A stretch of DNA of 64,000 bases, from contig JAAFIG010000006.1 of assembly GCA_013298595.1 (NCBI GenBank), positions 62,001-126,000 of the forward strand. Direction: 5' to 3'. Shown piece by piece: positions 1 to 64,000 of this stretch. The position numbers and the translations under genes are program-made. This DNA is from Deinococcales bacterium. Lineage in GTDB: Bacteria; Deinococcota; Deinococci; Deinococcales; JAAFIG01. How positions within the stretch are numbered: position 1 is the stretch's first letter; the number at the start of each line of letters is the position of its first letter. The notes beneath the pieces are model-generated. The model made no database searches, was not told where the DNA came from, and saw nothing but the letters and a program-made list of their open reading frames with translations.

Positions 1-1933
1 CTGTTCCGTATTTCTCGAGAATGGTTTTACCCACACCTTTTATTTGCTCGAGTTGTTGCAAATTTTTTGGCATGGTCTGAGCGATGCTCTCAAGGACAGC
101 GTTGCTGGCAACAATAAAAGCGCTCAGATTGGCAGCTCGAGCAGTTTCGCGTCGCCACGTCCAGAGTTCTTGGAGTAACGTTTCTTGGTTTGTTGTGATG
201 GCTCGAGATTGGGTTTGGGTAACAGGTTTTTTTGGTAATTCCTGCGGCACTGGGGTTGCAGTTTTGCTGATGCTGATCACACCATTTTTCATGATTAAAT
301 CGCCTTTTTCGATCATCTCGAGCATCACATCTCGAATGATTTGGCGACCAAATTTCTTTAAAGCTCCGTGCATCGGATGACGCTGCAAACCTTTACTTTC
401 GATGGTGCTGCTACTCGAGCCTGCCAGTAACGCTGTGACATCTCTTGGCTCGAGGCTGTGGGTTGCAAGCAGTTTGGTTAATGCCGCACGGATTTGTTCT
501 TTTTGGGTTGGAGTGGCTTTTTTTTCAAGACTGGCAGCCACAGCTTTGACATTGAGTTCGCCAATACTTGAGTCGCAGGCATCGCAGCGTTTACATGGTG
601 GGATACGCTCACCAAAATGTCCGATCAGAAAAGCTCGGCGGCAAGCTCTGGTTTGGGCGTAACCCACCACTTTTTCAAGGGCAGTATCCTCGAGTTTACG
701 CCTGCGGTACATGCTGCTAAAATCCACAGGTTTTCTTGCATCCACAACCTGAAAAGCCCCACCCATAGCTTCTAAATTGCCATTCTCGAGCAAAAGTTTG
801 ACTGCCACATTGATCGGTGTGGTATCAAAATTCATCCGCGCCGCCACATCCGACGCACTGCCAGGAGTGTTCTCGAGATTTTTCAGAACAGCTTGGACAA
901 TGCGTTCAGGTGGATAATTTTTCTCCATGATGCTTTTACGGGTCATCAGGTCTTGCGGGGCATACAGTAAGGCTGCATGGGCAGGTTCGCCGTCTCGTCC
1001 TGCTCGCCCTGCTTCTTGGTAATAGGCTTCGATGGTGCTGGGCAAAGAGTAATGCACCACCAAACGCACATCGGGTTTATCCACACCCATACCAAAAGCA
1101 ATAGTGGCACAAATACAATCAAGTTCGCCGCTTAAAAAAGCATCTTGGACTTCGGCTCGGTCTTTGTCCGACATACCAGCGTGATACGCTCTTGTACCCA
1201 GAATATCGGCGATTTCTTCGGTATTTTTACGGCTCAGGCAATAAACAATACAAGCCCCAGGATGCTTTGCTCGTAACGCATGCAGAGCCTCGAGTTTGGT
1301 GGCTTTGGTTGGCGCGTAGTGGCTACTAAATGTTAAGTTCTGCCGATCAAAACTCCCGACTTGTACCAATGGTTCGCGCAGCAAGACTCGAGCGATTTCT
1401 TCTCGCACTTTCGGTGTTGCCGTCGCCGTTAAAGCAAGGCGCGGCGCTGTAATACCCTCGAGTAAACTGCCTAGGCTCAGATAATCTGGGCGAAAATCAT
1501 GACCCCATTGCGAAACACAATGGGCTTCATCAACCACCACCAAGCTGGCACGCTCGAGTAAACTGCGACTGGCTCGAGCGCGTTCAGGAGCGATATACAC
1601 CAATTTATAATCGCCGTTGCGAATACCAGCAAAACGTGTACTGGCTTCGGATTCGGACATGCCACTGGCTAAGTACGTCGCAGGAATACCTTTTTTGGTT
1701 AAGGCATCCACTTGGTCTTTCATCAGTGCAATCAGTGGGCTAATGACAACAGTTGTTCCCTCGAGCAAAGAAGCTGGCAATTGATACGTTAAAGATTTTC
1801 CACCACCTGTGGGCAGCACTGTTAACGCATCACGTTTTTCCAGCACCGCTTCGATGGTCTCGAGTTGCAAAGTACGAAAAGAAGTGTGTCCAAAGCGTTT
1901 GAGGGCTGTTTGAATGGCGGTACTCGAGATCAC
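1..1933 (-). CDS. recQ: ATP-dependent DNA helicase RecQ, C-terminus cut by window edge
   Basis: This 3'-5' DNA helicase acts in recombination and replication-fork repair. Reading leftward from GTG at 1933, the frame stays open to the window edge (644 codons). It shows Walker A LPTGGGKS, a DEAH box (VVDEAHC), the QEAGRAGRDG motif VI region and the RecQ zinc site (Cys, 16 residues, then CxxCxxC). A winged-helix region and the start of an HRDC domain follow, the latter reaching the edge at GVGKTILEKYGT. The gene has no Shine-Dalgarno sequence, but TAATAT lies 5 nt upstream of the GTG (1939-1944), so a leaderless start is likely. It is divergent from the DUF1016 pair. The C-terminal end, including any extra HRDC domains as in Deinococcus RecQ, is outside the window. 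Confidence 0.93.
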   Translation of the reverse strand, partial: MISSTAIQTALKRFGHTSFRTLQLETIEAVLEKRDALTVLPTGGGKSLTYQLPASLLEGTTVVISPLIALMKDQVDALTKKGIPATYLASGMSESEASTRFAGIRNGDYKLVYIAPERARASRSLLERASLVVVDEAHCVSQWGHDFRPDYLSLGSLLEGITAPRLALTATATPKVREEIARVLLREPLVQVGSFDRQNLTFSSHYAPTKATKLEALHALRAKHPGACIVYCLSRKNTEEIADILGTRAYHAGMSDKDRAEVQDAFLSGELDCICATIAFGMGVDKPDVRLVVHYSLPSTIEAYYQEAGRAGRDGEPAHAALLYAPQDLMTRKSIMEKNYPPERIVQAVLKNLENTPGSASDVAARMNFDTTPINVAVKLLLENGNLEAMGGAFQVVDARKPVDFSSMYRRRKLEDTALEKVVGYAQTRACRRAFLIGHFGERIPPCKRCDACDSSIGELNVKAVAASLEKKATPTQKEQIRAALTKLLATHSLEPRDVTALLAGSSSSTIESKGLQRHPMHGALKKFGRQIIRDVMLEMIEKGDLIMKNGVISISKTATPVPQELPKKPVTQTQSRAITTNQETLLQELWTWRRETARAANLSAFIVASNAVLESIAQTMPKNLQQLEQIKGVGKTILEKYGT

Positions 1934-2084
1934 AATTTATATTACGTCAAAAACAGAAAATAGGCTAGGGGAATTTGATATGATCCAATCAATGCCGATG
2001 CGTTCGCACATACTCGATAATCCACAACCGAGGTTTAACAAGAACACGTAACAAAAAATCGAGAAGAAACAAGGACAAAACCCA

Positions 2085-2519
2085 ATGCTCGAGCCTGTGC
2101 TCAACAATTTACTTTCCGACCTTCGCGGTTTGGTCAACTCGGCTCGAGCCAGAGCCGCAGCCAGCGTCAATAGCGAATTGGTAATGCTTTACTGGCATAT
2201 TGGTAAGCGTCTTCATCTCGAGTTTTCAGCAACCCGATTAACATATGGTGAGCAAATTCTACAAGCTGTTGCTAAGTCACTCACAACAGAATTTGGACAT
2301 GGATTTAGTAAATCGTCTTTGTCTCGAGCTACACGTTTCTATGAAATTTGCCCTGAAGAAAAGATTGTTGCCACAGTGTGGCAACAATTGAGCTGGTCGC
2401 ATATTCCAGAGCTTTTACCATTAAAAGATCCCTTGCAACGCGATTTTTATGCACAAATGACGACACTCGAGCATCAGCTGATTGCATCAACTCAAGCTCG
2501 TGAAGAGGAAAAAAGCTGA
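2085..2519 (+). CDS. Stand-alone DUF1016 N-terminal domain protein
   Basis: This 144-residue protein matches only the N-terminal helical/winged-helix half of YhcG (DUF1016) proteins. Family-typical stretches are NSELVMLYWHIGKR and a GFSKSSLSRATRFYE-like segment, aligning with NRELVLLYWSIGKR and GLSKRNLQYMRAFAE in the next gene. It has no PD-(D/E)xK nuclease half. The start has AAGGA about 10 nt upstream. Its TGA overlaps the ATG of the next gene (TGATG), so the two are probably translationally coupled. It could be a regulatory or DNA-binding partner of the full-length protein, or a decayed paralogue. The intact frame and coupling favour a functional short form, but that is inference. Confidence 0.75.
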   Translation: MLEPVLNNLLSDLRGLVNSARARAAASVNSELVMLYWHIGKRLHLEFSATRLTYGEQILQAVAKSLTTEFGHGFSKSSLSRATRFYEICPEEKIVATVWQQLSWSHIPELLPLKDPLQRDFYAQMTTLEHQLIASTQAREEEKS

Positions 2520-3532
2520 TGCTCGAGAAACCTTTTGATTACACTACTTTGCTTTCTGACTTAAAAACTCAGATTCAAGCAGCACGTACCAAAGCAGCTT
2601 TAGCAGTCAACCGAGAATTGGTGTTGCTGTACTGGAGCATTGGCAAGCGAATTCTCGAGCAGCAAGCCTTGCAAGGTTGGGGTGCAAAAGTCATACAGCA
2701 ATTATCTAATGACCTGCGTCTCGAGTTTCCAGACATGCAGGGGCTTTCCAAACGCAACTTGCAGTACATGCGGGCATTTGCCGAAGCCTACTCTGGAGAA
2801 TTTGTGCAGCAAGCTGCTGCACAATTGCCTTGGTTTCATAATTGCGTTGTGCTGGACAAACTCAAGGATGCTCAAACTCGAGCATGGTACATCCGTGCCT
2901 GCATCCAAAATGGTTGGTCAAGACCAATTCTCGAGATGCAAATCGAAACCAAATTGCATCAGCGTCAAGGGAATGCTGTGAATAATTTCGAGCGAACCTT
3001 GCCTGCGCCTCATGCAGAGTTAGCAGCGCAAATGCTCAAAGACCCGTATAACTTCGATTTTCTTGGTCTTGGACAAGAAGCCCATGAACGCGACCTCGAG
3101 AATGCCTTGATTGCACACATTAAATCTTTTCTCCTTGAGCTTGGCGCTGGTTTTGCGTTTGTTGGTAATCAATATCATCTCGAGATCAACGGCAAGGATT
3201 ACTACTTGGATTTATTATTTTACCATTATCGTTTGCATTGCTTTGTGGTCATAGACTTAAAAGTGACTGAGTTCAAACCCGAGTACGCTGGCAAGATGAA
3301 TTTCTACTTATCGGCTGTGGATGATTTGCTACGGAGTGCAGGCGATGCACCAAGCATTGGCATGGTGCTTTGCAAAAACAAAGACAAAACCGATGTTGAA
3401 TACGCGTTGCGTGGAATGTCTCAGCCACTTGGCGTCTCGAGCTTTGAGTTATCTGCCATGCTGCCTAAAGAACTCGAGGGTGTATTACCAACCGTAGCTC
3501 AACTTGAGGCATTGCTGACCAAGAATTCTTGA
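2519..3532 (+). CDS. YhcG/DUF1016 family PD-(D/E)xK nuclease-domain protein
   Basis: A full-length DUF1016 protein of 337 residues, a normal size for the family. The N-terminal half (about residues 1-150) is the helical domain. The C-terminal half holds the nuclease-like core: YYLDLLFYH, then VVIDLK, then FKPEYAGKMNFYL. The first Asp and the DLK form a PD-(D/E)xK signature in which the usual Glu of ELK is Asp. Family members often sit near restriction or other defence genes. Here the neighbours are recQ and a short DUF1016 N-terminal protein, with no methylase or hsdR in view. The substrate is unknown, and a DNA-processing role is inferred only from the fold. Confidence 0.88.
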   Translation: MLEKPFDYTTLLSDLKTQIQAARTKAALAVNRELVLLYWSIGKRILEQQALQGWGAKVIQQLSNDLRLEFPDMQGLSKRNLQYMRAFAEAYSGEFVQQAAAQLPWFHNCVVLDKLKDAQTRAWYIRACIQNGWSRPILEMQIETKLHQRQGNAVNNFERTLPAPHAELAAQMLKDPYNFDFLGLGQEAHERDLENALIAHIKSFLLELGAGFAFVGNQYHLEINGKDYYLDLLFYHYRLHCFVVIDLKVTEFKPEYAGKMNFYLSAVDDLLRSAGDAPSIGMVLCKNKDKTDVEYALRGMSQPLGVSSFELSAMLPKELEGVLPTVAQLEALLTKNS

Positions 3533-3580
3533 ACACAATAGAATTCCAGAACAATTACGTTTGATTTGTCTGTTCTTAAC

Positions 3581-4642
3581 TTAAACTTCAATCATCACTT
3601 TTAAGGATTGCTTTTTTTGCGTATCCGCAAACTCGAGGGCTGCTCCAGCTTCGGACAAAGCGTAGCGTTTCGTAATCATTTTATCCAAATTGACTTTTCC
3701 TGAACTGAGTAACGCCAGTGCCGCAGGGTAGCAATTGGCGTAGCGAAACTGCCCGCGAATATCCACTTCTCGAGAAGCGGCTGCCACAATATCTAAGCTG
3801 ACCATTGGGTCTGGTGGCAAACCAACCAGCACAGCCACCCCGCCAGAATGCACCGCTTCAATGGTTTGCCGACAAGTAATCAGTGCACCAGCTGTTTCAA
3901 AGGCAGCATCCACACCTGCACTCGAGCCAGTTAACCCATTTAAGGGCGTGGTAATAGCTCGGATTTGCTCGAGCACATTGCCTTCTCGAGCATTGATGGT
4001 GTGGGTTGCCCCAAATTCTTTGGCAAATTCGAGGCGGAAAGGCTCGAGATCAACCACGATAATGGTGGTTGCACCAGCGGCTTTAGCGGCTTGTACCACT
4101 GTACAACCAATAGCACCACCACCAAAAATAGCAATGCTGGCACCCATACCAATACCTGAGCGTTGCACTGCCCAAACAGCCACTGATAATGGCTCGAGCA
4201 GTGCAGCCGCTTCTAAACTGACATGGTCTGGAATTTTAAAAACAAAATCTTCTGCCCATGCCACATACTCGGCAAAAGCACCATCTACGGGTGGGGTTGC
4301 CATAAAAACAATATTCGGACAAAGATTGTAGCGTCCGCGTTTACAATGATAACAAGTGCGGCAACACACCCCAGGCTCGAGACTGACCCGATCACCAACT
4401 TGCAAATGCTTCACACTCGAGCCAACGGCTGCTACCACCCCAGCGGATTCGTGTCCAAGAATCATGGGTGCATTGACCACGTACTGCCCAATGTGCATAT
4501 CGGTGTAATAATGCACATCCGAACCACACACCCCAACTCGAGCAATTTTGACCAGCACTTCATGCGCGGCAGGTACAGGAATGGCTCTGCTCTCGAGCCG
4601 TACATCTCGAATACCATGCAGCACTGCGGTTTGCATCACCAT
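3581..4642 (-). CDS. Zinc-dependent polyol/alcohol dehydrogenase (sorbitol/xylitol type)
   Basis: A medium-chain dehydrogenase/reductase that probably oxidises a sugar alcohol at C2 with NAD+. Visible are the catalytic zinc site (GVCGSDVHYY, then GHESAG), the structural zinc cysteines (CCRTCYHCKRGRYNLC) and the Rossmann segment FGGGAIGCTVVQ followed by an acidic residue (VVDLEP), suggesting NAD(H). The length of 353 residues is normal for L-iditol/sorbitol dehydrogenases. The start overlaps the end of the SDR gene. A second in-frame ATG at 4636 sits in a TGATG stop-start overlap and is an equally good start. It belongs with the SDR and the transporter cluster at 5.8-10 kb. The exact substrate cannot be read from sequence. 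Confidence 0.88.
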   Translation of the reverse strand: MVMQTAVLHGIRDVRLESRAIPVPAAHEVLVKIARVGVCGSDVHYYTDMHIGQYVVNAPMILGHESAGVVAAVGSSVKHLQVGDRVSLEPGVCCRTCYHCKRGRYNLCPNIVFMATPPVDGAFAEYVAWAEDFVFKIPDHVSLEAAALLEPLSVAVWAVQRSGIGMGASIAIFGGGAIGCTVVQAAKAAGATTIIVVDLEPFRLEFAKEFGATHTINAREGNVLEQIRAITTPLNGLTGSSAGVDAAFETAGALITCRQTIEAVHSGGVAVLVGLPPDPMVSLDIVAAASREVDIRGQFRYANCYPAALALLSSGKVNLDKMITKRYALSEAGAALEFADTQKKQSLKVMIEV

Positions 4643-5391
4643 GAGGTGTACCCACCATCCACGACGACATTAGAACCTGTCATAAAACTCGAGGCTGGAC
4701 TTGCTAAGAATACGGCTACGGCTGCCACTTCGGTTGGTTCGCCCAAACGACCCATTGGCGTGCTGCTCAGCCACGTGTCACGCCACTCGGGAGTCTCGAG
4801 TCCGAGTTTGGTCATGGGTGTGCCAATATAACCCGGACTGATGCAATTAACTCGGATGCCACGACTTGCCCATTCGCCAGCCAAGGACTTAGTTAAATGA
4901 ATCACGCCTGCTTTGGCGGCGTTGTACGCCGATTGCGGTTGTGGACGATTAGAAATCATGCCTGACATTGAACCGATATTGATAATCGTACCAAAACCTT
5001 GTTTCAGCATGATCTGTGCCACCTCTCGGCAACCATAAAAAACCCCATCTAAATCTATACTCATCACCAACCGCCACTCATCGTCGGATACATCCTCAGA
5101 TGGAGTATTGCGACAAATTCCTGCGTTATTGACCAAGCAATCAATCCGCCCATGCTTAGCCGCCACCGCTTGCACCATGGCTCGCACACTACTCGAGGAA
5201 GTCACATCGGTTGCGATAAAATCGCCCTGCAACTCGAGCGCAGATTCAGCCCCGACAATTGCGTCGGCTTCGGCAATGACCACAAATGCTCCAGATGCTT
5301 TCATAGCTCGAGCAATCTCTAAGCCAATACCACGACCACCACCCGTAACAATAACGATTTGCGACTCGAGAGAATAATTTGGTTGGCTCAT
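4636..5391 (-). CDS. Short-chain dehydrogenase/reductase, probable polyol dehydrogenase
   Basis: A classical SDR of about 251 residues. It has the cofactor motif TGGGRGIG, NNAG, a catalytic Ser in NIGSMSG and the catalytic YNAAK (YxxxK). The ending GSNVVVDGGYTSW is typical of the FabG-like branch. I place the start at ATG 5391 because AGGAG lies just upstream; the open frame extends 11 codons further without such support. It is translationally coupled to the zinc dehydrogenase downstream. An SDR next to an MDR dehydrogenase and a polyol-type ABC transporter suggests interconversion of a sugar alcohol and its keto sugar. The substrate assignment is inference. Confidence 0.88.
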   Translation of the reverse strand: MSQPNYSLESQIVIVTGGGRGIGLEIARAMKASGAFVVIAEADAIVGAESALELQGDFIATDVTSSSSVRAMVQAVAAKHGRIDCLVNNAGICRNTPSEDVSDDEWRLVMSIDLDGVFYGCREVAQIMLKQGFGTIINIGSMSGMISNRPQPQSAYNAAKAGVIHLTKSLAGEWASRGIRVNCISPGYIGTPMTKLGLETPEWRDTWLSSTPMGRLGEPTEVAAVAVFLASPASSFMTGSNVVVDGGYTSW

Positions 5392-5782
5392 AAAGCTCCT
5401 TGTGGAAGGGCGAGAGGAAGGCAAGGAAAATTGAATGTCAATATCAGTGTTGAGTAGTCAATGATGCAGAGGTTTTTTGATTTCTTTTTTCTACAACATG
5501 TTTAGATTTCGTAGGGGCGAACCTTGTGTTCGCCCTGTGTAGGACAACATGATCTGAATTTGTATTGAAAAGTGTTTTGTGAACCATTGATCGTGTAACT
5601 TGTGTAAAGCAAACCCTGTGTTTGCCTCTTAACCCAATACACGCACCTCGCAGGCAGGGTCTCATGGCGAGGACTTCAAAACCATAAAAATGTTTTTATT
5701 TTGTGTCTATCTTAAAACGTTTTGTATCACAAATTTTTATCTGCGTCTCGAAGGCGAGGCGTACCTCGCCGCTACGGTTTAC
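5392..5782. repeat. Gene-free stretch carrying four small hairpin repeats
   Basis: About 390 bp between two dehydrogenase genes without a convincing ORF. It holds four inverted repeats: GGGCGAAC/GTTCGCCC at 5515-5535 (loop CTTGT), GCAAAC/GTTTGC at 5609-5625 (loop CCTGT), CCTCGC/GCGAGG at 5646-5672 (long loop) and GGCGAGG/CCTCGCC at 5753-5770. They belong to the two dispersed hairpin families seen elsewhere in the window. The promoter of the SDR gene should also lie here, but I see no clear one. The stretch separates the SDR/MDR pair from the transporter operon and may end or attenuate its transcript. Confidence 0.7.
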
Positions 5783-6799
5783 TTATTGTGGAATGATCAA
5801 AGTTTTTTGTGATCCGTTTAGTCCAGGTTGATTTTTATACTCGAGAGCGACACCAACATCTTGAATTGGTAAACGATGGGTGATCAGTGGGGTTACTTGT
5901 ACCAGTCCGCTCGAGAGCCAATTTAGGGCTGTGTGCAGTGTGCCATGCAAGGAGAAACTACCAAGGATGGTTAAGTCACGGCGGAATACTTCGTAAGGAC
6001 TGATGCTAATTTTAGCTTCGTCTGGAGCAACTCCGTAATAGAGTATTTTGCCTCCTTGAATGGCGTATTGAGGCAATTCGGTTATCACAGCGGGAATACC
6101 TGTGGCTTCGGTGACCACATCAAAACCATATGGCTCGAGATCAAATAATTGGGTTTTTAGGTTTGGGTGTGGCTCGAGAACTCGTTTGGCTCCAAGGGCA
6201 AGGGCAACAGCACGACGTTCGGCGTTGGGTTCGATAATCGTAACTTCGCAGATTCCTGAAATAAGCAGGGCTTGCATTAGTAAAATACCAATCGGACCAG
6301 CGCCAAATAATAAGGCTTTGCTGCCAATCTCGGGTTGTAATCGTTTGATACCCCAAGCAATACAGCCCAGTGGTTCAGCAAAAGCGGCGGTCTCGAGATC
6401 GAGGTTGCCTATTGGGTAAACATTACTTTCTGGGGCAACCACGTACTCAGCAAAACCACCACCTCGGGTAACACCAAGGGCAGCGAAATTTTCGCAATGA
6501 TGCTGCATACCCCTACGGCAATGATGGCAGCTGCCACAAGAAATATTCGGGTCTAAAGCAACTCGGTCGCCTTCTTTGACAGCTTTGACACTCGAGCCAA
6601 TTTGATCCACAATGCCCGCAATTTCATGCCCAGGAATGAGTGGAAAAACTGCACCAAAATGACCGCTATACAAATGTAAATCTGTACCGCAAACACCTGT
6701 AGCTGCTACCCGTACCCGAACTTCATTAGCACTGACATTTGGTGTGGGAATTTCTTGAATCTCGAGATGATTGGCTTTTGTAATAATTGCAGCTTGCAT
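5783..6799 (-). CDS. Zinc-dependent alcohol dehydrogenase, last gene of the polyol ABC operon
   Basis: A second MDR-family dehydrogenase of about 338 residues. It has GVCGTDLH and GHEIAG for the catalytic zinc and CGSCHHCRRGMQHHC for the structural zinc. The Rossmann motif is FGAGPIGILLMQ followed by an acidic residue (IEPNAER). The ATG at 6799 is within the TAATG stop-start overlap with the upstream permease, and the residues encoded further upstream do not look like family sequence. As the distal gene of the binding protein-permease-permease operon it probably catalyses the first oxidation of the imported polyol. It differs clearly from the enzyme at 3.6 kb, so two substrates or two steps are likely. 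Confidence 0.9.
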   Translation of the reverse strand: MQAAIITKANHLEIQEIPTPNVSANEVRVRVAATGVCGTDLHLYSGHFGAVFPLIPGHEIAGIVDQIGSSVKAVKEGDRVALDPNISCGSCHHCRRGMQHHCENFAALGVTRGGGFAEYVVAPESNVYPIGNLDLETAAFAEPLGCIAWGIKRLQPEIGSKALLFGAGPIGILLMQALLISGICEVTIIEPNAERRAVALALGAKRVLEPHPNLKTQLFDLEPYGFDVVTEATGIPAVITELPQYAIQGGKILYYGVAPDEAKISISPYEVFRRDLTILGSFSLHGTLHTALNWLSSGLVQVTPLITHRLPIQDVGVALEYKNQPGLNGSQKTLIIPQ

Positions 6800-7638
6800 T
6801 ATTTCACCGCTCCCATGGTTAAACCTTGTACCAATTGACGTTGTGCCGACCAACCGAATGCCATGACAGGTAAAATGACCAGTGTTGCAGCAGCGGATAA
6901 TCCAGCCCAAAACAAGCCTTGTGTTGTCTTAAAACCACTGATATAGACTGAGAGCGGTGCACCATCAACATTGGTTAAGTTAAGCGCAAAAAAAGCTTCG
7001 TTCCAAGCAAAAATAATACATAGCAGCGCAGTTGATGCAATTCCAGGAGCAGCTAAAGGCATAGCAATTCTGAGGAATTCATGTTGTAAACTGGCACCAT
7101 CTACTCTGGCTGCCTCGAGAATTTCGATAGGGATTTCTGATAGGTAGGAGTGCATCATCCAAATCACCAACGGTAAATTCATGGTGGTGTACATCAGGGT
7201 TAATCCAAATATTGTATCAAGTAATTGTAAATCCTTAAAAATCAGGTATAACGGTACAATCACACCAACAGGTGGCATCATTTTCGTCGAAATAACCCAA
7301 AGCAGTGTACTACGACTGCGTGAATTGGGATAAAAAACCATTGAAAAAGCAGCTGGTAAACCCAACAAAAAAGATAATAGCGTTGAACCAATAGCAGCTA
7401 TCAAAGAGTTTTTTAACGCAGGTCCATACTTAGCAAAAGCCAATGAAAAATTGTCAAATATCGGCTGAAAAATAATTACAGGCGGCGTTGCAAAGGCTTG
7501 GTTTTCTGTTTTGAAAGCACTACTAATCATCCAAGCTATTGGGAAGAAAAATGTTAATGCAATGACCCAAGCAAGCAATGCCAGTGCAACGTTTTTAGCA
7601 GTACGCCAAGGGTAAGTCGGGGGTTTTGTAGCAATCAT
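6799..7638 (-). CDS. Sugar-alcohol ABC transporter permease (SmoG/MalG type)
   Basis: An inner-membrane permease of 279 residues with six predicted transmembrane segments. The cytoplasmic EAA loop that docks the ATPase is visible as EAARVDGASLQHEFLRI. It pairs with the SmoF/MalF-type permease upstream through an ATGA overlap at 7635-7638. Family features (TMNLPLVIWMMHSY before the EAA loop) match carbohydrate uptake permeases of the sorbitol/mannitol branch. The gene contains only one CTCGAG site, far fewer than average here. No ATP-binding subunit is encoded in the operon. Confidence 0.92.
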   Translation of the reverse strand: MIATKPPTYPWRTAKNVALALLAWVIALTFFFPIAWMISSAFKTENQAFATPPVIIFQPIFDNFSLAFAKYGPALKNSLIAAIGSTLLSFLLGLPAAFSMVFYPNSRSRSTLLWVISTKMMPPVGVIVPLYLIFKDLQLLDTIFGLTLMYTTMNLPLVIWMMHSYLSEIPIEILEAARVDGASLQHEFLRIAMPLAAPGIASTALLCIIFAWNEAFFALNLTNVDGAPLSVYISGFKTTQGLFWAGLSAAATLVILPVMAFGWSAQRQLVQGLTMGAVK

Positions 7639-8555
7639 GATTTGACCTCCAAAGTGGCATTGCGATTCACAAGACGTAAAAATAAAGCAGTCATGATATT
7701 AGCTATAACTACCGCAATCACCCCAGCAGCTGATGCCATACCAATGCTGTATTCACCAAAAGCTTTTTGGAAAATAAAGAAAGGCAAATTGGTTGTAGCA
7801 AGTCCAGGTCCACCACTGGTAGCAATATAAATTTCACCATAAATTTGTAAAATAAAAATAGCTTCGAGTAACACCACAACTTCAAAAGCTCGAGTCCAAT
7901 GTGGCATAACAATAAACCAGAATTCTTGTAATTGACTTGCACCATCTAACCGAGCTGCCTCGAGTTGATCTGTCGGTAAGGACTGCAAGCTGGTCAGCAA
8001 AATGAGTAATGCAAATGGAGTCCATTCCCACGTAACCATCATAATAATTGAAACCATTGGGTACTGTGCTAACCAATCAATGGCTTCAAAACCAAGAGCT
8101 TGAGAAGCCATACCAAACAAACCAAAAACAGGATTGAGCAAAGAGTTCTTCCAAATTAAAGCTGTTATCACAGGCATGATAAAAAAAGGTCCGATCAATA
8201 ATGTTCTAGCAACACTACGACCAAAAAATGGGCGATTGAATAAGAGTGCCAATGCCGCACCAAAAATGATGGTTAAAGCAATCACACTTAACACCAGCAC
8301 CAAAGTATTAAGTAAAACAGGTACAGAAAGCGGATCTGTAAATAGCGTTACATAATTCTCGAGTCCGATAAAAGGGCGTTTAAACGGATCAACTAAGCTA
8401 TACCGAAATAAGCTGTAGTAAATCGTCATGATAAACGGCACTTGGGTGGTTAGAATCAAGAACCCTAAAGCAGGTGCAAGCAGCAGTAACGCAGGCAGTT
8501 TCGAGGTACGCCCAGCATTTTTTTTCTTTTTTAATGAACGATGTTGCACAGTCAT
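7635..8555 (-). CDS. Sugar-alcohol ABC transporter permease (SmoF/MalF type)
   Basis: The partner permease of about 306 residues with the EAA loop EAARLDGASQLQEFWFIVMP. I choose ATG 8555 (MTVQHRS) because AGAGG stands about 7 nt upstream; the open frame runs 23 codons further with no support. A lysine-rich N-terminus precedes the first membrane helix (LPALLLLAPALGFLIL). The ends overlap the next permease by 4 bp. A 12-bp hairpin lies between this gene and the binding-protein gene. CTCGAG density is low (three sites). Confidence 0.9.
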   Translation of the reverse strand: MTVQHRSLKKKKNAGRTSKLPALLLLAPALGFLILTTQVPFIMTIYYSLFRYSLVDPFKRPFIGLENYVTLFTDPLSVPVLLNTLVLVLSVIALTIIFGAALALLFNRPFFGRSVARTLLIGPFFIMPVITALIWKNSLLNPVFGLFGMASQALGFEAIDWLAQYPMVSIIMMVTWEWTPFALLILLTSLQSLPTDQLEAARLDGASQLQEFWFIVMPHWTRAFEVVVLLEAIFILQIYGEIYIATSGGPGLATTNLPFFIFQKAFGEYSIGMASAAGVIAVVIANIMTALFLRLVNRNATLEVKS

Positions 8556-8635
8556 AGATAACCTCTGATTTAAGCTGTTTTGCTTTTCATTTTTTGACCC
8601 ATAAATTTTCTTAAATAGCAACAATTTTTGATGAT

Positions 8636-8664
8636 GTGAGCAGGTGGTGTTGCCACCTGCTCAC
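8636..8664 (-). other. Perfect 12-bp hairpin between binding-protein and permease genes
   Basis: GTGAGCAGGTGG and CCACCTGCTCAC flank a 5-nt loop in the gap downstream of the binding-protein gene. No T-run follows on the coding strand, so full termination is unlikely. In carbohydrate ABC operons such hairpins commonly protect the binding-protein mRNA and lower permease expression, which is the inferred role here. Two CTCGAG copies lie directly beside it. Confidence 0.7.
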
Positions 8665-8699
8665 GAAGCTCGAGTGGAGGAAACTCGAGTAGGAGGGTG

Positions 8700-10064
8700 T
8701 TACTTCTTGTAACCGCCTTCTTTAGCAACTTTTTCAGCGGCTGTTTGACCAAGTTTCAGAGCTTGGGAAACACTGTACTGACCAGCTAAGGCACCTGCCA
8801 CATATTGTCCAACTTGTGTACCAAGGGCTTGAAATTCTGGAATACCCACAAATTGCACACCAACGTAAGGAACTGGATCTTTCGTGGCATCGGTTGGATC
8901 AGCACGATTGATTGAATCTAGGGTGATACCAGCAAAATCACCAGCTGCTTTTTTGTACTCTGGGTTAGCATAGGTGCTGGCTCGAGTTCCTGGGGGTACG
9001 CTTGCCCATGTACCATTGGTTTTGGCTACTAAAGCAATGTATTCTTTACTGGTTGCCCATGTAATAAACTTAAAGGCGGCATCACTGACTTTACTCGATT
9101 TTGGAATAGCTAACGACCATGACCAGAGCCAGTTGCTACCTTTTGGAGTGCCAGGTCCTGTTGGGGCGTTGGCAAAACCAACGGTATCCACAATCTTTGA
9201 TTGACGTGGGTCTTTGAGGAATCCTGCTGCCACTGTTGCATCAATCCACATACCACATTTGTTTTGGCTCATATAGGTTAGGTTTTCGGTAAAACCATTA
9301 CCTGTTGCTCCAGGAGCACCATATTTCTTTTGTAAATTAACGTAGAACGTCAGGGCACTGTTCCAAGCTGGCGAGTTGATGGTAGCGTTCCAGTTTGTAT
9401 CAAACCAGCGTCCACCAAAGGTATTAACCATTGTGCTAAACACTGCCATGTTCTCACCCCAACCAGGTAAGCCACGTAAGCAAATACCAAAGAAACCATT
9501 TTGGGGTTTATGTAGTTTAGCTGCAAAGGTTTGAATTTGTGTCCATGTTGGTTTTACAGGCATGGTCAGTTTAGCCGCAGCAAAAGCAGCTTTGTTATAA
9601 AAAGTCATACTTGACTCGGCATAGAAAGGTAAGGCGTACAGATTTTTGTTGTACGACAAGCCAAGGCGAACTGGTGTTAAAAGGTCGGCTAGGTCGTAAC
9701 TGGCTTTGATGCTAGCATTTCTATCAAACAGTGCATCCATTGAGTTTAACCAACCGTTTTTTGCCCAAATTGGCACTTCGTACGTACCAATGGTGGCAAC
9801 ATCATAACTCCCTGCACCCGTGGCAATATCAGTGGTAACTTTTTGGCGTAATTCGTTTTCTGGTAGCACATTCCATTTTAAGTTAATACTAGGGTTAGCT
9901 GCTTCAAAGACATTGGTCAAACTTTCCATCGTTTTCATATCCGAGTTGTTGACCGTAGCGATGGTCACAGTGACTGGACTTTGGGCAAATGCTCCTGTGG
10001 CTAAGGCAGCAATCGCAGCACTCGAGACTAAACCTGCACTGATAATCCAAACTTTTGATTTCAT
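8700..10064 (-). CDS. Periplasmic polyol-binding protein of ABC transporter (SmoE type)
   Basis: An extracellular solute-binding protein family 1 member of 454 residues. The signal peptide ends near AFA-Q (residues 27/28) without a lipobox, so it should be a soluble periplasmic protein. Stretches such as DIATGAGSYDVATIGTYEVP, ALPFYAESSMTFYNK and LRGLPGWGENMAVF are characteristic of the sorbitol/mannitol-binding SmoE/MtlE group. AGGAG lies 5 nt before ATG 10064. It is the first gene of an operon transcribed away from the LacI-type regulator, with operators between them. Only two CTCGAG sites occur in the gene and none between about 9000 and 10018. Ligand identity is inferred from family resemblance. 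Confidence 0.93.
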   Translation of the reverse strand: MKSKVWIISAGLVSSAAIAALATGAFAQSPVTVTIATVNNSDMKTMESLTNVFEAANPSINLKWNVLPENELRQKVTTDIATGAGSYDVATIGTYEVPIWAKNGWLNSMDALFDRNASIKASYDLADLLTPVRLGLSYNKNLYALPFYAESSMTFYNKAAFAAAKLTMPVKPTWTQIQTFAAKLHKPQNGFFGICLRGLPGWGENMAVFSTMVNTFGGRWFDTNWNATINSPAWNSALTFYVNLQKKYGAPGATGNGFTENLTYMSQNKCGMWIDATVAAGFLKDPRQSKIVDTVGFANAPTGPGTPKGSNWLWSWSLAIPKSSKVSDAAFKFITWATSKEYIALVAKTNGTWASVPPGTRASTYANPEYKKAAGDFAGITLDSINRADPTDATKDPVPYVGVQFVGIPEFQALGTQVGQYVAGALAGQYSVSQALKLGQTAAEKVAKEGGYKK

Positions 10065-10089
10065 ATGATCTCCTAAAACTACTTAAATC

Positions 10090-10095
10090 TGTATA
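10090..10095 (-). promoter_or_regulatory. Candidate -10 of the polyol ABC operon
   Basis: On the minus strand TATACA lies about 26 nt upstream of the binding-protein start, with TTGATT 19 nt before it. The Shine-Dalgarno AGGAG follows downstream. The spacing is longer than ideal, so this is a weak call. The nearest CACGTG operator lies about 80 bp upstream. Confidence 0.35.
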
Positions 10096-10165
10096 GAACG
10101 AATGAAAACCGTAAAATCAACAATTTCTTGTTTGTCACCCCCTTAAAAAAATTCAAAAATGCTTT

Positions 10166-10183
10166 AATGGACACGTGTCCATT
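10166..10183. promoter_or_regulatory. LacI-family operator 1 (CACGTG-centred palindrome)
   Basis: An 18-bp perfect palindrome centred on ACGT: AATGGACACGTGTCCATT. It resembles operators 2 and 3 in half-site (TGG-CAC) and centre. Odd-even LacI-family sites with a central CG are typical. It probably binds the adjacent regulator and represses the polyol operon. Confidence 0.7.
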
Positions 10184-10218
10184 TGAATCGCAAACAAAAG
10201 ACAAATTGATATCTTGCG

Positions 10219-10252
10219 TTTTTTATTCTCACCTACTTGGTAGAATAAAAAA
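10219..10252. other. A/T-rich inverted repeat in the lacI-smoE intergenic region
   Basis: TTTTTTATTCT and AGAATAAAAAA face each other across a short ACC/GGT-extended loop, between operators 1 and 2. It could act as a terminator-like element in both directions, isolating the regulator from read-through, or it could simply be A/T-rich promoter DNA. I cannot decide between these. Confidence 0.4.
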
Positions 10253-10259
10253 TTGTCTA

Positions 10260-10277
10260 AATGGTCACGTGGTCATT
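10260..10277. promoter_or_regulatory. LacI-family operator 2 (imperfect CACGTG palindrome)
   Basis: AATGGTCACGTGGTCATT carries the same half-site as operator 3 on the left and a mismatched right half. Its centre is 94 bp from operator 1 and 66 bp from operator 3. The three sites could support looping by a tetrameric or paired dimeric repressor. Confidence 0.6.
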
Positions 10278-10323
10278 ACTCTACAAGATGGAGCTTACAT
10301 TTGTAAAGCCCCAAAAAATGTTT

Positions 10324-10345
10324 ATACTGGTCACGTGACCAGTAT
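10324..10345. promoter_or_regulatory. LacI-family operator 3 overlapping the regulator start codon
   Basis: A 22-bp perfect palindrome with the core TGGTCACGTGACCA. The likely GTG start of the regulator (10335) lies at its centre. Repressor bound here would block its own transcription or early elongation, so autoregulation is inferred. Confidence 0.7.
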
Positions 10346-11360
10346 CCTCGATGTTGCTAAAAAAGCAGGGGTTTCACCCACCACTGCAAAACGCGCCGTC
10401 AATCAACCACACCTCTTAACTCAGGCTACCTTAGAACGCGTCCAAACCGCCATTCAAGCCCTCAATTACGAACCTGACCGCATGGCAGGCGCACTGCGGC
10501 GCGGACACAGCAAAACCATTGGCTTAATGGTTGGTAACATCATCGAACCATTCTTTGCCCAACTCACCCGTACAATCGCTAAAGCTGTCCATGCCAAAGG
10601 TTACGCCCTCATTATTGCCGACAACGAATACGACTCGAGCCTTGAACTCGAGAATTTACGTATGTTCCACGGACAACGGGTCAGTGGTCTTATTTTGCGT
10701 TCCGCTTTCGGCACAGGCAACCTCGAGTATATGCAACGCTTACAAGAACAAGGCACATTTATTCTCGAGATAGACCATTTTTTAGCCAATAGTGGCTTTA
10801 GTCATATCATGCTTGATAACCGTGCAGGTGTCGAAATGGGGCTGCGGTACTTACATAGTTTAGGACATCAAAAAATCGCACCTTTAACCTTATTTGATGC
10901 CACCAAGCTCCAAGACGAACGCGCCAAAGCCTTCAATGAAATCATGCTAAGCCTTGGCTTAAAAATACCCAAAGCCTATCAACACAGCACCACCCCAACT
11001 GAAGAAGGCGCGTACCAACGCACCCTCGAGTTAATGCGATTACCTGACCCACCCACCGCGATTATTTCCATGACTGGTAACGAAGCTGCAGGCGCTTTTC
11101 GAGCCTTCAAAGAAAAAAATATTCGCATTCCAGAAGATGTTTCTTTTTTAACTTTCGATGATTACTCGTGGATGAGTTTAGTCGAACCACCCTTAGATGT
11201 GATCGTGCAACCAATTGAAGCAATGGGTTTACGAGCCGTAGAAATAACCATTAGTGCCATCGAACGCCGCCAACTAGATACCGTAGTACAAGAACGATTC
11301 CCCAGCCGTTTAATTCGCCGAGGCAGTTGTACCGCACCAAGAAAACACACTTTGAAATAA
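10335..11360 (+). CDS. LacI-family transcriptional regulator of the polyol cluster
   Basis: The DNA-binding helix-turn-helix is visible at once from GTG 10335: SILDVAKKAGVSPTTAKRAVN, followed by the hinge-helix region (NYEPDRMAGALRRGHSKTIG). The periplasmic-binding-protein-like effector domain covers the rest. From this start the protein has 341 residues, the usual family length. The open frame continues upstream, but those 69 codons do not look like protein and contain two of the operators. No Shine-Dalgarno is seen, so initiation may be leaderless. It is divergent from the transporter operon and probably represses it until an imported polyol or its derivative binds. Confidence 0.88.
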   Translation: MTSILDVAKKAGVSPTTAKRAVNQPHLLTQATLERVQTAIQALNYEPDRMAGALRRGHSKTIGLMVGNIIEPFFAQLTRTIAKAVHAKGYALIIADNEYDSSLELENLRMFHGQRVSGLILRSAFGTGNLEYMQRLQEQGTFILEIDHFLANSGFSHIMLDNRAGVEMGLRYLHSLGHQKIAPLTLFDATKLQDERAKAFNEIMLSLGLKIPKAYQHSTTPTEEGAYQRTLELMRLPDPPTAIISMTGNEAAGAFRAFKEKNIRIPEDVSFLTFDDYSWMSLVEPPLDVIVQPIEAMGLRAVEITISAIERRQLDTVVQERFPSRLIRRGSCTAPRKHTLK

Positions 11361-11405
11361 ATTCTCGAGTACACAAAAATATTAAGTGTGCACTCGAGAA
11401 TTTTT
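11360..11405 (+). terminator. Intrinsic terminator of the LacI-type gene with CTCGAG in both arms
   Basis: An 11-bp stem AATTCTCGAGT/ACTCGAGAATT is extended by four more pairs after one mismatch, with an 11-nt loop and a run of five T at the end. The stem begins inside the stop codon. Each arm carries a complete CTCGAG. Confidence 0.8.
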
Positions 11406-11456
11406 CTGCTGTAACTGCACAGTTGTCTAAGATTTTGATTACTGATAGCGACATTT

Positions 11457-11500
11457 AATTCTCAAGCGACGACTGAGTCAGTAGGCAGTCGCTCGAGAAC
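11457..11500 (-). terminator. Probable terminator of the second GH74-like gene
   Basis: On the minus strand, a hairpin with arms around CGACTG and CAGTCG, extended outward by TTCTCGAG / CTTGAGAA with small bulges, follows the gene's stop codon. The downstream T-run is weak (TTAAAT), so termination efficiency is uncertain. One arm again contains CTCGAG. Confidence 0.5.
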
Positions 11501-11508
11501 TTTGCTAC

Positions 11509-13740
11509 TTATGGTGTCAGTTGCCCGTAGACAAATCCAATACCACCAAAACCGATGTAGACCTTACCAAAAGTACTCGGGTCGCCTTCAATGGTTTGTA
11601 CGTTATCCATAATGCCAATCGGGTAATCGGAAATATTTTTCCACGTTGTAGCATTATCGCTCGAGCGCCAAATGCCGTATTGCCCACCAACTTTGCCCGC
11701 GATAAAAATGGTTGGATAACCGCCCACTGTTAAGGGTTTACCAAAACCGTATGCCGACACTCGAGTGACATTAGCAACATCTGTCCAAGTTGTGCCACCA
11801 TCGGTGCTGCGTTTGAATGGTGCATCTAAACCATCTAAACCACCTGAGGTAAAAAATAAATGCCCTGCTTGGTCAGGTACAGCTCGGAGTTTGGCATTAA
11901 ACACACTAAACGGTGTGATCTCGCCCGTAAAAACCAGTGTCCAACTCGAGCCACCATCGGTGGTTTTGTACAACCCTTTGGCACTGTGATACAAGTAAAA
12001 AACACCTGCTGTAACACGGTCTGCTGCCAGCACTTGTCTTCGCAGGTAGAACTGAAAATGCGAACCCGGTTCGTTGGCAGGTGCATCTGGCAGCGTAATC
12101 ATTTGCCATGACTGACCACGGTCTTTGGTGAAATACGCGGCTCGATTTAAGGATGGTTGCCAAATAATGTTTTTGGTATCGCCGCTATTCACGGCGATAT
12201 TACCAAAGCCAAAATTAGCAGCTAGCGGTTTGATACCCTCGAGATTGCCATAAGCTGGGGCGGGAAATTTTGGAAACACCGTCCAAGTAAAACCACCATC
12301 GGTGGAGTACCCTGTTTGCAAACTTTGCCCATCGAGTTGACACCAATAATCACAACCGTAAGCTCGATGGTCAGATACCACAGCCACCAAAAATTTTGGA
12401 TCTGAGGCAGCATAATCTAAATCCCAAGCACTATTAAAACGCAGTGTGGGCAGTTTTTTCGTGGCGTATACATCTAAGTTTTCATGGGTAAAAATTCCAA
12501 AATCCCAACTGGCAGTGACAACAGCACCATTTGGCGGAGCAATCACATCGTTAGAAACCAGTTGTTCGATCCCTCGAGATTGAATTTGCCATCTGATAAT
12601 GTTGCTCGAGTCGATATCGGCATACCAAACACCAGCACCTTGGGCGTACCAGAGGCGACCAACATTTTGTGGATCAAAAATAATTTGAGCTGTCGAGAAA
12701 TATCCTTCGCCACCCATATTCGGAATCCAAGGCACATCCTCGGGGCTACCACTGACGGTGCGCTCGGTCAGTGTCCATGTTTGCCCAGCATCTACACTGC
12801 GGTACAAGCCACCACCATCGTTGATTGCCAGCACTTGATTGGGTTGACGTGCATCGCTGATGACACTACTAAAATAATCGGCATTGACACCCATTTTTTC
12901 GTAGACACCCGCTTTAAAACGCCATGTGCCTTGATTGGTTGCCACGTATAAAACACCACCCGATAACGATGAACCATTAAATTGCAAAGCACTGCCAGCA
13001 TCGCTCGAGATTCGATTCCACGTCTGCCCAGCATCGGTGCTTTGGTACATCCCGTTTTTGTTACTACCAGCATAAATTGTTTGGCTTATACCAGCTTGGC
13101 TGCTCGAGGGGTCAAAGAGAATCGCTGTTACCCCTGGTCCTGTGCCATTATCGCGTTCGGGTTTACCTTTGATTAAACTGAGTTGCGTCCAACTCGAGCC
13201 AGCATTTTCACTGCGCCACAAACCTGTTTCAGGCGTGCCAAACAGCACGATATTGGCATTGGCTGGGTCGACCATCAGTTTTTGATTGATTTGTCGCCAA
13301 TCGTCGTTGGCATTAAATTTTTGTTCAGGTAAGGCGGTTCGTGTCCAAGTTGCCCCTTGGTTATTACTGCGAAAGACACGACCTCGAGTTGCCATATAGG
13401 CAATGTTCTCGTCGGTTGGAGCGCTTGCCACTGCCAAGACACCATTGGCATTTTCGCTGGTCACATCCTCGAGTGGCATACTCTGCGCGGTGAACGCTTG
13501 CACCCACGTGTTATTGACCCAACGGTACAAACCATAGGTATCGGTGATGGCAAAACGCACACGCCCAGCAGGATGAAACGATAAGCCTGTGATAAAACCA
13601 CCAGCCCCTGTTTTCAGAGGTTTCCAAATGTAGGCATTGTTTGGATTTGGATTTTCTGCAATTGGTTTTTGAGCCTCTGTGTTACAAGCCACCAGTGCTG
13701 CTAAACCCAAAACAAGGCTACTGACAAATCGAATATTCAT
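11509..13740 (-). CDS. GH74-like/BNR-repeat lipoprotein (shorter paralogue)
   Basis: This 743-residue protein begins with a lipoprotein signal (lipobox LVAC, Cys19). The body consists of Asp-box/BNR-type blades of the form SxDGGxTW (for example STDGGFTWTVF, TTDGGSSWTLV, STDGGTTWTDV), giving the tandem beta-propeller fold of GH74 xyloglucanases and sortilin-like proteins. Near the N-terminus, AITDTYGLYRW aligns with the GH74 segment that carries a catalytic Asp, but GG is replaced by YG. It is diverged from its neighbour, so activity is less certain. GAGG upstream of the ATG may be part of a CTCGAG copy doing double duty as ribosome-binding site. It was probably transcribed together with the longer paralogue. 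Confidence 0.82.
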   Translation of the reverse strand: MNIRFVSSLVLGLAALVACNTEAQKPIAENPNPNNAYIWKPLKTGAGGFITGLSFHPAGRVRFAITDTYGLYRWVNNTWVQAFTAQSMPLEDVTSENANGVLAVASAPTDENIAYMATRGRVFRSNNQGATWTRTALPEQKFNANDDWRQINQKLMVDPANANIVLFGTPETGLWRSENAGSSWTQLSLIKGKPERDNGTGPGVTAILFDPSSSQAGISQTIYAGSNKNGMYQSTDAGQTWNRISSDAGSALQFNGSSLSGGVLYVATNQGTWRFKAGVYEKMGVNADYFSSVISDARQPNQVLAINDGGGLYRSVDAGQTWTLTERTVSGSPEDVPWIPNMGGEGYFSTAQIIFDPQNVGRLWYAQGAGVWYADIDSSNIIRWQIQSRGIEQLVSNDVIAPPNGAVVTASWDFGIFTHENLDVYATKKLPTLRFNSAWDLDYAASDPKFLVAVVSDHRAYGCDYWCQLDGQSLQTGYSTDGGFTWTVFPKFPAPAYGNLEGIKPLAANFGFGNIAVNSGDTKNIIWQPSLNRAAYFTKDRGQSWQMITLPDAPANEPGSHFQFYLRRQVLAADRVTAGVFYLYHSAKGLYKTTDGGSSWTLVFTGEITPFSVFNAKLRAVPDQAGHLFFTSGGLDGLDAPFKRSTDGGTTWTDVANVTRVSAYGFGKPLTVGGYPTIFIAGKVGGQYGIWRSSDNATTWKNISDYPIGIMDNVQTIEGDPSTFGKVYIGFGGIGFVYGQLTP

Positions 13741-13820
13741 TAGGTTTTACCTCGAGTCTGACCTTAATTCTGACACCTCGAGCCAACCAAGAAACAATTC
13801 TCGAGCACAGATTGATTGTC

Positions 13821-13853
13821 ACTCGAGGTGGATTTAGACAACCCACCTCGAGT
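13821..13853. other. Intergenic hairpin with CTCGAG in both arms between the two GH74-like genes
   Basis: ACTCGAGGTGG and CCACCTCGAGT form an 11-bp perfect stem with an 11-nt loop. No T-run follows on either strand, so it is not a classical terminator. It may stabilise or attenuate the transcript between the two lipoprotein genes. Three more CTCGAG copies lie within the next 70 bp. Confidence 0.65.
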
Positions 13854-13860
13854 TTGTTGG

Positions 13861-16599
13861 TTATTGCAATTGCCCATAAAACGTTCCGCGTCCGTTGGTC
13901 ATGACGTAAACTTTGCCGTAAACATTGACATCACCTTCGATGCTGGTGAATTTACCTGTCAACACATTATTGGCAGCCGTCGAGATACGAACCCAAGTTG
14001 TTGCATCATCGTCACTGCGCCAAATACCTTCGACACCATTGACCACACCCGCCAAAAAGATGGTTGGGTTGCTGCGGTTTGGTGCAGACTTACCATATGC
14101 CACACCAAGCGCACGACCAACAGCACTAATCTTAGTGAAATCCTGCCCACCATTGACCGAACGCCACAATCCTTGTTCACCTCGAGTCAGCAGCAATTCT
14201 TGGGCTGTATTAGGTTTGCTGCGTAGTTGTTCGCCACCATGCCACGGCGCACCATCGGTAAAAGGATCAAACGACTTCCAAGTTAAACCACCGTCCGTAC
14301 TGCGGTAGAGCTTGGTTTGATACCCAGCGATATTGCCATACACATAAAACGTTTTGGCATTGACTTTGTCTGCCACCAATGGTTCGCCATTCAGGTAGGT
14401 ACTAACAAATGGACCATTGTAGTAATACATCGGGCTAAAACTTTCGTTTGTACCCTCGATTAACCCTTTTTTCCAAGTGCGTCCACCATCGAGTGTGGCA
14501 TAAACACCTTCGCCAGCTTGCGCCCAAACAATGTTATTTTTATCACCCAACCCAAGTGCAATGCGTCCAACTCGAGCATCTTGAGGAATACTTGGAAAGC
14601 GCTGCCAATCGATACCACCATTGGTCGAAAATCCTGCAAAAGTTCGCTCTGGGTTGTACCAATAAATCTGGTCTTGCCCAACTGCAACTAAGTAATTGGG
14701 GTCACTCGAGAGAGCATCTATGCTGGTGTAGGTAAATAATGGGATCTGATGAGCCGATTGGAAATCTGGCACAACATCAAGGTCGTTATAGACAAACCCA
14801 GCTAAATCTGAGATACCACTGATGTACTTGCCATTGGCTAAACTTTTACCTGTGATGTCCACTGTTTCGGCAACGCCTTTGCTGTACGTTGTCCATTTGG
14901 CACTCGAGTGACCATTGGCATCGCGGGAACGCAAATTATTGGTGCGCCAAATACCAAAGCCACCTGTTGCCCATGCCCGATTTGGGTCGAATGGATCGAG
15001 GGCTGCGCCTTGTCCAAAACTTTGATCCTGATTGGTCACCCAACCTTCTTGGGCTTTGACATCACCATCATCGAAGTCTATGCGTGCCCATGTGCGTCCG
15101 CCATCTTCGCTCGAGAAACCTTTACGCCACTCATAAGAGGTAAACCAAGGCGTGACCAACAAATGATCCTGCCCAGCCACCGTAACGGCACTCATCCCAT
15201 CAAAGTTCATGGCACGATCAGGAGAAATATTTGTCCAGACACCAGCCTCGAGTCGGTAGACACCATTGGGTGTATTGCCATCCTCAACCCAATTATTGGC
15301 AGGGTTGGGTTTGAGGAAACTGGCATACAAAATACCTTTGCTACTAACACTGACATCACCCATTAAGTAACCAGGAATTTCTGCTCCAGCCACATTACGA
15401 GCCTCGAGTACTTTGCGCCATGTCGCACCAGCATCATCGGTTTGGTATACGCCTTCTTTGGCAATACCAACCCAAACTCGTTTTGAACCAGCCCCCGCCG
15501 TACCCGAAGTCGGATCGAATGCCACAAAACCCACGCCCTGCACAGCATCACCTTTAGGTAGAGTGGCAATCGCTGCCCAACTCGAGCCACCATCGGTCGA
15601 ACGCCACAAACCCTGCCCTCGAGAACCAAAGTAAACAACCGCTGAACTGTTTGGGTCTACGGCTAAGCGTTCACCACTCGAGCGCCAATCGGCATTACCA
15701 AAAATAGCAATATCGGTTTTTAGTACACGCCAAGTTGTACCTCGATCGGTGGATTTGAGCAAAGCCGATTGTGTATCGGCATCCGATTTGCCATTGCCAG
15801 CCGCTGCATAAACAATGTTGGCATCGGACGGATCTAGGGCAATGGATTCGGTATCAAAATACCCTGTTTGTGCTTTGGTAAAACCATCAGAAAGCGGTAT
15901 CCAAAAACCCGTACTTTCGTTCCAACGAAAAGTACCACCGACATCGGTGCGGACATAGACCAAATTGCGTTCTTTAGGATGCACCACCACACCTGTCACC
16001 ATGCCGCCACCACCAACTTCGACGTTCTTCCAAACCGTTGCACCTGTGGGTGTTGGCGGCGGTGGGTCGGTATTTTCGGTCACTACACTAAAGGCAGGAT
16101 CAAACCACCAAGGCGCAGTGGTTGCTGCCTCAAAATCTGCATTGAGCAAAATATTTTTACCGCTCGAGTCAAGCAATTTTGTGTCATCAATAAAAGTCGG
16201 TGTGCTGGCAGGACTCGAGTTGGTAATGTTAAAGGTAAATTTTGGATTCGCACCGATTGTAACTGCCACCGAGCAAGTCTTCCACTCACTCGAGGCAACA
16301 CAAGGTACATTGGCTAAACTTTTACTCCAACTGCCTTCAAAAAACCGCAGTGTGACTTCGCCTGCGCCTTTCAAGCGAAAACTCGCGGTGTACTGAGCAC
16401 CCGCCACAGCTGTCCCTTCCTGAGCGATGTTATCCCAACTACTCGGACCACTGGCTTTAACCAGTTTATTGCTACCCAATGCTTTAGGGTCGCTCGAGTT
16501 CACAACAGGATTTTGCACAATAGGGCTTTGCACAGCCGTATTACAAGCTGCCAGCACTGCCAAACCTAGAACAAGACTGATTTGCTGAAATCGTTTCAT
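13861..16599 (-). CDS. GH74 family glycoside hydrolase-like lipoprotein (probable xyloglucanase)
   Basis: A surface lipoprotein of about 912 residues. The start is ATG 16599, with GGAGG 9 nt upstream; the lipobox is LAAC. Residues about 35-175 form a carbohydrate-binding-like jelly-roll (WDNIAQEGTAVAGAQYTASF, GAGEVTLRFFEGSW). A proline-rich linker and the double propeller follow. The GH74 hallmark GGGGMVTGVVVHP then VYVRTDVGGTFRW appears near residue 190-220, including the expected catalytic Asp. Several Asp-box blades (SSEDGGRTW, STDGGLTW, SVNGGQDF) follow. GH74 enzymes usually cut xyloglucan or other beta-1,4-glucans, so the cell may use plant polysaccharide. The exact substrate is inferred. 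Confidence 0.87.
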   Translation of the reverse strand: MKRFQQISLVLGLAVLAACNTAVQSPIVQNPVVNSSDPKALGSNKLVKASGPSSWDNIAQEGTAVAGAQYTASFRLKGAGEVTLRFFEGSWSKSLANVPCVASSEWKTCSVAVTIGANPKFTFNITNSSPASTPTFIDDTKLLDSSGKNILLNADFEAATTAPWWFDPAFSVVTENTDPPPPTPTGATVWKNVEVGGGGMVTGVVVHPKERNLVYVRTDVGGTFRWNESTGFWIPLSDGFTKAQTGYFDTESIALDPSDANIVYAAAGNGKSDADTQSALLKSTDRGTTWRVLKTDIAIFGNADWRSSGERLAVDPNSSAVVYFGSRGQGLWRSTDGGSSWAAIATLPKGDAVQGVGFVAFDPTSGTAGAGSKRVWVGIAKEGVYQTDDAGATWRKVLEARNVAGAEIPGYLMGDVSVSSKGILYASFLKPNPANNWVEDGNTPNGVYRLEAGVWTNISPDRAMNFDGMSAVTVAGQDHLLVTPWFTSYEWRKGFSSEDGGRTWARIDFDDGDVKAQEGWVTNQDQSFGQGAALDPFDPNRAWATGGFGIWRTNNLRSRDANGHSSAKWTTYSKGVAETVDITGKSLANGKYISGISDLAGFVYNDLDVVPDFQSAHQIPLFTYTSIDALSSDPNYLVAVGQDQIYWYNPERTFAGFSTNGGIDWQRFPSIPQDARVGRIALGLGDKNNIVWAQAGEGVYATLDGGRTWKKGLIEGTNESFSPMYYYNGPFVSTYLNGEPLVADKVNAKTFYVYGNIAGYQTKLYRSTDGGLTWKSFDPFTDGAPWHGGEQLRSKPNTAQELLLTRGEQGLWRSVNGGQDFTKISAVGRALGVAYGKSAPNRSNPTIFLAGVVNGVEGIWRSDDDATTWVRISTAANNVLTGKFTSIEGDVNVYGKVYVMTNGRGTFYGQLQ

Positions 16600-16699
16600 A
16601 AAACACAACCTCCAAGCAGAACTCGAGAAAGAACGATTGTTGCTGGTAACGGTACCGATGCCAGTACAACCCAAGCGAGGTACATAGTCCTCTCACTTC

Positions 16700-16732
16700 C
16701 GCCAAGTGGTTGTTATTTGTCGCCAAGTGGTT
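16700..16732. promoter_or_regulatory. Two direct repeats CGCCAAGTGGTT, 21 bp apart
   Basis: The 12-mer CGCCAAGTGGTT occurs at 16700-16711 and again at 16721-16732, exactly two helical turns apart, in the 216-bp divergent region between the GH74-like gene and the membrane-protein gene. This arrangement fits an activator binding as two adjacent subunits on one DNA face. The regulator is not identifiable from the window. Confidence 0.6.
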
Positions 16733-16816
16733 TGCCAGCGCTGCCAATGGTCACTCGAGATAGTCTGATTCAGAGTTCAATGTATGCTTTGAACATATCG
16801 CAAAAAGGGTAAAATT

Positions 16817-18058
16817 GTGAACAAAAGGAATCATCAAATCCGACAAATTCTCCTCCTGTTCTGGGCATTTTTTCTGGGCAGCCTTTTGCTGATTTGGAAT
16901 GCTCGAGCTTACGCCCCAATCAACCATGCCGAGACAACCTTAGCGCAATTGCGTTTTTTAAAAACCAAACTCGAGACTGGTACCGCCGAACAAATGCAGC
17001 AGATTTTTCCCGAAGGTTTTTTCTTTTCGTGGGTACTATACGGCTTGGGTAATGCTCAATTAGCGGCTCAACTCGAGGCGAATGATGCTGAAAAAAACTG
17101 GTTACTCGAGAATGCTGTAACCGCCTTAACCCAACTCGAGTCTGATGCTGGGAAAAACATTTTTCCCAAAGAACTCAAACCGCCTTATGGTGCGTTTTAC
17201 AATGCGTGGTTATTGTACTTACAAGCTCAGACCATCAAAGCTATGGGGAAGCAAACCAACGCAAAGCTACTCGAGAAATTTGCCATTGGTTGCGCTGCTT
17301 TTGCCGCTGCACTCGAGCAAAGCCAAACACCTTTTTTGCAATCTTACACGTATCAATCTTGGGCAGTGGATACCAGTATTGGTATTGGCGCACTGGGTAT
17401 TCATGACCAAATTCTCGAGCCAAAATTCAAAGCAGTGATTGCTAATTGGATCAATAAAGCCAAGCAACGCCTTGAGCCAAACTTAGGCACGCTGGTACAT
17501 CTCAGCGATTATCAAACAGGTAAACCACTGGACGGAACTCGGGGGAGCAGCCTAGCGATGATGATTCTTGCTATTGCCAATGCAGACCCAGACTTTGCTG
17601 TCCAGCAATACACCGCACTCCGTCAACATTTTTTTGCTACACCACTGGGTATTCCTGCCATTCTCGAGTACCCACATGGCAGCAGCGGCAAAGGTGACGT
17701 GGACTCAGGACCGATTGTTATGGGGTTCAGTGGACCCAGCATCATTGTTGGTATGGGCGCAGCCATTGCCATGAACGATTTATCAACTGCTCGAGCCTTA
17801 AATGGTTTTGTTGAAACAGGTGGTTTGGCAGTGCAGATCTTTGGAAAACGCGCTTATCTGTTAGGCGCACTGCCCATCGGTGATGCTTTTCTGGTCTGGA
17901 TTCGCACCTTAACACCGCAAACAAAACTCGAGTGGCAACCGATCCTGCCAACCTTCTGGGCATGGGGTTTACATCTTCTGACAATGCTATTACTTCTCCG
18001 AATTGCCCTTGCGGTTCGTGCTCGAGCCAAAGGTAAACCTGTTATGCTAAAACCATGA
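16817..18058 (+). CDS. Unrecognised membrane-anchored protein
   Basis: A 413-residue protein starting at GTG. It has an N-terminal transmembrane anchor (LLLFWAFFLGSLLLIW, about residues 12-27) and a second hydrophobic segment near the C-terminus (FWAWGLHLLTMLLLLRIAL), ending in a basic tail. The region between is mostly helical with Trp/Tyr-rich motifs such as DGTRGSSLAMMILAIA and GDVDSGPIVMGFSGPS, reminiscent of alpha/alpha-toroid enzymes, but I cannot name a family. Its ATGA overlap with the PIG-L deacetylase gene suggests joint function, perhaps in modifying a glycan or glycolipid at the membrane. That is inference from context only. Confidence 0.8.
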   Translation: MNKRNHQIRQILLLFWAFFLGSLLLIWNARAYAPINHAETTLAQLRFLKTKLETGTAEQMQQIFPEGFFFSWVLYGLGNAQLAAQLEANDAEKNWLLENAVTALTQLESDAGKNIFPKELKPPYGAFYNAWLLYLQAQTIKAMGKQTNAKLLEKFAIGCAAFAAALEQSQTPFLQSYTYQSWAVDTSIGIGALGIHDQILEPKFKAVIANWINKAKQRLEPNLGTLVHLSDYQTGKPLDGTRGSSLAMMILAIANADPDFAVQQYTALRQHFFATPLGIPAILEYPHGSSGKGDVDSGPIVMGFSGPSIIVGMGAAIAMNDLSTARALNGFVETGGLAVQIFGKRAYLLGALPIGDAFLVWIRTLTPQTKLEWQPILPTFWAWGLHLLTMLLLLRIALAVRARAKGKPVMLKP

Positions 18059-18747
18059 ACATCCTCGCCATTTTCGCACACCCAGACGATGAGATTTCCT
18101 GCCTAGGCACACTAGCCAAACATGCCGCTCGAGGCGACACAGTCAAACTGGTTTGGACAACCTATGGCGAACTCGCTTCACAATTTGGTGATGCACCCGC
18201 TAACGAAGTCCGAACCACCCGAGAAGGGCATGGCAAATTTGTTGCCGAAACCATTGGTGCAAGTTACCAATTTTTTGATATGGGCGATTCCAAAATGCTT
18301 GGTTCTCGAGATGAAGCTTTGCAACTTGCAAGGTTATACGCTGAATTCAAACCCGATGCGATTATCACTTGGGATGATTTTAATCGTCACCCAGACCATC
18401 GCGCCACAGCCAAAATTGTTTTTGATGCCTTAACATGGGTACGTATCCCAAAAATTCTCAATGAAAACCAAAGTATCATCCTCGAGCCACACCGTAAACC
18501 AATTACTTTTTACCAATACGTCGCCGCTGCTGATACCCACCGCCCAATTGTCCATGTGGATATTAGCAACACGTTTGAAATCGCTCAGAAAATCCGCCAG
18601 TACTACGCAGAGTTTTACAAATGGGAATGGAGCAACCAAGATTTCCAAGCCACTCGAGCTGCCTGGGGACAAAGTGCGGGAGTCAAATACGCTGAACGAT
18701 TTAGCATTCAACGCAGCGTGCATCCGCCAGTCGAGTATTTGGTTTAA
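18055..18747 (+). CDS. PIG-L/LmbE family N-acetylglucosamine deacetylase-like protein
   Basis: A zinc-dependent deacetylase of 230 residues. The signature AHPDDE is at residues 8-13 and a second metal-binding motif HPDH follows in the middle (DDFNRHPDHRATA). Characterised relatives deacetylate GlcNAc-linked compounds, as in bacillithiol (BshB), mycothiol and GPI synthesis. The gene overlaps the membrane-protein gene by 4 bp, and neither bshA nor bshC is in the window, so a bacillithiol role is possible but not shown. The DNA just after its stop contains a GCGAGGC/GCCTCGC hairpin. Confidence 0.88.
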   Translation: MNILAIFAHPDDEISCLGTLAKHAARGDTVKLVWTTYGELASQFGDAPANEVRTTREGHGKFVAETIGASYQFFDMGDSKMLGSRDEALQLARLYAEFKPDAIITWDDFNRHPDHRATAKIVFDALTWVRIPKILNENQSIILEPHRKPITFYQYVAAADTHRPIVHVDISNTFEIAQKIRQYYAEFYKWEWSNQDFQATRAAWGQSAGVKYAERFSIQRSVHPPVEYLV

Positions 18748-18783
18748 GATAAATGCCGCAAGACGAAGTCAAAAATCGTAGCA

Positions 18784-18799
18784 GCGAGGCGTGCCTCGC
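18784..18799. repeat. Small palindromic repeat (GCGAGGC/GCCTCGC family)
   Basis: GCGAGGC and GCCTCGC with a 2-nt spacer, flanked by AGCAG and CTGCT that extend the stem. It matches copies at 5753-5770, 52876-52893 and 56626-56641. It lies between the convergent PIG-L and CoA-binding protein genes. Confidence 0.7.
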
Positions 18800-18822
18800 C
18801 CTGCTAGAACCCAACAGCTATT

Positions 18823-19248
18823 TCACAACCGCAAATTATGATGATCTGCCATTAAGCACCGATCTTGTACAACTTCAATACCCGCCTCAAGAAGTTGAGC
18901 GGCAAATTCATCATTGCGAATACCAAGTTGTAACCAAACCAATTTTGGGCGTGGTTGCATGGCAAGAATATCCTCAAGATGCGCCTCAAGATTTTCTGAG
19001 CGGCGAAACATATCTACGATGTCTATGGGTTGGTCTAATTCGCCCAGCGTTTCGCGGATTGGAGCATTAAACATGGTTTGCCCGAGCATCGAAGCATTGA
19101 TTGGATAGATGGTGTACCCTGCCTCGAGCATGTACTGTGCGACATAATGCGCGGGTTTCTCGGGGTTAGCGCTCACGCCAACCACAGCGATGTTTTTGGC
19201 AGTCTCGAGGACTTCGCGGATTTCGGATAAGCCTTTTCTTTCACGCAT
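18823..19248 (-). CDS. CoA-binding domain protein (YccU family)
   Basis: A single-domain Rossmann-like protein of 141 residues. The nucleotide-binding start NIAVVGVSANPEKPAHYVA and the later PKLVWLQLGIRN and GIEVVQDRCLM stretches are typical of the CoA_binding_2 family, whose best-known members resemble the CoA-binding part of succinyl-CoA synthetase. The function is uncharacterised. It overlaps the end of the secreted-protein gene by 8 bp and is probably the last gene of a dnaX-led operon. Confidence 0.88.
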   Translation of the reverse strand: MRERKGLSEIREVLETAKNIAVVGVSANPEKPAHYVAQYMLEAGYTIYPINASMLGQTMFNAPIRETLGELDQPIDIVDMFRRSENLEAHLEDILAMQPRPKLVWLQLGIRNDEFAAQLLEAGIEVVQDRCLMADHHNLRL

Positions 19249-19768
19249 TGGGAATCACCTTTTTCTTGCCTCGAGTACCAATAAAAACAGCTGCGACCAA
19301 AACCAGCAAAGCAGCAATTCCCCAAAGTGGATTGATTTCTGAGGTTTGGCTACCACCAGAAGCCGTAAAATCAAGTTCTTGATTGACACTCGAGGTACTT
19401 GGCACTGTTCGTTGATCTTCGGGTTCAAGTACAGTCAAATCTAAGGCACTCACCCAAACCCGCTTGGCTTGGAATAAACGCACTGTCACAACATGGGCAT
19501 ATGGTAACTCGAGTTTTAATTTTAAGACATAATCTGTACCATCTTTTTTCATGGCGTACTCGCCAACTGGTTTGCCACCACGTGTGATATTAAGCGTGAC
19601 TGTTTGTAAATCTGTCAGACCAGGCGAGACTCGAAACACAAGGGATTGACCTTGTACCACAGTTAAACCGCGCTCGAGATTAGCGGCTGGTGTTACTTTT
19701 AAAAAAGCTTGATCTGCCAAAGCAAAACTCGAGACTAACAACCAACATATGATTAGTAATTTTTTCAT
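19241..19768 (-). CDS. Secreted protein with C-terminal membrane anchor
   Basis: This 175-residue protein has a signal peptide (MKKLLIICWLLVSSFALA), a beta-rich extracellular domain of about 100 residues and a Ser/Thr-rich linker. It ends in a transmembrane helix (LWGIAALLVLVAAVFIG) followed by GKKK. It should be held in the cytoplasmic membrane with the domain outside. It follows dnaX with a 2-bp gap, an unexpected partner. I do not recognise a family. Confidence 0.78.
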   Translation of the reverse strand: MKKLLIICWLLVSSFALADQAFLKVTPAANLERGLTVVQGQSLVFRVSPGLTDLQTVTLNITRGGKPVGEYAMKKDGTDYVLKLKLELPYAHVVTVRLFQAKRVWVSALDLTVLEPEDQRTVPSTSSVNQELDFTASGGSQTSEINPLWGIAALLVLVAAVFIGTRGKKKVIPNA

Positions 19769-19770
19769 TG

Positions 19771-22065
19771 TTACTCCGCGTCATCTGTCGCAATGAATGG
19801 CGCAGCAATAACTGCTTCATCATTTTCAGGGCTAACAGCTTTTAATTCAAGTTTGCCAACTTCTCGTACTCGATGTGAAAATAGCTTAGCAACCACAGCA
19901 TAATTCGGATGTCCTGCAAGGCTCGAGGTTTTTACTGATTTTGTGGTGATTGCGTCTAAGTCCCCAAAATCTATTTCAAGTGCAGCCAATGGTGCAGAAG
20001 TGGTGCCAGATTCAAGATCAAAAACCTCGAGTGGTACGTCATCAGACATAATTGGTATATCTTCTGGGAAATCATCATAGATTGGTGGGGTACTTTCGAG
20101 CAGTGCGTCTGGCTCGAGCGCTGCGACCACTTCGGCAGCCGAGAATAAACTGCCGTTGATACCGTTTGTACCAAGTGCATCAAATGCTAAATTCGAGGCA
20201 ACTCGAGCAGCAGGTGATGCGGGTTGTAATTCGGATTCTTGGGTTATGACCACCACTGTTTTTTCTTGAGGAGCAGGCAAAATTTCTTGGGTTACAATTT
20301 TGCTTTCTGGGTTGAGCAGAAGCATTTCTGACTCGAGGTTTTCAACCTCTGGCAAAGCATTTTCGGGTACAACATTTTCTTGGACTGCTTCAACATTTCT
20401 CTCGAGCATTGGTGGTTGTAGTGTTTCAAGCACTGCTGGTACAACTCGAGCCGCCGCTTGTGGCGCAGTTAAATTAGGACTCGGAACGCCTCTCGAGTTT
20501 TTTTTAGAACCATCAGGCATAACCAGTTCTAAAGCAATATTTTCACCAATCACTTGCCGAGTTAAGATAGCTAATTCCTCGAGTTTTGCCGCGACCTGAT
20601 CGGCATGCCACTTATTTTTTGGATTGCTGTACTCAATGACCAATGTGTCTGCACCAAGGCTACCTTTAGCTTCTTTAAGAATGGCTCGGAAACGCAAATC
20701 CGCTTTCAGAATCACATCTGCCCAACCTTTACCGTTTAAACCAACCGCACCTTTTGGTTCTTCTGGAGGTGACGGTTGTGCTACTCGAGGTTGCACCACT
20801 GGTAGCGTTTCAAATGGTGGCGTATCTTCTTCAGCTTGCACAGGTGGTGGGATTGGTACTCGACGTGGTGAACGCGCCATAGGATCAAATTCAGGCACAC
20901 TCGAGGTAGGACGTTGACCACTGGCTCGTAAGGCTTCATCGGTCACATTTTTCAGCACTTTACGCACTTGCGTCTCAAGATTCGATACTCGAGATTCCAA
21001 GGCTGGTGATACCGCACCACCTTCACGGCTTGCTTCTGGAGCCAGTAATGCTTTAGTAAATGCCATCTCGAGAGCAATTAAATCAGAAGCTCGAGCGAAC
21101 CGACCATCTTCTTCATCTAAGGCTTTAATCAGCTGCAACAAATGCGCTTCGCCAAAGGATTCTTTGAGTTCTTTAACTTGTGCTAATTGCGAATGCAGTT
21201 GATCGCGCAGCGCAATTTTCACCCGCTCAGTAATGGTACGCGGCGCAAAACCATCACTGTAAAACGCCGTTAAACTCTGCATCACACGGTTGGTATCACC
21301 TCGAGCCAATGCCATTGCCAACGCATAAACCCGATCCTGAGGTGGTAAACCAAGCGCACCTTCAACCATCTCGAGGGTTAAATTTGGTTCGCCAGCTGCC
21401 AGTAAACGCTCAAGTAAACTCTCACCATCTCGCATCGCACCATCCGCCGCTCGAGCAATTAAATTTAGCGCTAACGCCGAGGCGTTAACACCCTCAGCCG
21501 CTGCTGTACGCCCGAGTTTACCCGCGATTTCTTCGGCAGATAAACGCCGAAAACGATAATGCTGACAACGGCTGAGAATGGTTGGAGGTAAACGCTCAGG
21601 TTCGGTTGTGGCAAGCACAAACACCGCGTGGCTCGGTGGTTCTTCAAGGGTTTTAAGCAGTGCATTAAAAGCACTTTTACTCATCATGTGTGCTTCATCG
21701 AGAATATAAACTTTTTTATCACCCAGCATCGGTTGCAACGCAACTTTTTCTCGTAAATCACGAACATCATCCACGCTGTTATTACTGGCAGCATCAATCT
21801 CGAGCACATCTGGATGCCGACCTGCAATCACGCTTTTACAAGCATCACACGAACCACACGGCTTAACACCGGGGGTGCGGCAATTAACAGTCATGGCAAT
21901 CAGACGGGCAGTGGTTGTTTTACCAACCCCACGCGGACCAGAAAACAAGTACGCATGACCAATACGCCCACGTTCCAAAGCAGGACGTAACACATCCTTG
22001 ACATGTTCTTGCCCAACAACTTCATCCCAATGAATCGGTCTCGAGCGTTGATAAATCGCGGTCAC
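19771..22065 (-). CDS. dnaX: DNA polymerase III subunit gamma/tau
   Basis: The clamp-loader ATPase that loads the beta clamp. Walker A GPRGVGKT is at residues 43-50, the four-cysteine zinc module at 62, 70, 73 and 76, the DEAH-like Walker B in VYILDEAHM and the SRC sensor in TILSRCQHYRF. The AAA+ core is followed by a long, low-complexity tau tail, making 764 residues. The start is GTG 22065 with TAGGAT 6 nt upstream and no Shine-Dalgarno, so it is probably leaderless. An A8 run within A_AAA_AAC at codons 521-523 probably yields a shorter gamma form (see separate entry). Downstream genes encode a secreted protein and a CoA-binding protein. Confidence 0.95.
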   Translation of the reverse strand: MTAIYQRSRPIHWDEVVGQEHVKDVLRPALERGRIGHAYLFSGPRGVGKTTTARLIAMTVNCRTPGVKPCGSCDACKSVIAGRHPDVLEIDAASNNSVDDVRDLREKVALQPMLGDKKVYILDEAHMMSKSAFNALLKTLEEPPSHAVFVLATTEPERLPPTILSRCQHYRFRRLSAEEIAGKLGRTAAAEGVNASALALNLIARAADGAMRDGESLLERLLAAGEPNLTLEMVEGALGLPPQDRVYALAMALARGDTNRVMQSLTAFYSDGFAPRTITERVKIALRDQLHSQLAQVKELKESFGEAHLLQLIKALDEEDGRFARASDLIALEMAFTKALLAPEASREGGAVSPALESRVSNLETQVRKVLKNVTDEALRASGQRPTSSVPEFDPMARSPRRVPIPPPVQAEEDTPPFETLPVVQPRVAQPSPPEEPKGAVGLNGKGWADVILKADLRFRAILKEAKGSLGADTLVIEYSNPKNKWHADQVAAKLEELAILTRQVIGENIALELVMPDGSKKNSRGVPSPNLTAPQAAARVVPAVLETLQPPMLERNVEAVQENVVPENALPEVENLESEMLLLNPESKIVTQEILPAPQEKTVVVITQESELQPASPAARVASNLAFDALGTNGINGSLFSAAEVVAALEPDALLESTPPIYDDFPEDIPIMSDDVPLEVFDLESGTTSAPLAALEIDFGDLDAITTKSVKTSSLAGHPNYAVVAKLFSHRVREVGKLELKAVSPENDEAVIAAPFIATDDAE
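20498..20505 (-). promoter_or_regulatory. Probable slippage/frameshift site in dnaX (A8, A_AAA_AAC)
   Basis: On the coding strand eight A residues are read as AAA AAA AA(C), forming the classical -1 slippery heptamer A AAA AAC. A shift to -1 reads LERRSES then stop; a shift to +1 reads TREAFRVLI then stop. Either gives a product of about 530 residues that keeps the ATPase and drops the distal tail. Thermus dnaX uses transcriptional slippage on an A-run for the same purpose. Confidence 0.6.
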
Positions 22066-22157
22066 GCCTCTATCCTAACCCCTCGAGATGAGGTAGTAAA
22101 AGCCATCTTGGAAATGCGTCAAGCACAGGGTTTTTACAGCCGTGTTAAAATAAAGCC

Positions 22158-22370
22158 GTGCGCTGGTTAGAAATTGTTCTCGAGATTTTCGTAGATTCGA
22201 TGCAGCGACTACATCGTTTGCATGTCTGGGTGTTGTTTCCACTGTTTGGATTACTGATCGGTTCGTTACTCAGGGTATGGTTATTTAACCGCACTCAAAG
22301 CATGTTACTGGGTGCAGTCCTCGGATTCTGGCTAGGATTTCGGATCGCCAAATGGCACTTAAAACCTTGA
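22158..22370 (+). CDS. Small membrane protein
   Basis: A 70-residue product with one or two hydrophobic helices (WVLFPLFGLLIGSLLRVWLF and MLLGAVLGFWLGFRI) and a basic C-terminus. The start is GTG 22158, with TAAAAT exactly 6 nt upstream (22146-22151), matching the leaderless layout of neighbouring genes. That makes a real gene more likely despite the short length. It is divergent from dnaX. No family is recognised. Confidence 0.6.
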   Translation: MRWLEIVLEIFVDSMQRLHRLHVWVLFPLFGLLIGSLLRVWLFNRTQSMLLGAVLGFWLGFRIAKWHLKP

Positions 22371-22402
22371 CTCGAGAATCGCAATAGCTAAAAACACAGC
22401 AA

Positions 22403-22852
22403 TCAAGACCATCTTTGTAATTCAACAACATTACCCTCGGGGTCGGTCGCATAGACCAAAGTCACCTGTTGACCATCAGCTCGAGTCAGCGTAACAAGTT
22501 CACCAACTTGCCCACCACCATGCTCGAGCACCAAAGCTAACGCTTGCTCAACACTATCCACTGCAAAAGCAATATGCCCAAAGCCATGCCGATGCACTTG
22601 TGTTTCGGGTTTCTCGAGGCTAGGTTCGTAAGAAAAAATCTCGAGAGTCGGCGCATTTTCGGCAAATCCGGGCAAGCGCAAGTGCATCCCGCGTTGCCGA
22701 GCACCTTGCAGGTTTGCCAGTTGATCAAACACCTCGCCGCTATAATCGCGTTCTGGTGGCACAGGCACACATTGGAAAACAGTTTGATAAAAATTAGCAA
22801 GCACACGCCAATCCTTAGCGATTAAATTTGTATGCACATAACGAGGATTCAT
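22403..22852 (-). CDS. VOC family (glyoxalase/bleomycin-resistance fold) protein
   Basis: A 149-residue single VOC domain built of two beta-alpha-beta-beta-beta units. It starts with VHTNLIAKDWRVLANFYQTVF. Metal-ligand-like positions are visible at the His of VHTNLIAKDW, Glu of TLEIFSY, His of GFGHIAFAV and Glu of NVVELQRW. It could be a lyase, epimerase or dioxygenase, and the sequence does not decide. TAGACT lies 7 nt before the ATG (22860-22865) with no Shine-Dalgarno, so it is leaderless, and CTCGAG occupies most of that spacer. Confidence 0.87.
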   Translation of the reverse strand: MNPRYVHTNLIAKDWRVLANFYQTVFQCVPVPPERDYSGEVFDQLANLQGARQRGMHLRLPGFAENAPTLEIFSYEPSLEKPETQVHRHGFGHIAFAVDSVEQALALVLEHGGGQVGELVTLTRADGQQVTLVYATDPEGNVVELQRWS

Positions 22853-22897
22853 TAGCTCGAGTCTACCGTGAATAAGAGGAAAGTAAAAGAGAAAAGG

Positions 22898-24514
22898 TTA
22901 TCTGACTTTGCCTTCCTCCTTTTTCCTGCCTCCTTCCTCTATCTTTGGCTCGACTACCACCGTTTTCTGATGCGAAAAATGCACTGCACCAGCTTTTGCG
23001 CCTTTGGGTCGCCAGACGTGCTTAGCAAAAAGGTAATCCACTGCGACACTGGTACTGCCCCGAGCCTTAGAAAACCAAGCGGCAATACTGGCTGCCTCGA
23101 GAATATCGGAAAATGGAATTTCTTTATTCTGAGCACGCAGTATCACATGCGAACCGGGGTAGCCTTGAACGTGAAACCAGATATCGGCACTTTTGGCAAT
23201 ACGGTGGGTTAACAATTCGTTTTCTTTGCTGTTACGCCCCACCAACACCTCGAGTCCGTTGCTGGTGCGGTAACGCATTCCCACGGGTGGTGGTGCTTCA
23301 GAATTGGGACTATGCACCTCGAGCAATTCGCGTAAACGCGTTTCGGAGGCTGTGGCAACTTCCTCGAGTAAATCGTGAATCCGTTGTTGCTGCATGGCTC
23401 GAACTTCTTCGCGGATCAAAAGTTTCTCGAGGACTTCTTCGCGGCGTTTCGCTCGGGCAAAAAGTTTATTGGCATTTTGGGCTGCGCTGAGTTCTGGCTC
23501 GAGTGGAATACGCACTGTGCCAGCACTGTATAAACTTGGTAATTCCGCGCTGCCTGCACCACTTGGCACATCGCGGCTGTATGCCAGCAGAGTTTCTGCC
23601 CATTCGCGCCACTCGAGCGCAGCCACAGCACTCTCCTCTGCCCGACGCAAATCCTCGAATTGTTTCTCGAGTAATTTCAAACGTTTCTCAAGCGGTTCAC
23701 GTAACGATTTACGCAACTCGGCTAAACGTTCTGCTCCACTTCTGGCTCGAGCTTGTTCGGATAGGGTTTCTTCGCTGGATAAACTCGGGTTACGAGCTAA
23801 ATCCAAGAGTGCCAGTACAGCATCGTTTTGAACTTCAGCACGATGCTCGAGTTCACGCATCAAAGTTGTACCAAGCCCATCGACAAACTTGCCCCAAGTT
23901 TGCACTGGTTTATCCTCGAGTGCCCCACGCAACTCGGCTGCGGAGAGATGGCGCGGATCAAGTTTTTCGTATGGTGGTGGCGGCATATACCAACCACCCG
24001 AACGCACCGTCCTAAAGCGATTACGCGCATTGGTGATTTCCCTGGCTGCCTGCACGATACGCCCAGAAAACAAATTGGCTTCGGCAGTCTCGAGCAACAA
24101 TAAATTTGCATTACGTCCTGTTAATTCAAAAAGTAATCGGGCTGCATCTGAACCAACAAAACCTGTACCAACGCCAAACTCGAGCAACACCACCCGATCT
24201 AATTTGAGTTGTGCAACACTCAGCAAATCGCCCTTCACTTTATTTTCCAACGAACGCTGAAACGCGTTACGCGCATCGCCTTCAAGTTTTGTGACACTGA
24301 CATACAATGCTGGGCTAGGCGCACGGTACTCAAGCACCAAATTAAAGACTTGGCGTTTGGCATCCTCGAGTAGCAACGCGGCTGTGGTTTCGTTCGGAAA
24401 TACCCAACCCAAGTTACGCGCTGGTAAACGCAACCGTAATTCCTCGAGTTGTTTAGCAATGAATAAACCTTCCACAAGAAATAGCAGCATAACAAAAGGC
24501 TGTGGGAATATCAT
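22898..24514 (-). CDS. NFACT family ribosome quality-control protein (RqcH/Rqc2-like)
   Basis: A protein of about 525-538 residues with the NFACT-N domain (from GLFIAKQLEELRLRLPARNL), a long coiled coil in the middle (RLKLLEKQFEDLRRAEESA) and the NFACT-R domain with DIWFHVQGYPGSHVILR near residue 440. Family members bind obstructed 50S subunits and recruit tRNA-Ala to tag stalled nascent chains. Older annotations call them fibronectin-binding proteins. The true start may be GTG 24475 (VEGLFIAK), which matches where family members begin; upstream Met codons are also possible. The C-terminus ends in a charged EEGGRKKEEGK tail. Confidence 0.9.
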   Translation of the reverse strand: MIFPQPFVMLLFLVEGLFIAKQLEELRLRLPARNLGWVFPNETTAALLLEDAKRQVFNLVLEYRAPSPALYVSVTKLEGDARNAFQRSLENKVKGDLLSVAQLKLDRVVLLEFGVGTGFVGSDAARLLFELTGRNANLLLLETAEANLFSGRIVQAAREITNARNRFRTVRSGGWYMPPPPYEKLDPRHLSAAELRGALEDKPVQTWGKFVDGLGTTLMRELEHRAEVQNDAVLALLDLARNPSLSSEETLSEQARARSGAERLAELRKSLREPLEKRLKLLEKQFEDLRRAEESAVAALEWREWAETLLAYSRDVPSGAGSAELPSLYSAGTVRIPLEPELSAAQNANKLFARAKRREEVLEKLLIREEVRAMQQQRIHDLLEEVATASETRLRELLEVHSPNSEAPPPVGMRYRTSNGLEVLVGRNSKENELLTHRIAKSADIWFHVQGYPGSHVILRAQNKEIPFSDILEAASIAAWFSKARGSTSVAVDYLFAKHVWRPKGAKAGAVHFSHQKTVVVEPKIEEGGRKKEEGKVR

Positions 24515-24654
24515 GCCAATCGGCTATTTGACCTAGCAACGTACCGCTTAAACCATAACAAATCAACGTTCCTCACTCGAGCTGAGCGTTAACTCCTCGT
24601 ATGTGTCACTTTTGATGGACGCGCCCCTCGAGACAAACTGATTCAATATGCGGC
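24515..24654. other. Divergent intergenic region without recognisable sites
   Basis: 140 bp between the NFACT gene and the histidine-kinase operon. It contains two CTCGAG copies. I see no convincing -35/-10 pair; CAATAT lies just before the kinase start. Confidence 0.5.
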
Positions 24655-26220
24655 ATGATAACCACCATGAATCGCGGGTATTTCGCTCCAATCCTCAATC
24701 TCTCGAGTTACAAGCATTTGTTGTACTTTATCTCGAGTTGGCTACTGGTTTTGTTGTACCCAATTGGCATTTTGCTAGTGACCATACTGGCAATACTGAG
24801 TTTTGGCTCGAGTATGGGTTTGATCCTACCAGCAAGTTGGTTAGTCTTACAAATTCTCAATCTCGAGAGAATCCGCGCCAATACTTTGCTTGAAACCAAA
24901 ATTGTTTTCCCTGCCGTACCACAACAAAATCGGGCAGTTTGGTGGAAAGAACAATTGTTTAGTATCACCACCGCTCGAGGTTTTGCTTTTTTGCTTCTCA
25001 ATACACTATTTTCAGGTGCAACCCTGATTGTACTAGGCGCAATGCTTTACGTCACGGGTTTGCTGTTATTCGCACCAATTGTAGCTGCATTACAACTTTT
25101 TGATACTTTTTCTTTTTGGCGCGACAGCATACTTTGGACGGGTTCGGAAGGTTTAAGATTCACTGCACTCAGCAGTATGATTGCCTTTATTGCTGGAATT
25201 CCAATGCTGAATTTGACACTGCAATGCTCGGATTTTCTGGCTAACATTTGGCGCGTAGCAACCGAAAACGCATTATCGGACGATAAATCTTCACAGCGCA
25301 TTGTGCAAGCCCTCGAGAAAGCCAGTAAAAGTGTGCTTGAAGACAACACTCAAACAACCATTCAAACCATTCTTGAACAAGGTCTAAACGCTTCACGTGC
25401 CACAGGTGCTGGTATTGGTACGCACCGCATCAATCTTGAATCAAGTGATCTCGAACAGCCAAAAAATCATGTATTACGTGTTCCACTCGAGTACAGCAAT
25501 GAGTTACTAGCACTCTATAAAAATGCGCCGCCGAATGCTCGAGATACAAATTTATGGAAAGCACTTGGAACCCATGCCAGTACTGCTTTGAAACTCGAGC
25601 AATTGCTGCATAAAGAACGCACTCGAGGCAGCGAAGAAGAACGTGCCCGCATTGCCAGAGAATTACACGACAGCGTAGCACAAGCTTTGTACGGCATTGC
25701 GCTTGGCACTCGCAGCGCCCTCGAGCAACTCAACACAAATCCAGCAAATGCCAAAAAATCACTCGAATACGCCATAGACCTAGCTGATGGTGGCACAGCC
25801 GAAATGAAAACCTTGTTATTTGCTTTGCGTCCAGATGCACTCGAGGAAGGAGGGCTTGCGGCAGCTCTACAAAAACTCGGAGAAATGCTATTCGCACGGT
25901 ACAAACTCGAGGCAATTGTTTTAGCACCACTCGAGCCAGAAATTTCACTCGAGACTAAAGGAATGCTTTACCGTATTGCCCAAGAAGCCGTTCATAACAC
26001 TGTTAAACATGCCAAAGCCAAACAAGTTCAAATTCGTCTTGAAACAGGAATCCTCGAGATCACTGATAACGGACGTGGGTTTGACACAACAATGACTCGA
26101 TCAGGAGCACTTGGCATTAAAAGTATGCGTGAACGCGCCAAGAGTATAGGTTCAACCCTTGAAATAACATCGGGTATTTCTGGCACACGAATTCTTATTA
26201 TTTTCGGAGGCACAAAATGA
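24655..26220 (+). CDS. Membrane sensor histidine kinase, NarL/LiaS-DesK type
   Basis: A 521-residue kinase with several N-terminal membrane helices in two blocks (about residues 20-70 and 105-195) resembling the putative-sensor module. A GAF-like or linker segment and the HisKA_3 dimerisation helix follow, with the phospho-accepting His in RARIARELHDSVAQALYG near residue 339. The HATPase domain shows QEAVHNTVKHAKA (N box) and ITDNGRGFD (G box). It overlaps the next gene by 4 bp (ATGA). With the LuxR-type regulator downstream it should form a two-component system sensing an envelope signal. The start could also be ATG 24667. Confidence 0.93.
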   Translation: MITTMNRGYFAPILNLSSYKHLLYFISSWLLVLLYPIGILLVTILAILSFGSSMGLILPASWLVLQILNLERIRANTLLETKIVFPAVPQQNRAVWWKEQLFSITTARGFAFLLLNTLFSGATLIVLGAMLYVTGLLLFAPIVAALQLFDTFSFWRDSILWTGSEGLRFTALSSMIAFIAGIPMLNLTLQCSDFLANIWRVATENALSDDKSSQRIVQALEKASKSVLEDNTQTTIQTILEQGLNASRATGAGIGTHRINLESSDLEQPKNHVLRVPLEYSNELLALYKNAPPNARDTNLWKALGTHASTALKLEQLLHKERTRGSEEERARIARELHDSVAQALYGIALGTRSALEQLNTNPANAKKSLEYAIDLADGGTAEMKTLLFALRPDALEEGGLAAALQKLGEMLFARYKLEAIVLAPLEPEISLETKGMLYRIAQEAVHNTVKHAKAKQVQIRLETGILEITDNGRGFDTTMTRSGALGIKSMRERAKSIGSTLEITSGISGTRILIIFGGTK

Positions 26221-27119
26221 ATGGACTTACTCGCGTTGTAATTAGTGTTTTATTCCTTGGAGCATGTGCTATTGCCATGCGTTTAACGCTAGTAAAAACA
26301 GAAGTACTAGAAGTTCAACCACAAAAACATTCCGCTACACTCGCTATAAAACAAGCTAAGGCAGTTCAATTACATATTGAAAGCGGACATTTCATGAGCC
26401 AACTCGGTATACAAGACGGTCAAGATAGTTTGATAAGTGGCTTATATAACGCATCTCGAGCTGATCAACTCACTTTAACCAAAGACAATAAAAATGGCAT
26501 GCTAAATGCGAATCTGATATTTGGGAAGTTAGTTAATACCAGTTTTATGACAACTGCTCCAAACAAACCCAGCACTGGAAATATTAGCTTACCTAAAAAT
26601 ATACCGTTAAGCATCGAAGTCTTTGCTTCCGAATTACAAGAAACTTTTTTTCAGTTTGATTTCAAAAACTTGCAAATCCAGAAATTTAACTTTGATAGTC
26701 TAAACACAGCTTCACTAATCAGTTTGATTGCTCCAGCAGCAATCAAAAATGCCGAAATCAATGTTAAAAACAGTAAGGGTAAAACAAATGCTCTTATCAC
26801 ACCTCAAACACAAGGTAAATTCGTTTTCTTTAACGAAGCTGGTAATCTTGTTTTAGCACTAAGTAAAAATCCATCTATGAAAATACTCATTATCGGTAAC
26901 GCTAACACAAAAACCGATCTTCTCGAACGCATACAATTTATGGCTGGTTATTCACCATCAGACTTCCAATATATCAATCCGAAAGACCTGAATGTAACAT
27001 TCTTTAAAAAACAAAAATGGTTACTTTACAATGCAAAAGTAAAAAATCCAAAAGTCGATATCCTTGTTGATCTTGGAGAAACAGGCACACTGACTTTTTA
27101 TTCAACAGAGGGGAAATAA
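26217..27119 (+). CDS. Secreted/membrane-anchored protein inserted between kinase and regulator
   Basis: A 300-residue protein with an N-terminal hydrophobic signal or anchor (VVISVLFLGACAIAM) and a beta-rich remainder containing repeated short strands (KNLQIQKFNFDSLNTAS, NAEINVKNSKG), like DUF4097/LiaF-type adhesin folds, though I cannot assign a family. It is tightly coupled to the kinase and directly abuts the response-regulator start. An accessory sensor or inhibitor comparable to LiaF is the natural inference. The gene is more A/T-rich than its neighbours and holds only one CTCGAG in 900 bp. Confidence 0.8.
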   Translation: MNGLTRVVISVLFLGACAIAMRLTLVKTEVLEVQPQKHSATLAIKQAKAVQLHIESGHFMSQLGIQDGQDSLISGLYNASRADQLTLTKDNKNGMLNANLIFGKLVNTSFMTTAPNKPSTGNISLPKNIPLSIEVFASELQETFFQFDFKNLQIQKFNFDSLNTASLISLIAPAAIKNAEINVKNSKGKTNALITPQTQGKFVFFNEAGNLVLALSKNPSMKILIIGNANTKTDLLERIQFMAGYSPSDFQYINPKDLNVTFFKKQKWLLYNAKVKNPKVDILVDLGETGTLTFYSTEGK

Positions 27120-27749
27120 ATGACTCGAGTTTTACTTGTAGACGACCACGCCGTTGTTCGCCAAGGCTTGCATTTGTACCTTGCTGCCGACCCAAATATC
27201 GAAATTGTTGGCGAAGCGGAAAATGGTTTAGAAGCTCTCGAGTTGGTTGTAAGTTTTACGCCAGATGTTGTGGTCATGGATTTACTGATGCCAGTACTGG
27301 ATGGCATTAGTGCCACCAGAGAAATCCGCGTCAAGCACCCAAACACCGAAGTGATAGCCCTGACCAGTTCGCTCGAGGAACACAAGGTCAATGGTGCCAT
27401 TCAAGCTGGGGCTATTGGCTATTTACTTAAAGATGCCAAAGCAGCCGATATCCGTGAAGCGATTCATGCAGCCGCTCGAGGTGAAGTGCGGCTCTCCCCT
27501 GCTGCGAAAGAAAAATTGCTCCGTGATTATCGAGCACCCGATATGCGTGAGCATTTAACCGCACGCGAAATTCTGACACTGCAATTACTGGCTCGAGGTC
27601 AAAGTAATGCGGCTATGGCGGCTGAACTTGGAGTTAATGAAAGCACGGTTAAAACCCATGTCTCGAGGTTGCTTTCTAAACTGGGTTTGACCTCGAGAAC
27701 CCAAGCTGCTTTGTTTGCTTTAAAACAAGGGCTTGCGAGTCTCGAGTAA
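27120..27749 (+). CDS. LuxR/NarL-family response regulator
   Basis: The receiver domain has the acidic pair D8-D9, phospho-acceptor D54 (VVVMDLLMP), T82 and K104. The C-terminal LuxR-type helix-turn-helix is seen in LTAREILTLQLLARGQSNAA and LGVNESTVKTHVSRLLSKLG. The length of 209 residues is standard. It starts directly after the stop of the secreted-protein gene. It should be phosphorylated by the kinase at 24.7 kb. Targets are unknown; the neighbouring VWD lipoprotein gene is one possibility. Confidence 0.95.
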   Translation: MTRVLLVDDHAVVRQGLHLYLAADPNIEIVGEAENGLEALELVVSFTPDVVVMDLLMPVLDGISATREIRVKHPNTEVIALTSSLEEHKVNGAIQAGAIGYLLKDAKAADIREAIHAAARGEVRLSPAAKEKLLRDYRAPDMREHLTAREILTLQLLARGQSNAAMAAELGVNESTVKTHVSRLLSKLGLTSRTQAALFALKQGLASLE

Positions 27750-27776
27750 AAAAGGCGTGACCGCTTGGTCACGCCT
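27748..27776 (-). terminator. Intrinsic terminator of the VWD lipoprotein gene
   Basis: AGGCGTGACC and GGTCACGCCT form a 10-bp perfect stem with a GCTT loop, followed on the minus strand by six T. The hairpin abuts the response-regulator stop codon, so it may act for both convergent genes. CTCGAG copies flank it on both sides. Confidence 0.85.
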
Positions 27777-27798
27777 CTCGAGTTGCTTAGTGATTAAG

Positions 27799-30700
27799 TT
27801 ATGGGAGCATGAACCACGCTAAGTTAGCCAGTGCATTCCAACCGTTATTGGTGTAATTGGGTGTGCCGTTGAAGCCCCAAGTTGCTGTTCGGTTGTTGCT
27901 GTTATAAGCAACACTGTAATGATCTGAGCTAGTCATCAAAATGCTCGAGTCTCGTCCGATGCCAACCACACCACTTGGAATTATTGGCATGTAAGCAGCA
28001 GTGTAAGTTTGGTCTACATCGGATATTTGGACTTTACCACCAGCGATGGTTAGTGGGAATGGTCCGACGATGGCTGGATGTGCGGCATTGACTACGGTGA
28101 ATTCACGTATTTGTTGGAGTGTGGTGATGATCCAACTTGAACCCCAATCGATTGGTGAAGTTCCACCTTGTAAAGCCTCAAAGAAGACGCTGCCACCAAA
28201 ACCAAGTCCTAACATTGGTTTGCCTGCTTTACCAATTTGACTGGCAACACCTGCTGCACCTTCCCAAACATAAGAACTGACATAGGTTTTAGGGTCAATA
28301 GCAACTAAGTCGTAACCCATAACAGCAGTATCGGCATTGTTTGCGTTTAAGCCTGACAGTGGCAGTTTTGTGACTCGCATACCTTTGAGTTTAAGATTTG
28401 CTTGGTATACGTCGGCAGCACTGGCATCTGCACCGTGAATCAAAGCGACTTTATTCTTGCAATGACCAGCTGGAATATCAATTTGCATGATGGTTGCAAA
28501 GCGATTATTGGTTTCGTTGCTTTCGTCGTACCAGTTGCCAATATCCACTCGAGCTACGTATGAACGCACACCCTCGGTGTCTTCAGGAGTGGTAATTGGG
28601 TAGAACACATCGACATTGATAGTGGCACTACCGCCAGCAGGGATTTCTGGGATACCAACACCATTACCACGGGAACCAGCACCAAGCAATTCGTCTCGAG
28701 CATCGACCAGTTGCACCACACCAACATCGCTACGGGCAAGAGCAGGAGCATTACCAATGTTTTTTACAGTAACTGTTCCACTAACAAAAGTATTGTATGG
28801 TCGGCAAACACTGCCAAGGGCAAGGCGCACACCATCAACAATTAAATCTGGTTTGGGGGCTGGTGGAATAACCGTGTCACCCACTGGATTTGGTACGGTA
28901 GCAGCACCAGTAGCAAAGTTGGTATCGCCTGTGATTGCCACATCAGCAGCGCATTCCTCGAGGTTACGGGCAGCCACTCCTGCGGTTTCGCAGGTGGTTC
29001 TGGCAGTGGCTAACACACCTGGGTCAATAGGAGCAGCGGCACGTGGGAAGGTGCTGTCATCAAAGCCACCAAAGGATTCGCTACTATCGTAAACAAACAA
29101 TGAATCGGCAAGGCTAGGAACACGCCAAGAGTTGGCATAAGCACCGTAGAATGTACTGGTGTTGAATGGTGTAACAGCACTGCCATCACGCAAGAAGATA
29201 TCGTTGGTGGTGTTGCCATCCATGTTGCCAAGCAAGCCTTTCATCGTACCTGCTCGAGATACGGCTGGGAAAATTTGGGTGTTGATGTAGCTGCCACCTA
29301 CGACCACTTCGATTTTGTCACCTGTTGGGAATCTCAGGGTGTATGTGGCACCTGATTGGGTGATGGTGTTGCCAGCGCCAAGGTCAAGTCCGCCACTTGG
29401 TACGTTGGTGCGAATACCAGCGTCATCTATACGCAGTGGTGAAACACCAACTGGTGAAAGGTACAAACCGACTTTTTTGCCGTTCATACGGGTGGCAATG
29501 GCGGTATTGACGCTAACACTGGTGCTTGTACCCCATGGGCGTTGACGAGCTTGGACACGGAGTTGACTGTCGCTCGAGTAACCAAGATCAAATTCGCCTA
29601 CTGCTTGGAATTCCACACCACTTTGATCGAATGTAATCAGGTGCGGGTCGCCCCATGAGACACCGGGTAAAGTCGAAGTTGGTGGGGTTGGTGTGACTGG
29701 AATTACATCGGCAGGTTGTTGAATAGCAGCTGCACTTGTGACAAAGCCTGTATCACCTGTTTGAGTTTTATCTGTGGCACAACCATTAATATTCTTGGGT
29801 TGTACACCAGCAGCAGTGCATTCGGCTTGAGCAGCAGCAAAAGCGGCTGGGTCAGCAGGTGGTGTGGCACTTGGGAAGCTCGAGTTATCAAAACCACCAA
29901 AGGCTTCTGTGCCATCGTACACAAACAGTGAATCGGCAACACTCGGGATTTTCCATGAATTCGCGTACTCTTGAATTAAAGCAAGGGTAGTGAGGGGTGG
30001 GATTACACCACCATCGCGTTTAATAAATTCATTGGTTAAAGTACCATCGAAATTACCAAGTAAGCCTTTCATAGTGTTAGCTCGAGTCAGCACTGGGAAA
30101 ACTCGGATGTTGAGGTAAGAGCCGTTCATTTCGACTTTCATGAAGTCGCCATCAGGGTACTCGAATTTATAAGTTGTACCAGTTTGGAAGATTTTGTAAC
30201 CAGCGCCAAGGTCGAGTCCTGCGGCTGGCACAACAGTGCGAGTACCTGCATTACCAACGCGCAATGGGCTTTGACCAGCTGGTGGGTTTAAGTACAAACC
30301 AACTTTTTGACCATTCATTTGTGTGGCAACGGCAGTGTTGACACTGACGTAACTGCTACCACCCCAAGGTTGATGACGTGCTTGCACTCGCAAACGATTA
30401 TCGCTCGAGAAACCAAGGTCGTATTCGCCAACGGCTTGGAATTCATAACCAATTTGGTCGAAGGTAATCAGGTGTGGGTCGCCCCATGAAACACCGGGGT
30501 TAGCAGCAACAGCGGGTGGTGTAACCGTGGTGCTGATGTCTTTGCCTGCTTCATCGCCATTACGAATTGCCATTTTAGAACCAGGGGCAGCAGCACCAAT
30601 GAAGGTTTCAGTGCCGTCGTTGTAGGCGTACACGCGGATTTTCACGGTTTTGTCAGCTGGTAATGTATTGGCAGGAACACTAAAAGCTCGAGCTGTACCA

Positions 30701-31500
30701 AGTAAATCAGCTGATTTCCAAAAAAAACCACTGCTACCTTCTGTCCAAGTTGCCACAATCACAAAACGATCTGGGTTGTTAGCACTGGTCCAGGTCACAG
30801 GTAGTGTGTTTGCCACGTTCAGAGTTGCACCTGCGGCAGGTGCGGTCATGACTGGAGATTCAGGAACTTTATCATAACCATACGCAAGGCAGTCTCCGTC
30901 GGCAGTCAAAATTTCGACGTTGGTACCCACAGCTAAAGCGGCAGGTAGATTACCTTGGTAAATGTTGCTCGAGCCAACAAATGGAATGGTTGTGCCAAGG
31001 ACTTTGACTGTGGCTGTGGTCAGGTTTGCGATGCCTTTGGTCAAACGAATATTTTGAGATAACTTACCCATGTCTGTGCCTTCGACTTTGTGCCGTTCAC
31101 AAACCACGGGACGGCTTGGCGCAGTTGGACTGAGAATGCCTTCACCAATGGCGGCAATAGCACTGACCGAGAAATTCCAGACTTTGGATTTATCCACGTT
31201 TTTGACAACAAATTGAACGGGTCTAAAACCAACCAAAACTGTTTCTTGTAATCTTGCTCGAGAAGCAGGTGTAATCGGTGCGCTATTGACTTTGACACCA
31301 TCTTGATAAACGTTATAGCCAGTCACTCGAGTGTCATCTACGGCATCCCAAATGACAGTTACGTCTTTGTCGTCTGGTATTGCTCGAACATTTTGTGGGG
31401 CTGCCACAGGCAGAACGGGTGGGGCTTGATTACAACTGGCGAGTAATGCCATAACGGTCAGACCAGCGGTGCGTAACATCCATTGTGTACCTTTTTTCAT
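27799..31500 (-). CDS. Large lipoprotein with FN3, two VWD domains, CARDB and GATase-like domain
   Basis: A 1233-residue surface lipoprotein (lipobox LASC, Cys23). Order: fibronectin type III domain (about 33-135), a wall-like beta domain to about 310, VWD 1 from about 333 and VWD 2 from about 610 (both opening PGVSWGDPHLITFDQ). Then come a CARDB domain (PDLIVDGVRLALGS, from about 881) and a C-terminal class I glutamine amidotransferase-like domain (VALIHGADAS, LGLGFGGSVFFEAL) from about 1011. The VWD units are close copies, showing internal duplication. VWD and CARDB domains usually mediate adhesion or protein contacts. AAGGAGG lies before the ATG. Function beyond adhesion cannot be stated. 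Confidence 0.88.
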   Translation of the reverse strand: MKKGTQWMLRTAGLTVMALLASCNQAPPVLPVAAPQNVRAIPDDKDVTVIWDAVDDTRVTGYNVYQDGVKVNSAPITPASRARLQETVLVGFRPVQFVVKNVDKSKVWNFSVSAIAAIGEGILSPTAPSRPVVCERHKVEGTDMGKLSQNIRLTKGIANLTTATVKVLGTTIPFVGSSNIYQGNLPAALAVGTNVEILTADGDCLAYGYDKVPESPVMTAPAAGATLNVANTLPVTWTSANNPDRFVIVATWTEGSSGFFWKSADLLGTARAFSVPANTLPADKTVKIRVYAYNDGTETFIGAAAPGSKMAIRNGDEAGKDISTTVTPPAVAANPGVSWGDPHLITFDQIGYEFQAVGEYDLGFSSDNRLRVQARHQPWGGSSYVSVNTAVATQMNGQKVGLYLNPPAGQSPLRVGNAGTRTVVPAAGLDLGAGYKIFQTGTTYKFEYPDGDFMKVEMNGSYLNIRVFPVLTRANTMKGLLGNFDGTLTNEFIKRDGGVIPPLTTLALIQEYANSWKIPSVADSLFVYDGTEAFGGFDNSSFPSATPPADPAAFAAAQAECTAAGVQPKNINGCATDKTQTGDTGFVTSAAAIQQPADVIPVTPTPPTSTLPGVSWGDPHLITFDQSGVEFQAVGEFDLGYSSDSQLRVQARQRPWGTSTSVSVNTAIATRMNGKKVGLYLSPVGVSPLRIDDAGIRTNVPSGGLDLGAGNTITQSGATYTLRFPTGDKIEVVVGGSYINTQIFPAVSRAGTMKGLLGNMDGNTTNDIFLRDGSAVTPFNTSTFYGAYANSWRVPSLADSLFVYDSSESFGGFDDSTFPRAAAPIDPGVLATARTTCETAGVAARNLEECAADVAITGDTNFATGAATVPNPVGDTVIPPAPKPDLIVDGVRLALGSVCRPYNTFVSGTVTVKNIGNAPALARSDVGVVQLVDARDELLGAGSRGNGVGIPEIPAGGSATINVDVFYPITTPEDTEGVRSYVARVDIGNWYDESNETNNRFATIMQIDIPAGHCKNKVALIHGADASAADVYQANLKLKGMRVTKLPLSGLNANNADTAVMGYDLVAIDPKTYVSSYVWEGAAGVASQIGKAGKPMLGLGFGGSVFFEALQGGTSPIDWGSSWIITTLQQIREFTVVNAAHPAIVGPFPLTIAGGKVQISDVDQTYTAAYMPIIPSGVVGIGRDSSILMTSSDHYSVAYNSNNRTATWGFNGTPNYTNNGWNALANLAWFMLP

Positions 31501-31715
31501 ATGTGTTGCCTCCTTGAACTTGAACTATTTGGCTTACGAACTCGAGCTTAGACGGGGGGGCGTGAAAAGAGCGTCAAAACTTTTTTATGTCCACGTGCTT
31601 GAACCTCCTTAGAACTTGATGGCTATAAGGTAGTCCCACCCCCCTGAAAGCACCCTGAACAAAAGTAATTCGTTAAATACGAATTAAATAACTATGCGCT
31701 AAAAATTGGGGGCAT

Positions 31716-31746
31716 AAAAAATCGGAAAACCAATTGGTTTTCCGAT
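31716..31746 (-). terminator. Intrinsic terminator of the amine oxidase gene
   Basis: A perfect 26-bp palindrome (arms ATCGGAAAACC and GGTTTTCCGAT around AATT) is followed on the minus strand by at least five T. It lies about 65 bp after the stop codon of the amine oxidase gene. Confidence 0.85.
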
Positions 31747-31759
31747 GCAATAAAAAGCA

Positions 31760-31781
31760 GGACAGACACAGGGGTCTGTCC
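31760..31781. repeat. Dispersed hairpin repeat (variable stem, CCCTGT loop)
   Basis: GGACAGAC and GTCTGTCC enclose a loop that reads CCCTGT on the minus strand. It belongs with copies at 5515, 5609, 39769 and 54659 that share the loop type but not the stem sequence. Confidence 0.6.
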
Positions 31782-31809
31782 CTACAAGATTATTATGCTT
31801 TCCTAGATT

Positions 31810-33201
31810 TTACGCGTGTTCTCGAGGTTCAGGGTGTTGTTCTTCTTTAATTTTGCCTTTCTCAAGGCTTTTTTGCACTTCTTGCGCGGCTCGTTCACCT
31901 GCTTCGATTGCTCCTTCAACGTAACCGTAGTACCAAACTGCCGTTTCTGTACCTGCAAAATGAATTCTGCCGAGTGGTTGGCGTAATTCATCAAAGCCGT
32001 TGGTCATGACTCCTGGAGGTGCATAGCATTGATAACCGCCGCCAATGAAGGGTTCGGTCATCCAATCGTGATCAAAATAATCCCGTGGGTAGAGGGCTTC
32101 ATCGCCGTAAATCATGGCAAGATTCTCGAGCACAGCTCGGCGGCGGGTTCCTGCTGGGCGGTCTGACCAGAACACGGCATCATCACCACCGATAAAGGCA
32201 ACAAGGGCGGGGTGTTTATCATCAACACTCGAGGCATCCATGGCATGATCAAAAATCAGATCGTCAGGGTCTACGGCTTTTAAGGTTTGTGTACGCCAGA
32301 ATGGTCGGTCATAAATCGCAAAACATTTAATTACACTGCCCATCTCGAGTCGTTGCATCAGTTTCATGCGTCGGCGCGGCAGAACTGGGTCAAAATCAAT
32401 ACGTTGGGCTTGATTGGGTGGGATGGCTAGAATCACATGCTTAGCACTGACATTAAAACCTTCAGCAATGACTCGCACACCGATATCTGAGTGCTCAATT
32501 TCGTAAGCTTGGGTATCCAAATGTACTCGAGTACCAAATTTATCGGCTAGACGCGTACAAATGGTTTGCATACCTTCGCGTAAACGCAGCGTATGATTCC
32601 CACCATCGAGGTCTATTAAATCTTCAAAACCACCCGCACTTCGCACACTGTACAATAAAAACAGCATCGAAAAATCTTTGGGTTCGATGGTGTACTCGGT
32701 ACGAATGAGTTGATCAAATAAATGCCGTAAATATTCCGACTCGAGATTCTGGCGTTTCCATTCTTCAACACTCATCACATCGAGTTCCGAGGCATTAGGT
32801 GTTTCGGCTGGGTGTTCGACATTGACTTGATCCACTAACCATGAGATTTTTGCGGTGTACCACGCCCATTCAGCTTGGGTTAATTGATCCATGCTCGAGA
32901 GTGGCTGGGCACTTAAATCCATGCGCCCTGTTTCTTTTTGCGAGAAGGTGGTTAAACCCAATTCCTCGACTAAACGTGTAACTCGCCACATCTCCGGACC
33001 AAGCCATTGAGCGCCCATATCAAAAGCTGTGCCATCAGGCAAAACTTTTGTTAACAATCGCCCACCAACTCTGGGAGCAGCCTCGAGAATGATGACATCT
33101 AAACCAGCTTCGATCAGCTTATGGGCTGCGACCAAACCTGATATTCCCGCACCGACAATCACCGCGTCTGTGGTGATTTCTTGCGATGGCATACGTTTCA
33201 C
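31810..33201 (-). CDS. FAD-dependent amine oxidase
   Basis: A flavin monoamine oxidase family protein of 463 residues. The FAD dinucleotide-binding motif is VIVGAGISGLVAAHKL with a following ILEAAPRVGGR. The C-terminal FAD contact is RIHFAGTETAVWYYGYVEGAIEAGERAA. Substrates of the family include mono- and polyamines, amino acids and tyramine; nothing in the sequence fixes which. GGAG stands near two possible starts, GTG 33201 and ATG 33192, neither with ideal spacing. The C-terminus is highly charged. It is a single-gene unit with its own terminator. Confidence 0.92.
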   Translation of the reverse strand: MKRMPSQEITTDAVIVGAGISGLVAAHKLIEAGLDVIILEAAPRVGGRLLTKVLPDGTAFDMGAQWLGPEMWRVTRLVEELGLTTFSQKETGRMDLSAQPLSSMDQLTQAEWAWYTAKISWLVDQVNVEHPAETPNASELDVMSVEEWKRQNLESEYLRHLFDQLIRTEYTIEPKDFSMLFLLYSVRSAGGFEDLIDLDGGNHTLRLREGMQTICTRLADKFGTRVHLDTQAYEIEHSDIGVRVIAEGFNVSAKHVILAIPPNQAQRIDFDPVLPRRRMKLMQRLEMGSVIKCFAIYDRPFWRTQTLKAVDPDDLIFDHAMDASSVDDKHPALVAFIGGDDAVFWSDRPAGTRRRAVLENLAMIYGDEALYPRDYFDHDWMTEPFIGGGYQCYAPPGVMTNGFDELRQPLGRIHFAGTETAVWYYGYVEGAIEAGERAAQEVQKSLEKGKIKEEQHPEPREHA

Positions 33202-33288
33202 ATCTCCTTAGAACTCGTTTGAGTTGCTCTATGATACGCGTTACTCTATAAAAACAGCAACCACCTCTGTAAATCCTACTCAAATTTT

Positions 33289-33464
33289 GATTTGACAACC
33301 ATCATGCCTGATATGAATTAAGTACTTCCTGTTTTTGTTTGACTGTTCTGTGGTCAAACAAAAACCGACGAAAGGGAGTAAGGATGATGTATCTCACACG
33401 AAATTCCAGAGTTTTGGGCTTTTGGCAGAACGGCGGAATGCAGTTGTGAGATACTTGGTATCAG
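33289..33464. ncRNA. Strongly structured intergenic segment, possible small RNA
   Basis: Within a 306-bp gap (33202-33507) with no ORF, TTGACA at 33292-33297 precedes a 13-bp hairpin GTTTTTGTTTGAC/GTCAAACAAAAAC (33331-33365). A second perfect 10-bp stem GTATCTCACA/TGTGAGATAC (33389-33454) follows, with an inner AATTCC/GGAAT pair. The -10 is unconvincing, so expression on the plus strand is uncertain. It could be a small RNA, a regulatory leader or the remnant end of a mobile element. Confidence 0.35.
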
Positions 33465-33507
33465 GCAATTGTTGCATGGTTTGCTAAAATCTTTGTAGAT
33501 AATAAGA

Positions 33508-34068
33508 TTACGTATTCAATACACCTTTGTAAATAGCTGCTAAAGGTTGCTGAAATTGGACACAAGGAATCTCGAGGGTATCATTTTCCTCGAGCACTTC
33601 ATAACGCCAAGTATTGTCTGATAAACGCTTGTACACTTCGGCACGAACAGTGTCTTGTGCCAGTAAAACATAGGTTTGTAGCGTTGCAATCGTTCGGTAA
33701 CGCAGTAATTTCTCGCCTCGGTCTACAGGTTCGGTACTATCTGATAAAACTTCGATGATACTGCATGGGTTTTGAAAAAACCGTCTTTCGGCTTTGTTTT
33801 CGTTGCAAGACACCATCACATCGGGGTAGTAGTAAACATCGCCGATTTGCAATTTCACATCGGAAGTGACAACTTTGCATTCAGTATTTTCACTGCTCTC
33901 TAAGAGTTTGGCGGCTAAACGCAAGGCAATTTGTGCGTGTTGTACAGTTCCACCTGCCATCATAAAAATACTACCATCTACAAATTCATGGCGCTGCAAA
34001 GCAGTTTCCTCAAAATGCAGGTACTCCTCAACACTTGCTTGCCGAATTTTATCTAAAGCACGTGGCAT
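33508..34068 (-). CDS. Uma2-family (DUF820) putative endonuclease
   Basis: A 186-residue Uma2 protein with a restriction-endonuclease-like core. VYYYPDVMV carries the conserved Asp, IIEVLSDSTEPVDRGEKLLRYR carries the Glu and the family signature, and YVLLAQDTVRAEVYKR closes the core. The family is much expanded in cyanobacteria and some Deinococcota, and its role is not established. TACGAT lies 7 nt upstream of the ATG (34076-34081) with no Shine-Dalgarno, indicating a leaderless start. Confidence 0.92.
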   Translation of the reverse strand: MPRALDKIRQASVEEYLHFEETALQRHEFVDGSIFMMAGGTVQHAQIALRLAAKLLESSENTECKVVTSDVKLQIGDVYYYPDVMVSCNENKAERRFFQNPCSIIEVLSDSTEPVDRGEKLLRYRTIATLQTYVLLAQDTVRAEVYKRLSDNTWRYEVLEENDTLEIPCVQFQQPLAAIYKGVLNT

Positions 34069-34111
34069 GACTGGTATCGTACATCAATTCTTCTCGAGGC
34101 TCGAGATGGGG

Positions 34112-35185
34112 TTATTTTTGAACCATTAAAACCTTGAAACCACGTTCTCGAGTAATCAGTTCTGCGTTACCCAGTTGCATCATGGCAGCTTCATAAGGCA
34201 AGAAGTGATTTGCCACTAACCAAATTTGGCTTCCTGCATGACTATGGCGTTTAGCAGCAGCAATAAACTCGAGGGCAACGTCGAGGCGAAGGTCACGTCC
34301 AACATGAAATGGTGGGTTCATGACAATCATATCAAAAGTGCTTTTGGCACCTAAGTTCGAGTCCACATCGGAGTGCAACACGGTGCCGCTCAGGTGATTA
34401 GCCGCCAAAGTATCGGTAGCACTTTGTACGCTAAGCACATCGTCCTCGAGCATGGTGACTATGGCACCTTCAAGGGCTAAGAACCCTGAAAGCACACCAT
34501 ACCCCGCACCAATGTCCAGAACTGTTTTGCCTGCGCCATTCGGTAAATGCTCGAGCAGCAAAGCACTGGCAGCATCGAGTTTACCCGAAGCAAATGTACC
34601 AGCGTGTGCCACAGCTTGTAATTGCTGTCCTCGAGCTTCGACCATAAATTTTTGTGGCTCGAGGGCTGCTGGTTTAGTCGTATTGGTTTTCTCGAGTTTG
34701 GCAACTCGAAAGCCTTTACCTCGAGCAATGATTTCGCCATCTCCAAAGAGTTTTATGGCTTCTTTGCAGTACCGATCAAAACCTTTGTCTTTGTCACCTG
34801 CTAAAAATGCAGTACCACCATCTTTGGTGGTCTGAAAGGCTTGAAGAATAATCTGCTGCACTCTGGCATTGCCACGTTCACCATTGAGAATCGCCACAGT
34901 GATATCCGCATTTTCCAGCGTTCCAATGGTTAATTTGGTTTTTGCTAGGCAAGAAATTGCAGCTGCACTCGAGTCGGTGGCGCTCACACTTAAACCTTTG
35001 GCTTGTAATGCCAATGCGACCGCGCCACCTCTGGCACTTACATCTGCAACAGAACCTGTTAATTTCAAATCCTCGAGTGTTTCCAGTAGTAACACTTGTG
35101 CGTATTCGAGGTACGGATAACCTGCAATACCTGCTTTGGTTAGTGCACCATTCTCAAGGGTTTTAGGTTCAAAATAAGTTGTCAT
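34112..35185 (-). CDS. RsmC-like class I SAM-dependent rRNA methyltransferase
   Basis: A 357-residue protein with two tandem Rossmann-like methyltransferase domains, as in RsmC/RlmG. The N-terminal one is degenerate. The C-terminal one has TVLDIGAGYGVLSGFLA (SAM-binding) and MIVMNPPFH (NPPF catalytic motif of N2-guanine methyltransferases). The likely activity is m2G modification of 16S or 23S rRNA; which position is inference. Its ATG overlaps the mutS stop (ATGA), so it is translationally coupled behind mutS. Confidence 0.87.
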   Translation of the reverse strand: MTTYFEPKTLENGALTKAGIAGYPYLEYAQVLLLETLEDLKLTGSVADVSARGGAVALALQAKGLSVSATDSSAAAISCLAKTKLTIGTLENADITVAILNGERGNARVQQIILQAFQTTKDGGTAFLAGDKDKGFDRYCKEAIKLFGDGEIIARGKGFRVAKLEKTNTTKPAALEPQKFMVEARGQQLQAVAHAGTFASGKLDAASALLLEHLPNGAGKTVLDIGAGYGVLSGFLALEGAIVTMLEDDVLSVQSATDTLAANHLSGTVLHSDVDSNLGAKSTFDMIVMNPPFHVGRDLRLDVALEFIAAAKRHSHAGSQIWLVANHFLPYEAAMMQLGNAELITRERGFKVLMVQK

Positions 35186-37707
35186 AATGTACTCCGTAAT
35201 TGACTTTGTAATTGCTCAAGAATTTTCAGAGCATCCAACGGGGTTAAACGAGCAATATCCAACTCGAGAATCTGAGCACTGGTTTGCATGGCAATATCTT
35301 CGGATTGTTGTTCTAAGGCTTGTAAAATACTGTTAGCTCGAGTGGTCACAGCGGGTGGTAAACCAGCCAGTTGTGCCACATGCACACCATAACTTTTACT
35401 CGCAGCCCCAGGCATAACTTGATGATAAAACCGCAATCCATTCTGGGCTTCTTCTTCGGCAGCCACATGTAAATTACTGATACCCGATAAGGTTGTCTCG
35501 AGCTTTGTTAATTCAAAGTAATGCGTGGCAAACAAAACAGCAGCCTTGGTTTGGGATAGAAATTCTATGGCTGCTTGGGCAATTGCCAGTCCGTCATAGG
35601 TACCTGTGCCGCGTCCAATTTCATCAAGAATCACAAGGCTGTTGGCAGTCACACCATGCAAAATATGGGCAAGTTCGCGCATTTCGACCATAAAAGTACT
35701 GGCACCACCTGCCAGATCATCCGAAGCTCCAATACGAGTAAAAATACGATCAAAAATTCGCAGTTGTGCGCTTTGGGCAGGCACAAAAGAACCAATTTGT
35801 GCCAACAAAACAACCAACGCCGTTTGGCGCAAAAACGTGCTTTTGCCACTCATATTCGGACCCGTAATGAGTTGGATTCGGCTCGAGTTAGACAGGGTAA
35901 TATCATTAGGCACAAAATTGTCTAAGGTTGTTTCAACCACAGCATGACGAGCTTGTACCACCCTGACTTCACCTGACTCGAGGATGGTTGGTAAAACATA
36001 CCCTCGGTTAGCTGCAATATCGGCAAGGTTTGCTAAGACATCCAAATCGGCAAGGGCACTGGAAAGCAGTTGTAAACGTTCAGTATGGTTCGTCAGTTGC
36101 GCTCGTAACTCGAGAAAAACGGTGTATTCTCTGGCTTGGGCGCGTTCTTCGGAATGCAGCACTTCACGTTCTTTTTCTCGTAAATCTTGGCGAGTAAAAC
36201 GCATTCGGTCTTTCAGAGTAGCAACCGCTCGGTAATCATCTGGAACAAGGTGTTTATGGGCATTGGTGATCTCGAGGTAATAACCAAAAATATTATTAAA
36301 GCCAACTTTTAAGCTGTTAATACCAGTTCGCACCCGTTCTGAAGTCTCGAGATGAGCAATCCATGTTCTACCCTCAAGTGCTCTGGCACGGCATTCATCA
36401 AGTTCGGCATCGAAGCCATCGCGGATAAAACCGCCTTCGGTTAAACGCAGTGGCGGGGTTTCGATTAAGGCTGCTCGAATAATTTTGGCAGCGTTGGCAA
36501 TCGGGTCTAAACGGGTTTGTAAATCGCGCAGCAACCTTGCATCCAAAGGTTCAAGTAAAACTTTTAATTCTGGTATTAACTCGAGGGTTCGTAACAAAGC
36601 ATTAAAATCTCTGGCATTAGCCCGTTGCATTGCCACTCTGGTAGCAAGTCGCTCGAGGTCATGAGCATGATGCAAAGCCGCCCGAATACTTTTACGACTT
36701 TCGGAATCACGGTGCAAAACACTGACCGCCTCGAGCCGTTCAGCAATCAAATGAGCATCTAATAATGGTGCTCTCAACCAAGCTTTTAAGCGCCGTCGCC
36801 CAGGAGCTGTGCGAGTATCGTTTAATGCACCAAACAATGTGGCACTTTCAGGGGCTGTAGGCGATAACGGCGTAAAAACCTCGAGTGCTCGCAATGCCGC
36901 TTCATCTAAACGCATATGCGCTCCAGGGTCGTACCGTTGCACCCGCCGCACTGCTGGCAAATTGGTATGCTCGAGGACTTTACTGGCATAAGCCAGCACT
37001 GCCCCACAAACCCGTTGCAAAGCCGTGGTCTCGAGCATTGTAGGCGCAGAACCAAATTGTACTGTCAAAGCAGCAATGGCATCGGACAAAGCAAAACTGG
37101 CACTTGAACGCATAATTGGGAATCTGGCATTAAATTCCTGCATAAACGTAGCATTGTCCTCGAGTTCAGGAGCCAGTAAAACCTCGGCTGGTCGGTACCG
37201 CGATAATTCATCGTATAATGCCCCTCGGCTTGAAACTTGGCAACAGCGAAATTCACCAGTACTCACATCGAGTAATGCCAGCGCGTACCCATCACCAGAA
37301 GCAACACTGGCAAGAAAATTTTCTTCACCCCGTAAAATATCCTCGAGCGCCACTGTGCCAGGAGTAATAATTTGTGTCACAGCCCGTTCGACCAAACCTT
37401 TGGCTGTACTTGGGTCTTCAACTTGTTCTGCCACTGCAATACGCTGCCCAAGTTTGAGTAAACGCTCGATATGGGTTTCGGCAGCTCTGACAGGAATACC
37501 TGCCATTGGCGTGGAAAAATCCTTAGATTGCTTATGGGTTAAAGTGATATTGAGTAACCTCGAGAGGCGTTCGGCATCCTCACCAAAAGCTTCAAAAAAA
37601 TCACCCACCTGAAATAACAACACATACTCTGCGTACTGATCACGCAACCGCACATACTGCTCGAGCAGTGGCGGCAAAATACCTGAACCTGTTCCCTTCA
37701 ACGACAT
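35182..37707 (-). CDS. mutS: DNA mismatch repair protein MutS
   Basis: The mismatch-recognition ATPase (841 residues, normal length for MutS1). The mismatch-binding domain starts with YVLLFQVGDFFEAFGEDA, which contains the Phe-x-Glu-type recognition element (FFEAFGE). The ATPase domain has Walker A GPNMSGKS near residue 616, Walker B in LVILDEIGRGTGTYDG and the ATHYFELT switch region. No mutL is in the window. Start ATG 37707 has CATAAT 6 nt upstream and no Shine-Dalgarno. It leads an operon with the RsmC-like gene. Confidence 0.96.
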   Translation of the reverse strand: MSLKGTGSGILPPLLEQYVRLRDQYAEYVLLFQVGDFFEAFGEDAERLSRLLNITLTHKQSKDFSTPMAGIPVRAAETHIERLLKLGQRIAVAEQVEDPSTAKGLVERAVTQIITPGTVALEDILRGEENFLASVASGDGYALALLDVSTGEFRCCQVSSRGALYDELSRYRPAEVLLAPELEDNATFMQEFNARFPIMRSSASFALSDAIAALTVQFGSAPTMLETTALQRVCGAVLAYASKVLEHTNLPAVRRVQRYDPGAHMRLDEAALRALEVFTPLSPTAPESATLFGALNDTRTAPGRRRLKAWLRAPLLDAHLIAERLEAVSVLHRDSESRKSIRAALHHAHDLERLATRVAMQRANARDFNALLRTLELIPELKVLLEPLDARLLRDLQTRLDPIANAAKIIRAALIETPPLRLTEGGFIRDGFDAELDECRARALEGRTWIAHLETSERVRTGINSLKVGFNNIFGYYLEITNAHKHLVPDDYRAVATLKDRMRFTRQDLREKEREVLHSEERAQAREYTVFLELRAQLTNHTERLQLLSSALADLDVLANLADIAANRGYVLPTILESGEVRVVQARHAVVETTLDNFVPNDITLSNSSRIQLITGPNMSGKSTFLRQTALVVLLAQIGSFVPAQSAQLRIFDRIFTRIGASDDLAGGASTFMVEMRELAHILHGVTANSLVILDEIGRGTGTYDGLAIAQAAIEFLSQTKAAVLFATHYFELTKLETTLSGISNLHVAAEEEAQNGLRFYHQVMPGAASKSYGVHVAQLAGLPPAVTTRANSILQALEQQSEDIAMQTSAQILELDIARLTPLDALKILEQLQSQLRSTL

Positions 37708-37740
37708 CAGGCGATTATGACAGGTTTTCTTGAGGATAGG

Positions 37741-38619
37741 TTAGCTTGCCTGAGGTTTTTTTGCCATTGGTAACATATTGTTAATTAAACCAACACCACT
37801 AAAAATAATTGCACACGCCAAAACTTTCTCGAGGGTAATACTTTCTCCCAGAAAAATTCGACTCCAAATCATGCCAAAAATTGGCACAATCAACGTGACC
37901 GTACTAGCTTGCACCGCGCCAACATCGAGAATTAAACGAAAATACAAAATATACGCCACCGCTGTACAGATCAATGCCAAAGCCACCACACAAAGCACCA
38001 CTCGCAAATCTGGCACAGCTCGAGGTAAATCGAAGGGCAATGCAAAAGCCAAAACCACACTCGAAGCAATTTGCGAACCCACCGCTGCTCCAAGCGGTGC
38101 ACCTGCTAAAAACGTTTTAGCAAGATTGCTCGCTAAACCATAAAAAAATGTGGCTGTCAGCATTGCCAGAATACTTAACGTGGTTTGTAAACTTGGCTCG
38201 AGTGGCGACCAACCCACCAGCACAGCCACACCTACAATACCAAGCAGTAAACCCAACCCTCGAGACAACGTAAACTGCCCTTTGAAAAACACCATACCAA
38301 CTACCACACTCCACATTGGCGTTGTCGCATTGAGAATTGCCGCCATCGAAGCAGTTAATTTTAATTGAGCAAAAGCAATCAAAGCAAAAGGCAAACCGCT
38401 ATTTAACACACCAACAATGCCATACCAACGCCAACGATGAACCTCGAGATTAGCTTTAGAAAACACAGCAAAAACCAGTAAAGCCAACCCAGCCAGCAAA
38501 ACTCGAGTTTCGGCTGTCCAGATAGCGCCTAACACAGGCGCAATGATTCGATAAAAAATAAAACTTGCGCCCCAAATAGCCGATAACAACAACAAGCGCA
38601 ACCAATCAGCTTGTTTCAT
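37741..38619 (-). CDS. EamA/DMT-family transporter
   Basis: A ten-helix membrane protein of 292 residues made of two EamA repeats (for example LLLSAIWGASFIFYR at the start and a second repeat from about residue 150). DMT permeases export or exchange metabolites such as amino acids. The substrate is not predictable here. It overlaps the ogt gene by 4 bp and is the distal gene of that pair. Confidence 0.9.
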   Translation of the reverse strand: MKQADWLRLLLLSAIWGASFIFYRIIAPVLGAIWTAETRVLLAGLALLVFAVFSKANLEVHRWRWYGIVGVLNSGLPFALIAFAQLKLTASMAAILNATTPMWSVVVGMVFFKGQFTLSRGLGLLLGIVGVAVLVGWSPLEPSLQTTLSILAMLTATFFYGLASNLAKTFLAGAPLGAAVGSQIASSVVLAFALPFDLPRAVPDLRVVLCVVALALICTAVAYILYFRLILDVGAVQASTVTLIVPIFGMIWSRIFLGESITLEKVLACAIIFSGVGLINNMLPMAKKPQAS

Positions 38620-39128
38620 AAAAACAACCCACTTTGTACAGGTGAACGTTCATGCTCAAGCAACCAGCGTTTGCGCTCCAAACCACCCGCGTACCCTGTT
38701 AAATTGCCATTCGAGCCAATCACTCGATGACACGGCAAGACCAAACTAATCGGATTTAAACCATTGGTCATGCCAACCGCTCGTACCGCCGCAGGCTGAC
38801 CAATAAACCGTGCTAACTCGAGATAACTCCACGTTTGCCCAATTGGAATTTGTAACAAACCCTGCCAAACAGCTTGCTGAAATACTGTGCCACCCGTATC
38901 CGTGGGGATACCATGCAAAGCCTCGAGCTGCCCAGCGAAATAATCTGCCACCATTTGCGTCCACGGCAAAACCCGAGGTCGTAATGTAAACCCACCAAAG
39001 CGTTTCTCGAGCAATAACTTAATCCGTGCTGAGTTATCCGCAAAATCCAGTAACACCACAGCTTTTTCGTGCGCGACAAGCTGCACCACACCCAATGGCG
39101 TCTCGAGCGAATCCGTCAGTAATTCCAT
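38616..39128 (-). CDS. ogt: Methylated-DNA--protein-cysteine methyltransferase
   Basis: A suicide repair protein that removes O6-alkyl groups from guanine. The active-site PCHRV has its Cys at residue 133, the helix-turn-helix segment with the arginine finger (AAVRAVGMTNGLNP) precedes it, and GYAGGLERKRWLLEHE follows. The length of 170 residues is normal for Ogt. A 5' leader with TATAAA upstream is visible. Coupled to the EamA transporter and divergent from the c-di-AMP receptor-like gene. Confidence 0.94.
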   Translation of the reverse strand: MELLTDSLETPLGVVQLVAHEKAVVLLDFADNSARIKLLLEKRFGGFTLRPRVLPWTQMVADYFAGQLEALHGIPTDTGGTVFQQAVWQGLLQIPIGQTWSYLELARFIGQPAAVRAVGMTNGLNPISLVLPCHRVIGSNGNLTGYAGGLERKRWLLEHERSPVQSGLFL

Positions 39129-39198
39129 AAACCCATTCTGACCTTTTTATACCACCAATACCATCCAGAACTTGTTAGGCAATTCGCACCGAGTTTGC

Positions 39199-39204
39199 TA
39201 CACT
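39199..39204 (+). promoter_or_regulatory. -10 hexamer TACACT of the leaderless c-di-AMP receptor-like gene
   Basis: TACACT ends 7 nt before ATG 39212, and no Shine-Dalgarno is present. No good -35 is seen at 17-18 nt. It is one of about seventeen such arrangements in the window. Confidence 0.55.
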
Positions 39205-39211
39205 AACCCCC

Positions 39212-39541
39212 ATGAAACTAATCGTCGTGATCGTCCAAGACACCGACGCAAACGCCCTCATCAAAGCGTTAAGCAAAGAACGGCTCGAGGTCACCAAACT
39301 TGCCAGCACAGGCGGCTTCCTACGCGAAGGCAACACCACCCTCTTAATCGGCGTTGAAGAAGAACGCCTCGAGACTGTCAAAACCATTGTTAAAGAAACT
39401 TGCCGCTCGAGAAAACGCCTTGTCATGCCCACCGCACCCGTCGCTGAGCAACCCGAACCACTGCTCTCCGAACCAGTCGAAGTACCCGTGGGAGGCGCTA
39501 TTGCCTTTGTGGTCAACATCGAAGAAACATTTAAAGTCTAA
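39212..39541 (+). CDS. Cyclic-di-AMP receptor-like protein (DarA/PstA, CdAR family)
   Basis: A 109-residue PII-like trimer-forming protein. The opening MKLIVVIVQDTDA, the TKLASTGGFLREGNTTLLIGVE segment (written here without its full length) and the closing VGGAIAFVVNIEETFKV match the DUF970/CdAR family that binds c-di-AMP in Firmicutes. It implies c-di-AMP signalling in this organism; no cyclase is in the window. The start is leaderless. Confidence 0.9.
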   Translation: MKLIVVIVQDTDANALIKALSKERLEVTKLASTGGFLREGNTTLLIGVEEERLETVKTIVKETCRSRKRLVMPTAPVAEQPEPLLSEPVEVPVGGAIAFVVNIEETFKV

Positions 39542-39846
39542 ACTCGAGCCAAAAACGCGGGCTTTCGCTCATATCTGGCTTCTTGACCCTAACAGCGGCA
39601 TCTCACAGTCTTGGGGCGCTTGAACCTTTTTTGTTTGGAAAACGACAGGGCAAACCGAACAACCCTCTCCCGCACTTTTTGGCGACACAATAGATCGAGA
39701 AAAGCTCGTGGAAAATAGATAAATACGTTTTGGCAAGGGAGGGGACAAGCCCCAACATTGGCATGTAGGGGCGACCCTTGTGGTCGCCCTGCCCAAGTAT
39801 TCTCGTGGAAAATGTAACCGTAGAACGAGCCATGCTTTGCCCCAAA
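39542..39846. repeat. Gene-free convergent spacer with a dispersed hairpin repeat
   Basis: About 305 bp between two convergent genes. It contains GGGCGACC/GGTCGCCC with a CTTGT loop at 39769-39789, the closest relative of the copy at 5515, and a smaller GGGG/CCCC stem just upstream (39739-39753). No ORF or promoter is convincing. Confidence 0.65.
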
Positions 39847-41889
39847 TTAGGCTCGAGCCGCTTCAATCTCGAGTTTTCTGGCAGCAATAATTTTTTCGGT
39901 GTTGCTATTTGGCACATCTGCATAATGATCAAATTTGAGGCTGTACACGCCGCGTCCACCTGTTAAACTTTGCAAATCAGGACTGTAATTTTGCACTTCA
40001 ACGAGGGGAACAAAAGCACTGATGGTGGTGACTGCACCATCAGGATCCATACCTTGAACTCGAGCACGACGGGTGTTTAAATCTCCAAGTATTTCGCCTG
40101 TGAATCGTTCTGGTACCCGAACCTTTATCAGCATGATCGGCTCGAGTAAAACGGGTTTGGCTTTTTCCATAGCCGCACGAAATGCCAGAATCCCCGCTTG
40201 TTTGAATGCCATGTCCGAGGAGTCCACATCGTGGTACGTACCTTCGTAGACAACAGCTTTGATGTTCTGAACTAAAAACCCACCGAGTACGCCATGATGT
40301 CTGGCTTCTTCGACACCTTTTTCAACACTGGGAATGTATTTGGTGGGAATGGTGCCACCCACCACTTCGGAAGTGAACATAAAATCTTCTAAACTTGGCT
40401 CGAGCCGCAACCAACAATCGCCGTATTGCCCATGTCCACCACTTTGTTTTTTGTGTTTACCTTGAGCACTGGCAGTGCCACGCACGGTTTCACGATACGC
40501 AATTTTAGGTGTGCTTGCCAGCACATTGACTCCCATAATGCCAAGTTTTTCGACTGCCACCTCGAGATGGGTATGCCCCATGCCCTCGAGTACACTTTCG
40601 GCAGTTTCGGTATTGCGAACCAAATGCAGTGTGGGGTCTTCCTCGAGTAATTTACCAATGGCATTGCCGAGTTTGTCCTCGTCAGCTCGAGAAGCTGCAT
40701 GAATGGCAATGCTGGTGATCGGTTCGGGTAACTCGAGTTGACCAAAATCAATTGGGTTATGAGGATCACAGATGGTATCACCTGTATGCAAATCAGGGAT
40801 TTTGGTAATCGCCCCAATCATACCTGCTTCGAGTGCAGGCACTTCTTTTAAATCTTTACCAACCAAAGTGTAAACATGAGCGGGCTTAAAATCCTTATCG
40901 GTGTGGGAATTATGCACAGTGTCACCTGCGTGTAAAACCCCGCTCCAGACACGCACATAGGCAACCTTACCCACAAAAGGGTCGATTGCCACCCGCCACA
41001 CGCGAGCTGATAACGACGCAGACAGACTGCATTCACGCTCCGAGCCATCAGTACCAATCACAGGGCGGCGTTCTTCGGGGGCGCGTAAGCAACCACGCAT
41101 CAGATCAAGCAGCGGTTCGATACCAACCACACCCGTACCAGACACAGGAATCACAGGAAAAATTTCGGCATGATGCACCGCATCTAAAAAAGCTTGTTGC
41201 AAAACAGCATCCTCGATGGGTTCATCGGCTAAGTACAACTCGAGCAATGCCTCATTGGTTTCAACGATTGCCTCGAGCAACTTAGTGCGTTGCGCCCGAG
41301 CCGACTCTGCCAATGCTTCGGGAATAGAACTCACCTCGAGTTTATTGTTCTGGTAGACATACGCTTTATCGGATAGTAAATCGATCACCCCACGGAAATT
41401 GCTTTCCGTACCAATTGGAATAAAAACTGCCACAGCATGCGGTGAAAGCGTATCTTGCACACTGGCAAGCGCTCCAAAAAAACTGGCATGCTCACGATCT
41501 AATTTAGTAATTGCAACCACTCGAGGTAAACCAAATTCCTCGGCAGTATTCCAAACACGTTCTGTACCAACTGCCACACCTGCTGTGGCATTGACCACCA
41601 CCAAGGCACTATCAGCAGCCCGCAATGCCCCGCGAATCTCACCGACAAAATCGGCATACCCAGGGGTATCCAACAAATTAAAATGCGTATCCTGCCAAAC
41701 CACATTCAGCACACTGGTGGCAATACTCATGCCACGGCGTTTCTCGGCTTCAGAAAAATCTGAGGCACTCGAGCCATCCTCGACCCGACCCAAACGATCC
41801 TTAGCACCACTTTTATACAGTAACGCCTCGACCAAACTTGTTTTCCCAGCCGCATTATGACCAACCACTGCCACATTTCTGACGCGCAT
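39847..41889 (-). CDS. Elongation factor G-like GTPase (EF-G-2 type)
   Basis: A translational GTPase of 680 residues with EF-G domain order. G1 is GHNAAGKT (residues 10-17), G3 is DTPGY, and G4 reads TKLD instead of NKxD, as in the EF-G-like/EF-G-2 group. The domain IV/V region (GGHGQYGDCWLRLEP, GGRGVYSLKFDHYADVP) is intact. The housekeeping fusA would lie elsewhere in a str operon. The start is ATG 41889, with GAGGTGG as Shine-Dalgarno; the frame has an upstream GTG at 41895. The role, perhaps ribosome recycling or stress translation, is inferred from family. Confidence 0.93.
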   Translation of the reverse strand: MRVRNVAVVGHNAAGKTSLVEALLYKSGAKDRLGRVEDGSSASDFSEAEKRRGMSIATSVLNVVWQDTHFNLLDTPGYADFVGEIRGALRAADSALVVVNATAGVAVGTERVWNTAEEFGLPRVVAITKLDREHASFFGALASVQDTLSPHAVAVFIPIGTESNFRGVIDLLSDKAYVYQNNKLEVSSIPEALAESARAQRTKLLEAIVETNEALLELYLADEPIEDAVLQQAFLDAVHHAEIFPVIPVSGTGVVGIEPLLDLMRGCLRAPEERRPVIGTDGSERECSLSASLSARVWRVAIDPFVGKVAYVRVWSGVLHAGDTVHNSHTDKDFKPAHVYTLVGKDLKEVPALEAGMIGAITKIPDLHTGDTICDPHNPIDFGQLELPEPITSIAIHAASRADEDKLGNAIGKLLEEDPTLHLVRNTETAESVLEGMGHTHLEVAVEKLGIMGVNVLASTPKIAYRETVRGTASAQGKHKKQSGGHGQYGDCWLRLEPSLEDFMFTSEVVGGTIPTKYIPSVEKGVEEARHHGVLGGFLVQNIKAVVYEGTYHDVDSSDMAFKQAGILAFRAAMEKAKPVLLEPIMLIKVRVPERFTGEILGDLNTRRARVQGMDPDGAVTTISAFVPLVEVQNYSPDLQSLTGGRGVYSLKFDHYADVPNSNTEKIIAARKLEIEAARA

Positions 41890-42075
41890 AACCACCTCAC
41901 TCGGTAATCAGGGCTTAGAAGCGAACAACGCCATCGGTACTATGGATGGTAAAAGTCTACACCTTCGAGCGAAGCGAGGTGATAAAAAGATAAAGAGAGT
42001 TCAGGGTAAAGACTTTTGCAGAAACTAGAAGAATTAAATCGTATTGAGCGAAGTAAACTGCAATCCCGAGATACC

Positions 42076-42104
42076 TTGACAATTTGATAGGCTATTTGTA
42101 AGGT
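42076..42104 (+). promoter_or_regulatory. Promoter of the PIN toxin-antitoxin-like pair
   Basis: A perfect -35 TTGACA (42076-42081) and TAAGGT (42099-42104) are separated by 17 bp. The expected start of transcription coincides with ATG 42111, so the first gene is probably leaderless. Confidence 0.6.
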
Positions 42105-42110
42105 TTTGCC

Positions 42111-42248
42111 ATGAAATCTGAACCAAAATCCATACCTATGACACCAGTAAAAAAACCATTCCAAGGTATGAAACCTTTGGTTTTATCGCCACGTCCACAA
42201 TTTACGGTCAATATTACGGCTGCTATTCGTAAGTTACGTGACCAATGA
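42111..42248 (+). CDS. 45-residue protein upstream of PIN gene, candidate antitoxin
   Basis: A short ORF beginning MKSEPKSIPMTPVKKPFQG and ending in AAIRKLRDQ. It is basic and proline-rich, with no recognised DNA-binding fold. Its TGA overlaps the ATG of the PIN-domain gene (ATGA), and it has its own promoter with perfect -35. By position it could be the antitoxin of a VapBC-like module, although it does not resemble VapB. Confidence 0.6.
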   Translation: MKSEPKSIPMTPVKKPFQGMKPLVLSPRPQFTVNITAAIRKLRDQ

Positions 42249-42763
42249 ATATTTCGCGGCATTACATCATTGACTCGAGTATTGCTTTATATGGTGCATT
42301 GCCAATTGAAATGTTTCCTGATCAAGAACAAAATAAGGTCAGAGCAGCCACCGCGTTTCTCAGTCGCGCTACTTTTCATGGTGCAGAATTACACGTTCCA
42401 GTCAGTTTCTTTTCAGAAATCATGAATTTGGTCTATCAAGAATTTATTCAAACCCAACAATTGAGTCTCGAGGAGGGTCAGTTGTTATTGGACATGATTT
42501 TTTCAACAACATGGGAATTTCACTTTCCTGTTTTCCGCACTGTTTTTGATATTCAGCATCGTTTAGCATCACGCCCAACTGTTACCGATGCCGAGTTTTT
42601 ATCGCTTGCAATGGATTTAGGTTATCCAATACTGACAACCGACCCTGAACTATTGTTAGAAGTCCAAAAAAACATTCCTGAAATAGCAACCCAACTTATC
42701 ACCGAGCATATTTGGGCAAGCAGCGGCGCACTCGAGGAATTTCCACCAACAGATGAAGGATGA
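42245..42763 (+). CDS. PIN-domain ribonuclease, probable VapC-like toxin
   Basis: A 172-residue PIN-like protein. Acidic residues in PIN order are visible: Asp in YIIDSSIALY, Glu in SFFSEIMNLVYQEF, Asp in VTDAEFLSLAMDLGYPILTTDPELL and the final TTDPEL. This is the arrangement of metal-dependent RNases of the VapC group. It is translationally coupled to the 45-residue upstream ORF. Toxin activity is inferred from fold and gene pairing. Confidence 0.8.
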   Translation: MNISRHYIIDSSIALYGALPIEMFPDQEQNKVRAATAFLSRATFHGAELHVPVSFFSEIMNLVYQEFIQTQQLSLEEGQLLLDMIFSTTWEFHFPVFRTVFDIQHRLASRPTVTDAEFLSLAMDLGYPILTTDPELLLEVQKNIPEIATQLITEHIWASSGALEEFPPTDEG

Positions 42764-42764
42764 G

Positions 42765-43667
42765 CTAAAACTCGTAAACTTCGGGTTTGAAACCCAATTG
42801 ATTGATATAGGCTGTGTATTCATCTGGCTCGAGTGGACGATTCTTCCCAGCCAGTGCCACAAAAAAGGCTTCCATGACGTTATTACCAAAGTTTCGTCCA
42901 TTGATTTTTGGTGTGGTTGCAATCAAGCGTTTTAAGCCAGCCGCTTTGAACGCTGCCATATCCGATTCGGTAATGGTTTGGGTCAGCACTGTTTTACCTG
43001 TTAATTTCTCAGGCATGTAACGTTTCACATAATGCGTATCGCCTGCGATTACTTCTGCCCAATCGTAATACTTGGTACGCCAATCTCGGATACTGGTTTC
43101 TTGTTTTTCGCCTGTTGGATAAAACCATTCAAACGGCAAATTCGTCACAATCGGCAAGACAATACTGGCAGTTCGCTCGAGTGCCGCTTCGGATTTAATT
43201 GGGATATCAAGACCAATACCATACACAACATCGCCAAAAACCATATCTGCGCCAGCTCGAGCCAGTGCTTGCGCCATACCAAAACGATCCACGGCACTGA
43301 CCATCAGTGTTTTACGACCCCGCCATTGCACCACAGACTCGAGTTCAGTTACTGCAATTCGCTCGAGGGTATGTTTTAAACCACCACCATCTACAATCGG
43401 TGTGATTTTGGCGTTACTGGCTAGTTTGATAATGTCCTTGAAGCTATATCGTTTATTACCAGCCACAATATGTAAATCGGTACCACCCAAACCAAAAGCT
43501 GCGACTTTGCCATCTAAATCGCGCAGCATTTGCGCTGCGCCGGCCATACTGCCATCAGTACCAATACGCTCGAGAATAAATTGTTGCCCTAGCACTTCGA
43601 GTTCGGCAGTGGCGTTGCGTTTGCTCGAGCCGAGTGAAACGCTAACAATTCGTTTAGGGGAAGTCAT
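42765..43667 (-). CDS. Conserved protein of Deinococcus-Thermus type, sometimes labelled quinate 5-dehydrogenase
   Basis: A 300-residue protein with IVSVSLGSSKRNATAELEVLG at the start, GLGGTDLHI and an RIGTDGSM segment. I recall similar proteins in Deinococcus and Thermus carrying the label quinate 5-dehydrogenase, but no classical dehydrogenase motif is evident, so I treat function as unknown. TACAAT lies 8 nt before the ATG (43676-43681). It is divergent from the LRV operon. Confidence 0.72.
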   Translation of the reverse strand: MTSPKRIVSVSLGSSKRNATAELEVLGQQFILERIGTDGSMAGAAQMLRDLDGKVAAFGLGGTDLHIVAGNKRYSFKDIIKLASNAKITPIVDGGGLKHTLERIAVTELESVVQWRGRKTLMVSAVDRFGMAQALARAGADMVFGDVVYGIGLDIPIKSEAALERTASIVLPIVTNLPFEWFYPTGEKQETSIRDWRTKYYDWAEVIAGDTHYVKRYMPEKLTGKTVLTQTITESDMAAFKAAGLKRLIATTPKINGRNFGNNVMEAFFVALAGKNRPLEPDEYTAYINQLGFKPEVYEF

Positions 43668-43728
43668 GGCAGCTGATTGTAACAGGAAAAAAAGGCAGAA
43701 AGCAGTTTTAACCAGAAAATACTAACCG

Positions 43729-46572
43729 ATGAACGATACGATGTTTAGGAATTTAAGCGTTATTCACACAGGGAGGCACATGCTCATACAACAATTACTC
43801 AAAGAAGCTAAAAACCCCAACACCAGCCCAGAACGCCTTTCTCAGTTAGGACTACTCGAAATAGAAGTAGCTCGAGCAGTGGCAAAGAATATCAATACAC
43901 CTTCTGAAACCCTAAAAACTCTTAGCTCGAGTAAAGATGATACGACCAGAAAATACGTGGCTGGCAATCCAAACACACCACTCGAGGTTTTTAGTAAGTT
44001 AGCAATGCAATTTCCCAAAGAAGTGCTGAATAACCCATTGCTACCAATTTTATTGATGTCCGATGCGAATTTTCTCGAGCAATTCCCAAGTGCCAGTTTG
44101 AAAAACATGCTTAAACGACCCGAGATGCCCGTAGAATTTATTGAATGGGCAGCGCAAAACGCAGATTGGAAAGTTTGTGAAGGAATTTTACAGAATGAAA
44201 AGGCGACTTTGAGTGCTTTGCACAGTCTCGAGCAACGTTTTTCAGATCAGGTAACAAAAATTCAAACACATCTAGCATTTTCAAACTCAATAGTTGCACC
44301 AGTTTGGACAACCCAAGCACTGATAGAGGATGTCTTAGCAAAACGTGCGACTTATTCTCTGCCTGATGGAAGATTACGTCAAATTGGTTGGTTTTCTCGA
44401 GATGAAAACAGCAAAGCTATTTTACCTCTTTTAACCTATGCCAAGTGCGAAATTGCTAGTGATCCAAATACACCAATTGCTACATTACAAACTTTGGCTC
44501 GAGATATGTATGATGATGTACAAATTTGTGTGGCAAGTAACCCTAATACACCAATTGAGGTTTTGCAAGAATTAACTTTAGCAAGTGATACGGTACGGTT
44601 GAGTTTAGCAAAAAATCGTTCAGCACCTATTCAATTGTTACAAGTTCTAGCAAATGATTCCTCACCAGATGTTCGGCGTGCTGTCACGGAAAATCCGATT
44701 TCTCCAATCGAATTGCGAGCAAGTATTCTTGATGGTGTAGGTGTTAAAGACCATATTGAAAACTCGATTAAAACACTAATTGCTTTTGCCTTAAGTCCTT
44801 TTCTGCGTTCCAGATGGGTGGCAGCAGGTAATCCTAAAACACCAAGTGAGATTTTGCATTTATTAGCAACTGATACCAATTCTGATACGCGTAGGCTGGT
44901 TGCGAATAATAATGCTACTGCTCCTGACACACTAAAGCTGTTGGTTGCACCAAGCGAAGATAATCATATTCGGACTTGTGCTGTTACAAATCCGAATATA
45001 CCAATTGAAATTTTGCAACAAATGATTCGTGAACAAAGTTTTGCTTTAGACGTTGCTTACCATTCCGACATTCCAATTAGTATTTTGCAAGTATTAGCAA
45101 CAAATACCGATGCTCGTGTTCGTACAAATGTGGCTAAGAACCCTAGTACCTCAGTAGAAACGCTTTGTTTCATGTATGAAAAAGAATCTGATTTAGGGGT
45201 AATTGGCACTATTGCATTAAATCCAAATACGCCAATCGAAATACTCGAGAAAATCTTTGTCAATCATGTAAATCTTCATCCAGAACTCGCGCAAAATCCA
45301 AGTGCGTCAAGTGAACTGCTTATCAAGTTGGCACAAGGCAAGGGTTTACATATTCGTAATCTGGTCAGCTTGCATCCTGCTACACCAGCTGAAGTTTTAT
45401 TTCATATTGTCAGTAGAACAAATTCTATTGGTCGGGCATATATTGCACAAAATCCAAAGGCACCTATCCAATTGCTGTCTCAATTAGCTGAAGATGAATC
45501 TTATGGTGTTCGAGCAGCAGTGGCACAAAATCCTAACACAACCACCCAATCGCTATCGCAACTTGCAGAAGACGAACACGAAAAAGTACGACAATACGTT
45601 GCTAAAAACATGCTCACTCCAATCTCTACTTTAGAAAAATTAGCAACTGATAGCATCGTAGAAATTCGTCAAGCAGTTGCTAAAAACCCTAGCACTCCAA
45701 CTGCTTTATTAGCTATTTTAGCCCAAGATGCCAAAGTTGAAGTCCGTTGGTATGTTGCAATTCATACCAATACAGCTATTGAAACACTGCAATTACTGGC
45801 TCGAGATAAAGTAGCGATAAGTTCATGGATTGTAAAACACCCCAAAGCTCCTATTGAAGCCCTGATACAAGTTGACAGTTCCACTCGAGTACCACTCGAG
45901 ACATTACAGCAATTAGCTTTGGAGAAAAGCAAGTGGATTCGGGCTGGTGTAGCTAAAAACGTTCACACTCCAATGGCATTATTGCAACAATTGCTAACGG
46001 ATAAAGATGCTGATGTTCGACTCGAGATTGCCCTGAATCGCAATTCACCTTTAGAAATCCTGAGCACACTAGCAAAAGATACGAATTGGGAAATCCGTGT
46101 CGGTGTTGCTGGAAACGAGAATGCCAGTTCAGACTTGCTCATGCTAATGGCATCAGACGAAAATCTAAAAGTTCGACTCGAAGTTGCAAAAAACACGCAA
46201 ACGCCTTTTGTTGCATTGCAAATACTCGCAATAGATAAGGATTCCAAAATTCAAGAAACAGCATTACAAAATTATGCGTTATCTCGAGAACAACGTTCGC
46301 AGTTACTCCACAACGCAAACTTGGATTTTGCAGTCGAACTCGAGAAATTGCTTGGTTCAATCAGTAAATCCGAGGAAGGGTTAGTGGCTTATTTGCATCC
46401 ACAAGCACCAACTCCCATATTGGCGAAAGCAGGACGACATGATGACCCACTGATTCGGGCAGCTGTTGCACTACACCCAAAAACACCAGAGAACACCTTG
46501 AAAGTGCTCTGCCAAGACGGCGATGCTCGAGTTCGCGCCACTGCTCTGGCTCGAATGAAAGACACACCATGA
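43729..46572 (+). CDS. Leucine-rich-repeat-variant (LRV) solenoid protein
   Basis: A 947-residue protein almost wholly built of LRV repeats of about 24 residues, pattern VRxxVAxNPNTPxxxLxxLAxD (for example VAQNPNTTTQSLSQLAEDE, VAKNPSTPTALLAILAQDA). I estimate over thirty copies. The repeats form a right-handed helical solenoid suited to binding proteins or other large ligands. The N-terminus lacks the Cys cluster of the Azotobacter Fe-S LRV protein. It could start at ATG 43729 or at the Met in HMLIQQLL (43780). It overlaps the MoxR gene by 4 bp, so it is probably the recognition subunit of a three-gene system. That role is inferred. Confidence 0.88.
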   Translation: MNDTMFRNLSVIHTGRHMLIQQLLKEAKNPNTSPERLSQLGLLEIEVARAVAKNINTPSETLKTLSSSKDDTTRKYVAGNPNTPLEVFSKLAMQFPKEVLNNPLLPILLMSDANFLEQFPSASLKNMLKRPEMPVEFIEWAAQNADWKVCEGILQNEKATLSALHSLEQRFSDQVTKIQTHLAFSNSIVAPVWTTQALIEDVLAKRATYSLPDGRLRQIGWFSRDENSKAILPLLTYAKCEIASDPNTPIATLQTLARDMYDDVQICVASNPNTPIEVLQELTLASDTVRLSLAKNRSAPIQLLQVLANDSSPDVRRAVTENPISPIELRASILDGVGVKDHIENSIKTLIAFALSPFLRSRWVAAGNPKTPSEILHLLATDTNSDTRRLVANNNATAPDTLKLLVAPSEDNHIRTCAVTNPNIPIEILQQMIREQSFALDVAYHSDIPISILQVLATNTDARVRTNVAKNPSTSVETLCFMYEKESDLGVIGTIALNPNTPIEILEKIFVNHVNLHPELAQNPSASSELLIKLAQGKGLHIRNLVSLHPATPAEVLFHIVSRTNSIGRAYIAQNPKAPIQLLSQLAEDESYGVRAAVAQNPNTTTQSLSQLAEDEHEKVRQYVAKNMLTPISTLEKLATDSIVEIRQAVAKNPSTPTALLAILAQDAKVEVRWYVAIHTNTAIETLQLLARDKVAISSWIVKHPKAPIEALIQVDSSTRVPLETLQQLALEKSKWIRAGVAKNVHTPMALLQQLLTDKDADVRLEIALNRNSPLEILSTLAKDTNWEIRVGVAGNENASSDLLMLMASDENLKVRLEVAKNTQTPFVALQILAIDKDSKIQETALQNYALSREQRSQLLHNANLDFAVELEKLLGSISKSEEGLVAYLHPQAPTPILAKAGRHDDPLIRAAVALHPKTPENTLKVLCQDGDARVRATALARMKDTP

Positions 46573-47567
46573 CCCCATCAGAACTCAAATCCACTTTGGA
46601 TCGTTTTGTGATGGCTTCTTTGCGTCATTCGATTATGATTTGGGGTGCACCTGGCATTGGCAAAAGCAGTATTGTTGCCCAAGTTGCTCAAACTCACAAC
46701 CTCGAGTTTACGGATTTACGCCTCTCACAACTTGCGCCGACTGATTTGCGTGGGTTGCCTGTGCCTGAAAATGGAGTCTCGAGGTGGTTTCCGCCAATTT
46801 TTTTGCCTCGAGCAGGACGTGGAATTCTTTTTTTGGATGAGTTGAACATGGCTCCTCCTGCTTTGCAAGGCGTTGCTCAACAACTGATTTTGGATCGTAA
46901 GGTCGGGGAGTACATCGTGCCTGAAGGCTGGTTTATCTGGGCGGCTGGCAATCGCAAAGAAGACCGTGCCAGTGTTTTTGATATGCCCGCGCCGTTGGCG
47001 AATCGTTTTGTGCATTTTGAAGTTGAACCTGATTTTGATGCGTTTAAGTTCTACGCTTTTGAACGCGGTATCCACGAGCAGATTCTTGGTTTTTTGTCGT
47101 TTCGCCCGACCCTTTTGCATCGCATGGATGATGACCGTCCCGCTTGGGCAAGTCCGCGTTCGTGGGAGATTGCCAGCAGTTTGCACAGCACAGGCTTGGA
47201 GATTGGTTCAGCCGTTGGCGCTCCTGCGGCTGCTGAGTTTTACGCTTTTCTCGAGGTTTACGCGGTACTGCCAAGCATCGAGCCGATTCTAGCGGGCAGC
47301 AGCACCGCCAATTTTCCGACTGAACCGAGCGCTCAGTTTGCGATTACCACCGCCCTTGCGACTCGAGCCAAAACCGCTAAAGAGGCTGTGGCAGCCTTTC
47401 GTTGGGTGGCAAGGGGAGCGCCGAGGGATTGGTTGGCGCTGATGGCGAATGATTTGCGGGTGCAAATGCAATCCAAAGGACAAGTTGGTGCATTCGCACA
47501 ATTGCTGATGCAGGACAAAGAATTACGTGAGGCGACTCAGGCGTTTCAGGCGCTTTTAAACCTATGA
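46569..47567 (+). CDS. MoxR-type AAA+ ATPase
   Basis: A 332-residue ATPase with Walker A GAPGIGKSS, Walker B GILFLDELNMA and sensor 1 WAAGN. The lid region follows. MoxR ATPases usually act as chaperone-like partners of VWA-domain proteins encoded next to them, which is exactly the arrangement here. Both ends overlap neighbouring genes by 4 bp (ATGA), so LRV, MoxR and VWA proteins are probably made in set proportion. Confidence 0.93.
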   Translation: MTPSELKSTLDRFVMASLRHSIMIWGAPGIGKSSIVAQVAQTHNLEFTDLRLSQLAPTDLRGLPVPENGVSRWFPPIFLPRAGRGILFLDELNMAPPALQGVAQQLILDRKVGEYIVPEGWFIWAAGNRKEDRASVFDMPAPLANRFVHFEVEPDFDAFKFYAFERGIHEQILGFLSFRPTLLHRMDDDRPAWASPRSWEIASSLHSTGLEIGSAVGAPAAAEFYAFLEVYAVLPSIEPILAGSSTANFPTEPSAQFAITTALATRAKTAKEAVAAFRWVARGAPRDWLALMANDLRVQMQSKGQVGAFAQLLMQDKELREATQAFQALLNL

Positions 47568-48781
47568 ACCTCGAGCCAGATGATGCTAAACGCCTCAGTG
47601 CGAGTTTGTTTCGCCTGACCAGTGCTGCGCCGTTTTTTGCTGCTTTAGCACGGTACGCTCGGCTTGAGAGCAGTTTGGAAATTCCCACGGCTGCGACAGA
47701 TGGTATCAGTATTTTTTGGAATCCAGATTTTCTGCGTTCACTTTCTAAACTCGAGCGTGATGCTGTTTTGCTGCATGAGGTACTGCATTGTGCTTTGTCG
47801 CACATCACCCGCCGAGGTATGCGCGAAGCTAGACTCTGGAACATTGCTTGCGATATTGTGGTCAATGGCATGATTGCTGCAGAAGGTAAGTTTACCTTGC
47901 CCAAAGGTCATATCCGATTGCCTGATCTCGAGCATTTGGCAGTTGAAGAAGTTTATGCATTATTAGAAAAGCAAATACCGATACTTGAGTTGCCAATGCT
48001 AGATTTGCTCGAGATTGCTCCAAGCGATTGCCAAGGCGATAAGTCTGGTGATAGCAAGGGCGAAAAAGACCGTGATGAACAGGGCAACAATGACTCAGAA
48101 GGCAACCCAGATGGCAAAAGCAAAAAAGCCCCGATGGGTTTGACTCCAGCTCAAAAAACTCGTCTCGAGCAGCATTGGCACGACGCAATGCGTCGTGCCG
48201 AAATGACTTGCCGTAACCAAGGGACAATGCCACTCGGGATGCAGCGTGAATTGGCTCGGCTGGGGCGTTCACAACTGAATTGGCAGGCTTTGCTGGCGAG
48301 GTTCTTGATTCGCACCCCAACGGATTTCTTGGGTTTTGATCGGCGTTTCCTGCACCAAAAATTGTATCTCGAGGCACTTGAAGGCGAAAGTGTCCAGACG
48401 TATGTTTGCATAGACACAAGCGGTTCAATTAGCAATAAAGAAATGAATCTGCTGTTTACCGAAGTCCAAGCTGTACTACGGGCGTACCCGCAAGTCAAAT
48501 GCGAATTATTTTTTGCTGATGCAGATTTATATGGCGGGTTTAAAATTCAAGCTCGAGATAAAATGCCAATGCCTCAAGGTGGTGGTGGTACCGATTTCAG
48601 ACCTTTTTTTACTCAACTCGAGCAGCAGCGTTTGCAGTTGGAAGCGGTTGCCATTTACTTAACCGATGGTTTTGGCTCATTTCCACAAAAAAAGCCGCGT
48701 TTGCCTGTGCTATGGGTGGTAGTACCTGGTGGTCTCGAGTCTAGTGCTTTTCCGTTTGGTACAGTCATTCGGATGGTATAA
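47564..48781 (+). CDS. DUF2201-type putative metallopeptidase with C-terminal VWA-like domain
   Basis: A 405-residue protein. The N-terminal domain has a zinc-peptidase-type HExxH in VLLHEVLHCALSHITR (about residue 71). A charged, low-complexity linker (DKSGDSKGEKDRDEQG) follows. The C-terminal VWA-like domain carries a MIDAS motif DTSGSIS and later a GGGGTDFRP and TDGFG. This is the family usually paired with MoxR ATPases. The ATPase may drive or gate the peptidase or the metal-dependent adhesion domain, with the LRV protein as ligand-binding partner. Confidence 0.9.
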   Translation: MNLEPDDAKRLSASLFRLTSAAPFFAALARYARLESSLEIPTAATDGISIFWNPDFLRSLSKLERDAVLLHEVLHCALSHITRRGMREARLWNIACDIVVNGMIAAEGKFTLPKGHIRLPDLEHLAVEEVYALLEKQIPILELPMLDLLEIAPSDCQGDKSGDSKGEKDRDEQGNNDSEGNPDGKSKKAPMGLTPAQKTRLEQHWHDAMRRAEMTCRNQGTMPLGMQRELARLGRSQLNWQALLARFLIRTPTDFLGFDRRFLHQKLYLEALEGESVQTYVCIDTSGSISNKEMNLLFTEVQAVLRAYPQVKCELFFADADLYGGFKIQARDKMPMPQGGGGTDFRPFFTQLEQQRLQLEAVAIYLTDGFGSFPQKKPRLPVLWVVVPGGLESSAFPFGTVIRMV

Positions 48782-48815
48782 AAAAGACGAAAGCTAAATG
48801 CTTTCGTCCTTAAAA
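48781..48815. terminator. Bidirectional intrinsic terminator between VWA and pilT genes
   Basis: GACGAAAGC/GCTTTCGTC with a 5-nt loop (48787-48809). On the minus strand it is followed by six T, terminating pilT; on the plus strand the T-rich tail is weaker, but the hairpin also follows the VWA gene stop. Confidence 0.8.
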
Positions 48816-48823
48816 ATATCTTT

Positions 48824-49948
48824 TTATGCAATCCGAAAATTTTCTTTTTCAGTGTGTGCATTTGCAGCAGTCGAACCTCGAGTTAACATCAACTTGAACT
48901 CGTGTGGACTGGTGGCTGTGGACAGGGCTTCCTCGTAAGAAATCAGCCCACCATTGTATAAATCGACTAAATGCTGGTCAAAGGTTCGCATACCACGCAT
49001 ATTATCCTCGAGCATGGCATCTTTAATGAGTGGGGTTTTGGTTTCATCTTTGATGTAATCGCGGATCAGTGGGGTGTTAATCATCACCTCGAGCGCTAAT
49101 ACCCGCCCTGAGCCATCTGCTCGAGGCAGTAAACGCTGTGACAGCACACCGACGAGGGATTCGGCAAAGAGAATACGAATTTGGTCGCGTTCGTGTGGTG
49201 GGAAGAAGTCAATGATACGGTTGACGGTACGGACAGCATCTTGGGTGTGTAAGGTGCTGAGCACCAAGTGACCTGTTTGAGCGGCAGTAATGGCAGCTTC
49301 GACGGTTTCTTTGTCACGCATTTCGCCAATCATAATGACATCGGGGTCTTGACGCATGGCGTACTTGAGAGCGCTTTTGAAATCGGAGGTATCCGAACCA
49401 ACTTCGCGTTGCACAACTAGGCTGCGTTGGTTGCGATGCAGGTATTCGATTGGGTCTTCGATGGTGATGATGTTATGGGCGTAAGTACGGTTGATTTGGT
49501 CTATGAGGGCTGCCATGGTGGTGCTTTTGCCTGAACCTGTTGGACCTGTGGTGAGAATAATACCGCGTTCTTTACCACAGAAATCTTCCATTAAATTTCC
49601 AGGTAAACCCAGTGATTCAAAACTGGCAATCGCATCTGGAATAACACGCATAACCAAACCAATACTGCCGCGCTGACGGAAAATGTTGCAACGGAAACGT
49701 GCCACATTTGGTACAAGATACGCAAAATCGAGTTCGTGACGATACTCAAATTCTTCCCATTGCTCGGCTGTTAAGAGGGTACGTCCAATAATTTTGGTTT
49801 GATCTGGTTTTAGGGCTTCAGTGTGAAATGCAATCAATGTGCCATGCACCCGACCCATTGGTGGTGAACCGACTTGCAAATGCACGTCTGAAACGCCTCG
49901 TGCTACCATCGTCCGCAGCAAATCTACAATTGTTAAGGTTTGCGCCAT
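48824..49948 (-). CDS. pilT: Type IV pilus twitching-motility/retraction ATPase
   Basis: A hexameric GspE/PilT-family ATPase of 374 residues. Walker A GPTGSGKS is at residues 135-142, the Asp box DPDVIMIGEMRD and the His box TGHLVLSTLHT are present, and VLALEVMINTP follows. It depolymerises pili and, in Deinococcus-Thermus and others, supports twitching and natural transformation. AAGGAG lies before the ATG and TACAGT further upstream. It follows the DUF4388 gene, a pairing also found in Deinococcus. The C-terminus lacks a clear AIRNLIRE motif. Confidence 0.93.
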   Translation of the reverse strand: MAQTLTIVDLLRTMVARGVSDVHLQVGSPPMGRVHGTLIAFHTEALKPDQTKIIGRTLLTAEQWEEFEYRHELDFAYLVPNVARFRCNIFRQRGSIGLVMRVIPDAIASFESLGLPGNLMEDFCGKERGIILTTGPTGSGKSTTMAALIDQINRTYAHNIITIEDPIEYLHRNQRSLVVQREVGSDTSDFKSALKYAMRQDPDVIMIGEMRDKETVEAAITAAQTGHLVLSTLHTQDAVRTVNRIIDFFPPHERDQIRILFAESLVGVLSQRLLPRADGSGRVLALEVMINTPLIRDYIKDETKTPLIKDAMLEDNMRGMRTFDQHLVDLYNGGLISYEEALSTATSPHEFKLMLTRGSTAANAHTEKENFRIA

Positions 49949-49992
49949 ATCCGTCTCCTTGCTTAGTACTTACACTGTACACCTAAAAATGC

Positions 49993-50802
49993 TTAGACTT
50001 CAGGTTTTAATAACACATTACCACCTGCACGTAAATCAAAACGAGTCAACGCATTGTTGGAAAACAAGGCGTACGCCCCCAAATTAGGGGCACTGATCGC
50101 TTCAAAAATAAATTCTCGACCACCTTCGTCACGCATTCGCACTTTTTTAATTGGGTTGCCATGTTGCCGATCCCAAGCTCGTAAAATCACATCATCCACA
50201 CAGACCTGCATACCTGTCATTTCTCGAGATAAACCAATCACCAATCTTGCCACTCGAGCTTTGCGTTTTTTCATCTCAAGTAAACCCATGCTAGAAAGTC
50301 GGACTAAGGTTTTTTGCACTGCCTCAAGTGGTTGGCTGGTGGCTTGCGAGAGCGTCACTACAGTGCGTTCGCCATCTATCAGTTGCACAATGGCAAATTC
50401 ATCTGCTGACATGGTTAGGGCGCTGACTCGTTGAATATCAAGGATTCTTGGCGCATCGAGTTCCTCGGGTAAAGGAATTTGTTTTTCGATAGTACTTGTA
50501 CCGTCGTCTAAACTACGAATCACTTCGAGCATCAGGTTGTCAAAGGCTTGATCTATGGTTTTTTTCGCTGGCATTTTTGAGGGTTGAAATTCAAAATTGC
50601 CGCGTTCATCTTTGAGCATGGCTCGCAGTGCATCAGCATCCAATGTTGTCCCAAAGGAAACATGGGTTATTCGCCCAGTTTCAAAGAAAACCCGTCCTTC
50701 TCGTTCCGAAGGGTGATAAATTTGCAAGCACCCTTTCGATTGATTCTGCGAAAGTAACTGCAATAAATCCAGTAAATTAAAAACACCTAATGAGCCGCGC
50801 AC
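49993..50802 (-). CDS. DUF4388 (PATAN) domain protein
   Basis: About 269 residues. The N-terminal DUF4388 domain is seen in RGSLGVFNLLDLLQLLSQNQ, GCLQIYHPSEREGRVFFETG and TLDADALRAML. A winged-helix-like segment with TVVTLSQATSQPLEAVQKTL follows. I place the start at GTG 50802, because family members begin with VRGSL and TACAAT is 6 nt upstream (50809-50814); the open frame begins with TTG at 50817. Such proteins act as switches in gliding or twitching systems, and the gene precedes pilT, supporting a pilus-control role. Confidence 0.85.
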   Translation of the reverse strand: MRGSLGVFNLLDLLQLLSQNQSKGCLQIYHPSEREGRVFFETGRITHVSFGTTLDADALRAMLKDERGNFEFQPSKMPAKKTIDQAFDNLMLEVIRSLDDGTSTIEKQIPLPEELDAPRILDIQRVSALTMSADEFAIVQLIDGERTVVTLSQATSQPLEAVQKTLVRLSSMGLLEMKKRKARVARLVIGLSREMTGMQVCVDDVILRAWDRQHGNPIKKVRMRDEGGREFIFEAISAPNLGAYALFSNNALTRFDLRAGGNVLLKPEV

Positions 50803-50826
50803 ATTGTAATTGTACAACCAAGATTG

Positions 50827-51918
50827 TCAAACGGGCGTAAATAACACACCTTGCTCGAGTAACACGAGGATTTTCTTGTCCAAATTGGCTATTGCACGGG
50901 TTTTTGGGTTCTCGAGGGCAGGGTGAGGGGCGGCTAAGGCATACACTTCGATACTAAATTGCCGATGGGTCATTGTGTGCGAAACATTGCCGAGATACAC
51001 AGTTTTTTGATTTTTAGCCGTTTTAACCAAAACGGCTAATGCCGCTTCTGGGGTGGTGGTGATTGACTCGAGCGGCACACCGTACAAACCACCAAGTAAC
51101 CCTTTTTTGGGTCGCTCGAGAAGTAAAACCCGTCCTTGCCAATGCCAAATCAGGGCAACAGCATCTATGGCAGTTATGGTAGCTCGAGGTTTCGGAGCAG
51201 GGACATGACTTGTTGTGCCTGATAAGTTGGCTTGACAGTGCATGGCAACTGGGCACTCAAGGCAACGTGGTTTTTTGCTACAAATAGTTGCGCCAAGTTC
51301 AATCAGGGCTTCGTTCCAAGCCCCTGCACGGTTATGCTCGAGGTAAGTTGTGGCTGTTGCCCATAACCAATCTTCATTTGGCTTTGCATTGTTCTCAAGC
51401 CGTGACAAAACCCGTCGGATATTGCCATCCACAGTCGCCACTGCCTCGTTACGGGTCAGACTGGCAATAGCTGCGGCTGTGTAACGCCCAACCCCTGGTA
51501 AGGCAAGCCATGCGTCAGCAGAATTGGGAATTCCTTGTGTTGCCATTTGCCCAGCTGCTTGGTGTAAATTCCGCGCTCGAGCGTAATAGCCAGCACCTTC
51601 CCAAAGCTTTAGCACCACCTCCAAAGGTGCAGCCGCTAAATCCTGCATTGTTGGAAAAGCCTCAAGAAAAGTTTGAAAATACACAGATGCCCGAGATACC
51701 TGCGTTTGTTGCAATAAAATCTCGGATAACCAAACCACATACGCATCTCGAGTACCTGCTAAAGAACCACGCCACGGTAAAATTCGGGCATTATTGTCGT
51801 ACCACTCGAGTAAACGCTGATGCAAAGCAGCCATTCGATGTTTTGATGAATCAGGATTGTCAAAAAAATCAGTCAGTATCGTTTTGCCTTCATCCTTCAT
51901 CCTGTCATCCATTCTCAA
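50827..51918 (-). CDS. mutY: A/G-specific adenine DNA glycosylase
   Basis: Base-excision enzyme that removes adenine opposite 8-oxoguanine. It shows the helix-hairpin-helix LPGVGRYTA (residues 140-148), catalytic Asp in VDGN (164) and an Fe-S cluster motif at Cys 213, 219, 222 and 228. The first spacing is 5 instead of the usual 6 residues. A NUDIX-like C-terminal domain covers the rest ([20 protein letters not shown]). Length 363. The start may be further in at Met29 (MAALHQRL). It follows purU with a short overlap and precedes the DUF4388 gene. Confidence 0.94.
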
Positions 51919-52805
51919 AACACCACTGTTTTATTCTGATAGACCAACACCCGATCCTCGAGATGCGCCTTGACTGCTCGTGCCAGCACGGCTCGTTCAA
52001 TATCACGCCCGACTCGAGTTAAAGCTTTGACATCATCTCGGTGTGTGACCCTCGCCACATCTTGTTCGATGATCGGACCGCCATCAAGTTCGGCTGTTAC
52101 GTAATGAGCGGTTGCGCCAATAATTTTCACACCGCGCTGAAACGCACTTTTATACGGATTTGCCCCAATAAAAGCAGGTAAGAAACTATGGTGAATGTTA
52201 ATCACAGGTACTGCTAATTGCTCGAGAAAATCGGCTGATAAAATCTGCATATACCGAGCTAAAACCACAAAATCGGCTTGACCACGTAGCAACTCGAGAA
52301 TTTGGCTTTCTGAAACGCGTTTATCCTCACCTTTTTGCGAAGCCACAAGATGATACGGAATATCAAAAGCTTTGACATCTACCTCGAGATCGGTGTGGTT
52401 ACTAATGACCATGGGGATGTCACAATCAAATTCGCCTCGACGCACCCGCCACAGTAAATCCATCAAACAATGATCGTATTTACTACATAAAATTGCCATG
52501 CGTTTAGGTTCGTTGGCATAAGACAAACTCCACTCCATTGTAAAAGGCGTTGCCACAACCTCCTGAAAGGCTTTCTCAAATTGCGCCCTAGGCACATCTA
52601 AACCCTCGAGTGAGAATTCTTGACGCATAAAAAAACGTCCACCTTCAGGGTCGGTACTATGCTGATCTGAAGACATGATATTGGCATTATGATTAAATAA
52701 AAATTGCGATACTGCCGCAACAATCCCGCGTTTGTCAGGGCAACTAATCAGCAACCGTGCAGTGTTTGGGCGACTCGGAATTTTAGGTAAAGGAAGGTCA
52801 GACAT
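51915..52805 (-). CDS. purU: Formyltetrahydrofolate deformylase
   Basis: Hydrolyses 10-formyl-THF to formate and THF, balancing one-carbon units. The N-terminal ACT domain ([21 protein letters not shown]) is followed by the formyltransferase fold with [20 protein letters not shown] and [14 protein letters not shown], which carry the Asn-His-Asp catalytic set. The start is ATG 52805 (MSDLPLPK) with TACAAT 8 nt upstream; the 14 preceding codons look non-coding. It produces formate, which links to the YdeP/FdhD genes only by proximity. Confidence 0.94.
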
Positions 52806-52875
52806 CGGCGCACATTGTAACGGACAAAAAGCAAAGGGCAAAGCCATAGATGCTTTGCCTCAGAATAAGCGTAGC

Positions 52876-52893
52876 GGCGGGGCTTGCCTCGCC
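52876..52893. repeat. Small palindromic repeat (GGCGGGGC/GCCTCGCC variant)
   Basis: An 8-bp stem with one G-T pair and a TT loop. It matches the GCGAGGC/GCCTCGC family and sits in the divergent spacer between purU and cobS. Confidence 0.65.
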
Positions 52894-52930
52894 TTCTCGC
52901 ATAGAAGCCCAAAGCTGTTAGCATGCACGT

Positions 52931-53650
52931 ATGAACTCGAGGCTTTCGGTATTGCGTGGTTTGCATTTGGCTCATACTTTTTTGACAACATTACCGTTTC
53001 CTCATGTCGGTGAAGTTCGGGATGGGGAGTTTCGGTATGCCAGTGGTTTTTACCCAGCAGTGGGTTGGACACTTGGTATTTTATTGTGTTTAACGCATTG
53101 GTTGGTCTCGGGTTTGCCCAGCACAGTTGGCGCAGCGTTATTATTGGCTGTTTGGCTTGGTTTAACGGGAATGCTGCATTTTGATGGTTTAGTGGATTGT
53201 GGTGATGCGTTACTGGCAGCTAAGCCCCCCGAGAAACGACTCGAGATTCTTTCGGATGTTCATATGGGTGCGTTTGGTTTAGCAGTTGGTGCCGTGCATA
53301 TTTTACTGAAATGGAGCGCAATCTCGAGTTTAACCGTGTGGTTACCGTTGCTACTGGCACCAGTGTTAGCTCGAGCGGCACTTCTAATTCCGATGAATGT
53401 TTTTCCGAGTGCTCGAGCCGAAAGCTTAGGGGCAAAATCTCGAGAAGGCAATTGGAGTGTTGGTTTTCTGATTGCCTTACCCGCTGTTTTGCTTGCCCCA
53501 CAACTCGCCTTAGTTGCAGTACTGACCGCGCTTGGCGTAGCTTGGTTTGCCTCGAGCCGCTTAAACGGTGGTATTAGCGGTGATGTGTACGGTGCAATTG
53601 TAGAAATTTGTGAGGTCGCAATTATTATTGCTGCTTTAACTCGGGGTTAA
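52931..53650 (+). CDS. cobS: Adenosylcobinamide-GDP ribazoletransferase
   Basis: The membrane enzyme that joins alpha-ribazole to adenosylcobinamide-GDP in the last steps of cobalamin assembly. It has several transmembrane helices and the hallmark motifs MLHFDGLVDCGDAL and NGGISGDVYGAIVEI. The length of 239 residues is typical. TAGCAT lies 6 nt before the ATG, so the start is leaderless. No other cob genes are present, so it is an orphan of the pathway at this locus. Confidence 0.92.
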   Translation: MNSRLSVLRGLHLAHTFLTTLPFPHVGEVRDGEFRYASGFYPAVGWTLGILLCLTHWLVSGLPSTVGAALLLAVWLGLTGMLHFDGLVDCGDALLAAKPPEKRLEILSDVHMGAFGLAVGAVHILLKWSAISSLTVWLPLLLAPVLARAALLIPMNVFPSARAESLGAKSREGNWSVGFLIALPAVLLAPQLALVAVLTALGVAWFASSRLNGGISGDVYGAIVEICEVAIIIAALTRG

Positions 53651-53651
53651 A

Positions 53652-53933
53652 TCAATTGGTTCGGGTACTCGAACCACTAATCCGAACACCTTTTTGTTCA
53701 ATCACACCAAATTCGGCTTCGTAACGCTGAATATTCTCGGCGAGTGCTTGCAAAACAGCTTTGGCATGTTGCGGGCTGGTCATCAGCCTCGAGACGACCA
53801 AAGCAGGTTGGCTTGGTACTGTGAAAACAAAATCTAAAATAAATTCGTGTGGTGTGTGCGAAATCAAGGCAAAATTGGTGTATTTACCCTGGGCAATTTC
53901 TGGGGTGATCTCGAGGTGCAAATCTTCATTCAT
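53652..53933 (-). CDS. DUF3467 family protein
   Basis: A 93-residue protein with the family pattern EIAQGKYTNFALISHTPHEFILDF, then FTVPSQPALVVSRLMTSPQHAKAVLQALAEN. Function is unknown. TAGACT lies 6 nt before the ATG (53940-53945). It is convergent with cobS with a gap of one base. Confidence 0.9.
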   Translation of the reverse strand: MNEDLHLEITPEIAQGKYTNFALISHTPHEFILDFVFTVPSQPALVVSRLMTSPQHAKAVLQALAENIQRYEAEFGVIEQKGVRISGSSTRTN

Positions 53934-54045
53934 GTATATAGTCTACTCGAGGCAAAGTTGAGTTCCAAATAATGCTTTGGGTTGATGCTCAAATGTCAAT
54001 ACTTTATACCGATGCAAGACATCCTTAAACTGCTAAACTATTTTT

Positions 54046-54654
54046 ATGGCAACAATTCACGTTCCAACAACCACTCGTCAGGCTTTTGCTGGTTGGTTAC
54101 TCGGCGTTTTTGGTTGGAAAGCCATTCTCGAGCCACCAAAAGACAAAAAATACGTTTTAGTTGGCTATGCCCATACCAGCAACTTAGATTTCTTTCCAGC
54201 CATCGCTTGGATTTGGGCAACAGGTTTACGCGCCAGTTGGGTTGGTAAAGCCCAATTATTTAAAGGCTTAATGAAACCAATCATGACTTGGTTAGGTGGT
54301 ATTCCTGTAGACCGCGACAAAAGCCGTAACTTTGTACAAAAAGTCGCAGATTTATTTGCTGCTCGAGACGAATTATTCTTAATTATTGCCGCCGAAGGAA
54401 CCCGCTCGAGAGCTGAGTACTGGAAAACAGGTTTTTATTACATTGCCTTAGAAGCCAAAGTACCACTAGCACTGGCTTATATAGACTGGAAACGCAGAGA
54501 AGTTGGCATTGGAGCGTATTTTACACCCACTGGTAATTTAGAAGCCGATTTTGCAGCCATTAAAGGTTTTTTTGAACCCGTTGTTGGACGCGACCCCAAT
54601 AAACAAAGCCCAATTCGGTTAAAGCCAAAAGACAGCATCGAAGAGGGGAAGTAA
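54046..54654 (+). CDS. PlsC-like acyltransferase
   Basis: A lysophospholipid acyltransferase of 202 residues. The HX4D catalytic motif is seen in YAHTSNLDFFP, the GGIPVDRDKS segment contacts the acceptor, and AAEGTRSRAEYWKTGFYYIA is the EGTRS motif. It probably makes phosphatidate from 1-acyl-glycerol-3-phosphate or acylates a related lipid. TAAACT lies 6 nt before the ATG. Confidence 0.92.
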   Translation: MATIHVPTTTRQAFAGWLLGVFGWKAILEPPKDKKYVLVGYAHTSNLDFFPAIAWIWATGLRASWVGKAQLFKGLMKPIMTWLGGIPVDRDKSRNFVQKVADLFAARDELFLIIAAEGTRSRAEYWKTGFYYIALEAKVPLALAYIDWKRREVGIGAYFTPTGNLEADFAAIKGFFEPVVGRDPNKQSPIRLKPKDSIEEGK

Positions 54655-54658
54655 ACAA

Positions 54659-54675
54659 GGCAAGCCTGTCTTGCC
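54659..54675. repeat. Dispersed hairpin repeat (GGCAAG/CTTGCC, CCTGT loop)
   Basis: A 6-bp stem around CCTGT directly after the acyltransferase stop codon. It shares loop type with copies at 5515, 5609, 31760 and 39769. Confidence 0.55.
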
Positions 54676-54792
54676 CAACAACACTTACCTGACAGGCATA
54701 GTCACCCAACCCTACCATTTTGCCTTCATCTTACCTCCTTTGCCTTTTGCTCCCTTAATTTCCCTCATGACCGACGGTTATACTTCGCGCCA

Positions 54793-55551
54793 ATGCTCCC
54801 GAGTGCTTTAGCTGCTGCGATTTTATTTAGTGTTTCCGACCCGTCAAGTGATGCTTTAGGGGATGGTGCTTATACATTACCTGCCGCTAAACGTGATGCT
54901 TCACAATTGGATATCCGCACCTTTAGTGCTTTGGACAACAACGGCAAACTCGAGTTTCAATTTTCAATGGGTCGGGTACAAAACCTAGATAAAGCCCCAA
55001 ATGGTTTCTCAAATGCTGTCATTGATGTTTTTATTGGCACAGGACGTGGAGGCAACACCGATTTAGGCAATAGTGGTTTTGTCACTCGAGCTAACAGCGG
55101 TTGGTATTACTGGATTCGGGCTACACCGTGGGGAGTGACTCTAAAACGTGATAAAAATGCTGATCTGGTCAATTTACCAAGCTCGAGAACCGCTAAAGCC
55201 AACGCCGATGCTGCCAATATTTTTATTCAAACTGATATTCCTGTTGGGGCATACACCTATTACGCAATGTCGAGTTTGTACGATAGTTTAACACCAACAG
55301 GCATTGCCCAACCACAAGCCGAGCCTTCGCCACTTAAACTATTATCACCACTCGAGAATGCACCCAGTGCTTTAGATATTGTCTTCGAGAATCGGCAAAT
55401 TCTGCTTTGGTCTAATCGTGAAGTGCCACCACTCAACGAACCACAACTTGGTACAAACCCGTTGTTATTCACAGGTATTGTTGGTGCGGCACTGGTGTTA
55501 ATCACCACCATTTGGGGATTATTTAATTTTTCAAAACGCGATACGTTTTAA
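54793..55551 (+). CDS. Membrane-anchored protein resembling the glucodextranase C-terminal domain
   Basis: A 252-residue protein with DPSSDALGDGAYTLP at the start of the mature part, matching the DPxGDDxGxGxY pattern of the glucodextranase C-terminal (DOMON-like) carbohydrate module. A C-terminal transmembrane helix (LLFTGIVGAALVLITTIWGLF) is followed by KR. The N-terminus is only a weak signal peptide. TATACT is 8 nt before the ATG. It may hold a polysaccharide at the cell surface. Confidence 0.75.
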   Translation: MLPSALAAAILFSVSDPSSDALGDGAYTLPAAKRDASQLDIRTFSALDNNGKLEFQFSMGRVQNLDKAPNGFSNAVIDVFIGTGRGGNTDLGNSGFVTRANSGWYYWIRATPWGVTLKRDKNADLVNLPSSRTAKANADAANIFIQTDIPVGAYTYYAMSSLYDSLTPTGIAQPQAEPSPLKLLSPLENAPSALDIVFENRQILLWSNREVPPLNEPQLGTNPLLFTGIVGAALVLITTIWGLFNFSKRDTF

Positions 55552-55594
55552 AAACCCGAATGATTGGGCAACATCAGGTCTGCTTTGCTGATAC

Positions 55595-56551
55595 TTATTT
55601 TGTTAAAGTCTGTAAATTCTCGAGAATCCGAGGAGCAGCTGGTTGAGCAGCTGGCACAAATTGCAAACCTGTTAATTGCTCGTAAGCGGCAATATAACGC
55701 GCTGCTACTTGGGCAACAAATTCGGCTGGCATGATGGGTGGTGTGCCATCGCCGTTATAACCTTGTTCGGCAAACCATAAACGCAAAAATTCCTTATCAA
55801 AACTGGTTGGAGACGACGGGTTTGCTTGATATGAATCCAGCGTCCAATAACGGCTCGAGTCTGGTGTATGAACCTCATCTATCAGCACTAACTCACCATC
55901 AATTGTGCCAAATTCGTACTTGGTATCCACCAGCACCAAACCAGCTTTTTGGGCAACAGCTTGTCCTCGAGCAAACAATGCTAAAGCTGCTTGTTCAACT
56001 TGCGCCCACAATGCAGCACCAACTAAACCCTGTTCGAGAATTTCGGTTTTGGTGATCGCATGGTCATGACCACCTGCTTCGGCTTTAGTGGTTGGTGTAA
56101 TAATTGCTTGTGGCAAACGATCATTTTTTTGTAAACCATCAGGTAAAACCACACCATACGCATCTCGAGTACCACTTTGATACATCGTCCACAAACTGGT
56201 TTTGGTCACACCTGTAATAAACCCACGCACCACCACTTCAACAGGTAAAGGCTTAGCCTCCTTAGCAATGGTCACATTGGCATCAGGCACGGATAAAACA
56301 TGATTAGGCACGATGTCTGTTGTTTGTGCAAACCACCAAGCTGACAATTGATTAAGCACCTGCCCCTTAAACGGAATCACACCTAGCACCACATCAAAAG
56401 CACTGACCCGATCTGTGGTCACAAGCAACCTCGAGCGATTAGGTAATGCCACCATTTCACGTACCTTGCCACTGGTTTGTGCACCAAAAGTTGTTAAATC
56501 AAGACTCGAGAGAGCCGTTGGAATGGCGTTGAGAAGGTCGGTATGCGTCAT
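55595..56551 (-). CDS. purC: Phosphoribosylaminoimidazole-succinocarboxamide synthase
   Basis: SAICAR synthetase of purine biosynthesis. It shows SGKVREMVAL with the ATP-binding loop, LLVTTDRVSAFDVVLG, VEVVVRGFITG and LVDTKYEFG followed by IDEVHTPDSSRYW. At 318 residues it is the long form, as found in fungi and some bacteria. TAACCT lies 7 nt before the ATG (56559-56564). It stands alone; no other pur operon gene adjoins it. Confidence 0.95.
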   Translation of the reverse strand: MTHTDLLNAIPTALSSLDLTTFGAQTSGKVREMVALPNRSRLLVTTDRVSAFDVVLGVIPFKGQVLNQLSAWWFAQTTDIVPNHVLSVPDANVTIAKEAKPLPVEVVVRGFITGVTKTSLWTMYQSGTRDAYGVVLPDGLQKNDRLPQAIITPTTKAEAGGHDHAITKTEILEQGLVGAALWAQVEQAALALFARGQAVAQKAGLVLVDTKYEFGTIDGELVLIDEVHTPDSSRYWTLDSYQANPSSPTSFDKEFLRLWFAEQGYNGDGTPPIMPAEFVAQVAARYIAAYEQLTGLQFVPAAQPAAPRILENLQTLTK

Positions 56552-56625
56552 CGGGCACAGGTTAGCAGAAAAGCAAGGGGAGTTTTAGCTTTTGGGCAAG
56601 GCTAGCCTGTATTGAGTCGTGCAGG

Positions 56626-56641
56626 GCGAGGCATGCCTCGC
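56626..56641. repeat. Perfect 16-bp palindrome GCGAGGCATGCCTCGC
   Basis: The clearest member of the dispersed palindrome family, flanked by GCAGG and CCTAC. It lies just upstream of purC and at the 3' end of fdhD. Confidence 0.7.
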
Positions 56642-56644
56642 ACC

Positions 56645-57475
56645 CTACGGCTTTTCGTTCGCCGTTATTCTCTCAGCACTCGAGTAAACATTCATTCGTT
56701 GTCCTCGTAAAAAACCGACCAAAGTAAGTCCAAATTTCTGGGCAACTTCGACAGCTAAACTCGAGGGCGCAGAGACACTGGCAAGGATTGGTATTTGAGC
56801 TGCGATGGCTTTTTGGGCAATTTCAAAACCTGCTCTACCCGAGACAACCAACACCGTTTGCTCGAGGGGTTGAGCGTTGAGTAATGCCCAGCCGATTAAC
56901 TTATCCACAGCATTGTGTCGTCCGATGTCTTCGCGTAATGCAAGTAATACACCTTGGCTCGAGAAGAGAGCAGCTGCATGGTTTCCGCCCGTAAAGTCAA
57001 ATAATACTTGTTCTGCACGAAGTTTTTCGGGTAAATCATAAAGGGTTTGCGGGCTGATTTGCAGCGGATTCTCGAGGGGGCTACATCGCATATCTAGTGC
57101 TTCGAGGCTGGCTTTTCCACAAACACCACAAGCGCTTGTGGATAACGAAGTTCGGATAAAATTCGAGATTTCGACTTGGACATTGGCTTGTAATTTGATA
57201 TTCACAATATTGAATCGTTGCTCGAGTTTATTGGTCACACAATACGAAATTTTTTGGATTTGCTCAGCATTGTCAATAATACCTTCGGCAAAGCACCAAC
57301 CCGCTGCAAGTTCAAAATCATGTCCAGGGGTTCGCATTGTGGTGGTTAAAGTATGGCGTTGTCTTGCAACCTCGAGCCGAAGCTCGAGGGGTTCTTCGAG
57401 CACCACAGCATCTGTTCGCATGGTTTTGTTTGTACCATCGAAAATGGTGATTCGCGTTTTACGACTGCCTTTCAT
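56645..57475 (-). CDS. fdhD: Formate dehydrogenase accessory sulfurtransferase FdhD
   Basis: Transfers sulfur from IscS to the molybdenum cofactor of formate dehydrogenases. The redox CxxC is at residues 116-119 (STSACGVCG), with GHDFELAAGWCFAEGII before it and FDFTGGNHAAALF and REDIGRHNAVDK after. The length of 276 residues is normal. It overlaps the YdeP-like gene by 4 bp, so the two are co-expressed, supporting maturation of that enzyme. Confidence 0.94.
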   Translation of the reverse strand: MKGSRKTRITIFDGTNKTMRTDAVVLEEPLELRLEVARQRHTLTTTMRTPGHDFELAAGWCFAEGIIDNAEQIQKISYCVTNKLEQRFNIVNIKLQANVQVEISNFIRTSLSTSACGVCGKASLEALDMRCSPLENPLQISPQTLYDLPEKLRAEQVLFDFTGGNHAAALFSSQGVLLALREDIGRHNAVDKLIGWALLNAQPLEQTVLVVSGRAGFEIAQKAIAAQIPILASVSAPSSLAVEVAQKFGLTLVGFLRGQRMNVYSSAERITANEKP

Positions 57476-59700
57476 ATTTTTTCGATTCGCACCAAAGCAT
57501 TGTAATCGGGAATATGGCTTTCACTCGAGCGCTTAGTTTTATCAAGTAATGGATTTCCTTCGGGAAAATGCACTTGCAGATTTTGTGGTTTGACATTGGC
57601 TATGCAGACTCGAGCCAGCATCTCTCCAACGTTTGAAACCAGTCGAACTGCATCGCCGTGTTGTAAACCAAGCTGAGTAGCATCTGCCATATTGACGAGT
57701 ACAGCATCACGGGTTGCTCCATTGATACTGTCTTTTTGTTCGTGAATCATACTGTTAAATTGCTTACCACGCCGTGTGGACAAGCGAAAATACCCATTTG
57801 GCACAGCGCTACTACTGGGGTTGACAATACTGAACTTACCTCTCGAGTCAGGTGTTTTAAAAATGCCACCCGCGCATAAATGCCGTCCAGCAATTTGGAA
57901 TTGATCGCCTTGTTTCTCGAGGTGTTGAATACCATCATACATTGGTATGATAGTGGCAATTTCGGTGCGAATTGCAGCGGTACTGGGGAATGTTAACTGC
58001 TGGGTTAATTCTGGGCGAACTCGGCGAGCTAGATCCATAAAAACATCCAGCTCAGCTCGAGCTTCTGGGATGCGATGCCCTGTTATTTCTGGACTGAAAA
58101 TCACACGGCGTTCAGTGCTGGTTTCAGTCACACCACCAGCAATTTCGTAACGCGTACAAGCAGGTAAGACAATCACATTTTCGCCATCCACAAGCATTTG
58201 ACTGGATAACACCAAATCCATATGCACTCGCAATGGCACTTGCTCGAGTGCATTAGCAACAAATTCAGGATCGGGTAGCACCTCGAGGAAATTTCCACCA
58301 ACAGCAAACAGAACATCCAGTTCTTTTTGAGCGGCTGCATCGATCATTTCAGGTACAGTTAAACCTATTTCTCGAGACAAGCTAAACCCGTATTTTTGCT
58401 CGAGGGCCACGTAATTTTCTTCGGTTGGGGCTGCGCCGCTAGGTAGCATTGTGCTGTATGCACCCATTTCTGCGCCAGCCTGCACACCACTATGTCCACG
58501 AATTGGCATCAGACCACAGTGGTCTCGTCCGACCCAACCTCGAGCTAAGCCCAAATTCACAATGGCTCGGACTGTATCTTCACCACAAAAATGCTGGGTA
58601 ACTCCCATACTCCAGACCAGCACCCCTGTTTTCGCGTTGCCAAGTTGTCGCGCTAAAGCCTGCATTTCGGCAGTACTCGAGCCGCTTTGCACCTCGAGTT
58701 CGGCATAACTAAGTTGCTCGAGATGGGTTTTAACAGTTTCAAAATTATTGGTATGAGCCGCAATAAATTCTTTATCCTCGAGATTTAATTCAAGCAAATG
58801 TTTGAGCACACCAGACAGGAAAGCCGCATCGCCACCTGTATTAACAAGGTAAAAATTATCCGTGATTTTTGTGCCAAACAATGCGCTTTCGGGTGCACTT
58901 GGCACCCAATACCGTTCCATGCCAGGTTCGCGGTAGGCATTGACACAAATTACTTTTGTCCCAGCCACTTTTGCATGATGTAAGTATTTGGTGGCAACAG
59001 GTTGGTTAGTAGCAACGTTACTGCCAATAAACACCACCACATCCGAACCAATCCAATCGGTGTAAGAACAGGTTGTGGCTGCCACACCCAACGTCTCTTT
59101 CAGTGCCACAGTACTCGGGCTATGACAAAGCCGCGCTGCATTATCAATACTGTTTGTGCCCATTGCCCGAACCGCTTTTTGCACTGCGTAATACCCTTCG
59201 TTGGTCATCCCTCGAGAGGTTAAGAAAAAACCCATGCGCTGTGCCGAACTACTCTGCACCTCAATGGCAATACTGTTAAGAGCATCATCCCAAGAAATTC
59301 TCGAGAAACCTTTTTCACCACGTTTGCGACGCATCGGAAAAGGTAATCTGCCAAGGTCGCGTAACTCGGCACTCGAGAGTGCTTGTAATGCACCAACATC
59401 CTCGAGCCATGCTGGTTCAAGGGCTGGCATGGTGTTTAAACGCAACAAACGCAATCGGATGTTACATAAATGCACACCATCTAAAGTCCAATCTTTTAAA
59501 CCACTGGTACCAAGGGCGCAACCATCACAGACACCTTCGGATAGCACTTTCCAAGCGTAACTTAAATTATCTCGAGATTCCCAAGCTGCTCGAAAGACCT
59601 CAAAGTAATTATTAGGGCGTTGTTGCCCAATACCAAATGGCACAGGACTCGCCCAGCGCTCTGGTTTCCATGTTAACGGATTAAATTCAGAGAGTTTCAT
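57472..59700 (-). CDS. FdhF/YdeP family molybdopterin oxidoreductase
   Basis: A 742-residue Mo/W-bis-MGD enzyme. It has N-terminal cysteines CDGCALG (58, 61) and Cys79, then ARLCHSPSTVALKETLG near residue 189, whose Cys is the likely metal ligand in place of selenocysteine. MGD-binding segments (DVVVFIGSNVATNQPV, GLARGWVGRDHCGLMPIRGH) and the C-terminal molydopterin-dinucleotide domain follow. YdeP relatives are formate dehydrogenase-like, and some are linked to acid resistance; the substrate is unproven. It overlaps both the S9 peptidase and fdhD genes by 4 bp. Confidence 0.92.
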   Translation of the reverse strand: MKLSEFNPLTWKPERWASPVPFGIGQQRPNNYFEVFRAAWESRDNLSYAWKVLSEGVCDGCALGTSGLKDWTLDGVHLCNIRLRLLRLNTMPALEPAWLEDVGALQALSSAELRDLGRLPFPMRRKRGEKGFSRISWDDALNSIAIEVQSSSAQRMGFFLTSRGMTNEGYYAVQKAVRAMGTNSIDNAARLCHSPSTVALKETLGVAATTCSYTDWIGSDVVVFIGSNVATNQPVATKYLHHAKVAGTKVICVNAYREPGMERYWVPSAPESALFGTKITDNFYLVNTGGDAAFLSGVLKHLLELNLEDKEFIAAHTNNFETVKTHLEQLSYAELEVQSGSSTAEMQALARQLGNAKTGVLVWSMGVTQHFCGEDTVRAIVNLGLARGWVGRDHCGLMPIRGHSGVQAGAEMGAYSTMLPSGAAPTEENYVALEQKYGFSLSREIGLTVPEMIDAAAQKELDVLFAVGGNFLEVLPDPEFVANALEQVPLRVHMDLVLSSQMLVDGENVIVLPACTRYEIAGGVTETSTERRVIFSPEITGHRIPEARAELDVFMDLARRVRPELTQQLTFPSTAAIRTEIATIIPMYDGIQHLEKQGDQFQIAGRHLCAGGIFKTPDSRGKFSIVNPSSSAVPNGYFRLSTRRGKQFNSMIHEQKDSINGATRDAVLVNMADATQLGLQHGDAVRLVSNVGEMLARVCIANVKPQNLQVHFPEGNPLLDKTKRSSESHIPDYNALVRIEKI

Positions 59701-61469
59701 ACAACCTCGGGTTGCAGATGTTGCTCGAGAAACGCAGCAATTTTTGGGTACGCATCCAAGCGATTATGCAGCTTCGCTAAACCATGCCCTTCGTCGGCAT
59801 ACACCAAGAATTCCACTGGCACACCTTTGGCAATTAACGCATCACGCATTTGCTCAGCTTCAAATAACGGCACTCGAGGATCGTTAGCACCATGCACAAT
59901 AAAAAGTGGTGCTCGCAATTTATTCAAATGCGTGATTGGGCTGATACTGGTCAAAAACTCGCGGTCATGCTCGAGGCTGCCATACTCCGATTCACGCAAT
60001 GACCGACGATACGCACTGGTACGCTCGAGGAAAGTTACAAAATTGCTAATACCCACAATATCCACACCTGCTGCGAATAATTCTGGGTATGTGGTCAGGC
60101 AACTCAGCACCATAAACCCACCATAACTACCACCATAGACCGCGATTCGTTTGGCATCAGCGCTACCTTCAGCAACCAACCACTGCACCGCAGCGCGAAT
60201 ATCTGCCACGCTATCCATACGTTTACGCACATCATCTAAAGCCATAAAGGTTTTGCCGTACCCTGTACTACCACGCACATTTGGGTATAACACCGCCATG
60301 CCTCGAGAAACCCAGTACTGAGCTAATGCCATAAAATCTGGACGGCTTTGCGATTCGGGACCACCATGAATACTGATAACCACTGGAACTTTGCCAGTTA
60401 CATTTTTGGGTTGATAATACCAACCTGAAATCTCGAGACCATCAAAACTCTGCCATTTAACAAGTTTGGGTTCAACCAACGAAGCCTGTGGTACAAGCCC
60501 TAAATCAGCCTGAGTCCAAGCAGTTAATGTACCATCTGTGGTTAGTATAAAAACGTTATACGCAGCCCTCGAGCCATTGGCAATCACCAAAAAAGTATTT
60601 GCCACTAAACTTGGCAACACTTGTGCAACACCAACAGGTACACCCTGCACCACTTGCACTTCACCTGTGATCTGATGCTTTAACTCGAGCACACTCAAAC
60701 CCGCTTGATTGCTGCTAACACACAAGTAATCCCCACTAAAAGCAAAACTTTCTTCATCCCAAGCTCGATCAGATTGAAACTCGAGTACTCCTGACTCGAG
60801 ATCAATCCGAGCCAAGTTTGAGAATTCACGCTCGAGGTTACTGGAACACCAAACACAACTTCCATTGTTATGGAATTTTGCACCACTAAAAAAAGCTTTG
60901 CCTACGTGGGCTGTTAAAAGTTTAGTTTCACCAGACTCGAGGTTGACCAAGAGCAAATTATTATCATCATTACCATTGGCTTGGGCTACCAGTAAAAACT
61001 GTTCATGCCAATCTTGCACATAACAATACCCAGCCAAATCCGAGACTTTACGAATTTCTCGAGAAGCCAAATCCATGACATAAACATGAAAATCTGTATT
61101 GTTTTCTCGAGTGGCAGTAAACGCAATTTGCGTAGCGGCTGCATTCCAACAACCCCACACATGTTTCACTTCTGGGTTATTGGTTAAAGCTACAACTTCT
61201 TGCCCATCATCAGAAGAAAGAAAAAATTGTGTTTGTTCATTGCCACCCTCATCCATACCAAAAATGTATCGATTTCCAACAGGTGCGTACTGCACAAACA
61301 TCACACGATTTGGGTAGAAGGTACGTTGGGCAGCCCAACCTCGAGCCGCATCAGACGTAAAGACTTGATATGTGCCAGTAGGGTTGTACAAAAATGCCAT
61401 CCGCTGCCCATCGGCACGCAATGAACCATCAATGACCCCACGAATATTTAAGTAATGCAAAAAATCCAT
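59697..61469 (-). CDS. S9-family prolyl oligopeptidase/acylaminoacyl-peptidase
   Basis: A serine peptidase of about 590 residues with an N-terminal beta-propeller and a C-terminal alpha/beta-hydrolase. The catalytic triad is Ser in GGSYGGFM (near 447), Asp in GANDPRVP (near 528) and His in DEGHGLAKLHN (near 562). No signal peptide is visible, so it is cytoplasmic. The start is placed at ATG 61469 (MDFLHYL) because TAGACT lies 6 nt upstream; the frame begins two codons earlier. It leads an overlapping operon with the YdeP-like and fdhD genes. Confidence 0.93.
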   Translation of the reverse strand: MDFLHYLNIRGVIDGSLRADGQRMAFLYNPTGTYQVFTSDAARGWAAQRTFYPNRVMFVQYAPVGNRYIFGMDEGGNEQTQFFLSSDDGQEVVALTNNPEVKHVWGCWNAAATQIAFTATRENNTDFHVYVMDLASREIRKVSDLAGYCYVQDWHEQFLLVAQANGNDDNNLLLVNLESGETKLLTAHVGKAFFSGAKFHNNGSCVWCSSNLEREFSNLARIDLESGVLEFQSDRAWDEESFAFSGDYLCVSSNQAGLSVLELKHQITGEVQVVQGVPVGVAQVLPSLVANTFLVIANGSRAAYNVFILTTDGTLTAWTQADLGLVPQASLVEPKLVKWQSFDGLEISGWYYQPKNVTGKVPVVISIHGGPESQSRPDFMALAQYWVSRGMAVLYPNVRGSTGYGKTFMALDDVRKRMDSVADIRAAVQWLVAEGSADAKRIAVYGGSYGGFMVLSCLTTYPELFAAGVDIVGISNFVTFLERTSAYRRSLRESEYGSLEHDREFLTSISPITHLNKLRAPLFIVHGANDPRVPLFEAEQMRDALIAKGVPVEFLVYADEGHGLAKLHNRLDAYPKIAAFLEQHLQPEVV

Positions 61470-61591
61470 ACGCATAGTCTACCTGTTTACCAATACTCGA
61501 GCGATTACTCGTACAGAACAACCTTGATTCTTTGTGACGCTTCTTGTGACGCTTGGTCTTTAAAGTGAAACTCGAGGTTCAAAGGAGATTT

Positions 61592-62011
61592 ATGAAACAC
61601 TGGTGGATCGGAATACTTGTTGGCATTACCTTGATTGGTTGTGGGAACACCACACCGCCTAGCCCAGTCGGAACTTGGACTGACTCTGCTGTGAACGGGA
61701 ATGGCATTTGTGTAAGTGGAAATCAGGCTCTGTTTCAGTTTATTTTTATCATTGCTGAACCTAGTAGTTCAGGGGCAATCTCGGCAACCCTCAGAGTAAA
61801 ACAGCAAGGTAATCAAGACACTGTGCTGGCTCTTTCTGGAACATTTAATGGTTCGAGCATGAGCATAACAGACCCGAATAATTCATTTTTACCTGTTGTC
61901 AATGGTTCATTTGATTTTTCGCAAAAACGCTTTACAGGTACGCTCAGTGGAAAGTGCTACAGCAGTAGCAATACAATTGGAACATTTAACTTCACAGCTA
62001 TTAAGCAATAA
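61592..62011 (+). CDS. Small lipoprotein of unknown function
   Basis: A 139-residue lipoprotein starting at ATG 61592, with AGGAG upstream. The lipobox is LIGC (Cys17). The mature part is a small beta-rich domain (SATLRVKQQGNQDTVLALSG, FDFSQKRFTGTLSG). No family recognised. It is followed at 12 bp by the first stalk-domain gene, so they may be co-transcribed. Confidence 0.82.
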   Translation: MKHWWIGILVGITLIGCGNTTPPSPVGTWTDSAVNGNGICVSGNQALFQFIFIIAEPSSSGAISATLRVKQQGNQDTVLALSGTFNGSSMSITDPNNSFLPVVNGSFDFSQKRFTGTLSGKCYSSSNTIGTFNFTAIKQ

Positions 62012-62022
62012 AGGAGGCACTT

Positions 62023-62649
62023 ATGAAAATAGCTCGAGTTATTCTTAGCATTGGTGTGGTTTCGGTACTCGGTTTTGCCTTAGCACAAGCAGTTAAGCAA
62101 GTCAGTGTTTCGCTGGCTGGGAAATCCCTAAAATTAGACAGTGTTATTGTCAAAGGCAAAACGTATGTTTCGCTCGAGCAGCTCAAAAAAGCCCTACCCA
62201 ACCCTGTTGGTGGTGCTAACCAAGCGGCTGGAACAACTGGTTGTATCAATCAAATGCTGTTTAATGGCGCGTGGCGTTTTCGGGTTCAAAAAGTCTTTTT
62301 TAGTGTGGAAGAAAAAACTTGGTTTATTACTGTGGAGCTTCGCAATGCCATGAACCAATCAGCAATGGCTTTTAACAATGGCTCGGAAGGGTTAGGCGGC
62401 GATATTACGCTTTCAATGGCTTCAGGTAATACTTTGAATATTGCCAATGTCAACGAAACCCAAGATAAAATTCTTTTAAAAAACCTCGCTCCTGGAGCCG
62501 GCGTGGTGACAAATTTCGAGTTTAGTGCCGACTCAGATGCTGATAAACCCACCAAGTTCTTATGGGCAATGTCGGCAGCCAATAATTCTTCTAAAGCACC
62601 TTTATCTAAAGAACCGGCTTTTCGGGTTGATTTAACGTGTGCAAAGTAA
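62023..62649 (+). CDS. Secreted stalk-domain protein (first of two paralogues)
   Basis: A 208-residue exported protein with a signal peptide ending near ALA-Q. A short copper-amine-oxidase-N-like stalk motif follows (VSVSLAGKSLKLDSVIVKGKTYVSLEQLKKAL). The C-terminal half is beta-rich with GAWRFRVQKV, ITVELRNAM, DSDADKPTKFLWAMSA and PAFRVDLTC, a pattern shared with the next gene. AGGAGG precedes the ATG. Function unknown; cell-envelope location inferred. Confidence 0.85.
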   Translation: MKIARVILSIGVVSVLGFALAQAVKQVSVSLAGKSLKLDSVIVKGKTYVSLEQLKKALPNPVGGANQAAGTTGCINQMLFNGAWRFRVQKVFFSVEEKTWFITVELRNAMNQSAMAFNNGSEGLGGDITLSMASGNTLNIANVNETQDKILLKNLAPGAGVVTNFEFSADSDADKPTKFLWAMSAANNSSKAPLSKEPAFRVDLTCAK

Positions 62650-62676
62650 TTTGATTTTTTCGAGTAAAGTACTTTT

Positions 62677-63327
62677 ATGAAACTTTCTCGAGTATTTTTG
62701 GGTCTTGGTTGTGCAACCCTTCTTGGTTTGGCTGTAGCACAAACTGTTAAACTTGTATCGATTAACATTGCTGGCAAGGACGTAAAGCTCGAGAGTGTCG
62801 TGGTGCAAGGTAAAACTTTTGTTTCGCTCGAGCAATTAAAAAAAGCTTTTCCTGTGGTCTCTAAACCCCAGACCGTTCCAGGTGGCACAAATCAGGTTGC
62901 GGCAACGCAGGGTTGTATTAAAGAGTTTTTGTTTAATGGCGCTTGGCGTTTTCGGGTTTTAGCCATTGCTTACGACCCTGCTAAACAAGGCTGGTTGACC
63001 ACCGTAGAATTGCGGAACGGCATGAAAAAAATTGCTCAGGTTCGTGGTTCAGGTGCCGATAATGCCGCTAGGGATATTTCTTTAGCTTTGGCTTCTGGCA
63101 ATGTGCTCGAGTTATCAGTTGGGCAATCCTCGAATGTGCAAGAAAAATTGTTGTACAAGCAATTGGCTCCTGGGGCTGCAACGGTGGTGGATATGATTTT
63201 TTATGCCGATTCTGACGCGGATAAACCACGTAAGTTTTTGTGGGTGATGTCCGCAAAGAATAATGTGGATAATGCGCCGCTGATTAAAGACCCTGCTTTT
63301 CGTATTGATTTAACTTGTATTAAGTAG
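62677..63327 (+). CDS. Secreted stalk-domain protein (second paralogue)
   Basis: A 216-residue paralogue of the previous protein, with the same signal peptide (GLAVAQ), the stalk motif VSINIAGKDVKLESVVVQGKTFVSLEQLKK and the GAWRFRV, TTVELRNGM and DSDADKPRKFLWVMSA landmarks. Unlike its neighbour it has no Shine-Dalgarno: TAAAGT lies 6 nt before the ATG, so it is probably leaderless and separately transcribed. Tandem duplication is the likely origin. Confidence 0.85.
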   Translation: MKLSRVFLGLGCATLLGLAVAQTVKLVSINIAGKDVKLESVVVQGKTFVSLEQLKKAFPVVSKPQTVPGGTNQVAATQGCIKEFLFNGAWRFRVLAIAYDPAKQGWLTTVELRNGMKKIAQVRGSGADNAARDISLALASGNVLELSVGQSSNVQEKLLYKQLAPGAATVVDMIFYADSDADKPRKFLWVMSAKNNVDNAPLIKDPAFRIDLTCIK

Positions 63328-63401
63328 GATTTTTTGCTGTATCAAAAGCCAACAGTAGCATCCATCAAGCATTTTTTGGCTCGAGGCTTTAGACTATTGG
63401 C

Positions 63402-64000
63402 ATGATTGCCCAAGGTTTGCTCGAAGTGCATTTATTTGGTGTTCCAGCACTTCGCCTTGATGGGCAGGTTTTATTGCTGCCAACCAAGCGGGCTTGGGGT
63501 TTAGTGGCGTTCTTAGCGCTCGAAGGGGCAACTTCTCGAGATAATTTAGCCAAATTGTTGTGGGATGAAGCTTTTTTCGAGAATCCTCGTAAGAATTTAC
63601 GACAAGAATTATATCGGTTAATGCAAACGCCTTTAGCTCAGTTTCTTGAGATAGCCAATGATCTTGTGAGATTACAGTGCAGTTCGGATGCGGCTCAAGC
63701 TCGAGCTGATGAAACATATTTGATTTCGGGTGTTTTTTTAGAAAGGTTTGATGTGCCTCAAGCGCCTGATTTTCAGAGTTGGTTGCAAATGCAGCGCGAA
63801 ACTTTTTCGCGTTCACGTATCAGCCGCTTGGAAACTCGAGCTAAACATGTAACTGGTTTAGTTGCTTTAGATGCGTGGCTCGAGGTGCTTAAAGCCGATA
63901 ATTTGCATGAAACAGCGGTGCAAGCAGCCTTACAACTCGAGGCGGAACATCTTGGTAAGACAGCCGCTTTAGAACGTTACCGAGGCTTTAAGACACTTTT
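63402..64000 (+). CDS. SARP/BTAD-type transcriptional activator, C-terminus cut by window edge
   Basis: The N-terminal winged-helix domain of OmpR-like type (EVHLFGVPALRLDG, LLLPTKRAWGLVAFLALEG, LAKLLWDEAFFENPRKNLRQELYRL) is followed by the start of the bacterial transcriptional activation domain (DNLHETAVQAALQLEAEHLGKTAALERY). TAGACT stands 6 nt before ATG 63402 and there is no Shine-Dalgarno. The frame is open to the right edge (about 199 codons). Deinococcus carries several such regulators with additional ATPase or TPR domains; those parts would be beyond the window. Confidence 0.88.
   Translation, partial: MIAQGLLEVHLFGVPALRLDGQVLLLPTKRAWGLVAFLALEGATSRDNLAKLLWDEAFFENPRKNLRQELYRLMQTPLAQFLEIANDLVRLQCSSDAAQARADETYLISGVFLERFDVPQAPDFQSWLQMQRETFSRSRISRLETRAKHVTGLVALDAWLEVLKADNLHETAVQAALQLEAEHLGKTAALERYRGFKTL

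Follow-up and report, generated by a model that had tools for sequence, protein, structure and literature searches.

The question raised by this locus is why a single palindromic hexamer, CTCGAG, is so abundant, and what maintains it. The window, i.e., the whole stretch of 64,000 nucleotides analysed, belongs to a Deinococcales metagenome-assembled genome (MAG) and carries 419 copies of CTCGAG as compared with 13.1 expected from base composition; a first-order Markov simulation of the window (n = 60) averaged 5.7 copies, with at most 11 in any run. The initial annotation had counted 32 copies in the opening 3.54 kb and, by impression, several hundred in the whole, and exact counting bore out both figures (Table 1). 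It had also placed copies in all three reading frames and in intergenic DNA, in agreement with the densities inside ORFs (5.86 per kb) and outside them (5.60 per kb), all frames being represented. Its remark that the codons CTC, CGA and GAG lie mostly inside the hexamer held for CTC and GAG (52% each) and failed for CGA (36%).

Table 1. Location of CTCGAG copies and other features in the window.
Feature	Position	Strand	Remarks
CTCGAG, 419 copies	1..64000 (whole window)	strandless (palindrome)	counts and positions
CTCGAG, 32 copies	1..3540	strandless	counted; 0.75 expected from composition
CTCGAG positions in 1..3540, part 1	14, 47, 136, 202, 317, 414, 449, 689, 785, 872, 1289
CTCGAG positions in 1..3540, part 2	1387, 1457, 1553, 1573, 1760, 1859, 1923, 2088, 2143, 2217, 2323
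CTCGAG positions in 1..3540, part 3	2466, 2522, 2654, 2720, 2877, 2930, 3095, 3179, 3436, 3473
CTCGAG example outside ORFs	39543..39548	strandless	directly past a stop codon; sequence read
Longest CTCGAG-free gap	49120..50223		1,103 bp
mutS	35182..37707	-	organism identification; one orthologous test region for site turnover

The closest database records of the protein encoded by mutS were from Deinococcales MAGs (70% and 56% identity). Across its 68 contigs (4,582,226 bases in total), the genome contains 27,159 copies of CTCGAG, or about one per 170 bases, an excess of ∼30-fold over the ∼916 expected from the sampled composition, and only 15 copies of the reversed control GAGCTC. In 20-kb stretches from many contigs the density ranged from 2.9 to 7.6 per kb, with a mean of 5.85 (one 2.8 kb contig being masked). 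The genome-wide counts were thus neither near the Markov expectation nor confined to the window, the two outcomes that the initial annotation had named as speaking against it. No report of CTCGAG over-representation in the phylum was found in the open-access literature.

Since raw counts can mislead at high G+C, a codon-aware model was fitted, which considers the places where the protein permits CTCGAG synonymously, takes codon use from outside the sites and fits one odds multiplier. Sequence statistics of this genome were obtained from ∼672 kb sampled in stretches, over which the log-odds S for the three frames were 4.81, 3.81, and 4.12 (occupied opportunities 2,020/3,025, 920/1,417, and 605/1,651, respectively); the intergenic log(O/E) was 4.13. 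Ten control palindromes gave S between -3.6 and +0.8 in the same model, among them TTCGAA with no copy against ∼192 expected. Sixty-six percent of 4,532 CTCGAG opportunities were occupied, and the occupancy across 601 genes was near binomial (χ2/df 1.22). The similar pull in three amino acid contexts and in intergenic DNA indicates a force on DNA; the view of the initial annotation that it acts on DNA and not on proteins is strongly supported. An artefactual origin in codon, dipeptide or base composition, or in the assembly, might be suggested by the commonness of Leu-Glu pairs, with CTC and GAG among their codons, but 65% of these pairs are spelled CTCGAG against a codon-independent expectation of 5.5% (GAGCTC spells 0.2% of Glu-Leu pairs), the intergenic density is equal, frames needing different amino acids give nearly equal force, and several separate MAGs agree. 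The artefact explanation is refuted by these tests and retains virtually no probability.

The excess is confined to the exact hexamer. In the analysis of all hexamers, CTCGAG showed an O/E of 56 (order 1), and the forms with one mismatch were at 0.74 (order 0) and 1.05 (order 1), i.e., without excess. Examination of the flanks revealed no extended consensus, and palindromic extensions such as CCTCGAGG were avoided (C..G flank pair 44 vs. 127 expected). The specificity is strict and spans 6 bp, and CTCGAG was the only palindrome found to be strongly over-represented. Among Leu-Glu pairs, CTTGAG (6.3-fold) and CTCGAA (3.2-fold), which are transition neighbours, were in excess; the transversion neighbours were not. 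Codon context, as judged from Leu-Asp and other contexts, accounts for part of this excess, which is read as relics of lost CTCGAG sites.

Neighbouring copies were found to interfere with one another at short range. Occupancy of opportunities was 27–33% at 12–18 bp from the nearest copy, 52–57% at 18–32 bp and 66% at 40–50 bp, and reached a plateau of ∼75% beyond 50 bp, the curve being the same for two independent codon classes, the Leu-Glu and the [SPTA]-Arg-[VADEG] opportunities. The 1–12 bp bin contains overlapping placements that can never both be filled; the pair correlation is free of these, and it rose from 0.16 at 6–9 bp to 0.57 at 18–24 bp and ∼1.0 beyond 60 bp. Curves of similar shape were obtained, from fewer data, for two other genomes of the comparison (G001 and G003) and for genus g11, with a weaker exclusion in G002. 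No helical periodicity of 10–11 bp was present in the CTCGAG spacings. General hairpin avoidance fails to explain the exclusion, as other G+C-rich hexamer inverted repeats were undepleted at short spacers. The simplest explanation for an exclusion within ∼18 bp that continues weakly to 50 bp is the putative footprint of a bound protein; what the curves describe is interference between copies, and the protein binding is deduced from it.

Site turnover was evaluated by comparing the present genome (G000) with G001, at 81% protein and 74% DNA identity in aligned codons. Each genome carried 60 CTCGAG sites in the aligned sequence, 35 of them shared. Thirty-nine conserved Leu-Glu pairs were spelled CTCGAG in both genomes in 20 cases, in one only in 9 and 8, and in neither in 2, which is the split predicted by independence at the observed occupancy. 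Hence, sites appear to be gained and lost freely, with a return to the same level, and the sharing of sites alone is no evidence for conservation of individual sites. In codon alignments of conserved genes, nearly every orthologous difference at CTCGAG was a substitution; gaps accounted for only 3 sites across three comparisons.

The distribution of the element was followed in a phylum table of 111 genomes. All four genomes of the same family, representing three genera, carry 26,619–28,178 copies each. In a second family, the two g11 genomes contain 21,868 (91% complete) and 14,690 copies (58% complete), and the density reaches 12 per kb in one sampled g11 stretch; beyond this genus, G008 is intermediate (13,552 copies) and G004 has 683. 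Elsewhere in the phylum, several lineages show a weaker enrichment and others lack it. The codon-aware S was about 2.8–5.0 in the other rich genomes, 1.7–2.5 in G008, 2.0–3.5 in two g13 genomes, 1.4–2.6 in G006, and 2.1–2.6 in G005; G007 and G041 were close to zero and G004 was negative, the estimates for the last groups being based on 12–48 kb each. The trait is probably old in the phylum.

The initial annotation named HIP1 of cyanobacteria as the closest parallel. HIP1 (GCGATCGC, core CGATCG) is, like CTCGAG, a palindrome hugely over-represented genome-wide and missing from some relatives; it differs in phylum, in sequence and in length (8 bp vs. 6 bp). The parallel is apt for the mode of action, an excess of a palindrome at the level of DNA, and does not extend to the sequence, CGATCG being depleted here (7 vs. 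36 expected in 308 kb). As in an element of the HIP type, one palindrome exceeds expectation by at least an order of magnitude genome-wide in coding and non-coding DNA, and it spreads via point substitution at synonymous or neutral positions; spread of HIP1 by nucleotide substitution is stated in the title of Robinson (1997), cited in PMC6604393. Most cyanobacterial HIPs occur at ∼500–2,500 per Mb (PMC4390886), as against ∼5,900 per Mb for CTCGAG. Alternate HIPs, namely, GGCGCC in Calothrix PCC 7103, rCCGGy in Oscillatoria PCC 10802 and GCsGC in Cyanothece PCC 7822, are likewise short palindromes and outliers in over-representation (PMC4390886). They are, however, sporadic in single strains, each with a capable methyltransferase, whereas CTCGAG marks whole lineages, in which no such enzyme was identified.

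Methyltransferases for the HIP1 site are generally present in HIP1-bearing cyanobacteria, and Elhai detected a capable enzyme wherever a sequence was highly over-represented in a genome (PMC4390886). As HIP1 genomes carry such enzymes, a methyltransferase for CTCGAG was sought. Enzymes of this exact specificity exist, some outside restriction systems: an orphan CTCGAG methyltransferase occurs in Nocardia, where the motif is clustered at the replication origin (PMC4752239), and m5C methylation of CTCGAG occurs in Halorubrum sp. BOL3-1, with 560 sites (PMC8112702); in neither is the motif reported as hyper-iterated. Whereas HIP1 is usually accompanied by a conserved cognate methyltransferase, none was found for CTCGAG: in assemblies 58–94% complete, no orthologue common to the rich genomes was present in PF00145, PF01555, PF07669, PF02384, or PF02086, so that no conserved enzyme of the XhoI-like kind sought by the initial annotation was recovered in these five families. 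The rich genomes do contain non-orthologous methyltransferases to which no specificity is assigned. The search for m5C enzymes in G000 identified a single, solitary one (L001), with orthologues in G001 (81%) and G012 (64%, adjoining an HNH gene) and none in G002 and G003. Its plasmid relatives (57–59% identity) adjoin HpaII-family and MspI-family enzymes, both specific for CCGG; CCGG is therefore its likely target, in line with the depletion of CCGG in this genome (0.09). L001 was accordingly rejected as the cognate enzyme.

The PF01555 members of G000 are L002, with a NotI-like neighbour gene, and L003, and no PF01555 group spans the rich genomes; both were rejected, the other rich genomes being without a detected close orthologue. 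PF07669/PF02384 yielded a 499-aa enzyme next to a 307-aa restriction gene (L134) and a 1264-aa protein on contig C9. None of the stretches retrieved from related genomes contained a close relative of the 499-aa enzyme, and this pair of N6 enzyme and restriction gene was likewise set aside for want of a close orthologue in other rich genomes. PF02086 occurs in all rich genomes except G016 (58% complete), but as different subfamilies; a D12 enzyme on contig C2 was discarded, as no close orthologue of it turned up in the other rich genomes. A CTCGAG methyltransferase could still be encoded in missing sequence, come from a family outside these five, or be a different, non-orthologous enzyme in each genome. 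With no shared orthologue in five families and the sole m5C enzyme most like CCGG enzymes, the orphan methyltransferase offered by the initial annotation is not supported as a role within this search.

Targets of a resident restriction enzyme are usually avoided in a genome, and CTCGAG-specific methyltransferases are also known from restriction systems such as BsuMI of B. subtilis. CTCGAG as the target of an XhoI/PaeR7I/BsuMI-type restriction-modification system was rejected, the sites being 30-fold enriched and not avoided. A scan of viral contigs for clustered CTCGAG retrieved one serine-repeat gene and otherwise mostly contigs of high G+C, with no indication of phages infecting these hosts.

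Taken as a HIP-like element, CTCGAG is probably, though by no wide measure, the exact site of a resident DNA-acting protein working chromosome-wide and is maintained by weak selection that is uniform along the DNA. Such a protein, modifying or binding DNA without restricting it, would read the exact 6 bp along the whole chromosome; sites would come and go through single-base substitutions; and a weak, DNA-uniform force, whose log-odds per site reach ∼4 where the element is strongest, would hold between about two thirds and three quarters of the most favourable protein-neutral places as CTCGAG. We infer the reading protein, and that the force is selection on the use of the site; selection is not proven, because a uniform repair or conversion bias gives much the same equilibrium. 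On evolutionary grounds such a bias is the main rival. In the model published for cyanobacterial HIPs by Elhai (PMC4390886), methylation-directed mismatch repair fixes site-creating mutations and corrects site-destroying ones, so that the sites need no use. It would yield a force uniform across frames, genes and intergenic DNA, as seen, and MutS is encoded in the window. It needs, however, a cognate methyltransferase, of which no shared gene was found; sequences that a transition would leave behind at a lost site are over-abundant, codon context contributing, which argues that site loss is not efficiently corrected; and the model saturates near 1 site per 1,000 bp, against 1 per 170 bp here with exclusion only to ∼50 bp. 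We regard repair bias as unlikely.

A protein other than a methyltransferase, structural or nucleoid-associated, might instead bind CTCGAG as a landmark for organisation, segregation or repair, in the sense of the chromosome-structuring site that the initial annotation had also listed. This overlaps the preferred explanation as one of its branches and is a reasonable, if minority, possibility: one copy per 80–170 bp, the ∼18 bp exclusion with a tail to 50 bp, the strict 6-bp specificity and the lack of a shared methyltransferase are in its favour, but no candidate protein is at hand. To our knowledge, there is no precedent for a strictly 6-bp-specific nucleoid protein with ∼27,000 sites. Somewhat more speculative is the proposal that a conserved Deinococcota protein of this kind reads CTCGAG as a chromosome-wide landmark for packing, segregation or repair of broken chromosomes; if true, this would be a chromosome system based on a specific sequence for which no parallel is known, with 1 site per 80–170 bp in the richest lineages. 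A DNA uptake sequence, also raised by the initial annotation, would accumulate by molecular drive as competent cells prefer CTCGAG-bearing fragments in uptake or recombination. Uptake sequences (Haemophilus, Neisseria) and Chi are, like CTCGAG, short and in genome-wide excess by selection or drive, uptake sequences also accrue by point mutation in and between genes (PMC1939737), and the accumulation of CTCGAG is nearly uniform. Known uptake sequences, however, are longer, at ∼1 per kb or rarer (5.9 per kb for CTCGAG), with one-mismatch forms clearly over-represented (PMC1939737), and like Chi they are non-palindromic. The one-mismatch forms of CTCGAG are at expectation; this strict specificity weakens the role of an uptake mark, which we consider highly improbable.

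HIP1 has remained unexplained since 1995 and looked like a cyanobacterial oddity. CTCGAG provides a separate HIP-like case in another phylum, at several times the density of HIP1, and its gradient among related families, in which it may be very strong, weak or missing, forms a comparative series for presence/absence gene mapping. Any mechanism is constrained by strict 6-bp recognition, by a force that is equally strong in all frames and between genes, by interference between copies only within ∼50 bp, and by the fact that these genomes avoid the majority of other palindromes. The median O/E of other 6-bp palindromes was 0.15–0.35 in rich genomes vs. 0.5–0.92 in relatives, and in G000 an O/E below 0.1 was observed for 20 of 63 palindromes vs. 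72 of 4,032 non-palindromes. The restriction systems of G000 (L002 and L134) had no close orthologues detected in other rich genomes. The palindrome avoidance exceeds what the few restriction genes found can explain and suggests a long exposure to changing restriction.

A putative type II restriction-modification pair was located in the source genome (locus L134), consisting of a 307-aa nuclease matching the PADLOC REase_II model and a putative 499-aa N6 methyltransferase. CTTAAG might be the target of this pair; a single copy was counted in the sampled DNA of this genome against 74 expected, an avoidance stronger than in the other genomes compared. Palindromes were massively avoided in the sampled stretches of this genome: GGCC was reduced to 1% of its expected number, and TTCGAA, CCGCGG and GGCGCC were each absent from a 308-kb sample. 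GAGCTC, the reversed control for CTCGAG, occurred 15 times in the entire genome and 0 times in the window.

CTCGAG was nearly missing from the pilin-like operon of locus L152 (0–1 per 2 kb vs. a mean of 11.7), for which a low number of Leu-Glu pairs is perhaps the sole reason. The interspersed repeat TAGGGGCGACCCTTGTGGTCGCCCTG was present in several copies in the sampled part of the source genome; in the sister species G001, nearly exact copies of it were numerous. The 947-aa repeat protein was followed by an AAA ATPase and then a DUF2201 VWA-like protein.

Features and their positions (C1 and C11, contigs of the source genome G000)
Feature	Location
Operon encoding N-terminal signals of pilin-like type (GFTLIELL, GFTLVEML)	L152 2500-6500 (G000:C1)
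Putative type II restriction-modification pair	L134 8312-10736 (G000:C11)
YhcG/DUF1016 PDDEXK nuclease-domain protein	window 2519-3532
Short interspersed palindromic repeat	window 39765-39794
947-aa protein, leucine-rich-variant and HEAT-like repeats	window 43729-46572

Follow-up and report, generated by a model that had tools for sequence, protein, structure and literature searches.

A recurrent gene trio of an LRV solenoid, a MoxR-type ATPase and a DUF2201 protein in Deinococcota

VMAP/MoxR-vWA ternary systems, which were proposed to be conflict systems by Kaur et al. 2020 (PMC7159879), combine a MoxR ATPase and a VWA protein with a third, more variable component (VMAP, iSTAND, FtsH or a beta-propeller), and associations of MoxR-vWA ternary systems with DGRs and with CRISPR loci have been described (PMC10907252, PMC10910872). 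NorQ/NorD and CbbQ/CbbO consist of an AAA+ ring and a VWA adaptor with an intact MIDAS, and in NorQD the VWA domain plugs the AAA+ ring and the MIDAS binds the client (PMC9976466). We have analyzed a stretch of 64,000 nucleotides from a Deinococcales bacterium (hereafter the window) in which an LRV solenoid protein, a MoxR-type ATPase and a DUF2201 protein are encoded side by side. This trio shares with the systems of PMC7159879 the MoxR ATPase, the VWA protein and a more variable third component, but it differs in using an LRV or LRR_5 solenoid for that component and in the N-terminal zincin that its VWA protein bears. Kaur et al. 2020 mention neither DUF2201 nor LRV, and the LRV protein has no VMAP-core match in Pfam, although the library searched may not hold every VMAP model. 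Like NorQ/NorD and CbbQ/CbbO, the trio joins an AAA+ ATPase to a VWA protein with an intact MIDAS; unlike them, it has no linked client enzyme, a zincin-like N-terminus and a solenoid partner. It would have MIDAS-driven remodelling in common with Midasin (Rea1), which differs in being a single giant polypeptide that acts in ribosome assembly. Since the described MoxR-vWA classes that we consulted lack LRV and DUF2201, we take the trio as a variant of that design, which it resembles in layout, a likeness that falls short of proving membership in the described classes. Among the open-access papers that the searches listed, none was found that links DUF2201 with MoxR, or MoxR with LRV, a solenoid or the plasmid pSYSA discussed below.

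All three genes lie on the forward strand. The first (43729..46572) encodes the LRV solenoid protein of 947 amino acids (Pfam LRV 6.5e-60, LRV_2 3e-45), the second (46569..47567) a MoxR-type AAA+ ATPase of 332 amino acids (Pfam AAA_5 2.6e-7, above the cut-off) and the third (47564..48781) a DUF2201 protein of 405 amino acids, in which DUF2201_N (6.9e-36) and the VWA-like DUF2201 domain (2.7e-17) both score above the Pfam cut-off. The LRV/MoxR and MoxR/DUF2201 junctions, read from the sequence, are both ATGA overlaps. The open reading frames, Pfam matches, motifs and junctions bear out the initial annotation, which had named an LRV protein, a MoxR AAA+ ATPase and a DUF2201 protein with a MIDAS VWA domain. 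That annotation had also counted thirty-plus repeats in the LRV protein. A repeat-unit HMM marks 26 units or part-units over the 947 amino acids, and the higher number is an upper bound, obtained by dividing the length by 26 and including a non-canonical N-terminal head (residues 77-168; 43957..44232). This head is conserved and family-specific, as judged by alignment and profile, and the C-terminal columns of the alignment are also conserved, forming a cap at about residues 888-947 (46390..46572). The LRV profile matches the solved LRV protein of Azotobacter vinelandii (1LRV, 4.4e-15), which has the same type of repeat; 1LRV is a 4Fe-4S protein, whereas the 947-residue window protein has a head of its own and no visible cluster of N-terminal cysteines. 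The name MoxR is based on AAA_5 and on homologues publicly annotated as MoxR family ATPase. Its Walker A motif (GAPGIGKS, 46644..46667) is invariant in the alignment, as are the wider patterns GxPGxGKSS and LFxDExN, in line with an AAA+ core, and its best solved relative is Midasin (3e-11).

We searched 111 Deinococcota genomes with profiles and defined the VWA clade by E below 1e-150. The clade comprises 18 loci in 17 genomes, and an LRV gene adjoins MoxR or VWA at 17 of these loci. The remaining locus (in G068) is split by contig ends, with VWA starting at one and MoxR-LRV stopping at another. Thus, the possibility that the LRV gene is only rarely next to the other two, which the initial annotation had named as the outcome that would speak against it, is not what we observed. 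At least five gene orders are found (LRV-MoxR-VWA, MoxR-LRV-VWA, MoxR-VWA-LRV, VWA-MoxR-LRV and LRV-VWA-MoxR), so that the linkage is more than inherited synteny. The 92-residue LRV head was detected at E<1e-20 in 16 of the 17 genomes that have a clade VWA but in none of the 94 that lack one (P = 2e-18, Fisher's exact test, with genomes counted as independent regardless of relatedness). The sole exception, G073, has an LRV gene without the head. Because this test ignores relatedness, we also mapped the presence of LRV onto the MoxR tree, where the label changes 3 times as compared with 15.2 times in shuffles, none of the 500 shuffles being as low. LRV repeats are not exclusive to the trio, since further LRV genes, shorter than that of the trio, are present in these genomes and on plasmids. 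Overall, the trio recurs as a unit, its linkage being far above chance. The relatives of the window genome group with lineages of the Thermus/Meiothermus type, and the genus names Meiothermus and Thermus used here for them are inferred from the likeness of genes on one contig (G061:C2) to the Allomeiothermus silvanus plasmid pMESIL01, which carries the same genes.

The DUF2201 protein has a zincin-like N-terminal domain, a low-confidence linker and a C-terminal VWA domain that ends with the protein itself at residue 405. AlphaFold2 modelled it with a mean pLDDT of 82, and residues 274-405 of the model resemble I/VWA domains (Z about 13, rmsd about 2.5 over 130 residues). Because the comparison with PDB folds reached the VWA half only, the zincin half is assigned from sequence. 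The MIDAS DxSxS motif (DTSGS, residues 284-288; 48413..48427) is accompanied by T343 and D368, and D284, S286 and S288 are invariant among 139 unique DUF2201 homologues. For the LRV protein alone, the AlphaFold2 model reached a pLDDT of 38 and was discarded. The initial annotation had called a solenoid sensor, an ATPase switch and a peptidase effector a coherent layout, and solenoid, ATPase and metal-site protein do fit together coherently as a machine. We consider it somewhat more probable than not that the trio is a three-part, client-remodelling AAA+ machine with a solenoid as its recognition arm. MoxR would assemble into an ATP-driven ring, and the DUF2201 protein would be its VWA adaptor, gripping the client with the MIDAS face. 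The zincin-fold domain presumably binds a metal and may clip the client or only hold it. The LRV protein may dock through its conserved head and caps, leaving the long, faster-evolving repeat array to select or scaffold the client. By analogy with known MoxR-VWA couples such as NorQD, we infer that the solenoid supplies the MoxR-VWA pair with a client or a scaffold. If the solenoid does select clients, this would account for the specificity of an otherwise generic MoxR-VWA motor. The trio offers a testable three-part unit for two protein families without an assigned role, DUF2201 and the large LRV proteins.

The solenoid is of another type in Clostridia. Divergent clostridial MoxR-DUF2201 pairs adjoin a BspA-type LRR_5 protein at all nine loci found, three of them initial (L027-L029) and six (L254-L259) from 117 genomes of the order, although LRR_5 genes may be common there. 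When Pfam LRR_5 was run on two of these proteins, one scored above the cut-off (6.8e-11) and one below (2.3e-5); the others were recognised by a derived profile. The presence of LRR_5 in place of LRV at 9/9 loci suggests that the recurring third part is an exchangeable leucine-rich solenoid, and that MoxR-vWA machines repeatedly recruit such solenoids, much like the swapped recognition arms of immune receptors. The nearest relatives of both the MoxR and the DUF2201 protein are phage pairs, with PHROG 1297 and 1314 matching the two proteins over their full length. Both genes are encoded at 140 of the 160 viral loci examined, and a viral clade is the sister of the LRV clade in the MoxR tree. The trio differs from these pairs in having LRV, which is absent from all 160 viral loci; a viral search with a single LRV protein also gave no match. 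The phage pairs without LRV, together with the distant, divergent LRV gene on pSYSA, indicate that the pair can work without LRV, which counts against the three-part machine, as does the lack of any neighbour that could be a constant client. One tentative and rather doubtful extension is that the trio belongs to a widespread, undescribed MoxR-vWA ternary class, a surveillance machine whose VWA adaptor carries a zincin and whose leucine-rich solenoid can be exchanged. There, the solenoid, of the LRR_5 type in Clostridia and of the LRV type in Deinococcota, cyanobacteria and part of the Pseudomonadota, would recognise a foreign or damaged protein on which the AAA+ ring would act, and phages would carry the pair as well.

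As for the cellular purpose of the machine, conflict or surveillance, as opposed to quality control or complex assembly, is a serious possibility but falls short of an even chance. In its specific form, possible though not quite as probable, the trio is an anti-phage ternary system in which LRV senses an invader protein, MoxR is the switch and the role of effector falls either to the zincin of the DUF2201 protein or to a nuclease that is recruited. The systems proposed by Kaur et al. 2020 argue for this, as does the patchy distribution outside Deinococcota. A Woeseiaceae MAG (L026) has MoxR-VWA-LRV, and Pseudomonadota carriers are rare, three genomes in each of two evenly drawn, largely overlapping samples (~400 and ~300). 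The surroundings on two plasmids point the same way. On Synechocystis pSYSA, the MoxR-VWA pair lies 4 kb from a head-bearing, divergent LRV gene, with a GmrSD type IV restriction gene among the genes between them, type I-D cas genes following and toxin-antitoxin genes nearby. On Thermus oshimai pTHEOS01 (L083:11359-16091), a short-LRV form of the trio in the order LRV-MoxR-VWA has a RecQ/DinG-like helicase upstream and, directly after it, genes for an uncharacterised 746-aa protein and a helicase of the UvrD type. The sequence of the 746-aa protein possibly resembles an AddB-like nuclease, with no Pfam support for that reading. The downstream gene pair recurs in G025, and its first gene in G073; a similar short-LRV arrangement was seen at L042 and, in part, at L064. 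The pSYSA LRV gene (L082:19316-21232) contains about ten near-identical 78-bp repeats, and its array length is possibly variable; no such array was found in the window LRV gene.

The genome of the window (4.58 Mb, 68 contigs) holds two divergent copies of the trio, which also argues for a role in conflict. The second copy, on contig C6 (L030:8336-13040) in the order MoxR-LRV-VWA, is orthologous to the copy carried by G001, a genome of the same genus (MoxR 87%, VWA 83%), whereas the window copy compares with it at 55% in MoxR, 51% in VWA and 27% in LRV. The MoxR tree places the window copy outside the main Deinococcota group, beside an open fork that also involves the copies from Woeseiaceae and Synechocystis; the LRV proteins of the window and the Woeseiaceae MAG aligned too poorly for use. 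In a check for an empty site, its two flanking genes were found on separate contigs in G001 with no trio beside either, and this broken synteny leaves insertion of the window copy unproven. Its divergence, its place in the tree and the separation of its flanks in G001 make it look like an accessory copy, likely gained laterally. Just upstream, at 42245-42763, the strand of the trio encodes a small protein with weak similarity to PIN domains; a gene on the opposite strand lies between it and the trio.

Several observations stand against a conflict role. The window and Meiothermus chromosomal copies sit among ordinary or housekeeping genes, and defence-type neighbours occur only beside the plasmid-borne relatives. 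PADLOC matched no trio protein to known anti-phage systems, giving only weak AAA+ similarity to IetA, and a toxic effector domain is absent. LRV is 892-908 aa long in most Meiothermus copies, so that its repeat number is stable. Simple Nei-Gojobori counts on Meiothermus pairs gave dN/dS values well below 1 for all three genes, higher in LRV (0.21-0.37) than in VWA (0.16-0.27) and lowest in MoxR (0.04-0.12), as compared with about 0.1-0.18 in three neighbouring genes, mostly below VWA. The fastest evolution of LRV within the trio has been counted for a conflict role; it fits a recognition arm but also the ordinary drift of repeat proteins. The earlier suggestion of a conflict system is thus partly supported: the recurrent trio stands, and a defence role is suggested only by the plasmid-borne relatives.

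All trio genes are under purifying selection, which would also suit a housekeeping chaperone for enzyme maturation, as NorQD and CbbQO are, that inserts metal into or remodels one enzyme and uses LRV as the client adaptor. This is the established mode of MoxR-VWA pairs (PMC9976466), and several Meiothermus species share one chromosomal neighbourhood for the trio. We nonetheless regard it as somewhat unlikely, since comparison across genera gave no metalloenzyme or other client that stays linked to the trio (beyond the trio genes, no neighbouring gene is kept from genus to genus), and since repeated relocation and plasmid carriage are unlike dedicated maturases.

Less probable again is an ATP-dependent protease, in which MoxR unfolds the substrates that LRV selects and the DUF2201 zincin cuts them. 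In its favor, the DUF2201_N profile matches the M48 peptidase 3C37 and MJ1213, although these PDB matches are weak (E about 0.001-0.004), and HExxH and the further ligands are conserved. Across the 139 homologues, the motif H71-E72-x-x-H75 (47774..47788) keeps H75 in all, H71 in 136 and E72 in 129, and the further candidate ligands H80 and D97 (47801..47854) are kept in 138 and 139, respectively. The catalytic Glu, present in the window protein, is replaced in the other 10, and the Woeseiaceae trio member has HVTMH in place of HExxH, so the motif is not intact in every DUF2201 member, although active metallopeptidases would be expected to keep it. E72 varies and H75 and D97 never do, which indicates that the metal site is kept more strictly than the catalytic Glu. 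The initial annotation had proposed the peptidase as effector, which the loss of this Glu beside near-invariant metal ligands makes doubtful. The last alternative, three unrelated genes brought together by chance or lineage synteny, might appeal to the LRV proteins that occur without a MoxR-VWA pair, and it is ruled out by the co-occurrence statistics, the varied gene order and the spread over distant phyla.

PHROG 1314, which matches the whole DUF2201 protein, carries the label 'HNH endonuclease'. This label is probably wrong, because Pfam shows no HNH domain in that protein. A public MAG titled Klebsiella pneumoniae (G112, locus L025), very likely mislabelled, holds a MoxR-VWA pair and, on a different contig, two LRV genes with the head. 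We further noticed a more distant MoxR-DUF2201 pair (L040:10384-13692) beside a Type ISP restriction-modification enzyme.
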